Positions 1-64,000 of a stretch of 64,000 bases of DNA are shown piece after piece. A model generated the notes under the pieces. The model saw only the letters and a list, made by a program, of their open reading frames with translations, did no database searches and had not been told where the DNA came from. The position numbers and the translations under genes were made by a program. Every line of letters starts with the position of its first letter. The first letter of the stretch is position 1. The stretch spans positions 26,090,174 to 26,154,173 of the forward strand of contig OU744448.1 of NCBI GenBank assembly GCA_916610825.1, given 5' to 3'. This DNA is from Haliclystus octoradiatus (taxonomy: Eukaryota; Cnidaria; Staurozoa; Stauromedusae; Haliclystidae).

Positions 1-731
1 AGAAAGAAGCGTGTTGAAGGTACACTTGATTTGCCAGTCGCAAGCAGAAGTAAAAATGACATCAATATTACTTTGCCTTTCAAAGATCAAATTTCAGCAA
101 ATTCACTTAAAAAGCAGCTATCTAATCTTAGTGGTAATATCGGCCAAATTATCAGACCGGTTTTCAACACTAGGAAAATTGTAGATGATTTGCGATTACG
201 TGAGCCAAAGCCACCGCTCTTGTCTCGTCAATGCGTTGTTTATTGTTTTCAATGTGACTTGTGTGATGCAAGTTATGTTGGCTTCACTTGCCAACACTTA
301 CATCAACGCATTGACGGACATACTGGATCGGCCATTGGATCACATCTTCGCCATTCACATGGTATTACCGTCCGCGATTGTCATCAAAACTTTCGAGTTA
401 TTAAAAAATGTAAGAACCGTTTTGATTGCCTCATTCATGAAATGCTTGCGATTCGGCAGATCAAGCCTACACTCAACACGCAATTAGACTCTGTTAAATC
501 CCGGCTCTTTGTTTGATCACTGACAGTCTTCCGTATCGATGTCTGTGAATTTAATTTAATTTAATTTAATCGCTCTATTAGAATTATGTCAATTAGTTTT
601 CTCTATATATTTTATGAAATTTTCAATATCACTCACTCGCCTGACGATGTTATTAAGAAGATAACGAAACGTTGCTAAATTATGTCTCTTTTATCGCTGT
701 CATTTGTCTCAAAATTAATAAGTAAAAATTT

Positions 732-735
<4 letters not shown>
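1..735 (+). mobile_element. Penelope-like element, inverted 3' partial copy (left flank)
   Basis: Plus-strand fragment of the same PLE that forms the minus-strand array to its right. Positions 1-516 encode the end of ORF2, in frame from base 1 to a TGA at 514-516. This part holds the GIY-YIG endonuclease: V-V-Y, two C-x2-C pairs, Y-V-G, R-I-D-G-H, then H-E-M-L-A-I-R and K-P-T-L-N. Positions 517-681 are the inter-unit spacer, here with an extra (TTTAA)n stretch near 550-571. Positions 682-735 are the first codons of the next ORF1, which runs straight into (AAT)n. The element starts outside the window. It points towards the minus-strand array, so the two meet tail to tail around the AAT tract. 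Confidence 0.9.
641..670 (+). ncRNA. Hammerhead-ribozyme-like motif in PLE spacer (copy 1)
   Basis: CTGACGA (641-647) is followed by a 5-bp hairpin (GTTAT 649-653 with ATAAC 661-665), then GAAAC (666-670). This is the box order and spacing of a hammerhead core (CUGANGA, stem II, GAAA). PLE terminal repeats are known to carry such ribozymes. One extra base (648) separates the first box from stem II, and I could not place a convincing stem I or cleavage site, so it may be degenerate. Confidence 0.4.

Positions 736-736
<1 letters not shown>

Positions 737-804
<68 letters not shown>
737..804. repeat. (AAT)n microsatellite at the PLE tail-to-tail junction
   Basis: About 22 copies of AAT lie between the two inward-facing PLE ends. 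It is the symmetry centre of a large inverted repeat: the arms on both sides carry the same ORF1 start, spacer and ORF2 3' end. Confidence 0.9.
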
Positions 805-805
<1 letters not shown>

Positions 806-863
806 TAATTAATAAATTTTTACTTATTAATTTTGAGACAAATGACAGCGATAAAAGAGACAT

Positions 864-1012
864 AATTTAGCAACGTTTCGTTATCTTCTTAATAACATCG
901 TCAGGCGAGTGAGTGATATTGAAAATTTCATAAAATATATAGAGAAAACTAATTAACATAATTCTAATAGAGCGTTGAATTCACAGACATCGATACGGAA
1001 GACTGTCAGTGA
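864..1012 (-). repeat. PLE inter-unit spacer / pseudo-LTR (copy downstream of unit A)
   Basis: The 149-bp non-coding block that separates ORF2 of one unit from ORF1 of the next. The same block is found at 3457-3605, 6050-6198 and (plus strand) 7688-7836 and 517-681. In this copy the motif matching the hammerhead-like core lies at 875-904. Confidence 0.85.
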
Positions 1013-2932
1013 TCAAACAAAGAGCCGGGATTTAACAGAGTCTAATTGCGTGTTGAGTGTAGGCTTGATCTGCCGAATTGCAAGCAAATCATGAATGAGG
1101 CAATCAAAACGGTTCTTACATTTTTTAATAACTCGAAAGTTTTGATGACAATCGCGGACGGTAATACCATGTGAATGGCAAAGATGTGATCCAATGGCCG
1201 ATCCAGTATGTCCGTCAATGCGTTGATGTAAGTGTTGGCAAGTGAAGCCAACATAACTTGCATCACACAAGTCACATTGAAAACAATAAACAACGCATTG
1301 ACGAGACAAGAGCGGTGGCTTTGGCTCACGTAATCGCAAATCATCTACAATTTTCCTAGTGTTGAAAACCGGTCTGATAATTTGGCCGATATTACCACTA
1401 AGATTAGATAGCTGCTTTTTAAGTGAATTTGCTGAAATTTGATCTTTGAAAGGCAAAGTAATATTGATGTCATTTTTACTTCTGCTTGCGACTGGCAAAT
1501 CAAGTGTACCTTCAACACGCTTCTTTCTAAATTTATTTACGTAAAACTCAATTAATTGACTAGGATACTTTAAGTCTAAAAATCTATTACGCACTATAGT
1601 GCACTCTTCATCAAAGTTTTTATCGGTTGATGAAAGCCGATTGGCACGATCTAGCATTGTAATCAGTAGTGCCTTCTTATAATTTGCATCAACATGACTC
1701 TGATAATGTAGTAATAATCCATTATCAGTAGGTTTATGATAAACACCAGTTTCAACTGTCTTATTAATAAATTTCATTGAAACGCCAAGAAAAGGTAATT
1801 TGTTATTCTCTGCGATTTCCATAGTGAATTTTAAAGCAGGATGTTCATTGTTTAACTTTTGTAGTAATTGATTAGCATCGTATAGGTTTGGCATAATTGT
1901 TAAAGTATCATCGACATAGCGATAATAATGTTCAGGAAGATCATTCTTTTCCTTTAGTCTATCTTCAATGTGACACATAAAAACATTTGCCATTAAGGGA
2001 CCCAAAGGGGAACCCATTGCCACGCCATCTATTTGTTCGAACAGCTCTCCTTGAAAAGTAAACAACTGATCTTTTGTGGCAATTTGAAGTAATTCTTTTA
2101 GATCATCTTTTGTTAAAGCTAGATCGTGTGTTTCATTAAACCAATTATCTGAGAAAGCTTTATCAACTAAAATATCTATGGTTTCATCGACAGGAACGTT
2201 TGTGAACAGGGACTCGACATCATAAGACACCATAATATCACCGGCTGCAGGCGTGAGAGTCCGAATAAAATTTGTGAATTCAAATATATCATCTACCATG
2301 TAATCATTCATTGACATGGGTTGTAGTTTTTCTTCTAACCACTTTGCCAATTTAAAATTATAGGAATTAGTGCTTGATAAAATTGGTCTCATCGCTAATA
2401 GAGGCTTATGTGTCTTAGGGAGACCATATATGTGGGCTAGCCTAGACCCTGTTGGCGATAGAGAATCAGCTATAGGTTTCGAGAAAATTCGTTTCAAGGC
2501 CTCCTGAACTTTTCTTTCCCTTTCCAGTAAAGGATGGTCAATTTTGCAAGGCCTACCCCTCGTCTTTTTGCTATTACAATTATATGGTCGGAACTTATCA
2601 GTTTTGTCGATAGACGCTTTGCGTAAGAGTCGCACGTATTCGCTATAGTCCATTACTACAACACCGTTTCCCTTATCAGGCTTCGTAATAATATTATCTT
2701 TCTTACTTTTCAGACTTTTTATTGCTCTAATTAGTTGTTTCGGAGCGGTAGGTCCTTTGTGTTGGCTGTAATTTATTGCTAAAGTCTTGAGGGTTGTAAG
2801 AGCGAGATCTTTTTGCTCAGATGAAAGGGACTGGTCAAGCCTCCAGCAAGCTTTTTCGAAACTAGCTAAGACATTACTTTCGTCAGTCATACTTCGACGA
2901 GGAAGGGAAAATTTGAGGCCTCTTGAAATCAC
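1013..2932 (-). CDS. PLE ORF2, unit A: reverse transcriptase + GIY-YIG endonuclease
   Basis: About 639 codons. The N-terminal part has the PLE signature D-K-G-N-G-V-V-V-M-D near residue 85. The RT palm follows: S-Y-D-V-E-S-L-F-T-N-V-P (motif A), D-G-V-A-M-G-S-P-L-G-P, and the catalytic Y-V-D-D in R-Y-V-D-D-T-L. The C-terminal ~130 residues form the GIY-YIG nuclease that cuts the target. The frame has no ATG at its left edge: its first codon in the upstream overlap is GTG, 4 bases shared with the ORF1 stop, so expression probably needs a frame change at 2941-2947. This copy has I-H-D-L-L-A-I-R where the other copies have I-H-E-M-L-A-I-R, replacing the acidic residue expected to be the catalytic glutamate of GIY-YIG. 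Confidence 0.9.
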   Translation of the reverse strand: MISRGLKFSLPRRSMTDESNVLASFEKACWRLDQSLSSEQKDLALTTLKTLAINYSQHKGPTAPKQLIRAIKSLKSKKDNIITKPDKGNGVVVMDYSEYVRLLRKASIDKTDKFRPYNCNSKKTRGRPCKIDHPLLERERKVQEALKRIFSKPIADSLSPTGSRLAHIYGLPKTHKPLLAMRPILSSTNSYNFKLAKWLEEKLQPMSMNDYMVDDIFEFTNFIRTLTPAAGDIMVSYDVESLFTNVPVDETIDILVDKAFSDNWFNETHDLALTKDDLKELLQIATKDQLFTFQGELFEQIDGVAMGSPLGPLMANVFMCHIEDRLKEKNDLPEHYYRYVDDTLTIMPNLYDANQLLQKLNNEHPALKFTMEIAENNKLPFLGVSMKFINKTVETGVYHKPTDNGLLLHYQSHVDANYKKALLITMLDRANRLSSTDKNFDEECTIVRNRFLDLKYPSQLIEFYVNKFRKKRVEGTLDLPVASRSKNDINITLPFKDQISANSLKKQLSNLSGNIGQIIRPVFNTRKIVDDLRLREPKPPLLSRQCVVYCFQCDLCDASYVGFTCQHLHQRIDGHTGSAIGSHLCHSHGITVRDCHQNFRVIKKCKNRFDCLIHDLLAIRQIKPTLNTQLDSVKSRLFV

Positions 2933-3456
2933 AAGCTTTTCAAAAAATGATAGTTGATAAAGGATAGGTTAACAATGTGCTTATGTACATCGGTATGATC
3001 ACGGCTCAACATTCTTGAAATTTTCTTAGTATGTACTGACATAACTTTTTCATACTGTAACTTTCTAATTTCAATTAAGTGTTTTAAGGATGACATATAT
3101 TGAACAACAGAATAGGCCTCACGTAATAATTGATAAGAAGAATTTATTTCAATTCTAATTCTTTCTAGATCTTTCAGTCTTAGATATATTTCTTCCTTTT
3201 TTACCTGTTGTTCGTAGGACCTTGATGATCTGGTCCATTTCCTTTTTGTTGAATTATCGACCTTAGCAAATGTTGGAATCAATCCAAGGTTGTTACATAG
3301 GTTGAGATATTCAATTGACGCCTCGCAGTTTACAAGGCGCCTGCTACATTTTTCAATTCTCCTGAAAAATTGTAGCTTGTTATCGCGTTTGAGTATTCTG
3401 ATTAATAAATTTTTACTTATTAATTTTGAGACAAATGACAGCGATAAAAGAGACAT
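2929..3456 (-). CDS. PLE ORF1, unit A (N-terminal part of the polyprotein)
   Basis: 175 codons from a true ATG at 3456. It is basic and rich in predicted helix (many K/R/E/L), with no recognised catalytic domain. It ends with H-I-V-N-L-S, which in PLEs normally continues straight into the (S/R)-G-L-K-F segment that here starts ORF2. So ORF1 is the N-terminal part of the usual single PLE protein, cut from ORF2 by a -1 frame offset. The stop TGA is at 2931-2929. The homopolymer T6 followed by G (minus strand, 2947-2941) lies just before it. Confidence 0.8.
   Translation of the reverse strand: MSLLSLSFVSKLISKNLLIRILKRDNKLQFFRRIEKCSRRLVNCEASIEYLNLCNNLGLIPTFAKVDNSTKRKWTRSSRSYEQQVKKEEIYLRLKDLERIRIEINSSYQLLREAYSVVQYMSSLKHLIEIRKLQYEKVMSVHTKKISRMLSRDHTDVHKHIVNLSFINYHFLKSL
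2941..2947 (-). promoter_or_regulatory. Candidate -1 ribosomal frameshift site (T TTT TTG), PLE unit A
   Basis: In the ORF1 frame the codons are CAT TTT TTG, so the heptamer T TTT TTG fits the X XXY YYZ form. A -1 slip here joins ORF1 to the RT frame, giving F-F-E-K-L-V-I-S-R-G-L-K-F, which looks like the conserved PLE sequence. The ORF1 stop is 9 bases further on. No pseudoknot was checked. A homopolymer deletion fixed in this family, or a sequencing error, would look the same. Confidence 0.4.
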
Positions 3457-3605
3457 AATTTAGCAACGTTTCGTTATCTTCTTAATAACATCGTCAGGCG
3501 AGTGAGTGATATTGAAAATTTCATAAAATATATAGAGAAAACTAATTAACATAATTCTAATAGAGCGTTAAATTCACAAACATCGATACGGAAGACTGTC
3601 AGTGA
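3457..3605 (-). repeat. PLE spacer / pseudo-LTR between units B and A
   Basis: 149 bp between the ORF2 stop of unit B (3606) and the ORF1 start of unit A (3456). It carries the hammerhead-like core at 3468-3497. Confidence 0.85.
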
Positions 3606-5525
3606 TCAAACAAAGAGCCGGGATTTAACAGAGTCTAATTGCGTGTTGAGTGTAGGCTTGATCTGCCGAATCGCAAGCATTTCATGAATGAGGCAATCAA
3701 AACGGTTCTTACATTTTTTAATAACTCGAAAGTTTTGATGACAATCGCGGACGGTAATACCATGTGAATGGCGAAGATGTGATCCAATGGCCGATCCAGT
3801 ATGTCCGTCAATGCGTTGATGTAAGTGTTGGCAAGTGAAGCCAACATAGCTTGCATCACACAAGTCACATTGAAAACAATAAACAACGCATTGACGAGAC
3901 AAGAGCGGTGGCTTTGGCTCACGTAATCGCAAATCATCTACAATTTTCCTAGTGTTGAAAACCGGTCTGATAATTTGGCCGATACTACCACTAAGACTAG
4001 ATAGCTGCTTTTTAAGTGAATTTGCTGAAATTTGATCTTTGAAAGGCAAAGTAATATTGATGTCATTTTTACTTCTGCTTGCGACTGGCAAATCAAGTGT
4101 ACCTTCAACACGCTTCTTTCTAAATTTATTTACGTAAAACTCAATTAATTGACTAGGATACTTTAAGTCTAAAAATCTATTACGCACTATAGTGCACTCT
4201 TCATCAAAGTTTTTATCGGTTGATGAAAGCCGATTGGCACAATCTGGCATTGTAATCAGTAGTGCCTTCTTATAATTTGCATCAACATGACTCTGATAAT
4301 GTAGTAATAATCCATTATCAGTAGGTTTATGATGAACACCAGTTTCAACTGTCTTATTAATAAATTTCATTGAAACGCCAAGAAAAGGTAATTTGTTATT
4401 CTCTGCGATTTCCATAGTGAATTTTAAAGCAGGATGTTCATTGTTTAACTTTTGTAGTAATTGATTAGCATCGTATAGGTTTGGCATAATTGTTAAAGTA
4501 TCATCGACATAGCGATAATAATGTTCAGGAAGATCATTCTTTTCCTTTAGTCTATCTTCAATGTGACACATAAAAACATTTGCCATTAAGGGACCCAAAG
4601 GGGAACCCATTGCCACGCCATCTATTTGTTCGAACAGCTCTCCTTGAAAAGTAAACAACTGATCTTTTGTGGCAATTTGAAGTAATTCTTTTAGATCATC
4701 TTTTGTTAAAGCTAGATCGTGTGTTTCATTAAACCAATTATCTGAGAAAGCTTTATCAACTAAAATATCTATGGTTTCATCGACAGGAACGTTTGTGAAC
4801 AGGGACTCGACATCATAAGACACCATAATATCACCGGCTGCAGGCGTGAGAGTCCGAATAAAATTTGTGAATTCAAATATATCATCTACCATGTAATCAT
4901 TCATTGACATGGGTTGTAGTTTTTCTTCTAACCACTTTGCCAATTTAAAATTATAGGAATTAGTGCTTGATAAAATTGGTCTCATCGCTAATAGAGGCTT
5001 ATGTGTCTTAGGGAGACCATATATGTGGGCTAGCCTAGACCCTGTTGGCGATAGAGAATCAGCTATAGGTTTCGAGAAAATTCGTTTCAAGGCCTCCTGA
5101 ACTTTTCTTTCCCTTTCCAGTAAAGGATGGTCAATTTTGCAAGGCCTACCCCTCGTCTTTTTGCTATTACAATTATATGGTCGGAACTTATCAGTTTTGT
5201 CGATAGACGCTTTGCGTAAGAGTCGCACGTATTCGCTATAGTCCATTACTACAACACCGTTTCCCTTATCAGGCTTCGTAATAATATTATCTTTCTTACT
5301 TTTCAGACTTTTTATTGCTCTAATTAGTTGTTTCGGAGCGGTAGGTCCTTTGTGTTGGCTGTAATTTATTGCTAAAGTCTTGAGGGTTGTAAGAGCGAGA
5401 TCTTTTTGCTCAGATGAAAGGGACTGGTCAAGCCTCCAGCAAGCTTTTTCGAAACTAGCTAAGACATTACTTTCGTCAGTCATACTTCGACGAGGAAGGG
5501 AAAATTTGAGGCCTCTTGAAATCAC
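3606..5525 (-). CDS. PLE ORF2, unit B: reverse transcriptase + GIY-YIG endonuclease
   Basis: 639 codons, co-linear with unit A and different at only a few residues (for example H-H-K-P-T-D for Y-H-K-P-T-D, and P-D-C-A-N for L-D-R-A-N). The RT motif Y-V-D-D, the D-K-G motif and all GIY-YIG positions are present, including the H-E-M-L motif with its glutamate. It has no internal stop, so it is the best candidate for an active enzyme in the array. As in unit A its frame opens without an ATG and overlaps the ORF1 stop by four bases. Confidence 0.9.
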   Translation of the reverse strand: MISRGLKFSLPRRSMTDESNVLASFEKACWRLDQSLSSEQKDLALTTLKTLAINYSQHKGPTAPKQLIRAIKSLKSKKDNIITKPDKGNGVVVMDYSEYVRLLRKASIDKTDKFRPYNCNSKKTRGRPCKIDHPLLERERKVQEALKRIFSKPIADSLSPTGSRLAHIYGLPKTHKPLLAMRPILSSTNSYNFKLAKWLEEKLQPMSMNDYMVDDIFEFTNFIRTLTPAAGDIMVSYDVESLFTNVPVDETIDILVDKAFSDNWFNETHDLALTKDDLKELLQIATKDQLFTFQGELFEQIDGVAMGSPLGPLMANVFMCHIEDRLKEKNDLPEHYYRYVDDTLTIMPNLYDANQLLQKLNNEHPALKFTMEIAENNKLPFLGVSMKFINKTVETGVHHKPTDNGLLLHYQSHVDANYKKALLITMPDCANRLSSTDKNFDEECTIVRNRFLDLKYPSQLIEFYVNKFRKKRVEGTLDLPVASRSKNDINITLPFKDQISANSLKKQLSSLSGSIGQIIRPVFNTRKIVDDLRLREPKPPLLSRQCVVYCFQCDLCDASYVGFTCQHLHQRIDGHTGSAIGSHLRHSHGITVRDCHQNFRVIKKCKNRFDCLIHEMLAIRQIKPTLNTQLDSVKSRLFV

Positions 5526-6049
5526 AAGCTTTTCAAAAAATGATAGTTGATAAAGGATAGGTTAACAATGTGCTTATGTACATCGGTATGATCACGGCTC
5601 AACATTCTTGAAATTTTCTTAGTATGTACTGACATAACTTTTTCATACTGTAACTTTCTAATTTCAATTAAGTGTTTTAAGGATGACATATATTGAACAA
5701 CAGAATAGGCCTCACGTAATAATTGATAAGAAGAATTTATTTCAATTCTAATTCTTTCTAGATCTTTCAGTCTTAGATATATTTCTTCCTTTTTTACCTG
5801 TTGTTCGTAGGACCTTGATGATCTGGTCCATTTCCTTTTTGTTGAATTATCGACCTTAGCAAATGTTGGAATCAATCCAAGGTTGTTACATAGGTTGAGA
5901 TATTCAATTGACGCCTCGCAGTTTACAAGGCGCCTGCTACATTTTTCAATTCTCCTGAAAAATTGTAGCTTGTTATCGCGTTTGAGTATTCTGATTAATA
6001 AATTTTTACTTATTAATTTTGAGACAAATGACAGCGATAAAAGAGACAT
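5522..6049 (-). CDS. PLE ORF1, unit B
   Basis: 175 codons, with the same protein as in unit A. ATG at 6049, TGA at 5522-5524. The same T6G heptamer lies at 5534-5540, so the frame offset is shared by both full units. The role is that of the N-terminal extension of PLE reverse transcriptases; the function is not known in detail. Confidence 0.8.
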   Translation of the reverse strand: MSLLSLSFVSKLISKNLLIRILKRDNKLQFFRRIEKCSRRLVNCEASIEYLNLCNNLGLIPTFAKVDNSTKRKWTRSSRSYEQQVKKEEIYLRLKDLERIRIEINSSYQLLREAYSVVQYMSSLKHLIEIRKLQYEKVMSVHTKKISRMLSRDHTDVHKHIVNLSFINYHFLKSL

Positions 6050-6198
6050 AATTTAGCAACGTTTCGTTATCTTCTTAATAACATCGTCAGGCGAGTGAGT
6101 GATATTGAAAATTTCATAAAATATATAGAGAAAACTAATTAACATAATTCTAATAGAGCGTTAAATTCACAAACATCGATACGGAAGACTGTCAGTGA
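6050..6198 (-). repeat. PLE spacer / pseudo-LTR between truncated unit C and unit B
   Basis: Third tandem copy of the 149-bp spacer; hammerhead-like core at 6061-6090. Confidence 0.85.
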
Positions 6199-7284
6199 TC
6201 AAACAAAGAGCCGGGATTTAACAGAGTCTAATTGCGTGTTGAGTGTAGGCTTGATCTGCCGAATCGCAAGCATTTCATGAATGAGGCAATCAAAACGGTT
6301 CTTACATTTTTTAATAACTCGAAAGTTTTGATGACAATCGCGGACGGTAATACCATGTGAATGGCGAAGATGTGATCCAATGGCCGATCCAGTATGTCCG
6401 TCAATGCGTTGATGTAAGTGTTGGCAAGTGAAGCCAACATAGCTTGCATCACACAAGTCACATTGAAAACAATAAACAACGCATTGACGAGACAAGAGCG
6501 GTGGCTTTGGCTCACGTAATCGCAAATCATCTACAATTTTCCTAGTGTTGAAAACCGGTCTGATAATTTGGCCGATACTACCACTAAGACTAGATAGCTG
6601 CTTTTTAAGTGAATTTGCTGAAATTTGATCTTTGAAAGGCAAAGTAATATTGATGTCATTTTTACTTCTGCTTGCGACTGGCAAATCAAGTGTACCTTCA
6701 ACACGCTTCTTTCTAAATTTATTTACGTAAAACTCAATTAATTGACTAGGATACTTTAAGTCTAAAAATCTATTACGCACTATAGTGCACTCTTCATCAA
6801 AGTTTTTATCGGTTGATGAAAGCCGATTGGCACAATCTGGCATTGTAATCAGTAGTGCCTTCTTATAATTTGCATCAACATGACTCTGATAATGTAGTAA
6901 TAATCCATTATCAGTAGGTTTATGATGAACACCAGTTTCAACTGTCTTATTAATAAATTTCATTGAAACGCCAAGAAAAGGTAATTTGTTATTCTCTGCG
7001 ATTTCCATAGTGAATTTTAAAGCAGGATGTTCATTGTTTAACTTTTGTAGTAATTGATTAGCATCGTATAGGTTTGGCATAATTGTTAAAGTATCATCGA
7101 CATAGCGATAATAATGTTCAGGAAGATCATTCTTTTCCTTTAGTCTATCTTCAATGTGACACATAAAAACATTTGCCATTAAGGGACCCAAAGGGGAACC
7201 CATTGCCACGCCATCTATTTGTTCGAACAGCTCTCCTTGAAAAGTAAACAACTGATCTTTTGTGGCAATTTGAAGTAATTCTTT
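6199..7284 (-). pseudogene. PLE ORF2, unit C, 5'-truncated
   Basis: Encodes the PLE protein from about K-E-L-L-Q-I-A-T-K-D to the end: the second half of the RT domain with Y-V-D-D, then GIY-YIG. It matches unit B rather than unit A (it shares P-D-C-A-N and S-S-L-S-G-S). The open frame can be read a little past 7284, but that part is the complement of the inverted plus-strand copy and not PLE protein. Confidence 0.88.
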
Positions 7285-7869
7285 GCAGCTATCTAATCTT
7301 AGTGGTAATATCGGCCAAATTATCAGACCGGTTTTCAACACTAGGAAAATTGTAGATGATTTGCGATTACGTGAGCCAAAGCCACCGCTCTTGTCTCGTC
7401 AATGCGTTGTTTATTGTTTTCAATGTGACTTGTGTGATGCAAGTTATGTTGGCTTCACTTGCCAACACTTACATCAACGCATTGACGGACATACTGGATC
7501 GGCCATTGGATCACATCTTCGCCATTCACATGGTATTACCGTCCGCGATTGTCATCAAAACTTTCGAGTTATTAAAAAATGTAAGAACCGTTTTGATTGC
7601 CTCATTCATGAAATGCTTGCGATTCGGCAGATCAAGCCTACACTCAACACGCAATTAGACTCTGTTAAATCCCGGCTCTTTGTTTGATCACTGACAGTCT
7701 TCCGTATCGATGTCTGTGAATTTAACGCTCTATTAGAATTATGTTAATTAGTTTTCTCTATATATTTTATGAAATTTTCAATATCACTCACTCGCCTGAC
7801 GATGTTATTAAGAAGATAACGAAACGTTGCTAAATTATGTCTCTTTTATCGCTGTCATTTGTCTCAAAA
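7285..7869 (+). mobile_element. Penelope-like element, inverted 3' partial copy (right flank)
   Basis: Starts abruptly at 7285 in the middle of ORF2 (Q-L-S-N-L-S-G-N-I-G), head to head with truncated unit C. It runs through the GIY-YIG end (stop 7685-7687), the 149-bp spacer (7688-7836) and the start of ORF1 (7837 to about 7869, M-S-L-L-S-L-S-F-V-S-K), then into a long (AAT)n. The hammerhead-like core is at 7796-7825. It resembles the left plus-strand fragment more than unit A. Confidence 0.9.
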
Positions 7870-9565
<1,696 letters not shown>

Positions 9566-12465
9566 ATACCGTAATAATAATATGGTATCTAATAGCGGTT
9601 GAGATAGTGCGCGATGTCATTTAACAGAGATTACATAATATTAATGGAGTCAAAGACGATGCATTCATTTTCTGTTTCTAATAATAATAATAAACTTGGC
9701 GTTCCCATGTTTCTTAATCTGAAACCAGGATCAAAGAGATGCCAAACATGTAAACATCCAAGAGACGTACATTTTGCCAACATAATTTACAACAATGGCC
9801 CTTATAGATCTATCGACTTTTGATTGTTATGGTCTCAGACACACAACCAGATATTCTTCAATTTGAAATCTTTGATGATATACCATACTCTTTCCTATCA
9901 AGCTGGGCTGATGGACATTCTACGTCGACCTGGAAGATTTAAGTCACTGCTACTGCTATAAAATAAAAAACTGCCACACTCTTAAAGTAAATTCCTAGAC
10001 GCGAATATATGCATGGCGTTTGACGTATCAAGTCTATCACTGTCACTAAGTATTGATCAAGTCACTGTATATATGGAGAATGAACTGTAAAGGAGAGCAT
10101 GAGACATAACAAACATTGAAATGATGTACAAATAATCAAGACGTATTAATTGATCACTTCCTTCATAAAATTGTAATTCATGTCACATCATTTGAGTCAA
10201 TTGAAACAGGCATATCGTAACGTAGCTATATTTACATTGAAACATTTATTTTCTGTGTTGAAGGGAAGCTAGAACACATTAATTATTACGAAATACAAAT
10301 ATTCAATCAAATTTCGAAATCCGAAATAATCCGAACCAAGAATGGCACTACAAATCCTATCCGATCCGAAGACCTAAAATGTCAACCTGAATCCGACCGA
10401 TTGGATTGGGTTCGGATCCAGGTCGGATTCGCACATCTTTAATGCACACTTACCACATGCTCTTCAGCCTTTGACATTGATTTTGTAACAATTGGTTCCA
10501 TTGACGAAGAAACGATCACATTTTGCTCATCTGGATTTCTGTTTCTAAAAATCTCTTCTGTTATGTTAAATTGAACCTTGAAATATCAGAATTAAAATTA
10601 GGACTACTTTTTGATAAGCCAAGTAGGCCTAGAAGTCAAAGGAAGTATTGCATTCTGCATTCTGAAGAATCCTGTAGTTTATATTTATATATAGACATAT
10701 TCAATTGTGTTTAAATACATTTCGATGTACAATGAAACGTGTATGTAACAGCTAGCTACAATGGGAGGTAGATAATTTGATCATTATATGCAGATGACCT
10801 TTATATTACAAAGGATGAATAAAAAGACAATTTCATTTTAGACATTGCAATAGTGACCACTATAGGTAAGTGACAAGTGTATAGAGTGGCCTTATATAAC
10901 CTGTTTGACTATATCTGTTTTGAGGATCTTCCTTCAAATAAGTAGGTTAAGGATATTTCTATAGAAAAATTAAAGGGACAAAAATGACCAGTGGGCTCCA
11001 TGCTCTTATAGTCACTTGTGTGTTTGTAGGCCTATTGTTTCTGTGCCTGAAACCATGCTGAAACTTAAAATTTGAAGCCATGCCGAAGCTATGATTGACA
11101 TTGATGGTTGAATTTATGCTATGCTTAATTCAAGTTGAGATGGTAATGACCGCCGGTAAATGTTGCTCCTTTAAATAGCTACAATTTGCTGGAGTGACTA
11201 TACCGTGCCTACAGGTGGGGTCTAGTCTACAAGCTCTTAAATTATAAATCTGAACATCATGCAATATCATGCAAAATCTTGCACTGTCCGCGGTTGTGAT
11301 CTAAAATCTATGTCATTTTCGGCAGTTGTATCGCTTCTTATAATACCTTTGACAGGTCATTGTAGATTTGTAATGCTGACAAAAATAGCTTGTTTTATTT
11401 TAGCCAACAATAAACTATTGAAAATTTAGACACAACAACTAGAGGTTAACTAGGGCAGTTAATAAGGGCAGTTTCTGACAAAAGATTTAGCCTTCCGGAA
11501 TATATCATTTTCAACATTTTGTTCTGATTCATTTTTTGAGATTTAGCAAATATTAATTTCTTCTGATTTTGTTATAGGGTCTCCCCCTATGTGCCATAGC
11601 AATAACTTGTTAACATAACTCACATTTTTCAATTTCATTTCAATTTTACAATTCTTTTAAATTCAATTTAGACCTATCTGCTTTGAAATTGTTGGCCTAT
11701 TATTTAGCTGAACAGCAAAGTTTGAGTAGCATGCAGTGTGTCTGCAAGAATTGAAATTTGAAATATTTTTTAATTCTGATGCCCAAAATAGGAAATTTCG
11801 TTATGACTTTAAGTTATAACTTAAACATGTTGGAAAACTATTCCTCAATGTTTAAAGCGGAAAATATCAATCACACAATAACGCATTTGAAAATGTTATT
11901 TCATCATTTCACTAAAAAAATATAGGCCAATAACACATCATGCATAAATGCCCCCCCCCTCCCCGCTATTTATAGACAGACCATGGTCACAGATTAGCTA
12001 ATTTTTAATTGACATTAGCTCATGGATTGTATTATAGAGATGACACAGGTGGTGCTATAAAACTCACACCTAAAACGATCAAGGAGTGCACACCATCAGA
12101 TGGTTGTTGTCATGACAGCATGTGTCATGATTATCAGCTTTCATGGCAACACAAATTTATTCGTTTCAACATCTCATTTGCAGGTAAATCCTAACTCGAT
12201 GGAATGGAGCATGTCTCTCCTTTCAAATAATTGTCCAGCAAGTTGGTGTGAGTGGAGGCGTGAGCGCGAGATTGCACACCTTATTATATAATCCATGACA
12301 TAGCCTAAGCTACAGTAGACGACTAACAACTAAACAATTTTTATACTATTCTGAGTTCATTGCCTTGATTGATCTTCATACAGAGTTAGCAGTAAAATAG
12401 TGAGTCTTTGAATTAGTGTAGTAAAATACAGCCTTATATAGAAGGAGCTTAAGTATCGAATTAAT
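9566..12465. other. Intergenic / intronic, no gene recognised
   Basis: AT-rich. Between 10315 and 10435 there is a patch of degenerate TCCGAA/TCCGACC repeats, including a short inverted TTCGGATCC segment. A C-run lies at about 11950-11960. A plus-strand open stretch around 12010-12184 ends at a good-looking donor (CAG|GTAAAT), but I do not recognise its protein and found no matching exon. Later exons of the minus-strand EF-hand gene are expected in or beyond this interval; none was identified. Confidence 0.5.
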
Positions 12466-12520
12466 TTTTCAAATGCTATAAATTGTAATAATAATAATTA
12501 CGATTCATAGCATTTGAAAA
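12466..12520. repeat. 55-bp near-perfect hairpin
   Basis: TTTTCAAATGCTAT (12466-12479) is exactly complementary to 12507-12520. The inner part (GTAAT...ATTAC around AATAAT) also pairs, leaving a tiny loop. It could be a small foldback element. Confidence 0.7.
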
Positions 12521-12918
12521 TATACTTGACTATCTTTTGAATTACATGTTTCCTTTCACGTATATTCATTCAAAATAATAATATGTATTCAAAACCTCAG
12601 CTTGATATTTAGGCCTAGTCATCTACAGAACAGGTGTAGGCCAAATTCACATGGGGGAAGTCAAATAAATTAATAACTGTGACATGCAGTCATCTTTTCA
12701 CATTAAATTTTTACAGCTGATAAAATCTTAATATAATTTCTGCTATTTGATATTTCAAACTGTGTAAACACTGTTTAAAACACAACAGGTTCCAATATTG
12801 TTTTCAAAATATATAGATAGATCCTATTACTACGATATTCATGACAGAAACTAACACTAACTAATTTATGTTACAGCTATTAAATATTTATGAATTTAAA
12901 ATGTTCTCAAAAACTTAC

Positions 12919-13236
12919 ATCTTTGTTCTCAAAATCCTCTTTTCCTGGAATATCCAAATCGTGTGAACTGTCATGATTTAGTTTCAAATGTGATATTATT
13001 GATTTAAATGCAAAATAAAACTCGTCAGACGTTAATGATCCATCATTATCAATATCATGATTAGCGAATATTTCATTAGAAAACTCTCTAGCTTCAATAC
13101 TTTCGTCAATATTTCTCAAATCTTCTCGTAAATATACCCAACCAACAATAATTGCTAAAATCAGACTGATAATAGGTAGCAGGAATGACCATTTTCCTCT
13201 GATGAAGCGACTTTCTCCATCGCTGGAAGACGCCAT
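12919..13236 (-). CDS. First coding exon of a single-pass membrane EF-hand protein
   Basis: 106 codons from ATG (13236, context A at -3 and G at +4) to a GTAAGT donor just after 12919, phase 0. Residues about 1-20 are polar. A hydrophobic segment (about 20-38, F-L-L-P-I-I-S-L-I-L-A-I-I-V) forms a signal anchor. Then comes one canonical EF-hand loop, D-I-D-N-D-G-S-L-T-S-D-E, with Asp at 1, 3 and 5, Gly at 6 and Glu at 12. An N-terminal anchor plus one EF-hand suggests a type II membrane or ER protein that binds calcium on the luminal or outer side. Selenoprotein N and transmembrane prolyl hydroxylase have related layouts, but no diagnostic residues are visible. The rest of the gene lies to the left and was not found. 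Confidence 0.7.
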
Positions 13237-13682
13237 AGTCTTGAAACACCTCACTAAACTACGAGATAAAAATCATTCTTAGCTTTTTATACTAATAAAA
13301 TAACCAGCTTTGGATTCCTTGCAGGTGATTTAAATTGTAAAGACAAGCAATCAAAATCTAAACATTATGTTTGCTTTGAAACTTCTGTATTGTGAGCACG
13401 TTGAATATCAAAAACGAAGGAGGAAACAATAACCATTCCTTTCCAGTCCCTCTTGAAAATTTACTTCCGTGTTTTTCGAAATACCAGGAACAGGAATATT
13501 CAGGAATACTGCTGTATTGTCAAAATATATTGCCTCAAAATGAACTTGATGAACTACATGAGCTTGATGAAATTGTGTTTTATTCAAGTGCATATTCAAG
13601 TCATCCTTTCGCGACAAAATTTAGGAACGAAATGAGAGGAATGCTTAAGATGCCTTGATTGCAAAATGGCAACATCATATCC

Positions 13683-13775
13683 CAGGGGGGGATTCCATAC
13701 ATTTGCTATACGGGGCAGTGCCATTTTTAAGGGGTGCCTCTCTCCAAATTCTTGTGAAATTTTAGGATGTCAATT
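13683..13775 (+). repeat. Dispersed repeat family, copy 1
   Basis: Shares with about 16352-16440 and 18033-18130 a G-run, then TTCCAT/CTCCAA, TATACGGG or CATACGGGG, TGCC-like and AAGGGGTGC-like blocks, and a TGTGAAATTTTA block. By-eye alignment with several gaps; identity unknown. Confidence 0.45.
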
Positions 13776-14165
13776 TAGATATTTTCAAAATTTTTAGAAT
13801 TTTTCCTTTGATCCCGGACATCACATTCAACATTCAATAGTACTATTACTACAGTTAGCAATGTAGCCTTGATTGTTTTGTTCTGGAAACACCACCGACA
13901 AGTCATAGGGTTCTGGGAAGGAGCATGTAAAGAATTAAACATTTTGAGCAACATTTCGAGCAACTTTGATGCAAAAAAAATCTGCAAATATCGTGCAAAA
14001 TCTAAACTATTATCTAATTAACTGGAGCTTGCAGATATGCAAATGCCACGCCTTCTAGGGCAAAATAGGGACACCTTTTTTACAGCAGCAGTAAAATGCT
14101 CATGAACATTTCTAGGTCACGCCTTTTTGTCTGGCAAAATTAACAAATTTCTCCCCGGTCAGAAG

Positions 14166-14330
14166 CATTCATTCATTCATTCATTCATTTTATTTATTTA
14201 ACCTCGTATTTTACTGTGGCAATACAAGAATGCCGCAGTTACAGCGTGGGTACGTTTTACAAAATAACGAGCTTGCAGTTATAGCCGTGGCGACGAACTA
14301 GATAGCACGTTAACGCAGTTGCAATAATGA
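14166..14330 (-). mobile_element. Possible retroposon 3' end with (AATG)n tail
   Basis: On the minus strand a GC-richer segment (from about 14330 down) runs into TTAAATAAATAAAATGAATGAATG..., a tetranucleotide tail typical of some LINE and SINE 3' ends. No coding part was seen. Confidence 0.35.
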
Positions 14331-15383
14331 TTTTACACCACATCAAATTGAAATTGAACATTGTACATATGTAATTTGCTTCATTTAAAATATTCGGTTT
14401 TATAGTTAAGTTTTTTGACTCGTTTTATTTATTAATCTATATTATGGTTAATAAATATTTATGAAATCTGTTTCAAATTAGTAAACTGCTGTTAAAGGGA
14501 GAGGGTGATGATTTGGCAAGCATGCTTGAGCGTATATAGCGGTTTAGCAGGTGAATTCTTATATGCTGCTAAACTATTTCTTGATTTTTGTATTGGTTAT
14601 AGAAGCCCGGAAAGTAACTTTCATTGTGCTTCGAAGGCGGTGTCATTCGAATAGAACTTTGGCAGAATGACAACAAGAAATTCAAATCAGCAAAAAAATA
14701 CCCCAAATATATTTTCCTAAAGAGAAATATATAATCTAAAAAACGAGGAGAAAATCAGAAAAGTAATAAAACTTTCATCCATTGTTTGTAATAAAGTTGC
14801 TTAATAGTTGCTCCTAGAGTCGATTCTCAGGTTGAGTGTTTCCATAAAAGGGTGATTTTATGAAAGAGAAAACATATATATATATTGAATCAAAGATGAA
14901 AATGATTACACGGTGACAAGTATCCACTATGTTCCCGGAATCCTGCTGGAATATATTTCCATAATTTAGTGGACATAATAGTGTGATCACTCCAACACTG
15001 TTTTTGCTTTATAGCATCTTGAGCCTTTGGAAAGTCGAAAGGTTTGAAATAGATTTCGTCTAATTAGGTAAATAAGCCCACTAAATATCACACTATCCGT
15101 TTATAATGATATAATGCATAGCTATAGGGCTCATCAGCGTAAATATATTTCTCAAACCATACAGCTAAATCAATCTCAATCAATTATATAAATAAATTAT
15201 TAACTCTATTAAACATTTAGCGTCAGGGAACGCCTCCAAATTCTCATACCTTGCTGCAATACATAAGCTTGATCAATCTGAAAGCTAGAAGTATATAACA
15301 CTTGAATCTATCAAGTGACAACTAAAGAGTATAGCGTCAAGTTCAATAACACAATTAAAATTTGAAACAGTTGTCAGAGAATT

Positions 15384-18300
15384 ATGGGGAAGATGGTTCT
15401 ATGTGCACTTTCTGTTATTTTGCTTTCTTTAGTAGATGTTCAAATCAACGGTATGTTCTAGATGGGATAATTGGGATATATAGGCTCTGATCAAATATTA
15501 TATGATCATTTTTTATCATCTCTATGGATGTTATAATAGATTAATATACTAATAACTATCAAAACGTTTGATTCACTATTGATATATTGCATGCATGTCC
15601 ATTAAATTCCAAAAAAATGCAAAGACTAGTTACATTCGCAATCATAGATGGTATTCTTTAAAATTGTTATGTATATTGAACCACACTGTTTAATTGTTCT
15701 ATGTATTGTAATAAGCAAGACAGCTTTTTACAGGTATTCAATGAGTCCCTTGAAAAATATTCAAAGAAAAGATCTATAACCCTGATGGTGTATTTTGAAA
15801 AGACAGCGACCCCAGGATGTATTGTTATGCAGCAGAAATATGACCGATGTAAAAAAGCTCTATCTTACAATGCTATTCCCTCTGGACCATTCTAGCCTAG
15901 CTCCACAAGGCCCACTATTTCGCTGCGCTCATATGGAAGAAGCGGCCGCAGGTAAAGAGAAGTACAGGGGCATGTGGCACAGGTCTAGGACCCTTCCATC
16001 CACCATCATTAGATGGTAATCATTTGATGTTTTAGATAAAATCAAGGCTGAGTTGACTTTCGGGAGGTTTGAACCAAAGACGATCAGATATGATCAGATC
16101 TTAAGTTTGGCTCCCGGTTTGGCTGCTCTGCCATCTGAGTTAATCCTCCATTGTGGTCAACTGTATAGCTGGTTTTGATTTCATATCTTTAAACTGTTTT
16201 CTTTGTATTCATGTAGGAGCACTTCAAACTATAAATCAAGATGGTGAGTCACACACATAGTATGATTGCTGTATGCAGGATTATAGTACATGATATAGTG
16301 TGCATGTAGTATAAGGTGATAACAAAATTTTAGCAAATTTCAATGAAAATCCCCTCGGGGGTACCTCCAAACATACGGGGACATGCCTTAAAAAGGGTGC
16401 GTTTGTCCAGATTCCCGTGAAATTTTATGGTATCGATTGGTATTTGTATGTAGGCACTGTATGGTACAACTGTTAAATAAAAAATTAGAACATTTCAAAC
16501 TCCCGAACTTTTACTTCATTCTAGTGGTATAACTTGCGGGAACAAAGTTGAAAAATTGAATTTCTCAACCCACTAGAGTAGTGTGCATCACGCACCATAT
16601 TCGATGACAGAGCGTGCACGCACCATATTCGATGACAGAGCGCATGTCTATGGAGTGACAGTCAATTTTATGCTTTTAGTTTTCTTCTGCACTTTCAAAG
16701 GTGCTACCACTAATCTCTTGTTTTGTAAATACCTGAATGCAATGATGCTATAGTAGACAATAACTGAACCTAATACATTTCAATTATTTCATTCATTCGA
16801 ATTAAGTTCGCTGTGACGCTTTGTGCAGATGCTGCTGAACAGTATGATATTCCTTATTATATCAGCAGCATATATGTTATTGTAAACCCACTGATACTAT
16901 TTGAAGCTGACGGTATTAGAAACTTAAATATAAGAAATTTTGGACAAACTGTCTTGGGGGATTTCACGACATCTTATCCCAACAAGAAATTCGTTTTATG
17001 CCGCTATTGCAAAATATTGGAAGCACCATATTGAATTCAACATTTTTGACATAAGCTGATACAATGTATAAAATCTACTTTATGTGACACATTTTCCCCA
17101 GCATTAACATTAATAGCAAAATGTTTTGAATGCTGATTGTGAATTCTATTCGACTTTTCATGAACCAGTTTCTTATTAAAGTCATTAAACAATTGACTAG
17201 TAAATTTGCTTTGATTCGGGGCGGAGTCAATTTTGTTAATGTTTCATTTACAGATGAATGTTTAAAAGCACACAATATTCTACGAAGTTTACATGGAAGT
17301 ATTAGATCTCTTCAATGGGATGCTCGACTAGCAAGAGAAAGTGATGAATACGCTAAATAGCTCGTTCGCCAAGGTAGATTGACTCATTCGAATGGACCCT
17401 ATGGTGAGAACCTTTCTATGGGATGGGGAAATGCACCAAGATGTGCAAGATCGGTTCTTTCTTGGTAAGATCTTTTTCTAAATTGAATTGAACACTGAAA
17501 TATATTAATTATTAACTAAGAAAATAAAAAGTATTCGTGCTTATATTAGTATAATATCGAATGTATATATTTACCAAATGCACAAACACTATGTGTTGTA
17601 CATGTCCTCATGCAGTATACGTATGCTGCTGCAATGTTTTACATTCTTATACATTAGATATCAGGCACGTATGGAATCAAAGCTTTTGCTTAGAATTCAG
17701 CAATGTATAGCGCTGATAAGAATGATTTTCACTTGAAAATCATAGAAAATTTTGTTAATTTCTTGCTGAAGATATACTCTAATGTAATTAGGAAAAAGTT
17801 CTATAATAACTTTCAACAGCAACTTATTGTTCATCTTCATCCTATACTATATCCTGTCTTTTTTGGTCACCAATCAACATCATCTTTAAAAGTGAGAAGA
17901 TGGTTCACGTTTTAAGAGTTGTCAACGTACGAATTGGCTGTATAATTGAATAGCTACATTAAATAGTGATACCTTCACATACATTGATCATTCCATAATA
18001 ATAATTGTGCTGACATACTCATATATAGTGTTCCTGGGGGGGTAATTTCCATGCTTTTGGTATACGGGACGTTCAAATATTGAACGGTACCTTTTTCAAA
18101 ACCCAAATTTTTAGGGTATTCCTTTACCAGAAAAAGTTTTGAGGTATTATTTTGACATCTTTCAATTTTTTCATTTTGCAAAACAAATTTTGTCTATGAA
18201 TTTTTTTGTTTTTTGTTTATTTTTGGCTGAATCTGTCATTCTGTATTGAACCTAGAACTGTTGTATTGTCAGTGCAGTCCGACACTATTGATGATCAATG

Positions 18301-21300
18301 TTCTCCGTTTTTAATTTATATAGGTATAATGAATACACAAAACATGATTTCTCATCCAATTACTTCATTTATGCTAGTGGTCATTTCCCACAAGTAATAT
18401 GGAAATCAACAACAAAAGTGGGTGTTGGGATTGCATATGATGCCCAGAACAGGAAATGGGCAATTTGTGCAAGTTACTCTCCAACTGGAAACGTTCAACG
18501 GCAATTCTTGAGCGAGGTATCTCGTCGAAATGCAGGAAGTATGTAATGGGTTCTGAATATGCATGTAATATACCACGTACATGATATTACTGCATTTTTT
18601 CGATATTGTTGTCAGGTAGTATCTTTTCATATTGTTTTGTATCGTGAATTGTCTTATTTACTGTCGAAATAGCTATAGCTGACTTTGCTATAGCGACATT
18701 GAGTCCCAGCGAACACAACGACGGTCAAACTGGAACTAACTTATTATTCAAACTACACATAGATAGATTACAGGAATTACATAGGGTGATAACGTCAATT
18801 ACACATAGAATTACAACTTCGCATATACAAGACAGAACCAGAGCTATCTATTTAGAAGAGTTAGGACAACTATTGTTCTCGCAGCTGCGGTCGGTGATTG
18901 GCCGAATCGTCTCACGTGATAATTTTCGGCCATTTTTGATCCAAAAAATTGCGCGAAAGTTTAACAAGGTTAATCCTCGTGGTGATCTTTCTGTCTTTTG
19001 ACGTTAGCTGTTCATTTGTTTTAATTTTATTGTCACATAGAATAGAATTATAATATAACTATTTTGAATTTTCAATGACTGGGTGTTGTGCTGTTGGATG
19101 CTCAAATCGTGATGACAATGGAAATCATGCAATGTACAGTGTTCCTAATGGAAAGAAGGACAAGGAAAGACGTGCTGTTTGGATGGCAGCAATCAAAAGG
19201 GAACATTTCAACAGCAGATCATCAAGACTTTGCGAGGCAAATATTAAATATGTATTTCTGTAATTGTTATAATATTAAACTATTTGAACATATCGAAAAC
19301 GACTGATATCTGACTTATAGCCTTCTTACTTAATTAAAGGTACATTTTGAAAGTAATCAATTTGAAAGCAGAATTCCTGGTAAGCTCAAACCAAATGCCA
19401 TACCTACAATTTTTTGTCATAAAAAAACAGTAAACAAGAGAAAGAGTCCAACAAAAAGAACATCTTTAGGTAATCTTTGTGTAAATTTTGATGATAAATG
19501 AATTTGTTTTGAATTCAGTAAAAATTGACTGATTAAAATATTATAATTTACTACCTTCAGATCCATCTGCTAAAAAGCAGAGAAAGACCTCGTCTCATGC
19601 AAATGACATACCGGTAGTATCAGGATATGATGTAAATGATGACAATGAAGAATCCTCTGTTTGTACAGTTACAAATGAAAATGAATTCGGAAAATGGCCT
19701 GTTGACACTTTTAATATGAATCAAGTACATGAACTAAAGAGACAATTGAAAAAGGCAGACGAAAAATACAACAACCTGTCAAATAACATTTCTGGCATCT
19801 TCAACGATGATCAGATAGATTTTTTAACAAAAAAACCTGGTTCATGTCGTGGTACGCTAAATATAGATATCATATATCAACACTGAATTTGTCATTCAAA
19901 AGTAGAATTAATAATTTATATATAATATATTCCTTTATTTATATAGTATTATGGTCAAACAAAACAGTTGAGAATGCCCTCAAAATACGATATGCTTGTG
20001 GAGCAACTGGGTACACCTTGTTACTCCAACAGAGTTATCCATTACCCTCCATTCGAACATTAAACAGACGAATGCAGCACATTCAATTTTTGTCAGGCCT
20101 GATCAAAGAAGTTTTCCTAGCTCTTGAACAAAAGGTAAAGCTGGTGTGATCTTAAAATTGCTACTGTAGTGAAACCTTGTAATCTTGTAATAGTGCAGCA
20201 ACGTGTCTATACTGGTAAGGTCACAATATGAACAATTTATATCCACATTGAATCCAACATCTCCACAAGGGTCAGCTCTTTACAGTGGTATCTTGAAGCT
20301 GGCTGTAAGTTGTGCACAGGTTTTATTGTATGCATAACACTTAACTCTAGACTATAGTATCCTCATACTTTTTACTTTCGAGGTACAAACAATGACAGAA
20401 CAAGAGAAGTGCTGTGTACTTCTATTGGATGAAATGGCAATCAAACCAGCATTTGATTTTGATCGTCGAACAGAGTCCATAATTGGACAATGTACTCTGA
20501 AAGGTAGTAAGGAAAAAGTGATGGATGGTGAAGCCGCAAACCATGCTCTTGTATTTATGCTATGTGGTTTAACAACGAGATGGAAACAGGTGGTGGCATA
20601 TTATTTCACTGGCTCGTCATTTGACAGTTTAGAAGTGCACGATGTCATCATTAAAATTATTTCAAGGGCATGTGAGATTGGTCTTTCCACTTTGAATGTT
20701 ACCATGGATATGGGTGGTGGTAATATTGCGGTCTTGAACGATTTTAAAGTGTCCTGTAAGAGAAAAAAGAAAAAATCAACTCTTGAAAATCCAAACCCAG
20801 CACCTGAAATCATTATAAAAAACTCATGTGAACACCCAGCTCTAGAAAAGCAGGAATTGACCTTTATGCCTGATGTCCCACATTTAATAAAAAATTTGAG
20901 AAATCATCTATCTCGAAGGCAAGTTATATACCTTCCCGAAATAATTGTCAAATCGAATAACCTTTCATCAAATGAAGTTTCAATGGCTCCTTTACAACGT
21001 CTTGTTGAATATGATTTAACGAACGACTTGAAAATCGCTCCACATTTGAATAATAATGCTATCAACCCTAGTCATTTTACCAAAATGAAAGTTAATTTGG
21101 CAAAAAATTTACTCTCGAGAAGAACTGGGGCTGCAGTAAGATTGTTGGTGCAGGAAAAATTTCTCCATAGATCAGCTTTATCAACTGCCTGGTTTTGTGA
21201 GCAAATTGGTATGTGGTTTGATTTAATGACTTCAAGATCACCGTCAATGAGCCTCAGCCTTTTTGATAAGGAAAAGCATGAAGAGGTTGTAAAATTTTTA

Positions 21301-23914
21301 AATTCCATTATTGACCTTTTTAAATGCCTAAATATTGGAGACATTGATGCACCATGGAAACCAGTGCAGTCAGGAATTATTTTGGCAACAACAAGTGCTC
21401 TGCAATTGCAGAATTGTTTGTTAATGGAGAAACAGTACAAATTCTTAATGATGAGCCGCTTCACACAGGACGCTTTGGAAAATTTATTTTCATCTGTTAG
21501 ATATAAAAATCCGGTCCCAACTGCTATTGAGTTTGTCAATGCATTGCGTATAATTGCCATTTCACAGTGTATTTCAAGCAAAAACACTGGTTCATATGAG
21601 AAAGACGAGGATCAACCATGCTGCAGTATTCTGGATATGGAATTCCAATTATCACCTGATGATAAAAAGCTTGATCAAGCAGATGAGATTGAGAATGGGG
21701 ACCTTACAAAGTTGGAAGATTTCAGCTTAGAAAACTTAGGCGGCTATGCTGTCCACCAGCTTTTAAAGCTCAATAAGCATTGCGCAGAGTGCAAGAATAT
21801 GCTTGTAGTTCCTGCACCTGTACTAGCCCAACCATTGGATGTCAGCCATGATTATGGATGTACACCAAAATCTCTAGTGGAACTAGCAGACTATACCAAA
21901 AAGGCGCTGACATATATTTCACAAGATGCTAAGGAAGTATTTATGTTAGCAGAAAATATATTCCGCAAAAACGAGGATAAATTGTTTTCCCACAGCAACA
22001 TTATGCAGAAACTTGTGGATGCATGTACAATTGCAAATAAAACTAATAAAATACCAGACTGTCACAAGGCCAAAACGATGATAACTAAAACGTTCTTCAG
22101 AGTTAAAATCAAAACAGTGCTGGAAAAAAGAACAAAACAAGCAAATGCTGTGAAAGCAACCTCAAAGGGGTCAAGATCCATAGCGATGAGGGATGCCATA
22201 AAATAGGATAGGTTAAATGATTATAAGACCAACATATTATGATGTTACTATATTGTAAAATAAATAACGAATAATAAAAACCTCACATACCACATCTCCT
22301 TTATTCTTCAATCCAAATTTGATTTAAGCTGTTGTTATGGCAGAGCTGTCTATGGTTATACGGCATATAATCTGCAATTTATCGACAGCTGCTTATTAGT
22401 TTGCAGTGAGTGCACAATATCGCACACTATTGGTAAGCTGTTTAGCTGACAAATCCACAACAACGCTCTAAACACGCTTCCAGCAAGCTTACATACCACT
22501 ATTTCACTACTAAAGGCTTCCAGTTAATTGATTGTAGTTTTCTTCAAACTTCTTGAGATTCTTTTAATGATTTATTGTTATATTTCAGGTAAAATTATTA
22601 TATAAAACTCCATAATAAATGCGTGCAACCTTCGTTTCTCAAATTAAACAAGTTTGGATCAACAATGGCCGCTGGCCGCGCTAAAAACTTGGTCCCAGAC
22701 TACCGTGTCCTAACTCTTCTAAATAGATAGCTCTGGACAGAACAGCTTGATTATTACAAATTACATTACACAACATTTACAAGTTTCTTTGTCAGCTATT
22801 TCTGACCATGATTTGTGGCGTACTTTGTGTAGCAAATATGTTAGGCGTAAGAGGGTGGCACATTCCTAATTCCTATAATGTGACTGTCTATACTACTACT
22901 ATCTACTACCACTATAGTACTACTCAATCATGATATCATGATTGCACACTCACATGTATTTGTTGGCAGTCTAGCATGCCACATTTTTCAACGTTGGAGC
23001 CAACAGCTGCACGGATGCTGGCTGATGTCAAATATCCGCAATGCTCGAAATGCTGCAATCCGGAAATAGCTACAAATTACAAACCCACATGTGAACACGT
23101 AAACTTTTCTTTGCAGCATTTTATGTCTGCAGGAATATATTGATATCATTCTATGAGTTAAATTTTTTTGCTACATTAGACTTGGAATCATTTAATCCCT
23201 ACAGTTGATCATTTCTGAATAAAAGAACAATGAACAGATAGGTCACTGGTCTTCCTTTGAATTGTATCATTATCTGTAATTTATTATTCGATGCATGCAA
23301 TCTTTTTAAGATGTTTATTCTATTTCTTAAGGTAGGGTACCAACATTGAATGATTTGCTTAGCCGCGTTACATCCAACAACGGAAAGCCAACACAAAGTC
23401 CAACAAGAAGACCAAAACCAAAAACATTGAGACCATCAAGTAAGGATTTTATCTGAAGAATATAGGAAAGGTCCAACATTATCAACTATGCATCATTCTA
23501 TCTGCTTTAAAGGGAAAATGATAGGAAGTCAACAACAGCTCTAACATCAGATATCATTTTTCAATTATCGTACATTTGATTAAGAAAAAAATATCACATT
23601 CATAGAAAACTTGAACGATGTTACACTTTGAAATATTCTTTTAAGTAAAGATCCAATCTTTCAAAGTAAATGCCACTCTGTTGGTCTCCATAGATTCTAA
23701 ATAGTTGATCTGAACAGGTAGGAAGGTCTAATAATCGATATAACCATGAAATCTATCGTACAGTATAAAAATAATGCAAGATCATTATACATGGCTACAG
23801 CTTCTTCTTTCTTTTCTAGATTGTCGTGACTATTACATGAATTACTGTCAATACAATTCACATAGATGCCGTAGCGTCAGATATTATTGTCCTAAAACGT
23901 GTAATTTATGTTAG
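15384..23914 (+). CDS. Secreted CAP-domain + ShK-domain protein, six exons, one in-frame TAG
   Basis: Exons by splice sites and phase: 15384-15450 (signal peptide M-G-K-M-V-L-C-A-L-S-V-I-L-L-S), 16217-16243 (27-nt microexon), 17254-17464, 18324-18538, 23332-23439 and 23820-23914 (TAG stop). They total 723 nt, about 240 residues, with phases agreeing at every junction. Exons 3-4 give a CAP (CRISP/antigen 5/PR-1) domain: C-L-K-A-H-N, G-R-L-T-H-S, G-E-N-L, then G-H-F-P-Q-V-I-W and C-A-S-Y-S-P-T-G-N. Exon 5 is a P/T/K-rich linker. Exon 6 is a six-cysteine ShK domain (N-C-R-D-Y-Y ... C-P-K-T-C-N-L-C). A TAG at 17358-17360 (codon 67) interrupts the CAP domain where families often have Trp (TGG). 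The locus is therefore a pseudogene, a null allele, or carries a base error. Intron 4 holds the nested transposons. Confidence 0.8.
16040..16160 (-). mobile_element. tRNA-derived SINE-like copy, minus strand
   Basis: Read on the minus strand it has an A-box-like ACTCAGATGGCAGAGC (about 16125-16142) and a B box GGTTCAAACC-like (about 16065-16075) separated by CTTAAGATCTGATCATATC. It aligns with the two halves of the interrupted copy at 33138/33907 and shows what the uninterrupted element looks like. It lies in intron 1 of the CAP-ShK gene. Confidence 0.55.
16352..16440 (+). repeat. Dispersed repeat family, copy 2
   Basis: See 13683-13775 for the shared blocks; here GGGGGTACCTCCAAACATAC and AAAAGGGTGC are clear. 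Confidence 0.45.
16589..16642. repeat. Tandem duplication of a 28-bp unit
   Basis: CACGCACCATATTCGATGAC followed by AGAGCG occurs at 16589 and again at 16617 with a 28-bp period. Confidence 0.85.
18033..18130 (+). repeat. Dispersed repeat family, copy 3
   Basis: G-run, TTTCCATGC, GGTATACGGG and later AAAACCC blocks, as in the copies at 13683 and 16352. The most diverged of the three. Confidence 0.35.
18670..18838 (-). mobile_element. LINE 3' fragment (minus), split by the P-like transposon
   Basis: Its minus strand matches the 3' end of the plus-strand LINE at 24590-25790, including CCAGTTTGACCGTCGT and GTTCGCTGGGACTCAATGTC near the terminus and the GTGTAATT and CTTGTATATG blocks before it. 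The fragment resumes beyond the transposon at about 22744-22780 (TTGTGTAATGTAATTT on the minus strand). It sits in intron 4 of the CAP-ShK gene. Confidence 0.75.
18831..18838. repeat. Left 8-bp target-site duplication of the P-like element
   Basis: GACAGAAC, repeated exactly at 22736-22743 on the other side of the element. Eight bases is the known target-site length for P elements. Confidence 0.93.
18839..18868 (+). repeat. Left terminal inverted repeat of the P-like element
   Basis: 30 bases, exact reverse complement of 22706-22735. Confidence 0.95.
19075..22206 (+). CDS. THAP-domain P-element-type transposase, five exons, about 864 residues
   Basis: Exons: 19075-19236, 19340-19469, 19561-19851, 19947-20134 and 20383-22206. 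Phases agree throughout. Exons 1-2 encode a THAP zinc finger: M-T-G-C-C-A-V-G-C at the start, R-L-C-E-V-H-F across the first junction (C2CH ligands), and N-A-I-P-T-I-F matching the AVPTIF box. Exon 3 is acidic then helical (K-R-Q-L-K-K-A-D-E-K), a likely dimerisation segment. Exon 4 has the family signature A-C-G-A-T-G-Y and P-L-P-S-I-R-T-L-N-R-R. Exon 5 starts V-L-L-L-D-E-M-A-I-K-P, with one of the likely catalytic acids, and later has M-D-M-G-G-G-N. The first intron uses a GC donor (GAG|GCAAAT). The length is near that of vertebrate THAP9 (about 900). It would bind the element ends and catalyse cut-and-paste transposition in the nucleus. Confidence 0.9.
22706..22735 (-). repeat. Right terminal inverted repeat of the P-like element
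   Basis: Exact inverse of 18839-18868; followed by GACAGAAC at 22736-22743. Confidence 0.95.
22744..22780 (-). mobile_element. Continuation of the split minus-strand LINE fragment
   Basis: Its minus strand reads AATGTTGTGTAATGTAATTT then AATCAAGCTGTT, aligning with about 25610-25653 of the plus-strand LINE immediately upstream of the point where 18838 aligns. Confidence 0.7.
22781..23331. other. Rest of intron 4 of the CAP-ShK gene
   Basis: AT-rich sequence with no recognised feature apart from short inverted words (ATCATGATATCATGAT near 22927-22942). Confidence 0.5.
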
Positions 23915-24589
23915 AATTATAAGGTATTGTATTTTGTATATGTGGTAATATATCTGTTTTGTTAGATAAATCTAATGCATTCTAATAACAACGTCAATTT
24001 GAAATCGAGGAGAAATATTTTTATGCTTTAATGACTTTAATTAAATGGTTTCATTTATAACAACTTCAGAAGTCTTCTATATATTGAGAAACTGGGAGGA
24101 GGGGTGATACCTCTCACATGACGGCTAGGCGGGCGTGCAAGCCTTTGGGTTGCCATATTCCTACTTAGAAAAATACTTTTTGGATAGAAATTTCCAAGAC
24201 TTTCGAGAGAATATTGAAAAAACAAAATTTGAGCCTGAAATTTAAATTACTGCTTTAAAAAACTGTAAGTTTAACTCTTTTTACATATTTTGTTAAATTT
24301 ATTTAATTTATTTAGGGGATTTTTATAGAAAAACTCCTTGAATGAGTACAAAGGAGCTTCCCAGACGAAGGGGCTAGGTATGTCGATCAGGGGTTGTAGC
24401 CCTCTAGCTACCCTCTTGTGTCAACCCGGATTCCCCCTCCCATGCAGAATAATAGTTTCTTTTTGAAGCAGTATACATTCTCGCCTTAGTCAATCCCCGG
24501 GAACCAATCGGTGATCATTGCTTGTTTACCTTGATTCGGTGTATTGGTAATCCCATCAATAAGAATCATGAACGGGAAGGATATCATCC
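23915..24589. other. Downstream of the CAP-ShK stop; 3' UTR and unassigned
   Basis: No gene seen. Possible 3' UTR at the left. A GC-richer stretch (about 24090-24500) looks repeat-derived but was not identified. Confidence 0.4.
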
Positions 24590-25790
24590 ATAAATCAGTC
24601 CTTGGACCAATATTATTTATTATTTATATCAATGACATTGTCGGTTGTTTCGAATTATTTGCAGATTAGTAAAGTTTTATTTTGGCAGAAAAGACAGTGG
24701 TGCTGCACCCCTTATGAGAACATTAAACAGCTTTATATCATGGGCTGAAAATGGCAGCTAAGAATTGCTTTTAACAAGTGCAGCGTGTTACTGTTGGCAA
24801 CCTAAAATTACCAAGCAATCTATATTTGTGTTACAAATCAAAGATCTTGGTATTATACTTACATCGGATCTCAAATCATTTGCACATTGTTCAATGATAT
24901 TATCAAAAGCATATTCTCATTGTTACTTAATATTAAAATGTTTTATTTCAAAAAATTTATATCTGTTTATGTCTGCCTTTAAAACATATGTCAGACCCTT
25001 ATTGGAATCATCGAGCCCTGCTGTTTGGAGCCCGCATTTGTATAAAGAAGACATCAAATTACTTGAAAGTGTACAAAGGTCATTTACCCGGGTTTTGCAA
25101 ACATTAAAATTATGTGGACTATGCAGATCGACGTAGTTAGACAGATAAATAAGTTAGACATAGAATCGCTAGAAGTTCGACCTATTAAGCTGATCTTTCC
25201 CTTATTTACAAATTTTGTACATGATATTGTAGATGTTCCATTTGATCAATTGTTTAAAATTGAATCATCGAAATATTCCTTGAGGTCACATTCATTAACA
25301 TTAAGATCAATATGTATTGCTAAAACCTATGCTAAAACTGACTGTGTTCGATACCAGTTTTGTTGTAGAGTGATACTTTGGTGGAGTTCTCTATCAGAGA
25401 AAATTGTAACCTCAACCAGTTTTTCTACCTCGAAATCATAAAAAAAGATTTGGGTCTGCGGGCAGGCAACATATTATGTGACTTCTTTGTTTTGCCTGTC
25501 AATTTTGACAAAATATATGAAAAAATGAAAAAAATAATAGAGTAACACAGTATGACTTCTAGGAATTTGTAACAAATTCGATCGATGTATATACATATAT
25601 ATTTATACCTTGTTGTGTAATGTAATTTCGCATCATCAAGCTGTTATCTCTTGTATATGTGAGCTTGTATTCTTTGTGTAATTAACGTAATCCTGTAATA
25701 TCTATATGTGTAATGATGTTGCATAATAAATCAGGTCCAGTTTGACCGTCGTCGTGTTCGCTGGGACTCAATGTCGTTATAGCCAAGCCA
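24590..25790 (+). mobile_element. Non-LTR retrotransposon (LINE), 5'-truncated and decayed, with intact 3' terminus
   Basis: Begins in the RT palm: V-L-G-P-I-L-F-I-I-Y-I-N-D-I (about 24600-24641), then F-A-D before a stop. About 24830-25130 gives D-L-G-I-I-L-T-S-D-L-K and F-K-T-Y-V-R-P-L-L-E-S, and 25112-25441 the C-terminal region with R-S-H-S-L-T-L and W-W-S-S-L. Frames change at least once and stops are present. This order is typical of CR1/Jockey-type LINE ends. The 3' UTR runs to about 25787 and matches, inverted, the fragment at 18670-18838. Confidence 0.75.
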
Positions 25791-25792
25791 GC

Positions 25793-27851
25793 AATACGAC
25801 ATTCCTAATATGCTGTGTTATATATGTATAAGCCATGCAGTGACATATTCACGATCACGACTATATTACCTTATGCAACAAGGCTCTGCTTGATCCGACT
25901 CTCACGTGGTTATTATCTATGTTATATCCAATTTATATCTCAAACGTTGCAACTAAACCCTGCTACGTTGGCTGATTGCATGGAATGAAATTATCTTAAG
26001 ACTTATGCATTGAAAATTACATGCATAGTTTCACCAGTAGAAATGTTGAAAAATCATTCAGTCAGTTGCAATTCATTTGTAATTTTGAGTATCAAACGAA
26101 GTCACCGAAAAAGAAATGTTCCAATGCAACCTATTTTGATGGTTGTACAAGCCTTTCTTAACTATATTTCAAAATACTCAGAAAACTGCAAGATTTAAAT
26201 CTAATTTTGTGTGTTTCACATTGTTAATTAAGGGACTAGATAGATTGGACGATAAATTAAATACAATTATCTTCACCGTAGATTCATCATTGCAAGTGTG
26301 GGTGCTGCTAAAACTATGGTACATGCAGCACTGATAATCGAGAAATACAACTAATAAATGGGATAATAAATACTTCTTCTTTAGGAAGTCTGGAACACTT
26401 TAGACAACATTTTGTGATGTGATATATATTTGTTCATAATTATAGTTTGTATATATGGAAAGTGAAGCAACATTCAGCTCCGGGATTCAGCTGTAACACT
26501 ATAAAAAACACAAAACATCTATTTGGCAAATGGTCCACATTTCCAGAAACAGAAAACACGCATTAATTCAAATAACACATGTTTGTCAAATACGCTGTAG
26601 TTAGCAGTCACAATAATGAATTGAATATTTATAAAATAAGGCATAAATGTATCCATACAAATTGTGAAACTTATTGGACAGAAGTTATTGCTACCAAAAT
26701 AATGATTCTTCACATTTTGAGATATTTTTGAATTTATATAATCACCCTCTCGTGCAACAAATGTTACAACAACCAGTAACTTGTCTTTCCATGCACATAC
26801 AAATAAATCTCTACACATGCTATATTGCCTGTGCTTATCTTGTAGCTTGCCCACCATTCCCAAAACCATCAGAAAACCATGTATAGGATCCGTGAAAATC
26901 ATATGATCAAAATCTATCAAATGTGAACAATCAACCCGGAAGCACTATCTTTTTTCAGATCTCACAAATAATGGCAACAAGATGTAACATGGATAGTTTA
27001 ATGTGATATAGTATCATACATTACTGCAATTATTTAGTTTTCAAATTGTATATAATAACTCTTGAATACAAATATCCTTTACAATAATGATACATAATTC
27101 ATACAATTTTATTATACAATATCGAATATGAAAAGTGCCATAAAGAAGGGATTATATCTCTGTTCTGACAAACGTCTTCTCGGCAAACAGTGGACGTGCT
27201 GGTTTGTTCCTCATAGAACTGAAGCTTTAAAACATTTCCCCTATAGATATTGTTATCTGAGGAGCATAAATATATTATGATATATTGTCAAGTTTCACCC
27301 CAGTTTTTTATTTGAATTAGCCAATCAACATCGGCTTAAGACAGAAGTTATTCCTGAGCAAATCATATTCTGGTTATAAAATTCTATTATTGAAGTTCAA
27401 AAGGCCAAGCAGGAAAATCCTTTTAACACGTGCTGTAAATTTTTATGCAGGTAAGTTTGAAAAATGTCATTGTTTGTATTCTGTTTGAGTTATGAAAACA
27501 TGTAATCGCACTACTATCACATAGGAGCCATGTCCTTTATTCCTACTTACAAGCCACCATATTATAAATAGGTGTCTGCAATCTGGGCAACACTTAATTC
27601 GGATAGGATTGTTACACAAAATATTTAGATATTATCGTGTGTCATCAAACAAAATTTCAACAAAAACGCCACACCGTATAATTCTCACATGTTTCCCTAC
27701 AACACGTAATTGTTATAGAATGACTTAGTACTTTTCATTACTATTACTATTTTGCGAAGACGCATCAGTAGTACATAAACTGCATATAAATGAGGAAATG
27801 TAACATCAGCAAATTAATGAAAGTTTCATATTTAATACAATCATCTCATTT
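25793..27851. other. Intergenic, no gene recognised
   Basis: AT-rich; small open frames on both strands (for example 26519-26920 minus) overlap each other and match nothing I know. Probably 3' flank and UTR of FReD gene 1. Confidence 0.45.
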
Positions 27852-30800
27852 TCAGAATAAATCAGGAATTTCTTCACAGGAGTGCTTAATTTTAATTTCT
27901 GTTTTTGTTAACGAACGACCAAATGACGTGATGGATGCCCAATTGATACCTTTGGAATGTAATGTGGAGCCAAAAAAGCCGTTAAGATTTGCATCAAAAC
28001 AGTTCCCATGCCACCAACCTCCACTCCAGTATGATGCACAATTTACAGGAGATTCGTCATTGTCTTTATCTTTTGTTGTGAACTGTCGATTTTTACTTTT
28101 CATACTGAGTGAGTCAGTGGTGTTACCTATAAAATATAAAAGAAATTCTATCAAGGAAATTTCAAGCAAGCTGGGAAGTAATTTTTGATTGCTACTAATC
28201 TCCATGCATTCTTTTGAAAACAAAATCATCTAAGACATATTTTTTGCATCTTCTTATGGCAGAGAACACATCTTTTGAACCCCTTAGTAGACGCAATCAC
28301 CATTGAAATTGGAAATTTGCTTATCATAATGTGAGATATATTGACTGCATTCGCCTTTCTGATTGCAAAATTTGCTCAATCGTGCAGTCAATGTGTCGAT
28401 GAAAGATGTCGAAAAACAGACGTAACTATAAATACCATCACAAGTGCTGCGTTTAGATAAAGAGACTACAACTTAGCCAGGCATGAGCAATGTTAGTCTC
28501 TGCTAAAAGAATCTCTCTTAAAGATATCGAGAACTTAATGATTTTGATAGCTATCATAATTATTCAATCTTTCCCAATGAAATTCCTTCTTCCCAGTTAT
28601 ATGAGAAATTTGTTGCATTCTTGTTATGGCTAATCTCAAATTCCTCAATTTGTAGATTATCGAGAGGGGAATCTTCCTTCTTATTTATTTAGCTTTTTGA
28701 TCCTATTGGCAGAAATGCCTTTTCTCCAGATTTTGCTCGTTTCCTGAAAAGGCAGGCAAAACAAGCGCTTTCACCAGTCAAAAATGTAAAGCTTAATCGA
28801 TGGCGCACCTGTTAACCTCCTGAATTTGGATCCTGAAAATTGCGTTTAAGGCCTTTACGGGTTCCATTAATGTTTTTCCTGGGACATTACGCCTCACCCT
28901 CTTGGAGGGCAGGGCTTTGCCTATCTCCAATCGGACTCAGCTATCTTGCTTGCACCTGTCGAAATCCCGCCCCCTTGAAAAACATACCTGAAAATCCATT
29001 GTAATTCAATCTATAATTACTAGACTCGTCTGAAAGAGTAGTATGATAATATTCTATCCAATAATAATCACTTCCATCCCACAAATTAAAGAGAAGAGTT
29101 ATATTATCATTCTTAATTAATTGATGTGCTTTTTCCAAACCGAGCCAGAAATCACCATTGATAGTTCCAAAACCGTTTTTGTAAGAAGACCAGCCAACGT
29201 CAAAATTAGTATCACCATCGATTCTTTGTTGTAATACTGTCCAGCCTGCACATAACAAATATCTGAATAATTATGACATTTTTACCATTTATGATAAATT
29301 CTAGCTCGTAAATTTTTATAACAACTCTCTTATGGAGTTTTGTGGAAATGTTGATTAAAATCTCATCAATCTTTTAAATTTTGAAATTTTGAAATGTGAA
29401 TTATAAAAGTCAAGCAAATTACAATTGGGCTCGATAACCTGTATTTGAATCAAATTAAATATATTTGCAGTTTTGAAAAAATCATCCTGGGTAGACGAAT
29501 GTGATGAACTATTATATACATATTAGATGTAAATAGTGATGCGAAGATGTCTACACTCTTGCATGGATATAGTGCTCAATCATAAATAACAGTAGCGTTA
29601 ATAGATATCCTTGCCTTGGTGTGAAACTCGGAGTAACGATAACTCGTATGTCTCTTATTTGAATCATTATATTTTCAATATCTCTGGTTCAAACTTACAT
29701 TCCACTTTTACAGAAATAGTTACAGTTTCTACACAGCCACGGAGATGTGCTTTACATTCAAGTTTCTTTCCATCATCACTGTTTAATGCAATGAAGGGAG
29801 ATGTAATCACTCTATTGCCGATTCGGAATTCTTTATTCGTGATTGATTCTCTACTACTTAGTGGGTGGCACTGTATGAAAGTTGGAATGCCAGTCTTCAC
29901 AATTACAGGACCAACTAAGCTCAAAAAAGGGGGTGCTAAATAAAAAGAATATAACGTTATTTGAGTCTCACATTAATAAGCTTCTACTTAACAATTTTTA
30001 ACTAAAGGCTAACGATAGAAAACAAATTAATTGACATTTCGACATATAGGTTGATGTCGAAACGTCAATAAATTTTCTTTTTTTATCATAACTTTGATTG
30101 ATTCATTTTAGAAGAGGTTTCAAATAGATGTGATAAAAAGTTTGAGTGTTAGCAAATATATGTAAACTAAAAATATTTCCTCATGTAATGGGGACATTTA
30201 AATAACCGGTGATGCATACTTGACAAGCAGTGAGAAATATCGATTAAATCAAGACCATTCAAAAGCGCATGATGAATACATTAATATAGATGTATGGAAT
30301 ATAAGAATGGTTAGTAATTTTGTTCAGTTTATAATCCCACTGAAAGGCTGATCCCGAGTGATTTTGCTTTCTACAATTGAAAGTATAATCAAAAGACCAT
30401 AGTTTTCCATGCTGCTTGGGAATTAGCTCGCATTGTATAGCATCACAAATCCATATTGACGGCCTGCTGATAAAACCCGCTGGTTATCCATTCTATATAT
30501 TAAATGGACTCGGACATCAAATGAGTGTCATTTAGCGATAGCTATTGGATACCTGATCCGTAACATCACTCCTCCTCCGTCACCGAGCAGTAAAGGACAA
30601 TTTCTCCTCAATATATGATGAAATTCAACATATTTCGAAGTAGATGTCTTTGTTGTCAAGACGCAGTGGTATGCTGCAGCCTACTTGCATATATTTAGAA
30701 TGCATCTACCTCTGTTGTCCATTGCATCTATAAAATTACCAAATAATGAGTCTGTAGTAATATATTTAGCAATAAAGCCAATGTTGAATGTTGAGTTTAA

Positions 30801-32924
30801 CCTCGTGAGATTTGTAACACATATCACTCATGACATGTGAAGTACGTCTGCCTAACCGTCAGATAAAGCCCTTTGCAGTACTCATCTGATAGACACATTC
30901 TCTAATCTGTCATATTCATCAAAAGTCGTTCTTCAAAAAGTATACGAATAACAATTTTTCCGAAGCAAAGTCTTATGGAATATCGAATAATTGCGATCAC
31001 AGATCTTCGATGAATTCCAGCTCTATATTTGAAAACAATAATCCTACGTACATGAAATAAGGTAATTGTAATAGGAACTAATATCAGTGAATTGCTCGTA
31101 TACTAAATTTGCCCACCGCCTCGTCCGGGTTTTCAAATTGATTATGTAAAATGGAAGAGGCATATGTCCATGCCAAAGCATGTAACCCCAGTGCAATTTT
31201 TTATTAACGAAAAATTTACATTGGAATGTGCATCAAATTACCATCTCTGTATTTCGAACATTGTTCAATCGGCTCAAATTGGGACGATAAAAATCCCTAG
31301 ATTGGGAAAAAAATAAAATGAAAATGATATAATCCAAACTTAGCAGTCATCATAACATAATATAATAAGAAGATATGAATAAAGCATTTGTTTTTCGAAG
31401 ATATGTGTTGCCTTCAGTCCTTAGAAATCACTTGCTTAAAATTTGATCTGATAATGTCATTTAAGCTTTAAACAATTTAGTTGATTTACAGACTTGAAGT
31501 CTGGTGATGGATTCACCCACGTTTGCGATACTCGCGGTCATTCGAGAAAACTTTGCACTCGCTATATTCCGGTAACAAACAGGTCCGGAAATTCATTTTT
31601 TCATCGCGTTGTTCTCTTGTGGAACTCTCTCGCTGAAGAAATTGTCTCGAGCAAAACACAACCAAAATTTAAATCTACAATAGAAAAAATTTATGTTACA
31701 AATGTTACAAAATAGTTTCGTATAATAGTTATGTATATTATCAAAGTTTTGTAAAATGATGCAACCTTTTTATTTGTTTTATCGAAATCCAATAATTTAT
31801 TTTTAGAATTTGCAAGGCCACATACAAGTGAGGATACAATTACAAATATCCTCCTTTGTTTCATTTGCCTTTCAGCCATTTTGCTAAAAATATATACTTA
31901 CATACATACATACATACATATGGAACACGAATAACTGATCAATAATTAATACTACCTTATAGTCTCGGGGTGTCAGAAATAACCACAAAGCTTGACTTAA
32001 AATATCATAGTACGTAGTTAAATAATAGATCCCTCAATAATACAAATTTGTAAAGTAATTGCTAAGGAAATGAATTAAATATAATGCTACAGTTTTCAAA
32101 GTCCTGTAAAGTTGCACTCCATAATCTAAAAAAATGATCTAATACTCGGCACTTCATTCTTGCTTAATTGATTATAGTAATTTTCTCCTTATATGTTAGA
32201 TAGAATCAAATGTAGGTCTTGAACGATTTGCTTCAGATGTGAAACGTCTACAGGCAAAGTATATAGAGGTTTGTCACATGTTCCCAACGAGTTCCTTGAG
32301 AATTATTTAAAGAAAAGATTGATAATCCAGGTTTTGTATTTTGAATAGATCGTGACCTCTGGATGTATTGCTATGCCACATCAACATGGCCGATTTGAGA
32401 AATCTCTATTATTTATATGGTAACCATATAGTGTTGCACATTAAACTACTCCTGTTTTCATTAAAGTTTGAAAATCGATAAAGAAACTTTAGAAATTCAT
32501 ATATAGGGAAACGTTTGAAATCCACCTGGAAAATGTGTACTGCAGAAACAATCTATTTATCAATGTAGCATCAGACACAAAGATTTTATAACAAACTCAC
32601 AAATTCTGTCGTCAATCCTTTGTCAGTTTCAATTTGACCATAGTTAGTACCTTCATCAACAGTTGTCAAGAATTCACAAGCAACTGAATAAGGATGATTC
32701 AATAACTTTTTTCTCACATACTGACATTTATCTGGGTTCATTAAACAACGAAGGCTGCATTGAACTGATGAGGCACCATGAATTAAAGTTGTTTTCTTGT
32801 AGAGCCGTGTCTCTTTCTCTTTTCTTTCCATAAAATGTGACTGTGTTGCAGTTGTGAAGGCACCATGATTGAATGCAACAAATGCAATTGCCAGCAAAAG
32901 ATTATTACTAATCATAGAAACCAT
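27852..32924 (-). CDS. Gene 1: secreted PAN - Ig - fibrinogen-related (FREP-like) protein, five exons, open
   Basis: Exons (minus): 32924-32601 (signal peptide and PAN), 31296-31242 (55-nt linker), 29935-29699 (Ig), 29245-28988 and 28126-27852 (FReD, TGA stop). They total 1149 nt, about 382 residues; phases 0,1,1,1 fit. The ATG follows directly on an acceptor, so a 5' UTR intron is likely. The leader is N-N-L-L-L-A-I-A-F-V-A-F. The PAN part has V-Q-C-S-L-R-C-L. The linker is 18 codons ending S-K-Y-R-D. The Ig part has I-Q-C-H ... L-E-C-K. The FReD has G-W-T-V-L-Q-Q-R, G-D-F-W-L-G-L, the calcium-site-like D-K-D-N-D, N-C-A-S-Y-W and G-I-N-W. Likely a secreted recognition lectin. The first ~40 residues of a normal FReD are missing. 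Confidence 0.82.
31494..31740 (+). mobile_element. LINE 3' fragment (C-terminal ORF2 tail)
   Basis: Encodes R-G-H-S-R-K-L, S-F-F-H-R-V-V-L-L-W-N-S-L-A-E-E-I-V, the usual end of CR1/Jockey-like ORF2 proteins. It lies in intron 1 of gene 1. The right part (from 31586) is repeated at 51239; the left part is not. Confidence 0.65.
31892..31921. repeat. (CATA)n microsatellite
   Basis: Five to six CATA units; a slightly shorter version lies at about 51541-51562 in the duplicate. Confidence 0.85.
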
Positions 32925-33137
32925 CTGAAATAATAACAAAGATGTGTCTAAAACTCAAGTAGAGCAAATTCTATAACGAACTTGGGATCCTTTTGGTACT
33001 TCATAATAACGCTGCAAATTTATTGCGCTATTCTGCCAGTCTTTTACCAATAGCTTAAAACAATCGATCCTCATAGGATTGAGAAGCTTTGTTATGAAAA
33101 TGGTGTACAACTACTTGCCTAACCGATCATTTTGTGT

Positions 33138-33185
33138 AACTATAACAATTGGCTCAGATGGTAGATCAACCGAGCTTCAGAGTAA
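33138..33185 (+). mobile_element. tRNA-derived SINE, left half (A box), split by MITE
   Basis: A box GGCTCAGATGG at 33151-33161. It continues at 33907 (B box GGTTCAAATCC at 33935-33945). Joining the halves over a single TAA matches the uninterrupted copy at 16040-16160. Confidence 0.6.
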
Positions 33186-33906
33186 AGCCCGGTTTCCACT
33201 TGACGAAAAATTCGCTGCAGCGAAAATTTCGCGGCTAAAAAGCCAAGTACGCATGCGCTGTGTGACGTTGCACACAATTTTGGACCACGCAGGTTTCGCT
33301 GCAACTTTCGCTGAAGCGAAAAAAGTAGTTGGAATTGATCCTACTTTTTTGCGATTCGCTGCAGCGAAATGTGAATCAAACCAATGCAAATCATCTGAAA
33401 ATGATGTTGTCATGACATTTTCAGCAAACAAGATGGCGGGATGAAATTTGTAGCCTGTATTGCTTTGTTGCCTGAAATTTGTAGCCTGTATTTTGTCAAT
33501 TGTGAATTTTTAGACCAATCATTACATAAAATTGTTCAAATGTCGAATGACATATTTTCGAAGAGAACGGTAAAAATATTCGATTATTTTAGAGCTTCAT
33601 TTCCTTTACGAGTAAATGAAACTCTCCTTTCTCTTTCCTCTCTTCAAATAATTTCCGGATCCAGAATGGTTTACTGTATTTTCTTGCATAAACTCTACGT
33701 CTTCTGAGCAGAAACATTTGAATAATTTGTAGTCGTGCAAGCAATACAGCTTCCAAATTGACTGGTGCCATGATGGATTTTCATAAAATGTAGATTTTGG
33801 CGCGCGAAAAATATTTCAAGTGGAAATGAACCAGCGAAAATTTCGCCGCGAAAGTAGCCGCGAATTTTTCGTTGCAGCGAAATTTTCGTCAAGTGGAAAC
33901 CCGGCT
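33186..33906. mobile_element. 721-bp MITE with ~50-bp inverted ends and TAA target duplication
   Basis: Left end AGCCCGGTTTCCACTTGACG, right end its inverse with few mismatches (AGCCGGGTTTCCACTTGACG). Homology continues through CGCTGCAGCGAAAATTTCGC-type sequence to about 50 bp. Flanked by TAA at 33183-33185 and 33907-33909; the related empty site at 16100 has a single TTAAGATC. A 3-bp TAA duplication is typical of PIF/Harbinger. No transposase is encoded. Confidence 0.75.
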
Positions 33907-33990
33907 TAAGATCTGATCAGATCTGATCGACTGTGGTTCAAATCCCGGAAGGTCATATTTAGATTGCGTGACCGCACGACTGGAGTTGAT
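33907..33990 (+). mobile_element. tRNA-derived SINE, right half (B box)
   Basis: TAAGATCTGATCAGATCTGATC then the B box at 33935-33945; see the left half at 33138-33185. Confidence 0.6.
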
Positions 33991-34982
33991 AAATAAATGC
34001 GCAAAGAGGAATAATCGTGAATGAAGATAATCACTTGACATACGTCATAAGCGTTCGTGATCGTTCAACCTTATGCTATCATGAGTCAAACCATCATTTC
34101 GCATGTTCTTAAGAATTAAATTAGGAGAAAGTTAAAACTCTATGTTACTTGACAAGCAGACTACTCATTTCGATAGTGAGTATTTACTTACTTATATCAG
34201 TTAGAATTTAATGGGGAAATTAATCATACTCTTTCAAATTGCTTGATTACATGGAATGTGTTATTAGAAAATACAAATTTTTACGGTTAATAATGAATTT
34301 ATAGTTATACTTTTCGGCAATCAATATCGAATTAAATATCATCAATAAACTGATTATTAATCGCGTTATCGCGTTGACATCTCCCTTCCCCATTCAAACA
34401 GCTGTATGCTTTTGGTATGACCCCTCAACAACAACTAAGTATGTACTTAATGGGTGGCAGTACTTTTTCAAAATATCACAGTATTTCAAAGATTCCTGAC
34501 TATTAAAACGTTAATTATAGCTAATCAAAAAACTCGCAAGAAGTAAACGAAAGCAGAATCGAAAAAGAGCAGTGTGAATGATTATCCTTAAAAAATTCAT
34601 TTGAATCAAATATTCTATCCACGACAGGATATACTCATGGGCTGGATAGTAATATGTTTTTCTTCTCAACAACGATAAGTCATGCTCCTCTAGATAATCA
34701 CATTATAAACAAACCATATTTATGCTCAAGGATTTTCATGAATTATTAATTGACACAACTTTGCTGGCTATTATCGTTGTAACTGCAGTAGTGACAAAAT
34801 GCTACGCCGAAAATGTTCTGTATCAGCTTTCCGCTTGACTGACAATGTCCTGCTACTTTCCCTATTCTATTTTTCTGGTTTCTATTACATGCTATCCCCA
34901 CCAATTATAATTCTGAATTTACTTCTTCTGCCGTTTTACAGTTGTCACACAGTATCACACTTTAAAGCAATAGCTGTTCTCT

Positions 34983-37179
34983 GAGAAAAACAGTATCATG
35001 GAATGTGTTCATATTGAACCGATTAAAAATGCAATTTCAGATGGACAGCTTTAACAAGGACAGTAATTTTACGGTCACAGACTTCGATTCATTTAAACGC
35101 ATATAAACGGGCATGGAGAAAAGAAAGAATCTTGGAAAGACGGTAAACATAGCGTTTGAGTATAATAGTATAATACTTACTTACTTTTGGTTTATATATT
35201 GATTACCGCTCGAGGCTTAAAACTCAATCCAACATTGGGTTTCTATAATTACTCTTATCACTATCGTTATTAGTGCTATAGTTTAAATTCGTATCAATAA
35301 TATTATACGAGATGGAAATGTTAAAATTGATAACGATTCACACACTTTTACTATATCGAAATTAATAATCTCCAAGTATGAGATCTTCATTGATTTATAG
35401 TATTGTGAGCATTCTTACCTTCTTATAGCCCTTCTTTGTTTCTGCTAACTTTCAATTAAAAATGTTGAATACATTTTATCAATCCATCAACATTTAACAT
35501 TATGCCCTTTTCTCGATCGTGTATGATATAAAATGTTCATCTGTTAGACTGTCACGCCCAAATAAATTAGTTGAGTGCATTACATAGGCAAGCACGTATT
35601 ACAATAAGATAAGTCCACCATGTGGCATTTAATCTATTGAAACCAGCTGCATTAACAACGAACGAGATATGAATATCTGTAATTGAATTATCTCTCAAAT
35701 GGGATATCCTGACCCTAATTAAATTGCCTGCGGGAAACAAATCTTTTTACATTTCAAAATACTCATTAGGACGTTGTTACGGTTTATGATGACTGTTAGA
35801 CTTCACGGACTGGGACCGGTTGGCGGAATCAGATGCCAAGAGCAAAACTTGTGCAATGGTGATTCAAATAATAAATCCACAAGCAACCTTAAATTCATAA
35901 CAAAATTTTGCATGGATGCTATTTTTATATTTTCGACACTATAGAGGCTTCTGTGTGTGTGTGTGTGTGTGTGTGCAATTTTATTTAACACCATTTTTCA
36001 ACATGTTACGATAATCCATTATAGAGCATTCCAATATTTCATTTGCGAATGCGTTGTAATTGCTTGGCCTATAAATTATTATAAAATCATATGTGGCTGC
36101 TCGTGGGCTTTTTGGTGGGGAGGGCAGGGGGCGAATTCCCCTAAAAAATGTTGTTTAACCCTCTCCACGAAGCTATGGACCGAAAGCCTCTCCATTGTTG
36201 CTGTAGTATGAATATTCTATTGACTATTCAACTCTATTGACTAAGTTGACCGATCTTATTGACATAACAGCGTTGCTTGAAAGCTTATGGGCAAGCGTCT
36301 GCCGACAATAGCGTTTAATTCTGCCTTATTAGCGCCTGCGCGTAAACATCTAGTTCATTAAAACCATTGTTATTTATGGTCAAAGGCGTCCTCTGCTCTT
36401 CTTGACGCCACCAAAATAAAAAGCTCTTTGAAAGAATGCTGCTTGCGTCAACCGTCAACGCTTTGTGTGGAATAACCTCAATATGTATGTGATAAAAGAT
36501 GTCGTCTTTATAAATAGAGCGTCAAACGGTGGAAAACTTTAAAACCATGTTGCTAAAGCAGATTTCGATACGTAATAATAATTCATTAAACTGTTCGAGA
36601 AGTTGGAAATATCAAAATGAGTGAAGGGATAATTCCATGTCATTGAAAGCATGCTTTCTAAATAGCTATTTGAAATGACAACGAAGGCACTGCCCCGAGT
36701 GCCATGTGGACGAGCCGCCACTGATAATCATCAAATGTGATACTGATTGGTTATTTTTGATTGTTGCGTTAGGAAAAGTAAGCTGTAACATTACGGATTC
36801 TGGCTTGAATCTCCAATATGCAACAAACTAACAATAGAGAAAAATGGCGTTCAAGCCTCATTATCGTGCAAATTTTTTAATGAGAACGAGATCAGCTTTT
36901 AAAAACCAAATGCATTTGACCTATTTTGATTAGCATTTTTTTAATCCGTTATATGTATTAGCACGCCTGTTCAGTACAGTTCATTGACGGATATAGAATT
37001 GTTTTATACCTCTATTTACTAATGTAACTATAATCTTCTGTTAATCTTGTTGATAACGCTGGAGAATTACTATCTAGGTGTCACGGGTGATGTCAATGTC
37101 GAAGCAGTGTTGTGTATTTTCAAATATATTCTCTTCCAATCTGGTGGCAGGAATGTTTATGTTGATGTTCACAGGCTTT
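34983..37179. other. Intergenic part of the duplicated unit (copy 1)
   Basis: No gene recognised. Holds a (TG)n tract (35952-35975) and a GC-richer patch near 36090-36180. Same content at 52624-54824. Confidence 0.5.
35952..35975. repeat. (TG)n microsatellite, 12 units
   Basis: The duplicate at 53592-53620 has about 14 units, a length change since duplication. Confidence 0.9.
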
Positions 37180-38289
37180 ATATCAACGATCTATGTTAGC
37201 AAAGTTTTACTTTCGACTATATGTTCATCAAAAAGGTGAAATGTCGCCATCAAATTTATCTAACTTTCAACCCAAAAGCAGAAAATGAACCAATTTTTTC
37301 TAAATCACGCATTGAAGCATGTCTTACTGATGTTGACTCTTGGATGACTTCAAACAAACTTTTGCTGAATGGCAGTAAGACTGAATTTCTCCTCTTTCAT
37401 GCTCGTCATCGACCCTTGCCGCCATTAAGCTCTATTAGTATTGGAGACAGTGACATCACAAATTCAACATCAGCTAAAAACATTGGCGTTTGGTTTGATG
37501 ATATACTATCAATGGATAAACAAGTGAAAGCCATCTGTAAAACTGCATTCTATCATCTTCGCAATATAGCCAAGATAAGAAAATATATTTCATTTAAACA
37601 TTGTGAAATTTTAATTCACTCATTTATATCATCAAGAATAGATCATTGCAATATATTACTATCTGGAATTACAAAAGAAAATTAACATAAGATACAATGC
37701 GTTCAAAATTCTGCTGCACATGTACTGACTTTCAAACGAAAATATGATCATATTACACCAATTCTACAAGATCTTCACTTGCTACCTGTAAAACAGCGCA
37801 TTAAATTCAAAATTTTAATCATCACATATAAAGCATGGTACGGAATGGCACCTAGTTATTTGACAGAACTATTGCTTCCTCGTATACCAATTAGAACTTT
37901 GAGGTCTAAAGATAAAATGCTACTTGTCCAACCAAAATGTCACTTGAAGACCTACGGATGTCGATCATTCTCCAACGTAGCGCCATTATTGTGGAATGGT
38001 CTCCCATTTGAAATTCGCTGTTGTACATCACTTGAACAATTCAAAACCGAAGTAAAAACGCATTTGTTCAAAGACTATTTTAATTTAAATTAAATTAAAA
38101 CATAATTATCATTCTATTATGCTGTAGATGTTTAACAATGAATCTTACCTTATACTTACTTACCTTATGTAATTCATTTTGTATATACCTTTTATTTAAT
38201 TTTATTACTATATAATCCTGTAAAGCGCCATTGGATTCATCAAGAAATGGCACTATAAAAATGCATATTATTATTATTATTATTATTAT
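37180..38289 (+). mobile_element. L2-like LINE fragment, copy 1 (ORF broken)
   Basis: Encodes from about 37221 the C-terminal RT region: D-S-W-M-T-S-N-K-L-L-L-N, K-T-E-F-L-L-F, K-N-I-G-V-W-F-D, then L-L-P-V-K-Q-R-I-K-F-K and a last block ending F-K-D-Y-F-N-L-N (stop near 38091). The order LNxxKTE - GV - LPVxxRIxFK is that of CR1/L2-clade LINEs. The 3' UTR ends CACTATAAAAATGCAT and a (TAT)n tail (38264-38289), as in L2 elements. A TAA at 37683-37685 breaks the frame where the duplicate has TTA. Confidence 0.8.
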
Positions 38290-39953
38290 CATGTTCCCAA
38301 ATGTTTTTAAAGCTATTATGTCATTCCTTGCAGTTCTTCCCTCTACGAGTTTTATTTCCTAGCCTGAACATTATATAGGTCTACAATTAATTTTTTTTTT
38401 CATTGATCAAACAAGTATTATATTCAACTAACGGTATTGACAGAATTAATAACTACTTGCTGTTCAGATTTTAATCAAAATAATGAAGAGCAATTTGTTT
38501 CAAAAATGAAAGACAATAGATCTTTTCGCCTATCTAAGGGCTGGTCTTTCAGAGTTTAATGGTTCATCTAGACACACAGGTACTTCTGAAAGTTTTTCTA
38601 TTTATAGTTATCCTAGTAAATCAATTCAGTATAGCTTGTATTATTTTAAATATCATAAAATTTACTTTTTTAAGAAAATCTTTCACAGCTTCAAATAAAA
38701 CATTTTCGGTCAAGATTCCAATTAGCCTTCTATTTCATCTACCAGCTACATTATCAAGATATGAAATTATAAAGAATCTCTAAGTTTTCTGATACAATGA
38801 TATAAAAAAAAAAAAAAAAAAATTCTAAACTAGGTCAGAAATTCATGAATTCACACCTCAATATCGTTCACTTTATACAAGGTTATCTCTGCACAAATGT
38901 TTACATGATTTGCCAATAACGGATTATCTGTATTAATATCTGTACTATTCGGCCAGTCAGTTGTCATAAATCCAGGACAGCCAGCCCACAAATATCGAAA
39001 TATGAAATATTTTATTTACAAACATACACAAATAACCGAATAGGTCACATACAGGAGTAACCTTGAAAATCAGCTTCAACCAGAGGTGTGATAACGCCTG
39101 GATATATATTTTTTTAATTATACTTCAGATGTGAAGAGTTTTTTAGTCATCTTTTAAGCTGGGTTTCTTTATAGCTGGCAAACAGAATTCGCTGCTTCAA
39201 ACATCGAAGAAAACTAACCTGGTATATCGTTGATGCAGATTGTCATAAGATAATCAATGGAATTTGATATTATTGCTGCTGATCGAGCCATCCTGTTACG
39301 ATTATTTCAACAAGCCAGTCATCATATGATCAGTTAATTGTTCAAGGCAATTTGATTCATCCAATTTGTTTATTGAACGGCCTCGTGCCAGTGTATTCCA
39401 ATAATCCAAATTGTGAAATGTTTAGTCTAGCACAGTGGCATCCAACCTACTATTTTGCATTAATGCTGAACGGAACTTGTGAAAGGTTTGAGGGGGATGC
39501 TTTGTGAGTCGTGAGAATGATATATAATAATCATATAATAATATTATTCCATGTTTAATGTAACAGTTTTGCACGTACGAAGGCACTTAAGAAAACACTT
39601 CACCTGTGACATCCAGAGTTTCAATTTTATAGCTTGACTTTTCTCATCCTAGTAATGACATAAAGAATGATAACATAACGAAGTATAATTTATAAATATG
39701 TAACAGCACACAATGCACTATATATTAAGCAATTGGCGCACAGTTTCCTAAGAGCTATTGAGATTTGGCGCACGAGAGGCACGTAAGGAGAAAACGAGTA
39801 GGCATCAGTAAATTGCTGACTACCTCGGCGAGTAATTTTCGCCTTCAAGTTTTCTGCTGAAGTGACTAATGATCTTCCACAATATAAACAGACCCGATTA
39901 CAAAGTCTGTTTCATTTTAGAAAATGGTTATCACATGCTGTATTTGTATTACA
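38290..39953. other. Intergenic (copy 1)
   Basis: No gene recognised; contains a poly(A)-like run at about 38803-38821. The minus-strand stretch near 39350-39590 is open in the duplicate (56950-57234) but not intact here, so I do not call a gene. Confidence 0.45.
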
Positions 39954-40136
39954 GGGTTACTGAACGGCAGCCGTGTTTGGGTTCTCTGATACAAACACGC
40001 GGGATGTTGGGAGACACGAGAAAGCATCAGAAAAACAAGAGCCCGTAGGGCTTGTGTTTTTCGCTTTCGAGTGTCTCCCTACATCCTAAGTGTTGGTATC
40101 AGAGAACCCAAACACAAGGGTGCCGTGCAGTAACCC
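39954..40136. mobile_element. 183-bp foldback (hairpin) element, copy 1
   Basis: GGGTTACTG at 39954 pairs with CAGTAACCC at 40128-40136. Inner blocks TTTGGGTTCTCTGATAC / GTATCAGAGAACCCAAA and GGGAGACACGAGAAAGC / GCTTTCGAGTGTCTCCC also pair, and the tip is AGCCCGTAGGGCT. Almost the whole length folds on itself, as in hairpin MITEs. Confidence 0.75.
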
Positions 40137-40257
40137 TTTCGTGAAATAAAACATATTTTTATTATTTTTAATCGAATTTAACATAAAAGATTTGACTGAT
40201 TAGATCAATTTTCTCCTATAAATATTCACGTCTTCGTCATATTTGCCTTTCTTCGAA

Positions 40258-41072
40258 TCACAGATCCAGAGTTCTACTTTCGAAACACTTTTGACTCTTT
40301 CGAACGCTATGATTTTGATCTGTCTTTTTTCTCACTTCTGCTGTGTCGCAAGCTTTTGCCGGTTTTGTAAGGCATTTTTGTCTCGGAATAACCATCATAA
40401 CCAAACAAATGATGCAAAGAAGAAGGATGCCTAGAATTATAATACTATATTCTGAAATATATATCATCAACGATGTTAATAATGCAATTTTTATATTTGC
40501 AATTAATTAGAAATTTTGGATGTTTTTTCTCTCATGATGTCTAAGTTGTTTTGGCTTGCGTGATCCAAACATGGGAGTAAGCCAATTAAATCACTAGAAC
40601 AGCATTCGAAAATCTATCGAGTTTTACAATCATATTTTTACCACACTCGAGTAATGTTGAAAGCACTCGTGTTTTCTAACATCTCTCGTGTAGTAAATAT
40701 GAATACAAACACGACAAGTGCATGGTAGCCCGTTAATACAAAATAAATTGTAACTATGTTATTAACATGGACTATTAATAAGAAATGGAATTTACCAAGA
40801 GAAAAATTATTTTTTGAATTTTAGATTTTATGCATGAGAATTTGATGCCATGTATGTAAAGTTACAGAAATTTGGTAAAGGTTTCTTATGTATAAAGTAA
40901 GTGCCGATTGGGTATGTACGAGGGATTCGATTGAATAAGATACTTCTGGTAAGTACTTCAGCAATTTTCGTTAAACAGACCATGCTATTAATAAAGAGAT
41001 AAACTTACCACATTCAGAATTTTTGTGGGGTTCATGTGGTGGTTTATTGTCGTTACGGAAAACTCGTTTCAT
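40258..41072 (-). CDS. Small single-pass membrane protein, two exons, 85 residues (copy 1)
   Basis: Exon 1 41072-41009 (ATG; M-K-R-V-F-R-N-D-N-K-P-P-H-E-P-H; GTAAGT donor, phase 1), exon 2 40451-40258 (acceptor TATTTCAG, stop TGA). A short basic/polar N-terminus, a strong membrane segment (I-I-I-L-G-I-L-L-L-C-I-I-C-L-V-M-M-V-I) and a ~40-residue basic tail with four cysteines. The codons before the ATG contain an in-frame stop, so exon 1 is not a continuation of an upstream coding exon. Not recognised. It lies between FREP-like genes on the same strand and was copied with them; only one obvious residue differs in the duplicate (L to Q in the membrane segment), which favours a real gene. Confidence 0.5.
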
Positions 41073-42817
41073 TGTCGTGATTCACTGATAAATCAAGTAC
41101 AAGAATTCTCATCGTTTACTATATTTGTGAACTGAATTTGCAAACTGAAGGGGCTTACAATAACATTCGAATTTAGATTATCATATCATCAATTAAACAA
41201 TGTTCAAAATAATTTACATTTTTGTTTTGTTAGGTAAAGTTGGCTTAATGGGAGTTTTCGAATAATGGGGAGATGAATCCCCAGCTGGTGTTTCCTTGTT
41301 CGTCGTGATTGGATCTTGTTTAGAAGTTGATTTACAAGTTGGAAGAAATAATTGAAAAGCCACTTTTCCGTCAGAAATTGGTATGGAAACTGCCAAAACC
41401 GGGTTTAAGCGCCAGAAAATAAATTTCGTTCGTTCTAAGCGGTACGAAGATTTCGAAAAACTTTGTTGTGAACGAAGCTGTCTGTTAAAAGTTTTTTGGG
41501 TTGATTCCGTAGAGATGCGCAGTGTAAGTGCGCACAAAGACATTTCGACTTCGTTCCGAATCTAAACCTCCCTAATGCTCTGTTTTACTCAACATTGAGC
41601 ATTTTCACATTACATGTGTATCTGTGTTTACATTCATTAAAATTATTTTTGAAATTTATTATTATAAATGACATGAGTAAAAGCTCAAATACAAAAAATT
41701 AGTATATGAAAACTAAAAGAAAATGAATGCTTTACAATTAGAAATATAAATAATAATACAATCAAAAACATACGTATCAGTCTTCAAAATTACAACGGCA
41801 TAGCGTAGTATGAATTTATAATCTTCTTTCGTATCTAGTTAATGAAAGTATTAGATGATGAGTATAATTGTCAGGAAAGTGATGGCCATTCCAAATTATT
41901 TGAGAGTAAAAATTTGGTAATGATTAAAGCATTTATTTTTGTCATTGTAATATGTCTGGTATGGAGAGGCTGGTAAATTTTAATTGTCAATTAATGGAGT
42001 GTTCTAAGGTCTAATTTTCAGTTTAAGCTAGTTCAATTATATTTGGGATCTTTTCATGATCTGAAACATTTTTATGGTCTTCCTCCGAACGTTATTTGAG
42101 CAGCCCCCGTCCAAGCGCAATGGAAGTTAACCCTCGGGCTTTTCAACTAAAAACAATGGATTTCTTCATTCATTGGAAGTTTTCAACATCAGTAGTTATA
42201 AAGCGTGACTATGTGTTTGTTTGCGTTTATTGATATCGCAGTGGAAATACGGAATATCACGCCAAAGCTCACAATCGTGAATTAACACAATTTATGCTAA
42301 TTCTTCAATATTAAAACTTTGCCAAACAACATCAGATAGCCATGTTAGCAAAATGCTATTCATCAGGGAGTTAAACACAAATTGAATAAACAATCTGACT
42401 CTTAAGGGCAAAACCAATTCAACGTGTATATTCCGTTTATTTAGACATTTAGTTATGATATTTTTATAACTAGATTATAATTATTTTTTTAATTCTTCAA
42501 CTTACAAATGTAATATACAGCAGTCGAAGCGTCGTATCTTGTATTTATAATAATTAGACTAATTTCCATGTAAATAGATATAAAGTATTAAATAAGCATC
42601 CTTGCATGACGTAACGTCATTTTTGTTCAAATGCTTTGTTTTATAACTTTTAAGTGCCCTGCTTGTTCCTATGGATTTCAGAGCAACATTTCAAATTGTT
42701 TGTTTTATGTTCAAATCTAGGAATGTTTCAAGTAGTCATGGATCCAACTCTGAACGTAACACACAATTTTTCCATGTATATTATCTACATATATTAGAAG
42801 AGATAATTATAGAATTA

Positions 42818-45800
42818 TTAGCAGGAATGCTTAATTTTAATTTCAGTTTTTTTCAAAGAGCGATCGAAGCCTGTGATTGATGACCAGTTAATTCCTTTTG
42901 AAAATACAGTAGAGCCGAACAATCCATTCAAATTTGCTTCAAAACAGGCTCCACACCACCATCCCCCACTCCAGTGTGAGGCACAATTTTTGGTTACACT
43001 TTCATCATTGTCCCTATCTTTGGTTGTAAACATTCGAGTTTTACTTTTACGAGTCATTGCATCAGTAGTATTACCTAGATGAGTAAACAAAATTAAGCTC
43101 AAATCATTTCAAATATTTTATTGAAAATCGGTACGGATTCAAATTAATGTAGTTCAAAAGCAAAATCTCCAGAGCATTGATTAGGCTTCTAAGGCTTAGG
43201 TTATACGTTCGTGCTGAACCAAAAATATTTATTTAATTGTGTTAAGTTCATCAGCTGGCACTCTCTGTATAACCCTAATCGTTTCGCCCTAAGGTATTTG
43301 GCCCATTCCTAATTGCTGGGGCGAATAATCCTGGCTCTCTGCGCTACTCTAGATCATCTCCATGTTATTCAGACGGGCTAGTGTCGTGCCGAACCAAATT
43401 ATTTTTATCATGGGAACCATGACTATTTCATAGATCGTCCTTATATAGCTAAAAACCGGGGGTCGTTGCTATCTTAGCCTCAGTTTCATGACATTACTAT
43501 GATGATTAGCTGAGAAATTAAGCAAACATTTTCAATGATCTTTTATCAATAATCCAAACTACTTGTTCAATAATCCAAGCGACACAAATCTGTTTTGATT
43601 TATTTATCAGTGATCTACAAAATGAGGTATAATGCAAGTACTACTCATTCTATCAATTTTAAAATGAGTATAATATTTCAAGCACATGATGTTTTCAAGG
43701 TAACATTTGAGTCCTTTGATAAACGAAAATTATGCTTACATCGTACGTCGTATTGTATGACTTTTTATGTTGAATAATGATATTCCAACCATGCTATGTG
43801 TTTTGATTTAGTTATCGATAATGTACAAGATGGTATCAAAATAGCATCACGATTATTGGGATTTTATTACGGTTATTAATTAAATATCTTATAGTAATAA
43901 TAATAATTCATAAAAAAGACCAAGTTGCTTCTTTCCCATTTTCAATTAATATCATAATCCATATAAATAGCCCTTTTCCTTAAAGTTTATTTAATTTCTA
44001 GTACAGTTTCCGGAGAAGCAATTCCTGTTGATAAATTTATTGGCAGTCGCCATTTTTTCTTCTGCTCGCGCTACAAAGGTCAGATTTCATCCTTCAAATG
44101 ATCAAAATTCAAATTTTGGTAATTGGTTCTTCGCTTGGCTCGACTGTAGAACCCGCAGCGGTACCGAACATCTATTATAGGCACGCACTTAATTGGAATA
44201 TGGTACGACACGACAGTATAACCTAGGCCAGAGGCAAAACGTATTTTGATATTTATCTTTCTTCTAATCAGATTTTACGATATTACTTATAAATTTATCA
44301 ATATGTTGGGTTTCAAAATTCAATCCAGACACCATCGAAACGTTTTACAAATGATAATGAACTGCTGCTGTCAACATTTATGTGAAATTTCAAGATGAAG
44401 ATTATTTAAAAAGAAATGAAAAATGCAAATGGATTTACCTTGATTTCCATTGAAATCTAATCGATAGTTGTCTGTTTCAGCTGATAGAGTAACGGAATAA
44501 TATTCCATATAGTAATAGACATCATTGTCCCACATATCGAAGCGAAGTATTACATCCTGATTTTTCATCAAGTTAACCATTGGTTCTAGACCAAGCCAAA
44601 AGTCGCCATTCAAATCTCCAAAGCCTTGTTTGTACGAAGACCATGTAGCGTCAAAATCAACATTTCCATTAACTCTTCTCTGAACCACAGTCCAGCCTTC
44701 AAAAAGGTTATATACATTAATTAGGTGAGAACAAACATTGATGTTGAACAATATCAAAATAATAATAGCATCTGACATGTTAGATTCATGTTTGCTTACG
44801 ACTCTTAAAAATAACTTCTAAGCAACTGCAATGACTTATTGTAGATTATTTGCAATACTAAAGCAAATTAAATGATTTTTCAACTTTAATTTTAGACCAA
44901 ATGTAATTAAAGTGCAATAAAATGGTTTTCTGCTGATTCTTTAATGGATCGACATTTTGAGCAACACCTTAATATAGGATCTCCGAATCTCAAATTGGCA
45001 GACATCGGTACGTTCGTCAAATAGAATATGAATATATGATCTGATCTTAATTTCAGGCTATACAATGTTTTTAAGGAAAATGTTAAGCCTGACCAAGCGT
45101 AGCTCTCTTGCGGACACTACAGTTGACTGATGTCACCTTATGGAAGCCGTAATTTCCGGCCTTGAGTTGTGTGAGGACCCTCGCGTTTACATGTATTTGT
45201 ATGTTTACATTTACATGTAACCTCGCTATTGCAAAGAATGTTTCGCCATGAAAGTAAGGCCAACAACAAGAACAAACCATATATGATACAAATTTAAAGG
45301 CTTCACAACAAATTAAACGAAGAAATAAATTTTTGTTTTTGTTAAATCTGAAAGCTGAAGAGTAAACTCGAACCGCTAAGAGTATCTTTTGTCGAACGAA
45401 GCAAATCATATATAACTGTCGTCTAATTAAGTCAAATAGCAAGCAGGTAAATAATGCTCCTTTCAATATCTTGGATTTCACTAAATTCTCAAATTTTCTC
45501 GTTTTCTAATTTCATTTGTTGTATTTCACGTGTCTATCCCATTTTAAAGTGTCCACCAATCACTATCGAAAACATTTCAAACATTTTTTCCAGCGATCTC
45601 AATTAGAAATTTGAATTGAAATAATTGATTTTGTTGAAACGCTAATGACTCCAAAGTCGGGTTTTCTTATATAATCTTCAGGTCTTAGCAAACATGGCAA
45701 TTATAAGCACCAATGTTGCAAGTGATCTCAAAATCTCAAAATCAATTAAAAAATAACAAGGAAGGAAATAATTGATGGTGATTCCCAGCAGGCAAACCAA

Positions 45801-48800
45801 CATTGGAGCAGCGTCGATCGGCATCGGATTTAGGTTGGACCAACCATTGGTTTATGGCTGGAATATAGTGCAGATTTGAAAGATGGACCGACCGACATTA
45901 CCAACACTAAACCAACGTCGTACGCCGATGAGAATCAAGCTCCAATCCAACCCTTCAAACGCAGGTTCATATTAGCCCAGATGTACGGTCACGGTAACAA
46001 TTTACAGAATATATACAACAGTACACGGTGTTCAATTTAAAAGCAAATAAAAACAGTTTAATAAGTATACATTCGCAAAAATATTGCAACTAACATGCAT
46101 ATAATAATAATAGTATATAAGTTAAACTCCACATCGTTTTACATAAGAAACACCATGTAAACACCAATAGCATTAAACACTTTATCATAATCAAACTATT
46201 GTTCATCGTTCATGTCTTTTTCGGCCTTTTCTGGTAAATATAGCAGCGACGTTTGTATTCCAGACTCATGTGGCCTTTATAAACAATAATATATAGAAGA
46301 TAATAAAGTCTGATTTCATTCATTACTGAAAACAAAAATGAAGAAGGACAAATAAATAAGAGAATACAGCACAATTTTAATATTAATCATGATAGACTAT
46401 AATGAAATATAAGAGCACACCTTATTATGTCTTGAAGTTTTAAGGCGATCCAGCGATGTTCAGTACACATAGTACGCAAATCTACAAAAAAAACACAAGA
46501 CATTAAACATAATATTTTATCACAAGATAGTCACTAAATAAAATATGATTATTAGCGGTAATAAATCCTAACAAATTTGAAGAGAATATATAGGTATATA
46601 TATAGTTGACTGGACACATAACAAAATGCACATACCTGCCACTTAAAAGAGAGTTTCATCAAAGCTTCCATGGTTGAATGATGCAATCTATATTGGTGGT
46701 CATCTCTGTTCGGCACAATACTTCTATCAATGAAACAATTCAGATTCCATTAAAGTGATGCACAGATATGTGCAGTGATTGCAATTTTAAATCAAACGCT
46801 GAATAATAGTTAAAATGAGAATTTACCATACCTTGACTCTGGTCTTAACTCTGTTTGATTCTTTACGGTATAAAACCAACAATCCATTAAATGAAGTATC
46901 CCATATGAAGATGTCACAGTACAGCAATATAAATCACTTTTACTAATTATATAGCCTCTAATAATTATTTGATTTATTGAGAGTACATCGAATTGATCAA
47001 CGAAAGTTGAAAACCACAGCATATAGTATATTTAAAATAAAACGAGGTAAGATCCTCACAAATCCAATGCTTTGTCGACATTTTATCGACATTATCCTTC
47101 CAGCTAGATAGGTATAGTCACCATATTACCATACACAGCATATGAGATCATAAATTCTCCATTTCGATGAGTCAGATAAGACAGATAAACATTGCCTGCC
47201 GTTAATACAATTAACAAAACGTGGAAAGTCGCGAAAGCGGGAAAAATGAAAAATGAAGTTTTGAAAAGCTTGCTCGAATTGAGGCTCGAGTACTGCATTT
47301 TGATTGGTTAAAGCCAAGGTCGATAAGCGTTCACAGAAAAAGGCATATCCTGTGAAAGAAGTGCGGACGACATAATTGGGTCCAGAGAGGAAATGAAGGC
47401 GAGATTTGACATATTTGATTGGAAACCAATATGGTCTCTATCTTAAATCCGATGACAGAGATACTTCAGTTTCTTTCGTCGGTCTCTATCCTAAAAACAA
47501 TTTAAATCTGATATGCTAATTCATAGCAAAAGTTGTTCGACGCGAATCCAACGAAACGACGTTGGACCAACATTAATCCGAGCATCCGTGTCTGCTGGGT
47601 TCTTTCCTAGAAAGTTTTGAACTCGAAACACAGCTCTGGAAAGAAAAATATGTGTACACTTTTTAAATCCCATCCTGCTGTGTTCACACTTTCCATCATT
47701 TATATAAACGGGGAAAACAATAACATGGCCTAGTTTATGATTATGATTATAGTGGGAAAAACTGTGTAGAGTAATCCTCATGTTCTATTCAAACATGCCT
47801 GTTTTGTTTGCTTGTAGTTTGTCAAAAAGGATTATGTTTCTTTAATTCTGTATTTTTATTCAACGTAAGAAATTTCTATTGTAATTTGCAAGTCAAATAC
47901 ATCCAGTAATAGATTATTTCTACAAAGGTTTTTTCCACTTTATGCATTCTGAGTATAGTATTTGATTCTAACTTACATCGTATTGTCAAAGGGATTGTTG
48001 TTGTTACTCGGCACTGATTTAATAGAGCAGTACATGTGAGGTTTTTTCCATAGTCACTGTGTAATGGTATGTATGGTGAGGCAATAATTCTTCCATCAAT
48101 GGCCAGAAATATTTTATTGACATCTGCATTATATCTTGTGACTTGACATTCAATTACAGTAGGAATACCAGTGTCCAGTATACCAGGCACAGCTATCGCC
48201 AATAAAGGAGAATTTGCTATACATGGAAATAAAATTAGAATGTGCTTTGATGTAGTGTCAGATGTACAAGGGACTCGATGCTTTTATTTATCCTAATGAA
48301 TTGATGCTTACTGCAAAGAGAAATGTGTCAACTAATATCCATCAATTCAAACCAGAAATGCCTTTTCAATGACTTGGAATTTCATGCTTTATTATTTGAT
48401 CATCAAACCGTCGTCAGATGATCGCAAGACCTATGGATGGATATGGGTGTGCCAAATGTGCCAATTACCCAAAATGTTTCAAAAATCCTGTAAAGGCTAC
48501 CCAAACAAAGTTTCAAAAACTTGAAAATGCTACCGAAAAAGTTCCAGGAGAGGACTTTCACATTGGCGATATAAGAGATGATGTCATTTTTTGGGGTACA
48601 ATTTTGGAATATACTTGGTACTTTGTGTGTGTCAAATATTTATCATTGGCTACCCTCTGCATAATTTTTGTATGCAGTGGTGAATCCTGCTTATTATGCT
48701 TTCAGGTGCCCATAGCGCTGATGTAAAATGCCCAATTGGCATATAAACTATTCAACAATTCAGTTGATGGTAAGGTTGGGATATCGTTTCCAGAAAAACT

Positions 48801-51800
48801 TTTAAAAACCTACAAAAAGAACACATATTACCCCCAACCTCACCCTAACGAAAAGAAATTCACAGAAAAATTTCAAACGAGATTCGTTGCACTCTGAATA
48901 CATGTAAACGAGTATGCTGCGTGGGAATTTCTCGTTTTTAACGATGGATTTAAGTGTAGTGAATGTAGCAACAACTATTTTGCATGATGTCTAATTGTGA
49001 CTGAAATTGTGACTGAAATAATTCCCCTATCATTAAATTGAAAACTTTAATTAAAAAGATATGATTGTGATGGTGAACTTCAATGCTTACTATGCCAAAA
49101 TATTGTCAGCTCCGAAAAACACTGTAAAGATCGTAAATCGTATCATTAATCATAAGACTAAACTTTAGCAGATGCTCTGACAAATAGTCAAAAGAAAATA
49201 ACGTAGCAAAATGTTATATTCACTGCACACAAAACCATTGCTCACTCCGAAATAATCCCACGTGGCAATCTCATTTATTTCAAAGCAGAATACAATGGAT
49301 CTTATTTTAAATTTTTTCGTAAATTTCTTTCCATTCTCCGTAAATCTGACGAGGCCTAAATTGTGCTCTGTTCTGCCACTGAACATTTTCGCTTACCTGT
49401 GTTTACCTCATATTATATTACATCCGGGTTACAAATATAACAAATGAGGGAGTGACTAATGACTATCGTAATTGTTTCTTTGCGCAAAGTTGATGGTAAT
49501 TCAGTATTACAATAAATGAATAAATAAATTGATATTCACCATCTTCGTATTTGTTGCATGGGTTCATCTGCTCGATGTTGCTAGGCAACAATTCCTAAAT
49601 GAATCAAAAGTAATAGCTCACTAAATCATCATTGATAGAGACACGCACTTAACATCCAGAACTGTTACTCTAAAGTGTTCTGAGACTGCTTTGTGGTACA
49701 GTGACCAGGGCCTCTAGCACCTATATACACTATAGTTGAAATAGAAATAACTTGAAAAATGGTTGATTTGTCGTTGCTTCAACATCAAATTAAAGAACTT
49801 TCCTGCTGCAGATCCAGCACATTGCTATATGCAGACGCTTTTTCTTCAAAATCGCAAAATTCAAATAAACTCTTACAGATTATAAGTAATTTATAAATAA
49901 TTGTAAAGATTATTTTATTCTAAGCGATACAAAACTTCTTATTAGCTACATTCCAGGTAATTGTAAAGTCTTGCCTGACGATTTTTATTCTCAGACGAGA
50001 AGTTGTAAAGGACCCACACGCTCCTTCTTGAATACTCAAACGCAATGGTGATTAACATTTAACTCCACATAAGGTTTCAATAGAAAAGCAAAGAAATAAG
50101 GTTCAAATTTGATTAGTTTTAACGAGAGAGAGGCTCGGAACCTTTGATTACAGTTGTTTTAGTTGAAACCAACTAGGGTACTATTCGATGATCTGCATTC
50201 TGATTGGCAGCTCAATTGTTCACTATTTTCTCGTAGTGAAGGCTGACAAGTTCCCTCGAAAATCTCAAAAGTTAACAGATTCGCAAATATTTTTGATGAA
50301 CCAATTTCATACGAGAGTCTTATAAATTCCGTCTTCGAGAAAACAAAACAAGAAACAAAATATGAGATGAAGTTGCTTAATGGTAGGCTAATCTTATTTA
50401 ACAATCTTCTCGCAATTTTTTGTCGTTATTTTATTGCAGATTAGTTTGCTAGTGTCAGCTAAAGTTTATAAACAACAAACTTCTATGTTAAATACTGCAA
50501 ACATTTATATATATTTTTAGATACTCAAACTCAATAGCTACTTTGCTTAAGTTTGCTATTTTGTGGAGTTGTATTTTTGTAGCCAGTAATAATTTCCAAC
50601 TGTTTTGTTCTAAAAATCAAATCTGAAACAAGTCAAATTAATTAAAATTCATCCTTCAAATCACGACGCGCTGCAATCGTTATGGATGCCTTTGATAAAT
50701 CTCTGTATTTGAAATTAACTATGCAGGAAGTGAATAAATAGTTGAATTGATTTCTTTTCATATGGTTTGCTTGTACCACTAATTAGTTTCTACTAAAACA
50801 ATTACACAACTCGCCCATGTTGTATCCCGTCCTGAATAGTCACCTCGTCACTATTCGACGGTAGCCAAAATCAGGCTTGTTGTCTAATTGGTAAATAGTT
50901 GGATTTGGATAGAGCACTCAAAATATGTATGCTATTCAGAAATCTGCACACGTCAGAACGAGAGGTAAGCATTTCTCACTCTATGGCTTAATTACGTACT
51001 ATATTTCTCCATCACTTCCACTGCAGATGAGAGCTGATTGTAAAAAAACTGATTACACATTAAATACTAACATGGGTTTAGGACGTGGATTCAAATTAAT
51101 TAGTTTCTAATAGCAGGTTCCTGACCACGAGGCAACGAAAGACTGTCTGAATGTCAGTCCCAATTACGAATATACTCTGCTGGTTAACAAGAATATTTTA
51201 TCATAATACAATATTTTAGAATAAGTTTCGGAAATTCATTTTTTCATCGCGTTGTTCTCTTGTGGAACTCTCTCGCTGAAGAAATTGTCTCGAGCAAAAC
51301 ACTACCCAAATTTAAATCTACAATAGAAAAAATTTATGTTAAAAATGTTACAAAATAGTTTCGTATAATAGTTATGTATATATTATCAAAGTTTTGTAAA
51401 ATGATGCAACCTTTTTATTTGTTTTTTCGAAATCCAATAATTTATTTTTAGAATTTTCAAGGCCACATACAAGTGAGGATACAATTACAAATATCCTCCT
51501 TTGTTTCATTTGCCTTTCAGCCATTTTTCTAAAAATATATACTTACATACATACATACATATGGAACACGAATAACTGATCAATAATTAATACTACCTTA
51601 TAGTCTCGGGGTGTCAGACATAACCACAAAGCTTGACTTAAAATATCATAGTACGTAATTAATTAATAGATCCCTCAACAATACAAATTTGTAAAGTAAT
51701 TGCTAAGGAAATGAATTAAATATAATGCTACAGTTTTCAAAGTCCTGTAAAGTTGCACTCCATAATCTAAAAAAATGATCTAATACTCGGCACATCATTC

Positions 51801-52565
51801 TTGCTTAATTGATTATAGTAATTTTCTCCTTATATGTTAGATAGAATCAAATGTAGGTCTTGAACGATTTCCTTCAGATGTAAAACGTCTCCAGGCAAAG
51901 TATATAGAGGTTTGTCACATGTTCCCAACGAGTTCCCTGAGAATTATTTAAAGAATAGATTGATAATCCAGGTTTTGTATTTTGAATAGATCGTGACCTC
52001 TGGATGTATTGCTATGCCACATCAACATGGCCGATTTGAGAAATCTCTATTATTTATATGGTAACCATATAGTGTTGCACATTAAACTACTCCTGTTTTC
52101 ATTAAAGTTTGAAAATCGATAAAGAAACTTTAGAAATTCATATATAGGGAAACGTTTGAAATCCACCTGGAAAATGTGTACTGCAGAAACAATCTATTTA
52201 TCAATGTAGCATCAGACACAAAGATTTTATAACAAACTCACAAATTCTGTCGTCAATCCTTTGTCAGTTTCAATTTGACCATAGTTAGTACCTTCATCAA
52301 CAGTTGTCAAGAATTCACAAGCAACTGAATAAGGATGATTCAACACCTTTTTTCTCACATACTGACATTTATCTGGGTTCATTAAACAACGAAGGCTGCA
52401 TTGAACTGATGAGGCACCATGAATTAAAGTTGTTTTCTTGTAGAGCCGTGTCTCTTTCTCTTTTCTTTCCATAAAATGTGACTATGTTGCAGTTGTGAAG
52501 GCACCATGATTGAATGCAACAAATGCAATTGCCAGCAAAAGATTATTACTAATCATAGAAACCAT
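42818..52565 (-). CDS. Gene 2: PAN - Ig - fibrinogen-related (FREP-like) protein, five exons, stop in the leader
   Basis: Exons (minus): 52565-52242, 49594-49540, 48216-47977, 44696-44439 and 43074-42818. They total 1134 nt (378 codons), phases as in gene 1, and the linker (55 nt) and first FReD exon (258 nt) have identical lengths in both genes. Exon 1 is nearly identical to gene 1, but CAG has become TAG at 52484-52482 (codon 28), just after the signal peptide. The linker reads L-P-S-N-I-E-Q-M-N-P-C-N-K-Y-E-D. The Ig part has I-E-C-Q and L-T-C-T-A. The FReD has G-W-T-V-V-Q-R-R, G-D-F-W-L-G-L-E, D-R-D-N-D-E, N-C-A-S-H-W-S-G-G-W-W and G-I-N-W-S-S-I. All other exons are open. It is a null allele, a young pseudogene, or uses another start. 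Confidence 0.78.
43075..44438. other. Intron between the FReD exons of gene 2
   Basis: Holds two direct copies of a CGTGC(C/T)GAACCAAA motif (about 43212 and 43388), possibly ends of a small repeat. Nothing else recognised. Confidence 0.4.
45784..47599. mobile_element. Possible DNA transposon with CCCAGCAG ends
   Basis: CCCAGCAGGCA at 45784 and, inverted, CCCAGCAGACA ending at 47599. Next to each end are CCAACATT / GTTGGACCAAC-type blocks facing outwards. No transposase and no clear target duplication were found. It lies in an intron of gene 2. The left end is repeated at 63429 in duplication copy 2. Confidence 0.35.
48217..49539. other. Intron between Ig and linker exons of gene 2
   Basis: A plus-strand frame at 48418-48726 is open but not recognised and lies opposite to the gene. 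Nothing supported. Confidence 0.4.
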
Positions 52566-53589
52566 CTGAAATAATAACAAAGATGTGTCTAAAACTCAAG
52601 TAGAGCAAATTCTATAACGAACTGAGAAAAACAGTATCATGGAGTGTGTTCATATTGAACCGATTAAAAATGCAATTTCAGATGGACAGCTTTAACAAGG
52701 ACAGTAATTTTACGGTCACAGACTTCGATTCATTTAAACGCATATAAATGGGTATGGAGAAAAGAAAGAATCTTGGAAAGACGGTAAACATAGCGTTTGA
52801 GTATAATAGTATAATACTTACTTACTTTTGGTTTATATATTGATTACCGCTCGAGGCTTAAAACTCAATCCAACATTGGGTTTCTATAATTACTCTTATC
52901 ACTATCGTTATTAGTGCTATAGTTTAAATTCGTATCAATAATATTATACGAGATGGAAATGTTAAAATTGATACCGATTCACACACTTTTACTATATCGA
53001 AATTAATAATCTCCAAGTATGAGATCTTCATTGATTTATAGTATTGTGAGCATTCTTACCTTCTTATAGCCCTTCTTTGTTTCTGCTAACTTTCAATTAA
53101 AAATGTTGAATACATTTTATCAATCCATCAACATTTAACGTTATGCCCTTTTCTCGATCGTGTATGATATAAAATGTTCATCTGTTAGACTGTCACGCCC
53201 AAATAAATTAGTTGAGTGCATTACATAGCCAAGCAGGTATTACAATAAGATAAGTCCACCATGTGGTATTTAATCTATTGAAACCAGCTGCATTAACAAC
53301 GAACGAGATATGAATATCTGTAATTGAATTATCTCTCAAATGGGATATCCTGACCCTAATTAAATTGCCTGTGGGAAACAAATCTTTTTACATTTCAAAA
53401 TACTCATTAGGACGTTGTTACGGTTTATGATGACTGTTAGACTTCACGGACCGGGACCGGTTGGCGGAATCAGATGCCAAGAGGAAAACTTGTGCAATGG
53501 TGATTCAAATAATAAATCCACAAGCAGCCTTAAATTCATAACAAAATTTTGCATGGATGCTATTTTTATATTTTCGACACTATAGAGGC

Positions 53590-53620
<31 letters not shown>

Positions 53621-54824
53621 CAATTTTATTTAACACCATTTTTCAACATGTTACGATAATCCATTATAGAGCATTCCAATATTTCATTTGCGAATGCGTT
53701 GTAATTGCTTGGCCTATAAATTATTATAAAATCATATGTGGCTGCTCGTGGGCTTTTTGGTGGGGAGGGCAGGGGGCGAATTCCCCTAAAAAATGTTGTT
53801 TAACCCTCTCCACGAAGCTATGGACTGAAAGCCTCTCCTCTGTTGCTGTAGTATGAATATTCTATTGACTATTCAACTCTATTGACTAAGTTGGCCGATC
53901 TTATTGACATAACAGCGTTGCTTGAAAGCTTATGGGCAAGCGTCTGCCGACAATAGCGTTTAATTCTGCCTTATTAGCGCCTGCGCGTAAACATCTAGTT
54001 CATTAAAACCATTGTTATTTATGGTCAAAGGCGTCCTCTGCTCTTCTTGACGCCACCAAAATAAAAAGCTCTTTGAAAGAATGCTGCTTGCGTCAACCGT
54101 CAACGCTTTGTGTGGAATAACCTCAATATGTATGTGATAAAAGATGTCATCTTTATAAATAGAGCGTCAAACGGTGGAAAACTTTAAAACCATGTTGCTA
54201 AAGCAGATTTCGATACGTAATAATAATTCATTAAACTGTTCGAGAAGTTGGAAATATCAAAATGAGTGAAGGGATAATTCCATGTCATTGAAAGCATGCT
54301 TTCTAAATAGCTATTTGAAATGACAACGAAGGCACTGCCCCGAGTGCCATATGGACGAGCCGCCACTGAAAATCATCAAATGTGATACTGATTGGTTATT
54401 TTTGATTGTTGCGTTAGGAAAAGTAAGCTGTAACATTACGGATTCTGGCTTGAATCTCCAATATGCAACAAACTAACAATAGAGAAAAATGGCGTTCAAG
54501 CCTCATTATCGTGCAAATTTTTTAATGAGAACGAGATCAGCTTTTAAAAACCAAATGCATTTGACCTATTTTGATTAGCATTTTTTTAATCCGTTATATG
54601 TATTAGCACGCCTGTTCAGTACAGTTCATTGACGGATATAGAATTGTTTTATACCTATATTTACTAATGTAACTATAATCTTCTGTTAATCTTGTTGATA
54701 ACGCTGGAGAATTACTATCTAGGTGTCACGGGTGATGTCAATGTCGAAGCAGTGTTGTGTATTTTCAAATATATTCTCTTCCAATCTGGTGGCAGGAATG
54801 TTTATGTTGATGTTCACAGGCTTT

Positions 54825-55934
54825 ATATCAACGATCTATGTTAGCAAAGTTTTACTTTCGACTATATGTTCATCAAAAAGGTGAAATGTCGCCATCAAAT
54901 TTATCTAACTTTCAACCCAAAAGCAGAAAATGAACCAATTTTTTCTAAATCACGCATTGAAGCATGTCTTACTGATGTTGACTCTTGGATGACTTCAAAC
55001 AAATTTTTGCTGAATGGCAGTAAGACTGAATTTCTCCTCTTTCATGCTCGTCATCGACCCTTGCCGCCATTAAGCTCTATTAGTATTGGAGACAGTGACA
55101 TCACAAATTCAACATCAGCTAAAAACATTGGCGTTTGGTTTGATGATATACTATCAATGGATAAACAAGTGAAAGCCATCTGTAAAACTGCATTCTATCA
55201 TCTTCGCAATATAGCCAAGATAAGAAAATATATTTCATTTAAACATTGTGAAATTTTAATTCACTCATTTATATCATCAAGAATAGATCATTGCAATATA
55301 TTACTATCTGGAATTACAAAAGAAAATTTACATAAGATACAATGCGTTCAAAATTCTGCTGCACATGTACTAACTTTCACACAAAAATATGATCATATTA
55401 CACCAATTCTACAAGATCTTCACTTGCTACCTGTAAAACAGCGCATTAAATTCAAAATTTTAATCATCACATATAAAGCATGGTACGGAATGGCACCTAG
55501 TTATTTGACAGAACTATTGCTTCCTCGTATACCAATTAGAACTTTGAGGTCTAAAGATAAAATGCTACTTGTCCAACCAAAATGTCACTTGAAGACCTAC
55601 GGATGTCGATCATTCTCCAACGTAGCGCCATTATTGTGGAATGGTCTCCCATTTGAAATTCGCTGTTGTACATCACTTGAACAATTCAAAACCGAAGTAA
55701 AAACGCATTTGTTCAAAGAGTATTTTAATTTAAATTAAATTAAAACATAATTATCATTCTATTATGCTGTAGATGTTTAACAATGAATCTTACCTTATAC
55801 TTACTTACCTTATATAATTCATTTTGTATATACCTTTTATTTAATTTTATTACTATATAATCCTGTAAAGCGCCATTGGATTCATCAAGAAATGGCACTA
55901 TAAAAATGCATATTATTATTATTATTATTATTAT
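54825..55934 (+). mobile_element. L2-like LINE fragment, copy 2 (290-codon frame open)
   Basis: Duplicate of 37180-38289. Here the frame is open from 54866 to the stop at 55736-55738. It lacks the N-terminal RT catalytic region, so it is still a 5'-truncated, inactive copy. The 3' tail (TAT)n ends at about 55934. Confidence 0.8.
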
Positions 55935-57601
55935 CATGTTCCCAAATGTTTTTAAAGCTATTATGTCATTCCTTGCAGTTCTTCCCTCTACGAGTTTTAT
56001 TTCCTAGCCTGAACATTATATAGGTCTACAATTAATTTTTTTTTTCATTGATCAAACAAGTATTATATTGAACTAACGGTATTGACAGAATTAATAACTA
56101 CTTGCTGTTCAGATTTTAATCAAAATAATGAAAAGCAATTTGTTTCAAAAATGAAAGACAATAGATCTTTTCACCTATCTAAGTGCTGGTCTTTCAGAGT
56201 TTAATGGTTCATCTAGACACACAGGTACTTCTGAAAGTTTTTCTATTTATAGTTATCCTAGTAAATCAATTCAGTATAGCTTGTATTATTTTAAATATCA
56301 TAAATTTTTTTACTTTTTTAAGAAAATCTTTCACAGCTTCAAATAAAACATTTTCGGTCAAGATTCCAATTAGCCTTCTATTTCATCTACCAGCTACATT
56401 ATCAAGATATGAAATTATAAAGAATCTCTAAGTTTTCTGATACAATGATATAAAAAAAATAAAAAATAAATTCTAAACTAGGTCAGAAATTCATGAATTC
56501 ACACCTCAATATCGTTCACTTTATACAAGGTTATCTCTGCACAAATGTTTACATGATTTGCTAATAACGGATTATCTGTATTAATATCTGTACTATTCGG
56601 CCAGTCAGTTGTCATAAATCCAGGACAGCCAGCCCACAAATATCGAAATATGAAATATTTTATTTACAAACATACACAAATAACCGAATAGGTCACATAC
56701 AGGAGTAACCTTGAAAATCAGCTTCAACCAGAGGTGTGATAACGCCTGGATATATATTTTTTTAATTATACTTCAGATGTGAAGAGTTTTTTAGTCATCT
56801 TTTAAGCTGGGTTTCTTTATAGCTGGCAAACAGAATTCGCTGCTTCAAACATCAAAGAAAACTAACCTGGTATATCGTTGATGCAGATTGTCATAAGATA
56901 ATCAATGGAATTTGATATTATTGCTGCTGATCGAGCCATCCTGTTACGATTATTTCAACAAGCCAGTCATCATATGATCAGTTAATTGTTCAAGGCAATT
57001 TGATTCATCCAATTTGTTAATTGATCGGCCTCGTGCCAGTGTATTCCAATAATCCAAATTGTGAAATGTTTTGTCTAGCACAGTGGCATCCAACCTACTA
57101 TTTTGCATTAATGCTGAACGGAACTTGTGAAAGGTTTGAGGGGGATGCTTTGTGAGTCGTGAGAATGATATATAATAATCATATAATAATATTATTCCAT
57201 GTTTAATGTAACAGTTTTGCACGTACGAAGGCACTTAAGAAAACACTTCACCTGTGACATCCAAAGTTTCAATTTTATAGCTTGACTTTTCTCATCCTAG
57301 TAATGACATAAAGAATGATAACATAACGAAGTATAATTTATAAATATGTAACAGCACACAATGCACTATATATTAAGCAATTGGCGCACAGTTTCCTATG
57401 AGCTATTGAGATTTGGCGCACGAGAGGCACGTAAGGAGAAAACGAGTAGGCATCAGTAAATTGCTGACTACCTCGGCGAGTAATTTTCGCCTTCAAGTTT
57501 TCTGCTGAAGTGACTAATGATCTTCCACAATATAAACAGACCTGATTACAAAGTCTGTTTCATTTTAGAAAATGGTTATCACATGCTGTATTTGTATTAC
57601 A

Positions 57602-57784
57602 GGGTTACTGAACGGCAGCCGTGTTTGGGTTCTCTGATACCAACACGCGGGATGTTGGGAGACACGAGAAAGCATCAGAAAAACGAGAGCCCGTAGGGCT
57701 TGTGTTTTTCGCTTTCGAGTGTCTCCCAACATCCTAAGTGTTGGTATCAGAGAACCCAAACACAAGGGTGCCGTGCAGTAACCC
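57602..57784. mobile_element. 183-bp foldback element, copy 2
   Basis: Duplicate of 39954-40136 with better pairing of its arms (GATACCAACAC and GGATGTTGGGAGACA pair where copy 1 has mismatches). Confidence 0.75.
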
Positions 57785-57905
57785 TTTCGTGAAATAAAAC
57801 ATATTTTTATTATTTTTAATCGAATTTAACATAAAAGATTTGACTGATTAGATCAATTTTCTCCTATAAATATTCACGTCTTCGTCATATTTGCCTTTCT
57901 TCGAA

Positions 57906-58720
57906 TCACAGATCCAGAGTTCTACTTTCGAAACACTTTTGACTCTTTCGAACGCTATGATTTTGATCTGTCTTTTTTCTCACTTCTGCTGTGTCGCAAG
58001 CTTTTGCCGGTTTTGTAAGGCATTTTTGTCTCGGAATAACCATCATAACCAAACAAATGATGCAAAGAAGAAGGATGCCTTGAATTATAATACTATATTC
58101 TGAAATATATATCATCAACGATGTTAATAATGCAATTTTTATATTTGCAATTAATTAGAAATTTTGGATGTTTTTTCTCTCATGATGTCTAAGTTGTTTT
58201 GGCTTGCGTGATCCAAACATGGGAGTAAGCCAATTAAATCACTAGAACAGCATTCGAAAATCTATCGAGTTTTACAATCATATTTTTACCACACTCGAGT
58301 AATGTTGAAAGCACTCGTGTTTTCTAACATCTCTCGTGTAGTAAATATGAATACAAACACGACAAGTGCATGGTAGCCCGTTAATACAAAATAAATTGTA
58401 ACTATGTTATTAACATGGACTATTAATAAGAAATGGAATTTACCAAGAGAAAAATTATTTTTTGAATTTTAGATTTTATGCATGAGAATTTGATGCCATG
58501 TATGTAAAGTTACAGAAATTTGGTAAAGGTTTCTTATGTATAAAGTAAGTACCGATTGGGTATGTACGAGGGATTCGATTGAATAAGATACTTCTGGTAA
58601 GTACTTCAGCAAGTTTCGCTAAACAGACCATGCTATTAATAAAGAGATAAACTTACCACATTCAGAATTTTTGTGGGGTTCATGTGGTGGTTTATTGTCG
58701 TTACGGAAAACTCGTTTCAT
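57906..58720 (-). CDS. Small single-pass membrane protein, two exons (copy 2)
   Basis: Exon 1 58720-58657, exon 2 58099-57906; same splice sites, length and stop as 40258-41072. The membrane segment reads I-I-I-Q-G-I-L-L-L here, so one polar residue has entered it. Confidence 0.5.
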
Positions 58721-60464
58721 TGTCGTGATTCACTGATAAATCAAGTACAAGAATTCTCATCGTTTACTATATTTGTGAACTGAATTTGCAAACTGAAGAG
58801 GCTTACAATAACATTCGAATTTAGATTATCATATCATCAATTAAACAATGTTCAAAATAATTTACATTTTTGTTTTGTTAGATAAAGTTGGCTTAATGGG
58901 AGTTTTCGAATAATGGGGAGATGAATCCCCAGCTGGTATTTCCTTGTTCGTCGTGATTGGCTCTTGTTTAGAAGTTGATTTACAAGTTGAAAGAAATAAT
59001 TGAAAAGCCACTTTTCCGTCAGAAATTGGTATGGAAACTGCCAAAACCGGGTTTAGGTGCCAGAAAATAAATTTCGTTCGTTCTAAGCGGTACGAAGATT
59101 TCGAAAAACTTTGTTGTGAACGAAGCTGTCTGTTCAAAGTTTTTTGGGTTGATTTCATAGAGATGCGCAATGTAAGTGCGCACAAAGACATTTCGACTTC
59201 GTTCCGAATCTAAACCTCCCTAATACTCTGTTTTACTCAACATTGAGCATTTTCACATTACATGTGTATCTGTGTTTACATTCATTAAAATTATTTTTTA
59301 AATTTATTATTATAAATGACATGAGTAAAAGCTCAAATACAAAAATTGGTCTATGTAAACTAAAAGAAAATGAATGCTTTACAATTAGAAATATAAATAA
59401 TAATACAATCAAAAACATACGTATCAGTCTTCAAAAGTACAACGGCATAGTGTAGTATGAATTTATAATCTTCTTTCGTATCTAGTTAATGAAAGTATTA
59501 CATGATGAGTATAATTGTCAGGAAAGTGATGGCCATTCCAAATTATTTGAGAGTAAAAATTTGGTAATGATTAAAGCATTTATTTTTGTCATTGTAATAT
59601 GTCTGGTATGGAGAGGCTGGTAAATTTTAATTGTCAATTAATGGAGTGTTCTAAGGTCTAATTTTCAGTTTAAGCTAGTTCAATTATATTTGGGATCTTT
59701 TCATGATCTGAAACATTTTTATGGTCTTCCTCCGAACGTTATTTGAGCAGCCCCCTCCCAAGCGCAATGGAAGTTAACCCTCGGGCTTCTCAACTAAAAA
59801 AAATGGATTTCTTCATTCATTGGAAGTTTTCAACATCAGTAGTTATATAGCGTGACTATGTGTTTGTTTGCGTTTATTGATATCGCAGTGGAAATACGGA
59901 ATATCACGCCAAAGCTCACAATCGTGAATTAACACAATTTATGCTAATTCTTCAATATTAAAACTTTGCCAAACAACATCAGATAGCCATGTTAGCAAAA
60001 TGCTATTCATCAAGGAGTTAAACACAAATTGAATAAACAATCTGACTCTTAAGGGCAAAACCAATTCAACGTGTATATTCCGTTTATTTAGACATTTAGT
60101 TATGATATTTTTATAACTAGATTATAATTATTTTTTTAATTCTTCAACTTACAAATGTAATATACAGCAGTCAAAGCGTCGTATCTTGTATTTATAATAA
60201 TTAGACTAATTTCCATGTAAATAGATATAAAGTATTAAATAAGCATCCTTGCATGACGTAACGTCATTTTTGTTCAAATGCTTTGTTTTATAACTTTTAA
60301 GTGCCCTGCTTGTTCCTATGGATTTCAGAGCAACATTTCAAATTGTTTGTTTTATGTTCAAATCTAGGAATGTTCCAAGTAGTCATGGATCCAACTCTGA
60401 ACGTAACACACAATTTTTCCATGTATATTATCTACATATATTAGAAGAGATAATTATAGAATTA

Positions 60465-62343
60465 TTAGCAGGAATGTTTAATTTTAATTTCAGTTTTTTT
60501 CAAAGAGCGATCGAAGCCTGTGATTGATGACCAGTTAATTCCTTTTGAAAATACAGTAGAGCCGAACAATCCATTCAAATTTGCTTCAAAACAGGCTCCA
60601 CACCACCATCCCCCACTCCAGTGTGAGGCACAATTTTTGGTTACACTTTCATCATTGTCCCTATCTTTGGTTGTAAACATTCGATTTTTACTTTTACGAG
60701 TCATTGCATCAGTAGTATTACCTAGATGAGTAAACAAAATTAAGCTCAAATCATTTCAAATATTTTATTGAAAATCGGTACGGATTCAAATTAATGTAGT
60801 TCAAAAGCAAAATCTCCAGAGCATTGATTAGGCTTCTAAGGCTTAGGTTATACGTTCGTGCTGAACCAAAAATATTTATTTAATTGTGTTAAGTTCATCA
60901 GCTGGCACTCTCTGTATAACCCTAATCGTTTCGCCCTAAGGTATTTGGCCCATTCCTAATTGCTGGGGCGAATAATCCTGGCTCTCTGCGCTACTCTAGA
61001 TCATCTCCATGTTATTCAGACGGGCTAGTGTCGTGCCGAACCAAATTATTTTTATCATGGGAACCATGACTATTTCATAGATCGTCCTTATATAGCTAAA
61101 AACTGGGGGTCGTTGCTATCTTAGTCTCAGTTTCATGACATTACTATGATGATTAGCTGAGAAATTAAGCAAACATTTTCAATGATCTTTTATCAATAAT
61201 CCAAACTACTTGTTCAATAATCCAAGCGACACAAATCTGTTTTGATTTATTTATCAGTGATCTACAAAATGAGGTATAATGCAAGTACTACTCATTCTAT
61301 CAATTTTAAAATGAGTATAATATTTCAAGCACATGATGTTTTCAAGGTAACATTTGAGTCCTTTGATAAACGAAAATTATGCTTACATCGTACGTCGTAT
61401 TGTATGACTTTTTATGTTGAATAATGATATTCCAACCATGCTATGTGTTTTGATTTAGTTATCGATAATGTACAAGATGGTATCAAAATAGCATCACGAT
61501 TATTGGGATTTTATTACGGTTATTAATTAAATATCTTATAGTAATAATAATAATTCATAAAAAAGACCAAGTTGCTTCTTTCCCATTTTCAATTAATATC
61601 ATAATCCATATAAATAGCCCTTTTCCTTAAAGTTTATTTAATTTCTAGTACAGTTTCCGGAGAAGCAATTCCTGTTGATAAATTTATTGGCAGTCGCCAT
61701 TTTTTCTTCTGCTCGCGCTACAAAGGTCAGATTTCATCCTTCAAATGATCAAAATTCAAATTTTGGTAATTGGTTCTTCGCTTGGCTCGACTGTAGAACC
61801 CGCAGCGGTACCGAACATCTATTATAGGCACGCACTTAATTGGAATATGGTACGACACGACAGTATAACCTAGGCCTGAGGCAAAACGTATTTTGATATT
61901 TATCTTTCTTCTAATCAGATTTTACGATATTACTTATATATTTATCAATATGTTGGGTTTCAAAATTCAATCCAGACACCATCGAAACGTTTTACAAATG
62001 ATAATGAACTGCTGCTGTCAGCATTTATGTGAAATTTCAAGATGAAGATTATTTAAAAAGAAATGAAAAATGCAAATGGATTTACCTTGATTTCCATTGA
62101 AATCTAATCGATAGTTGTCTGTTTCAGCTGATAGAGTAACGGAATAATATTCCATATAGTAATAGACATCATTGTCCCACATATCGAAGCGAAGTATTAC
62201 ATCCTGATTTTTCATCAAGTTAAACATTGGTTCTAGACCAAGCCAAAAGTCGCCATTCAAATCTCCAAAGCCTTGTTTGTACGAAGACCATGTAGCGTCA
62301 AAATCAACATTTCCATTAACTCTTCTCTGAACCACAGTCCAGC
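60465..62343 (-). CDS. Gene 3 (partial): FReD exons of a third FREP-like gene
   Basis: Exons 62343-62086 (258 nt) and 60721-60465 (257 nt, stop TAA), splice sites as in gene 2. The protein is almost the same as gene 2 (L-E-P-M-F-N for L-E-P-M-V-N; K-N-R-M-F for K-T-R-M-F). The calcium-site-like D-R-D-N-D and the cysteine pair N-C-A-S-H / G-A-C-F-E are kept. Ig, linker and PAN exons would lie to the right of the window. Confidence 0.8.
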
Positions 62344-63428
62344 CTTCAAAAAGGTTATATACATTAATTAGGTGAGAACAAACATTGATGTTGAACAATA
62401 TCAAAATAATAATAGCATCTGACATGTTAGATTCATGTTTGCTTACGACTCTTAAAAATAACTTCTAAGCAACTGCAATGACTTATTGTAGATTATTTGC
62501 AATACTAAAGCAAATTAAATGATTTTTCAACTTTAATTTTAGACCAAATGTAATTAAAGTGCAATAAAATGGTTTTCTGCTGTTTCTTTAATGGATCGAC
62601 ATTTTGAGCAACACCTTAATATAGGATCTCCGAATCTCAAATTGGCAGACATCGGTACGTTCGTCAAATAGAATATGAATATATGATCTGATCTTAATTT
62701 CAGGCTATACAATGTTTTTAAGGAAAATGTTAAGCCTGACCAAGCGTAGCTCTCTTGCGGACACTACAGTTGACTGATGTCACCTTATGGAAGCCGTAAT
62801 TTCCGGCCTTGAGTTGTGTGAGGACCCTCGCGTTTACATGTATTTTTATGTTTACACTTACATGTAACATCGCTATTGCAAAGAATGTTTCGCCATGAAA
62901 GTAAGGCCAACAACAAGAACAAACCATATATGATACAAATTTAAAGGCTTCACAACAAATTAAACGAAGAAATAAATTTTTGTTTTTGTTAAATCTGAAA
63001 GCTGAAGAGTAAACTCGAACCGCTAAGAGTATCTTTTGTCGAACGAAGCAAATCATATATAACTGTCGTCTAATTAAGTCAAATAGCAAGCAGGTAAATA
63101 ATGCTCCTTTCAATATCTTGGATTTCACTAAATTCTCAAATTTTCTCGTTTTCTAATTTCATTTGTTGTATTTCACGTGTCTATCCCATTTTAAAGTGTC
63201 CATCAATCACTATCGAAAACATTTCAAACATTTTTTCCAGCGATCTCAATTAGAAATTTGAATTGAAATAATTGATTTTGTTGAAACGCTAATGACTCCA
63301 AAGTCGGGTTTTCTTATAATCTTCAGGTCTTAGCAAACATGGCAATTATAAGCACCAATGTTGCAAGTGATCTCAAAATCTCAAAATCAATTAAAAAATA
63401 ACAAGGAAGGAAATAATTGATGGTGATT

Positions 63429-64000
63429 CCCAGCAGGCAAACCAACATTGGAGCAGCGTCGATCGGCATCGGATTTAGGTTGGACCAACCATTGGTTTAT
63501 GGCTGGAATATAGTGCAGATTTGAAAGATGGACCGACCGACATTACCAACACTAAACCAACGTCGTACGCCGATGCGAATCAAGCTCCAATCCAACCCTT
63601 CAAACGCAGGTTCATATTAGCCCAGATGTACGGTCACGGTAACAATTTACAGAATATATACAACAGTACACGGTGTTCAATTTAAAAGCAAATAAAAACA
63701 GTTTAATAAGTATACATTCGCAAAAATATTGCAACTAACATGCATATAATAATAATAGTATATAAGTTAAACTCCACATCGTTTTACATAAGAAACACCA
63801 TGTAAACACCAATAGCATTAAACACTTTATCATAATCAAACTATTGTTCATCGTTCATGTCTTTTTCGGCCTTTTCTGGTAAATATAGCAGCGACGTTTG
63901 TATTCCAGACTCATGTGGCCTTTATAAACAATAATATATAGAAGATAATAAAGTCTGATTTCATTCATTACTGAAAACAAAAATGAAGAAGGACAAATAA
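63429..64000. mobile_element. Left part of the CCCAGCAG-ended element in copy 2
   Basis: Duplicate of the left part of 45784-47599; the right end is outside the window. Confidence 0.35.

Follow-up and report, generated by a model that had tools for sequence, protein, structure and literature searches.

Within the searches made, the literature that joins fibrinogen with immunoglobulin (Ig) domains deals mostly with snails. Biomphalaria glabrata has 73 FReD genes, and one of its FREP genes with a single IgSF domain, named Bg179 and FREP1 (apparently one gene), carries a PAN/Apple domain, according to the available part of the paper (PMC7588048). Cnidarians have ficolin-like proteins termed CniFL, which in the available part of the report are defined by collagen, Ig and fibrinogen Pfam domains and mostly carry a transmembrane domain in addition to three Ig domains (PMC5094078). 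A literature search, which included Haliclystus with fibrinogen and whose coverage left out most subscription journals, returned no paper on the locus described here.

The window, a 64,000-nucleotide stretch from the stalked jellyfish Haliclystus octoradiatus (chromosome 3), contains part of a small tandem array of four genes that reaches ~86.5 kb in window numbering, past the right edge. An earlier sequence-only reading of this DNA had proposed a tandem gene family; the claim is borne out, and the family is larger than was noted, with four genes and an array that continues outside the window. In our judgment the chances are about even that the array encodes secreted, calcium-dependent, ficolin-like lectins of ~380 residues, and that it was built by gain of an Ig exon followed by intron 1 duplications. 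Each protein would have a probable signal peptide, a four-cysteine module in the PAN slot, a short cysteine-bearing linker, one Ig domain of C2-like type and, last, a fibrinogen-related domain. The putative lectin would be secreted and would bind microbes or mucus through their sugars or acetylated groups, while assembly or partner binding would fall to the front module and the Ig domain. A role in immune recognition is plausible, and the "recognition-receptor cluster" proposed earlier fits the predicted anatomy.

The predicted models share with FREPs the presence of one or two Ig domains (here, one) upstream of a C-terminal fibrinogen domain. Going by what is available of the snail paper, the array resembles FREP1, in which PAN/Apple, one Ig and fibrinogen are combined, though the array's PAN is unproven (PMC7588048). 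A PAN module ahead of Ig had been called a non-standard FREP layout; it is indeed unusual, but the same partial source gives a precedent for the combination of domains in B. glabrata FREP1. The differences, on the same basis, lie in the middle of the protein: snail FREPs have an interceding coiled-coil between Ig and fibrinogen, whereas the predicted Ig exon of the array joins the fibrinogen exon directly and in frame; and the snail Ig domains are described as V-type, whereas the array's Ig profile matches adhesion-type domains. CniFL proteins have Ig and fibrinogen domains, as in the array (PMC5094078), but in most instances they have three Ig domains, against one Ig exon here, and the Pfam scan of gene 1 returned Fibrinogen_C only, with no match to the collagen domain that the CniFL definition includes.

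Gene 1 is an intact 382-aa reading frame across five predicted exons on the minus strand. Exon 1 (32601..32924, 324 nt) encodes a hydrophobic N-terminus and the four-cysteine "PAN-like" module and ends in phase 0 at the donor GAATTT/GTGAGT; the hydrophobic start, MVSMISNNLLLAIAFVAF, was judged by eye to be a signal peptide. The remaining exons are a 55-nt linker (31242..31296, phase 0 to 1; GFLSSQFEPIEQCSKYRD), a 237-nt exon (29699..29935, phase 1-1) assigned to Ig from its relatives and a structure model, and two fibrinogen exons whose ORFs match Pfam Fibrinogen_C: the first of 258 nt (28988..29245, phase 1-1; 3.7e-21) and the second ending with the stop codon (27852..28126; 6.7e-18). Gene 2, also on the minus strand, has a duplicate of gene 1 exon 1 (52242..52565), a 55-nt linker (49540..49594; ELLPSNIEQMNPCNKYED), a 240-nt Ig exon in phase 1-1 (47977..48216), a 258-nt first fibrinogen exon (44439..44696) and a second with the stop codon (42818..43074). 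The exons and the minus strand of these two genes agree with the two full five-exon models proposed at first, but gene 2 is not open: its exon 1 has an in-frame TAG at codon 28. Both fibrinogen exons of the partial gene 3 were confirmed on the minus strand (62086..62343, 258 nt; 60465..60721, with stop). Its upstream exons lie to the right of the window (65621-65860, 67182-67236 and 69882-70205 in window numbering), and the predicted model is an intact 377-aa reading frame. The linker length of 55 nt and the first fibrinogen exon length of 258 nt were also verified, with predicted AG/GT boundaries and phases in agreement.

Two of the four genes, 1 and 3, have intact reading frames. Gene 4 has a stop at its third codon, and because exon 1 is interrupted in half of the genes, part of the array may have decayed. 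The same stops in genes 2 and 4 would be expected if the array were mostly a dying or non-functional remnant with inert front exons, but genes 1 and 3 are open through all five exons, and there is a strong synonymous excess between genes 1 and 4. The latter pair are old paralogues under purifying selection (dN 0.35, dS 1.35 over exons 2-5; Fisher p 4e-16 on rounded counts), a result that concerns their past, not the newest copies. We hold the remnant reading to be highly improbable.

The fibrinogen assignment holds. Pfam Fibrinogen_C matches the spliced gene 1 protein at 139.9 bits (1.4e-40) and the gene 2 body at 143.5 bits (1.2e-41), against a cutoff of 22 bits. The domain search that had been suggested on the spliced protein (382 aa) thus recovered Fibrinogen_C, but neither PAN nor Ig. 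The match covers profile positions 40-219 of 221, leaving out the first ~40 residues, and folding could be weaker in their absence. A hidden exon encoding the missing start was sought by motif in the Ig-to-fibrinogen interval of gene 1 and nothing was found; the corresponding interval of gene 2 gave only two chance-like matches. The closest solved sequences are tenascin-R (best), ANGPTL2, FIBCD1 and ficolins. Alignments with ficolins, FIBCD1, tachylectin-5A and tenascin run from query residue 2 to ~168 (E 2e-33 to 2e-21) and begin at chain residue 43-53 (89 in tachylectin-5A), the domain start being missing in the array; the partner domains of these proteins differ from the array's. Two segments that we take to serve ficolin-type domains as sites for calcium and ligand, the D-x-D-N-D stretch and the WSGGWW...C region, align to tenascin-R, and likewise to FIBCD1, with D-S-D.

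Lectin-like proteins of this kind could serve elsewhere than in defense. They might be cargo of stinging or gland cells (nematocyst content or a venom accessory) rather than immune receptors, and fibrinogen exons are numerous in the genome (at least 155 matches, with 150 of 491 candidates scored); the ficolin-like sequence features are retained, though these are compatible with a cargo role, and we regard this alternative as unlikely. An extracellular matrix, mucus or attachment function in this sessile animal would fit the top solved-structure match, tenascin-R, which is a matrix protein, and the resemblance of the Ig profile to the adhesion molecules SYG-2 and VCAM-1. But the ficolin and FIBCD1 domains match nearly equally well, and between genes 1 and 4 the linker and Ig evolve faster (dN/dS ~0.51) than the fibrinogen part (0.16), which is unexpected for a plain structural role. 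A matrix or attachment function is, to our mind, decidedly unlikely.

The third exon was read as Ig in the original interpretation, and its relatives support this. A nine-row profile of the two window Igs and seven relatives (relative L061 was left out) matches SYG-2 at 8.6e-9 and VCAM-1 at 1.8e-4, and Pfam Ig_2 is reached by three of the nine members at E ≤10, the best at 2.9e-5. The Ig exons of genes 1 and 2 had no Pfam Ig match, and a profile of array members only had no match in the PDB. The best structure model is of modest confidence (pLDDT 71.8) and resembles Ig folds (best Foldseek E 5.7e-3), with no fold match at E 0.001. In each of the seven Ig relatives that were read, the exon is putatively in phase 1-1. 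One C2-like Ig domain per predicted protein is thus supported by the profile with relatives and by a modest Ig-like fold model.

The PAN assignment of the first exon, by contrast with that of the Ig exon, could not be established: no Pfam PAN match was obtained, and four cysteines are the only clear likeness to true PAN_1 exons. These cysteines are invariant in a 20-row alignment of the front-exon family that includes gene 1. The rows were drawn from 25 matches; L041 and two identical C10 copies were dropped, as were genes 2 and 3, whose front exons are near-identical. PAN was not matched in Pfam searches by the front exon as a single exon, by any of the 20 family members, or by exon 1 plus linker of genes 1 and 4, and the front-exon profile found only integrin alpha-E in the PDB (E 1.8). 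Aligned with hhalign to true PAN_1 exons (10 of 13 loci; L064, L067 and L073, which are near copies or incomplete, were not used), the family gave E 0.038 and a probability of 1.4%. The mean HMM score of the 20 members was 2.33, versus 1.98 for shuffles that kept the cysteines and 0.66 for full shuffles; three of the 20 outscored 97 or 98 of their own 100 cysteine-kept shuffles, and the family mean is unremarkable. A single-sequence structure model of exon 1 (pLDDT 52.8) was too poor for use. The first exon is therefore best called "PAN-like" in position and cysteines only, its PAN identity being unproven. For none of the 21 further PAN-like front exons was a fibrinogen exon listed in the 60 kb that follow downstream, and no partner domain was recognized at the three loci L053, L076 and L077.

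True PAN_1 exons do occur with fibrinogen exons in this genome. Fibrinogen exons follow 22 of 76 PAN_1 exons, versus a mean of 0.56 and a maximum of 8 over 1,000 rotations, and three fibrinogen genes (L063-L065) were read as beginning with a PAN_1 exon. Such genes (e.g., at C1:33.99-34.10 Mb) share with the array, as read in L063-L065, the phase 0 end of the front exon and the phase 1 entry into fibrinogen, and their first fibrinogen exon is 47-54% identical to that of gene 1. L063 and L065 have a 25-nt linker with one cysteine, compared to 55 nt in the array. No Ig exon was seen in the PAN_1-fibrinogen genes, and their front exon is a Pfam-recognized PAN_1 of another sequence family than the array's. 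The Ig combination of the array was not found elsewhere in the genome among the positions checked. The array looks like the PAN_1-fibrinogen layout with a phase 1-1 Ig exon added. The PAN_1-fibrinogen genes read on C1 appear to enter the fibrinogen domain at the place where the array does.

Three near-identical units of ~17.6 kb each extend the array past the window. Copy 1 (31586..51228) spans 19.6 kb, including ~2 kb missing in copies 2 and 3, and ends on the left in intron 1 of gene 1 and on the right in intron 1 of gene 2; copy 2 occupies 51229..64000 in the window and continues to 68868, and copy 3 lies to the right at 68869-86460 (window numbering). The units differ by 0.5-0.7%, similarly for each pair. 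This is a plausible allelic distance, and 33 haplotypic duplications were removed during curation of the assembly (PMC9975415), so the repeats could be haplotype copies left in tandem, an assembly artefact compatible with any functional reading. Yet the units number three, not two, with every pair similarly divergent, and the assembly is HiFi-based with QV 56.6 and Hi-C curation (PMC9975415). Because there are three units, the artefact is thought less likely; we consider it improbable.

Genes 2 and 3 have a first exon that matches gene 1 and a body that matches gene 4, with the joint inside intron 1, which is phase 0 throughout the array genes. In the preferred reading, a phase 1-1 Ig exon would have entered a gene of PAN-fibrinogen type between the linker and the fibrinogen exon; a later duplication, with breakpoints in intron 1 of two neighbors, would then, together with another round of duplication of the unit, have produced genes 2 and 3. 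Homologous crossing-over was rejected for the first duplication because the junction flanks have roughly one base in common. The locus thus presents a possible route by which an Ig-bearing subfamily is built, namely addition of a symmetric Ig exon to a gene of the PAN-fibrinogen type, and a recent joining of one gene's front exon to another's body via tandem duplication. A bolder version, which we offer tentatively and think unlikely, is that diversification is live: intron 1 breakpoints would put new front modules on the Ig-fibrinogen body in frame, the front module would belong not to PAN but to a new family of cysteine-rich domains in this lineage, and the array would be a young, independent cnidarian counterpart of snail FREPs. 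Breakpoints in a phase 0 intron keep the frame, and therefore tandem duplication alone would, on that account, yield new chimeric recognition proteins. If transcripts confirm the models, it becomes directly testable in a non-bilaterian whether recognition proteins of the Ig-fibrinogen kind arose repeatedly, perhaps independently.

The duplications also bear on the earlier statement that the architecture is inherited. Over exons 2-5, genes 1 and 2 provide independent evidence, and this part stands; their linker peptides, for example, are identical at 7 of 18 residues, a value equalled by 8 of 200,000 shuffles. Genes 2 and 3 both sit in the tandem duplication (an 11,382-base match at 99.1% identity), so that their agreement adds nothing independent, and exon 1 of gene 1 and that of gene 2 likewise lie within duplicate copies (1,399 bases, 98.2% identity). 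The ~2 kb segment unique to copy 1 (32983..34980) was either inserted in that copy or deleted from copies 2 and 3.

The four tandem genes of the array are conserved and recently reshuffled. All their exon boundaries are predictions. In gene 1 (minus strand; 32924-32601, 31296-31242, 29935-29699, 29245-28988 and 28126-27852) the five predicted exons join into an open frame of 382 residues; in gene 2 (52565-52242, 49594-49540, 48216-47977, 44696-44439 and 43074-42818) exon 1 is interrupted in frame by a TAG at codon 28. The sequence-only reading had proposed two full five-exon models; that of gene 1 stands, while gene 2 keeps its exons but not an open frame. The linker (55 nt) and the first fibrinogen exon (258 nt) do agree in length and phase between the two genes, as had been stated. 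Gene 3, completed from 60 kb fetched to the right of the window, is open with 377 residues. Further right, gene 4 has a front exon (87948-87643, window numbering) that belongs to gene 1's front-exon family but is a distinct member of it, sharing 41% identity with gene 1's own; its third codon is TAA. Two of the four genes thus have a stop in the first exon; the stop-bearing exons were kept unaltered.

Three tandem units make up most of the array, copy 1 (31586-51228), copy 2 (51229-68868) and copy 3 (68869-86460), and align piecewise with 98-99.5% identity. Counted without left ends and gaps, copies 1 and 2 differ at 111 of 16,235 sites (0.68%), copies 1 and 3 at 84 of 16,189 (0.52%), and copies 2 and 3 at 105 of 16,183 (0.65%); about 2 kb of copy 1 is missing from the other two. 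The left end of the unit falls between exon 1 and the linker of gene 1, the right end between the same two exons of gene 4, and about 1 base is common to the joined sequences at the junction. Genes 2 and 3 match gene 1 in the front exon and gene 4 in the body. Since the breakpoints lie inside intron 1 of genes 1 and 4, genes 2 and 3 are, on the predicted exons, chimeras in which a gene 1 front is joined to a gene 4 body at a phase 0 intron. Summed over the last ten 1-kb bins, where the gene body lies, the sites at which one copy stands alone against the other two number 4 for copy 1, 39 for copy 2 and 23 for copy 3; over the first seven bins they number 41, 26 and 15, respectively. This shift along 31586-86460 suggests sequence exchange or gene conversion between units. 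The ORFs at 37,200-38,093 and 54,845-55,738 resemble by eye the final part of a non-LTR reverse transcriptase, with no Pfam match at 1e-3 for the latter; in unit 2 the stretch is a single ORF, which a stop divides into two in unit 1.

Between genes 1 and 4, which are ancient paralogues, exons 2-5 give dN 0.35 and dS 1.35 (NG86; Fisher p 4e-16, rounded counts being used in all these tests). The fibrinogen part gives dN 0.26 and dS 1.64 (p 2e-16), and the linker plus Ig dN 0.55 and dS 1.08 (p 0.017); protein change is quicker in the latter. Exon 1 gives dN 0.47 and dS 2.54, close to saturation (p 2e-7).

The fibrinogen assignment was upheld by Pfam (Fibrinogen_C 1.4e-40 in gene 1), but the match starts late, covering profile positions 40-219 of 221. 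Its solved relatives are tenascin-R (2.2e-33), ANGPTL2 (7e-31) and FIBCD1 (2e-30), with which a D-K-D-N-D stretch and a Trp-rich region between two cysteines align, together with ficolins (~3e-30 and weaker) and tachylectin-5A (2.1e-21). A motif scan of gene 1 found no exon for the absent domain start. In all three PAN_1-fibrinogen relatives read on contig C1, the fibrinogen exon seems to start just before a W-T-I-L-Q-R-R motif, and the two compared further, L063 and L065, share a 25-nt phase 0-1 micro-exon (NECQETVN). Because these relatives seem to enter the domain likewise, a shortened domain may be the norm in the family. Full domains are also present in the genome, as a single-exon match at C2:38826418 spans profile positions 2-221.

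The Ig claim is supported through relatives and a modest structural model, but not by a direct domain match. Neither gene 1 nor gene 2 has a Pfam Ig match, and a three-row profile of the array Igs drew no PDB hit of any kind. Enlarged with seven relatives from C6, C2 and C1 (eight were fetched; L061 was omitted), the profile matches SYG-2 (8.6e-9) and VCAM-1 (1.8e-4), and three of nine members match Pfam Ig_2 (best 2.9e-5). The relatives' Ig exons, with boundaries set by consensus, are putatively phase 1-1 and end in T|GTAAGT or T|GTGAGT, as in the array. AlphaFold modelling from two sequences gave a best model with pLDDT 71.8 and pTM 0.63, mean pLDDT ranging from 71.8 down to 32.1 over the five models. 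Foldseek ranks Ig domains of Dscam, Fc receptors, siglecs and VCAM highest; the 50 rows shown also include some non-Ig beta folds, and no match reached E 0.001. Tandem Ig-exon arrays related to the array's Ig lie at C6:8.22-8.34 Mb and 8.51-8.56 Mb, with periods of ~7.68 kb and ~2.19 kb; the scores of their exons are the same or almost so.

The front exon has a hydrophobic start and four cysteines, invariant in its 20-row family (C-x3-C-x6-C-x15-C in gene 1), and the family looks PAN-like by eye. None of the 20 members matches a Pfam PAN domain, and the family profile finds no PAN match in PDB. Aligned by hhalign with true PAN_1 exons it gives E 0.038 and a probability of 1.4%, and its mean HMM score is 2.33 versus 1.98 for cysteine-kept and 0.66 for full shuffles. 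As a positive comparison, a profile of ten PAN_1 exons from the same genome matches a Kelch-domain protein that holds PAN domains (4.7e-9) and apicomplexan microneme proteins (7e-6), with HGF (0.05), plasminogen (0.08) and factor XI (0.14) following at weaker values. None of the searches with the front family established the PAN label of the earlier reading, and the label is unproven for the array, where 'PAN-like' refers to position and cysteines. Three identical PAN-like front exons, spaced by 4,588 bases, occur at C10:8597704-8607071, with no recognised partner exons downstream.

Across the genome of this stalked jellyfish (261,861,806 bases, 33 contigs) there are at least 155 Fibrinogen_C matches (150 of 491 candidates scored) and at least 76 PAN_1 matches (150 of 285); these are lower bounds because only the best candidates were scored. 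Neighbours were counted with 139 listed fibrinogen rows, 11 rows matching only the C-terminal exon being omitted. A same-strand fibrinogen exon lies within 20 kb downstream of 22 of the 76 listed PAN_1 exons, versus a mean of 0.56 and a maximum of 8 in 1,000 rotations. PAN_1 followed by fibrinogen is thus a recurrent layout, although the 22 cases are not independent, six being one C1 cluster. Upstream there are 11, as the genes are clustered; opposite-strand neighbours number 0 downstream and 3 upstream. The 21 PAN-like front exons matched away from the array all lack a listed fibrinogen exon in the 60 kb downstream of them, which argues against the front family as the usual partner. Nor has any of 63 hand-picked Ig positions, chosen as representatives, such an exon on the same strand within that distance downstream; three Ig-fibrinogen pairs lie within 60 kb in other arrangements. 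Among these positions and the listed fibrinogen rows, the Ig plus fibrinogen layout was seen only at the array. In one of the three pairs, a Pfam Ig_3 exon ~16 kb downstream of a same-strand fibrinogen exon (C10:14454976-14471640) may belong to a neighbouring gene.

One FREP gene of the 1-IgSF type in the snail Biomphalaria glabrata is reported to have a PAN/Apple domain, as are four genes of oyster and a part of the FReDs of limpets (PMC7588048). Other papers describe CniFL of sea anemones, with collagen, Ig and fibrinogen (PMC5094078), a sea anemone FREP family that is vastly expanded, with some members in mature cnidocytes (PMC12549020), and 18 placozoan fibrinogen-domain gene models (PMC6321704). 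Given the FREP and CniFL precedents, the array varies an already known kind of gene. Its proteins would most likely be secreted and lectin-type, with defence as the most likely putative use.

Elsewhere in the window, positions 1-7,970 hold near-identical copies of a reverse-transcriptase element (RVT_1 5.8e-11 for ORF 1013-2968) as direct (2,593 bases apart, 99.7%) and inverted repeats, which continue to the left of the window; the ORF end looks GIY-YIG-like by eye, so the element may be Penelope-type. A ~1.7 kb AAT/ATT simple repeat adjoins the copies (7,869-9,561). A CAP/cysteine-rich secretory protein exon lies at 18295-18546 (CAP 3.2e-5); 17130-17360 resembles a second by eye, with no Pfam match. 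A long ORF at 20,338-22,206 is TNP/P-element transposase-like (TNP-like_RNaseH_N 2.7e-26). As suits a medusozoan, cox1 (Pfam) and cox2 (by eye) are divergent on the mitochondrial contig, and a tRNA with anticodon TCA follows cox2.
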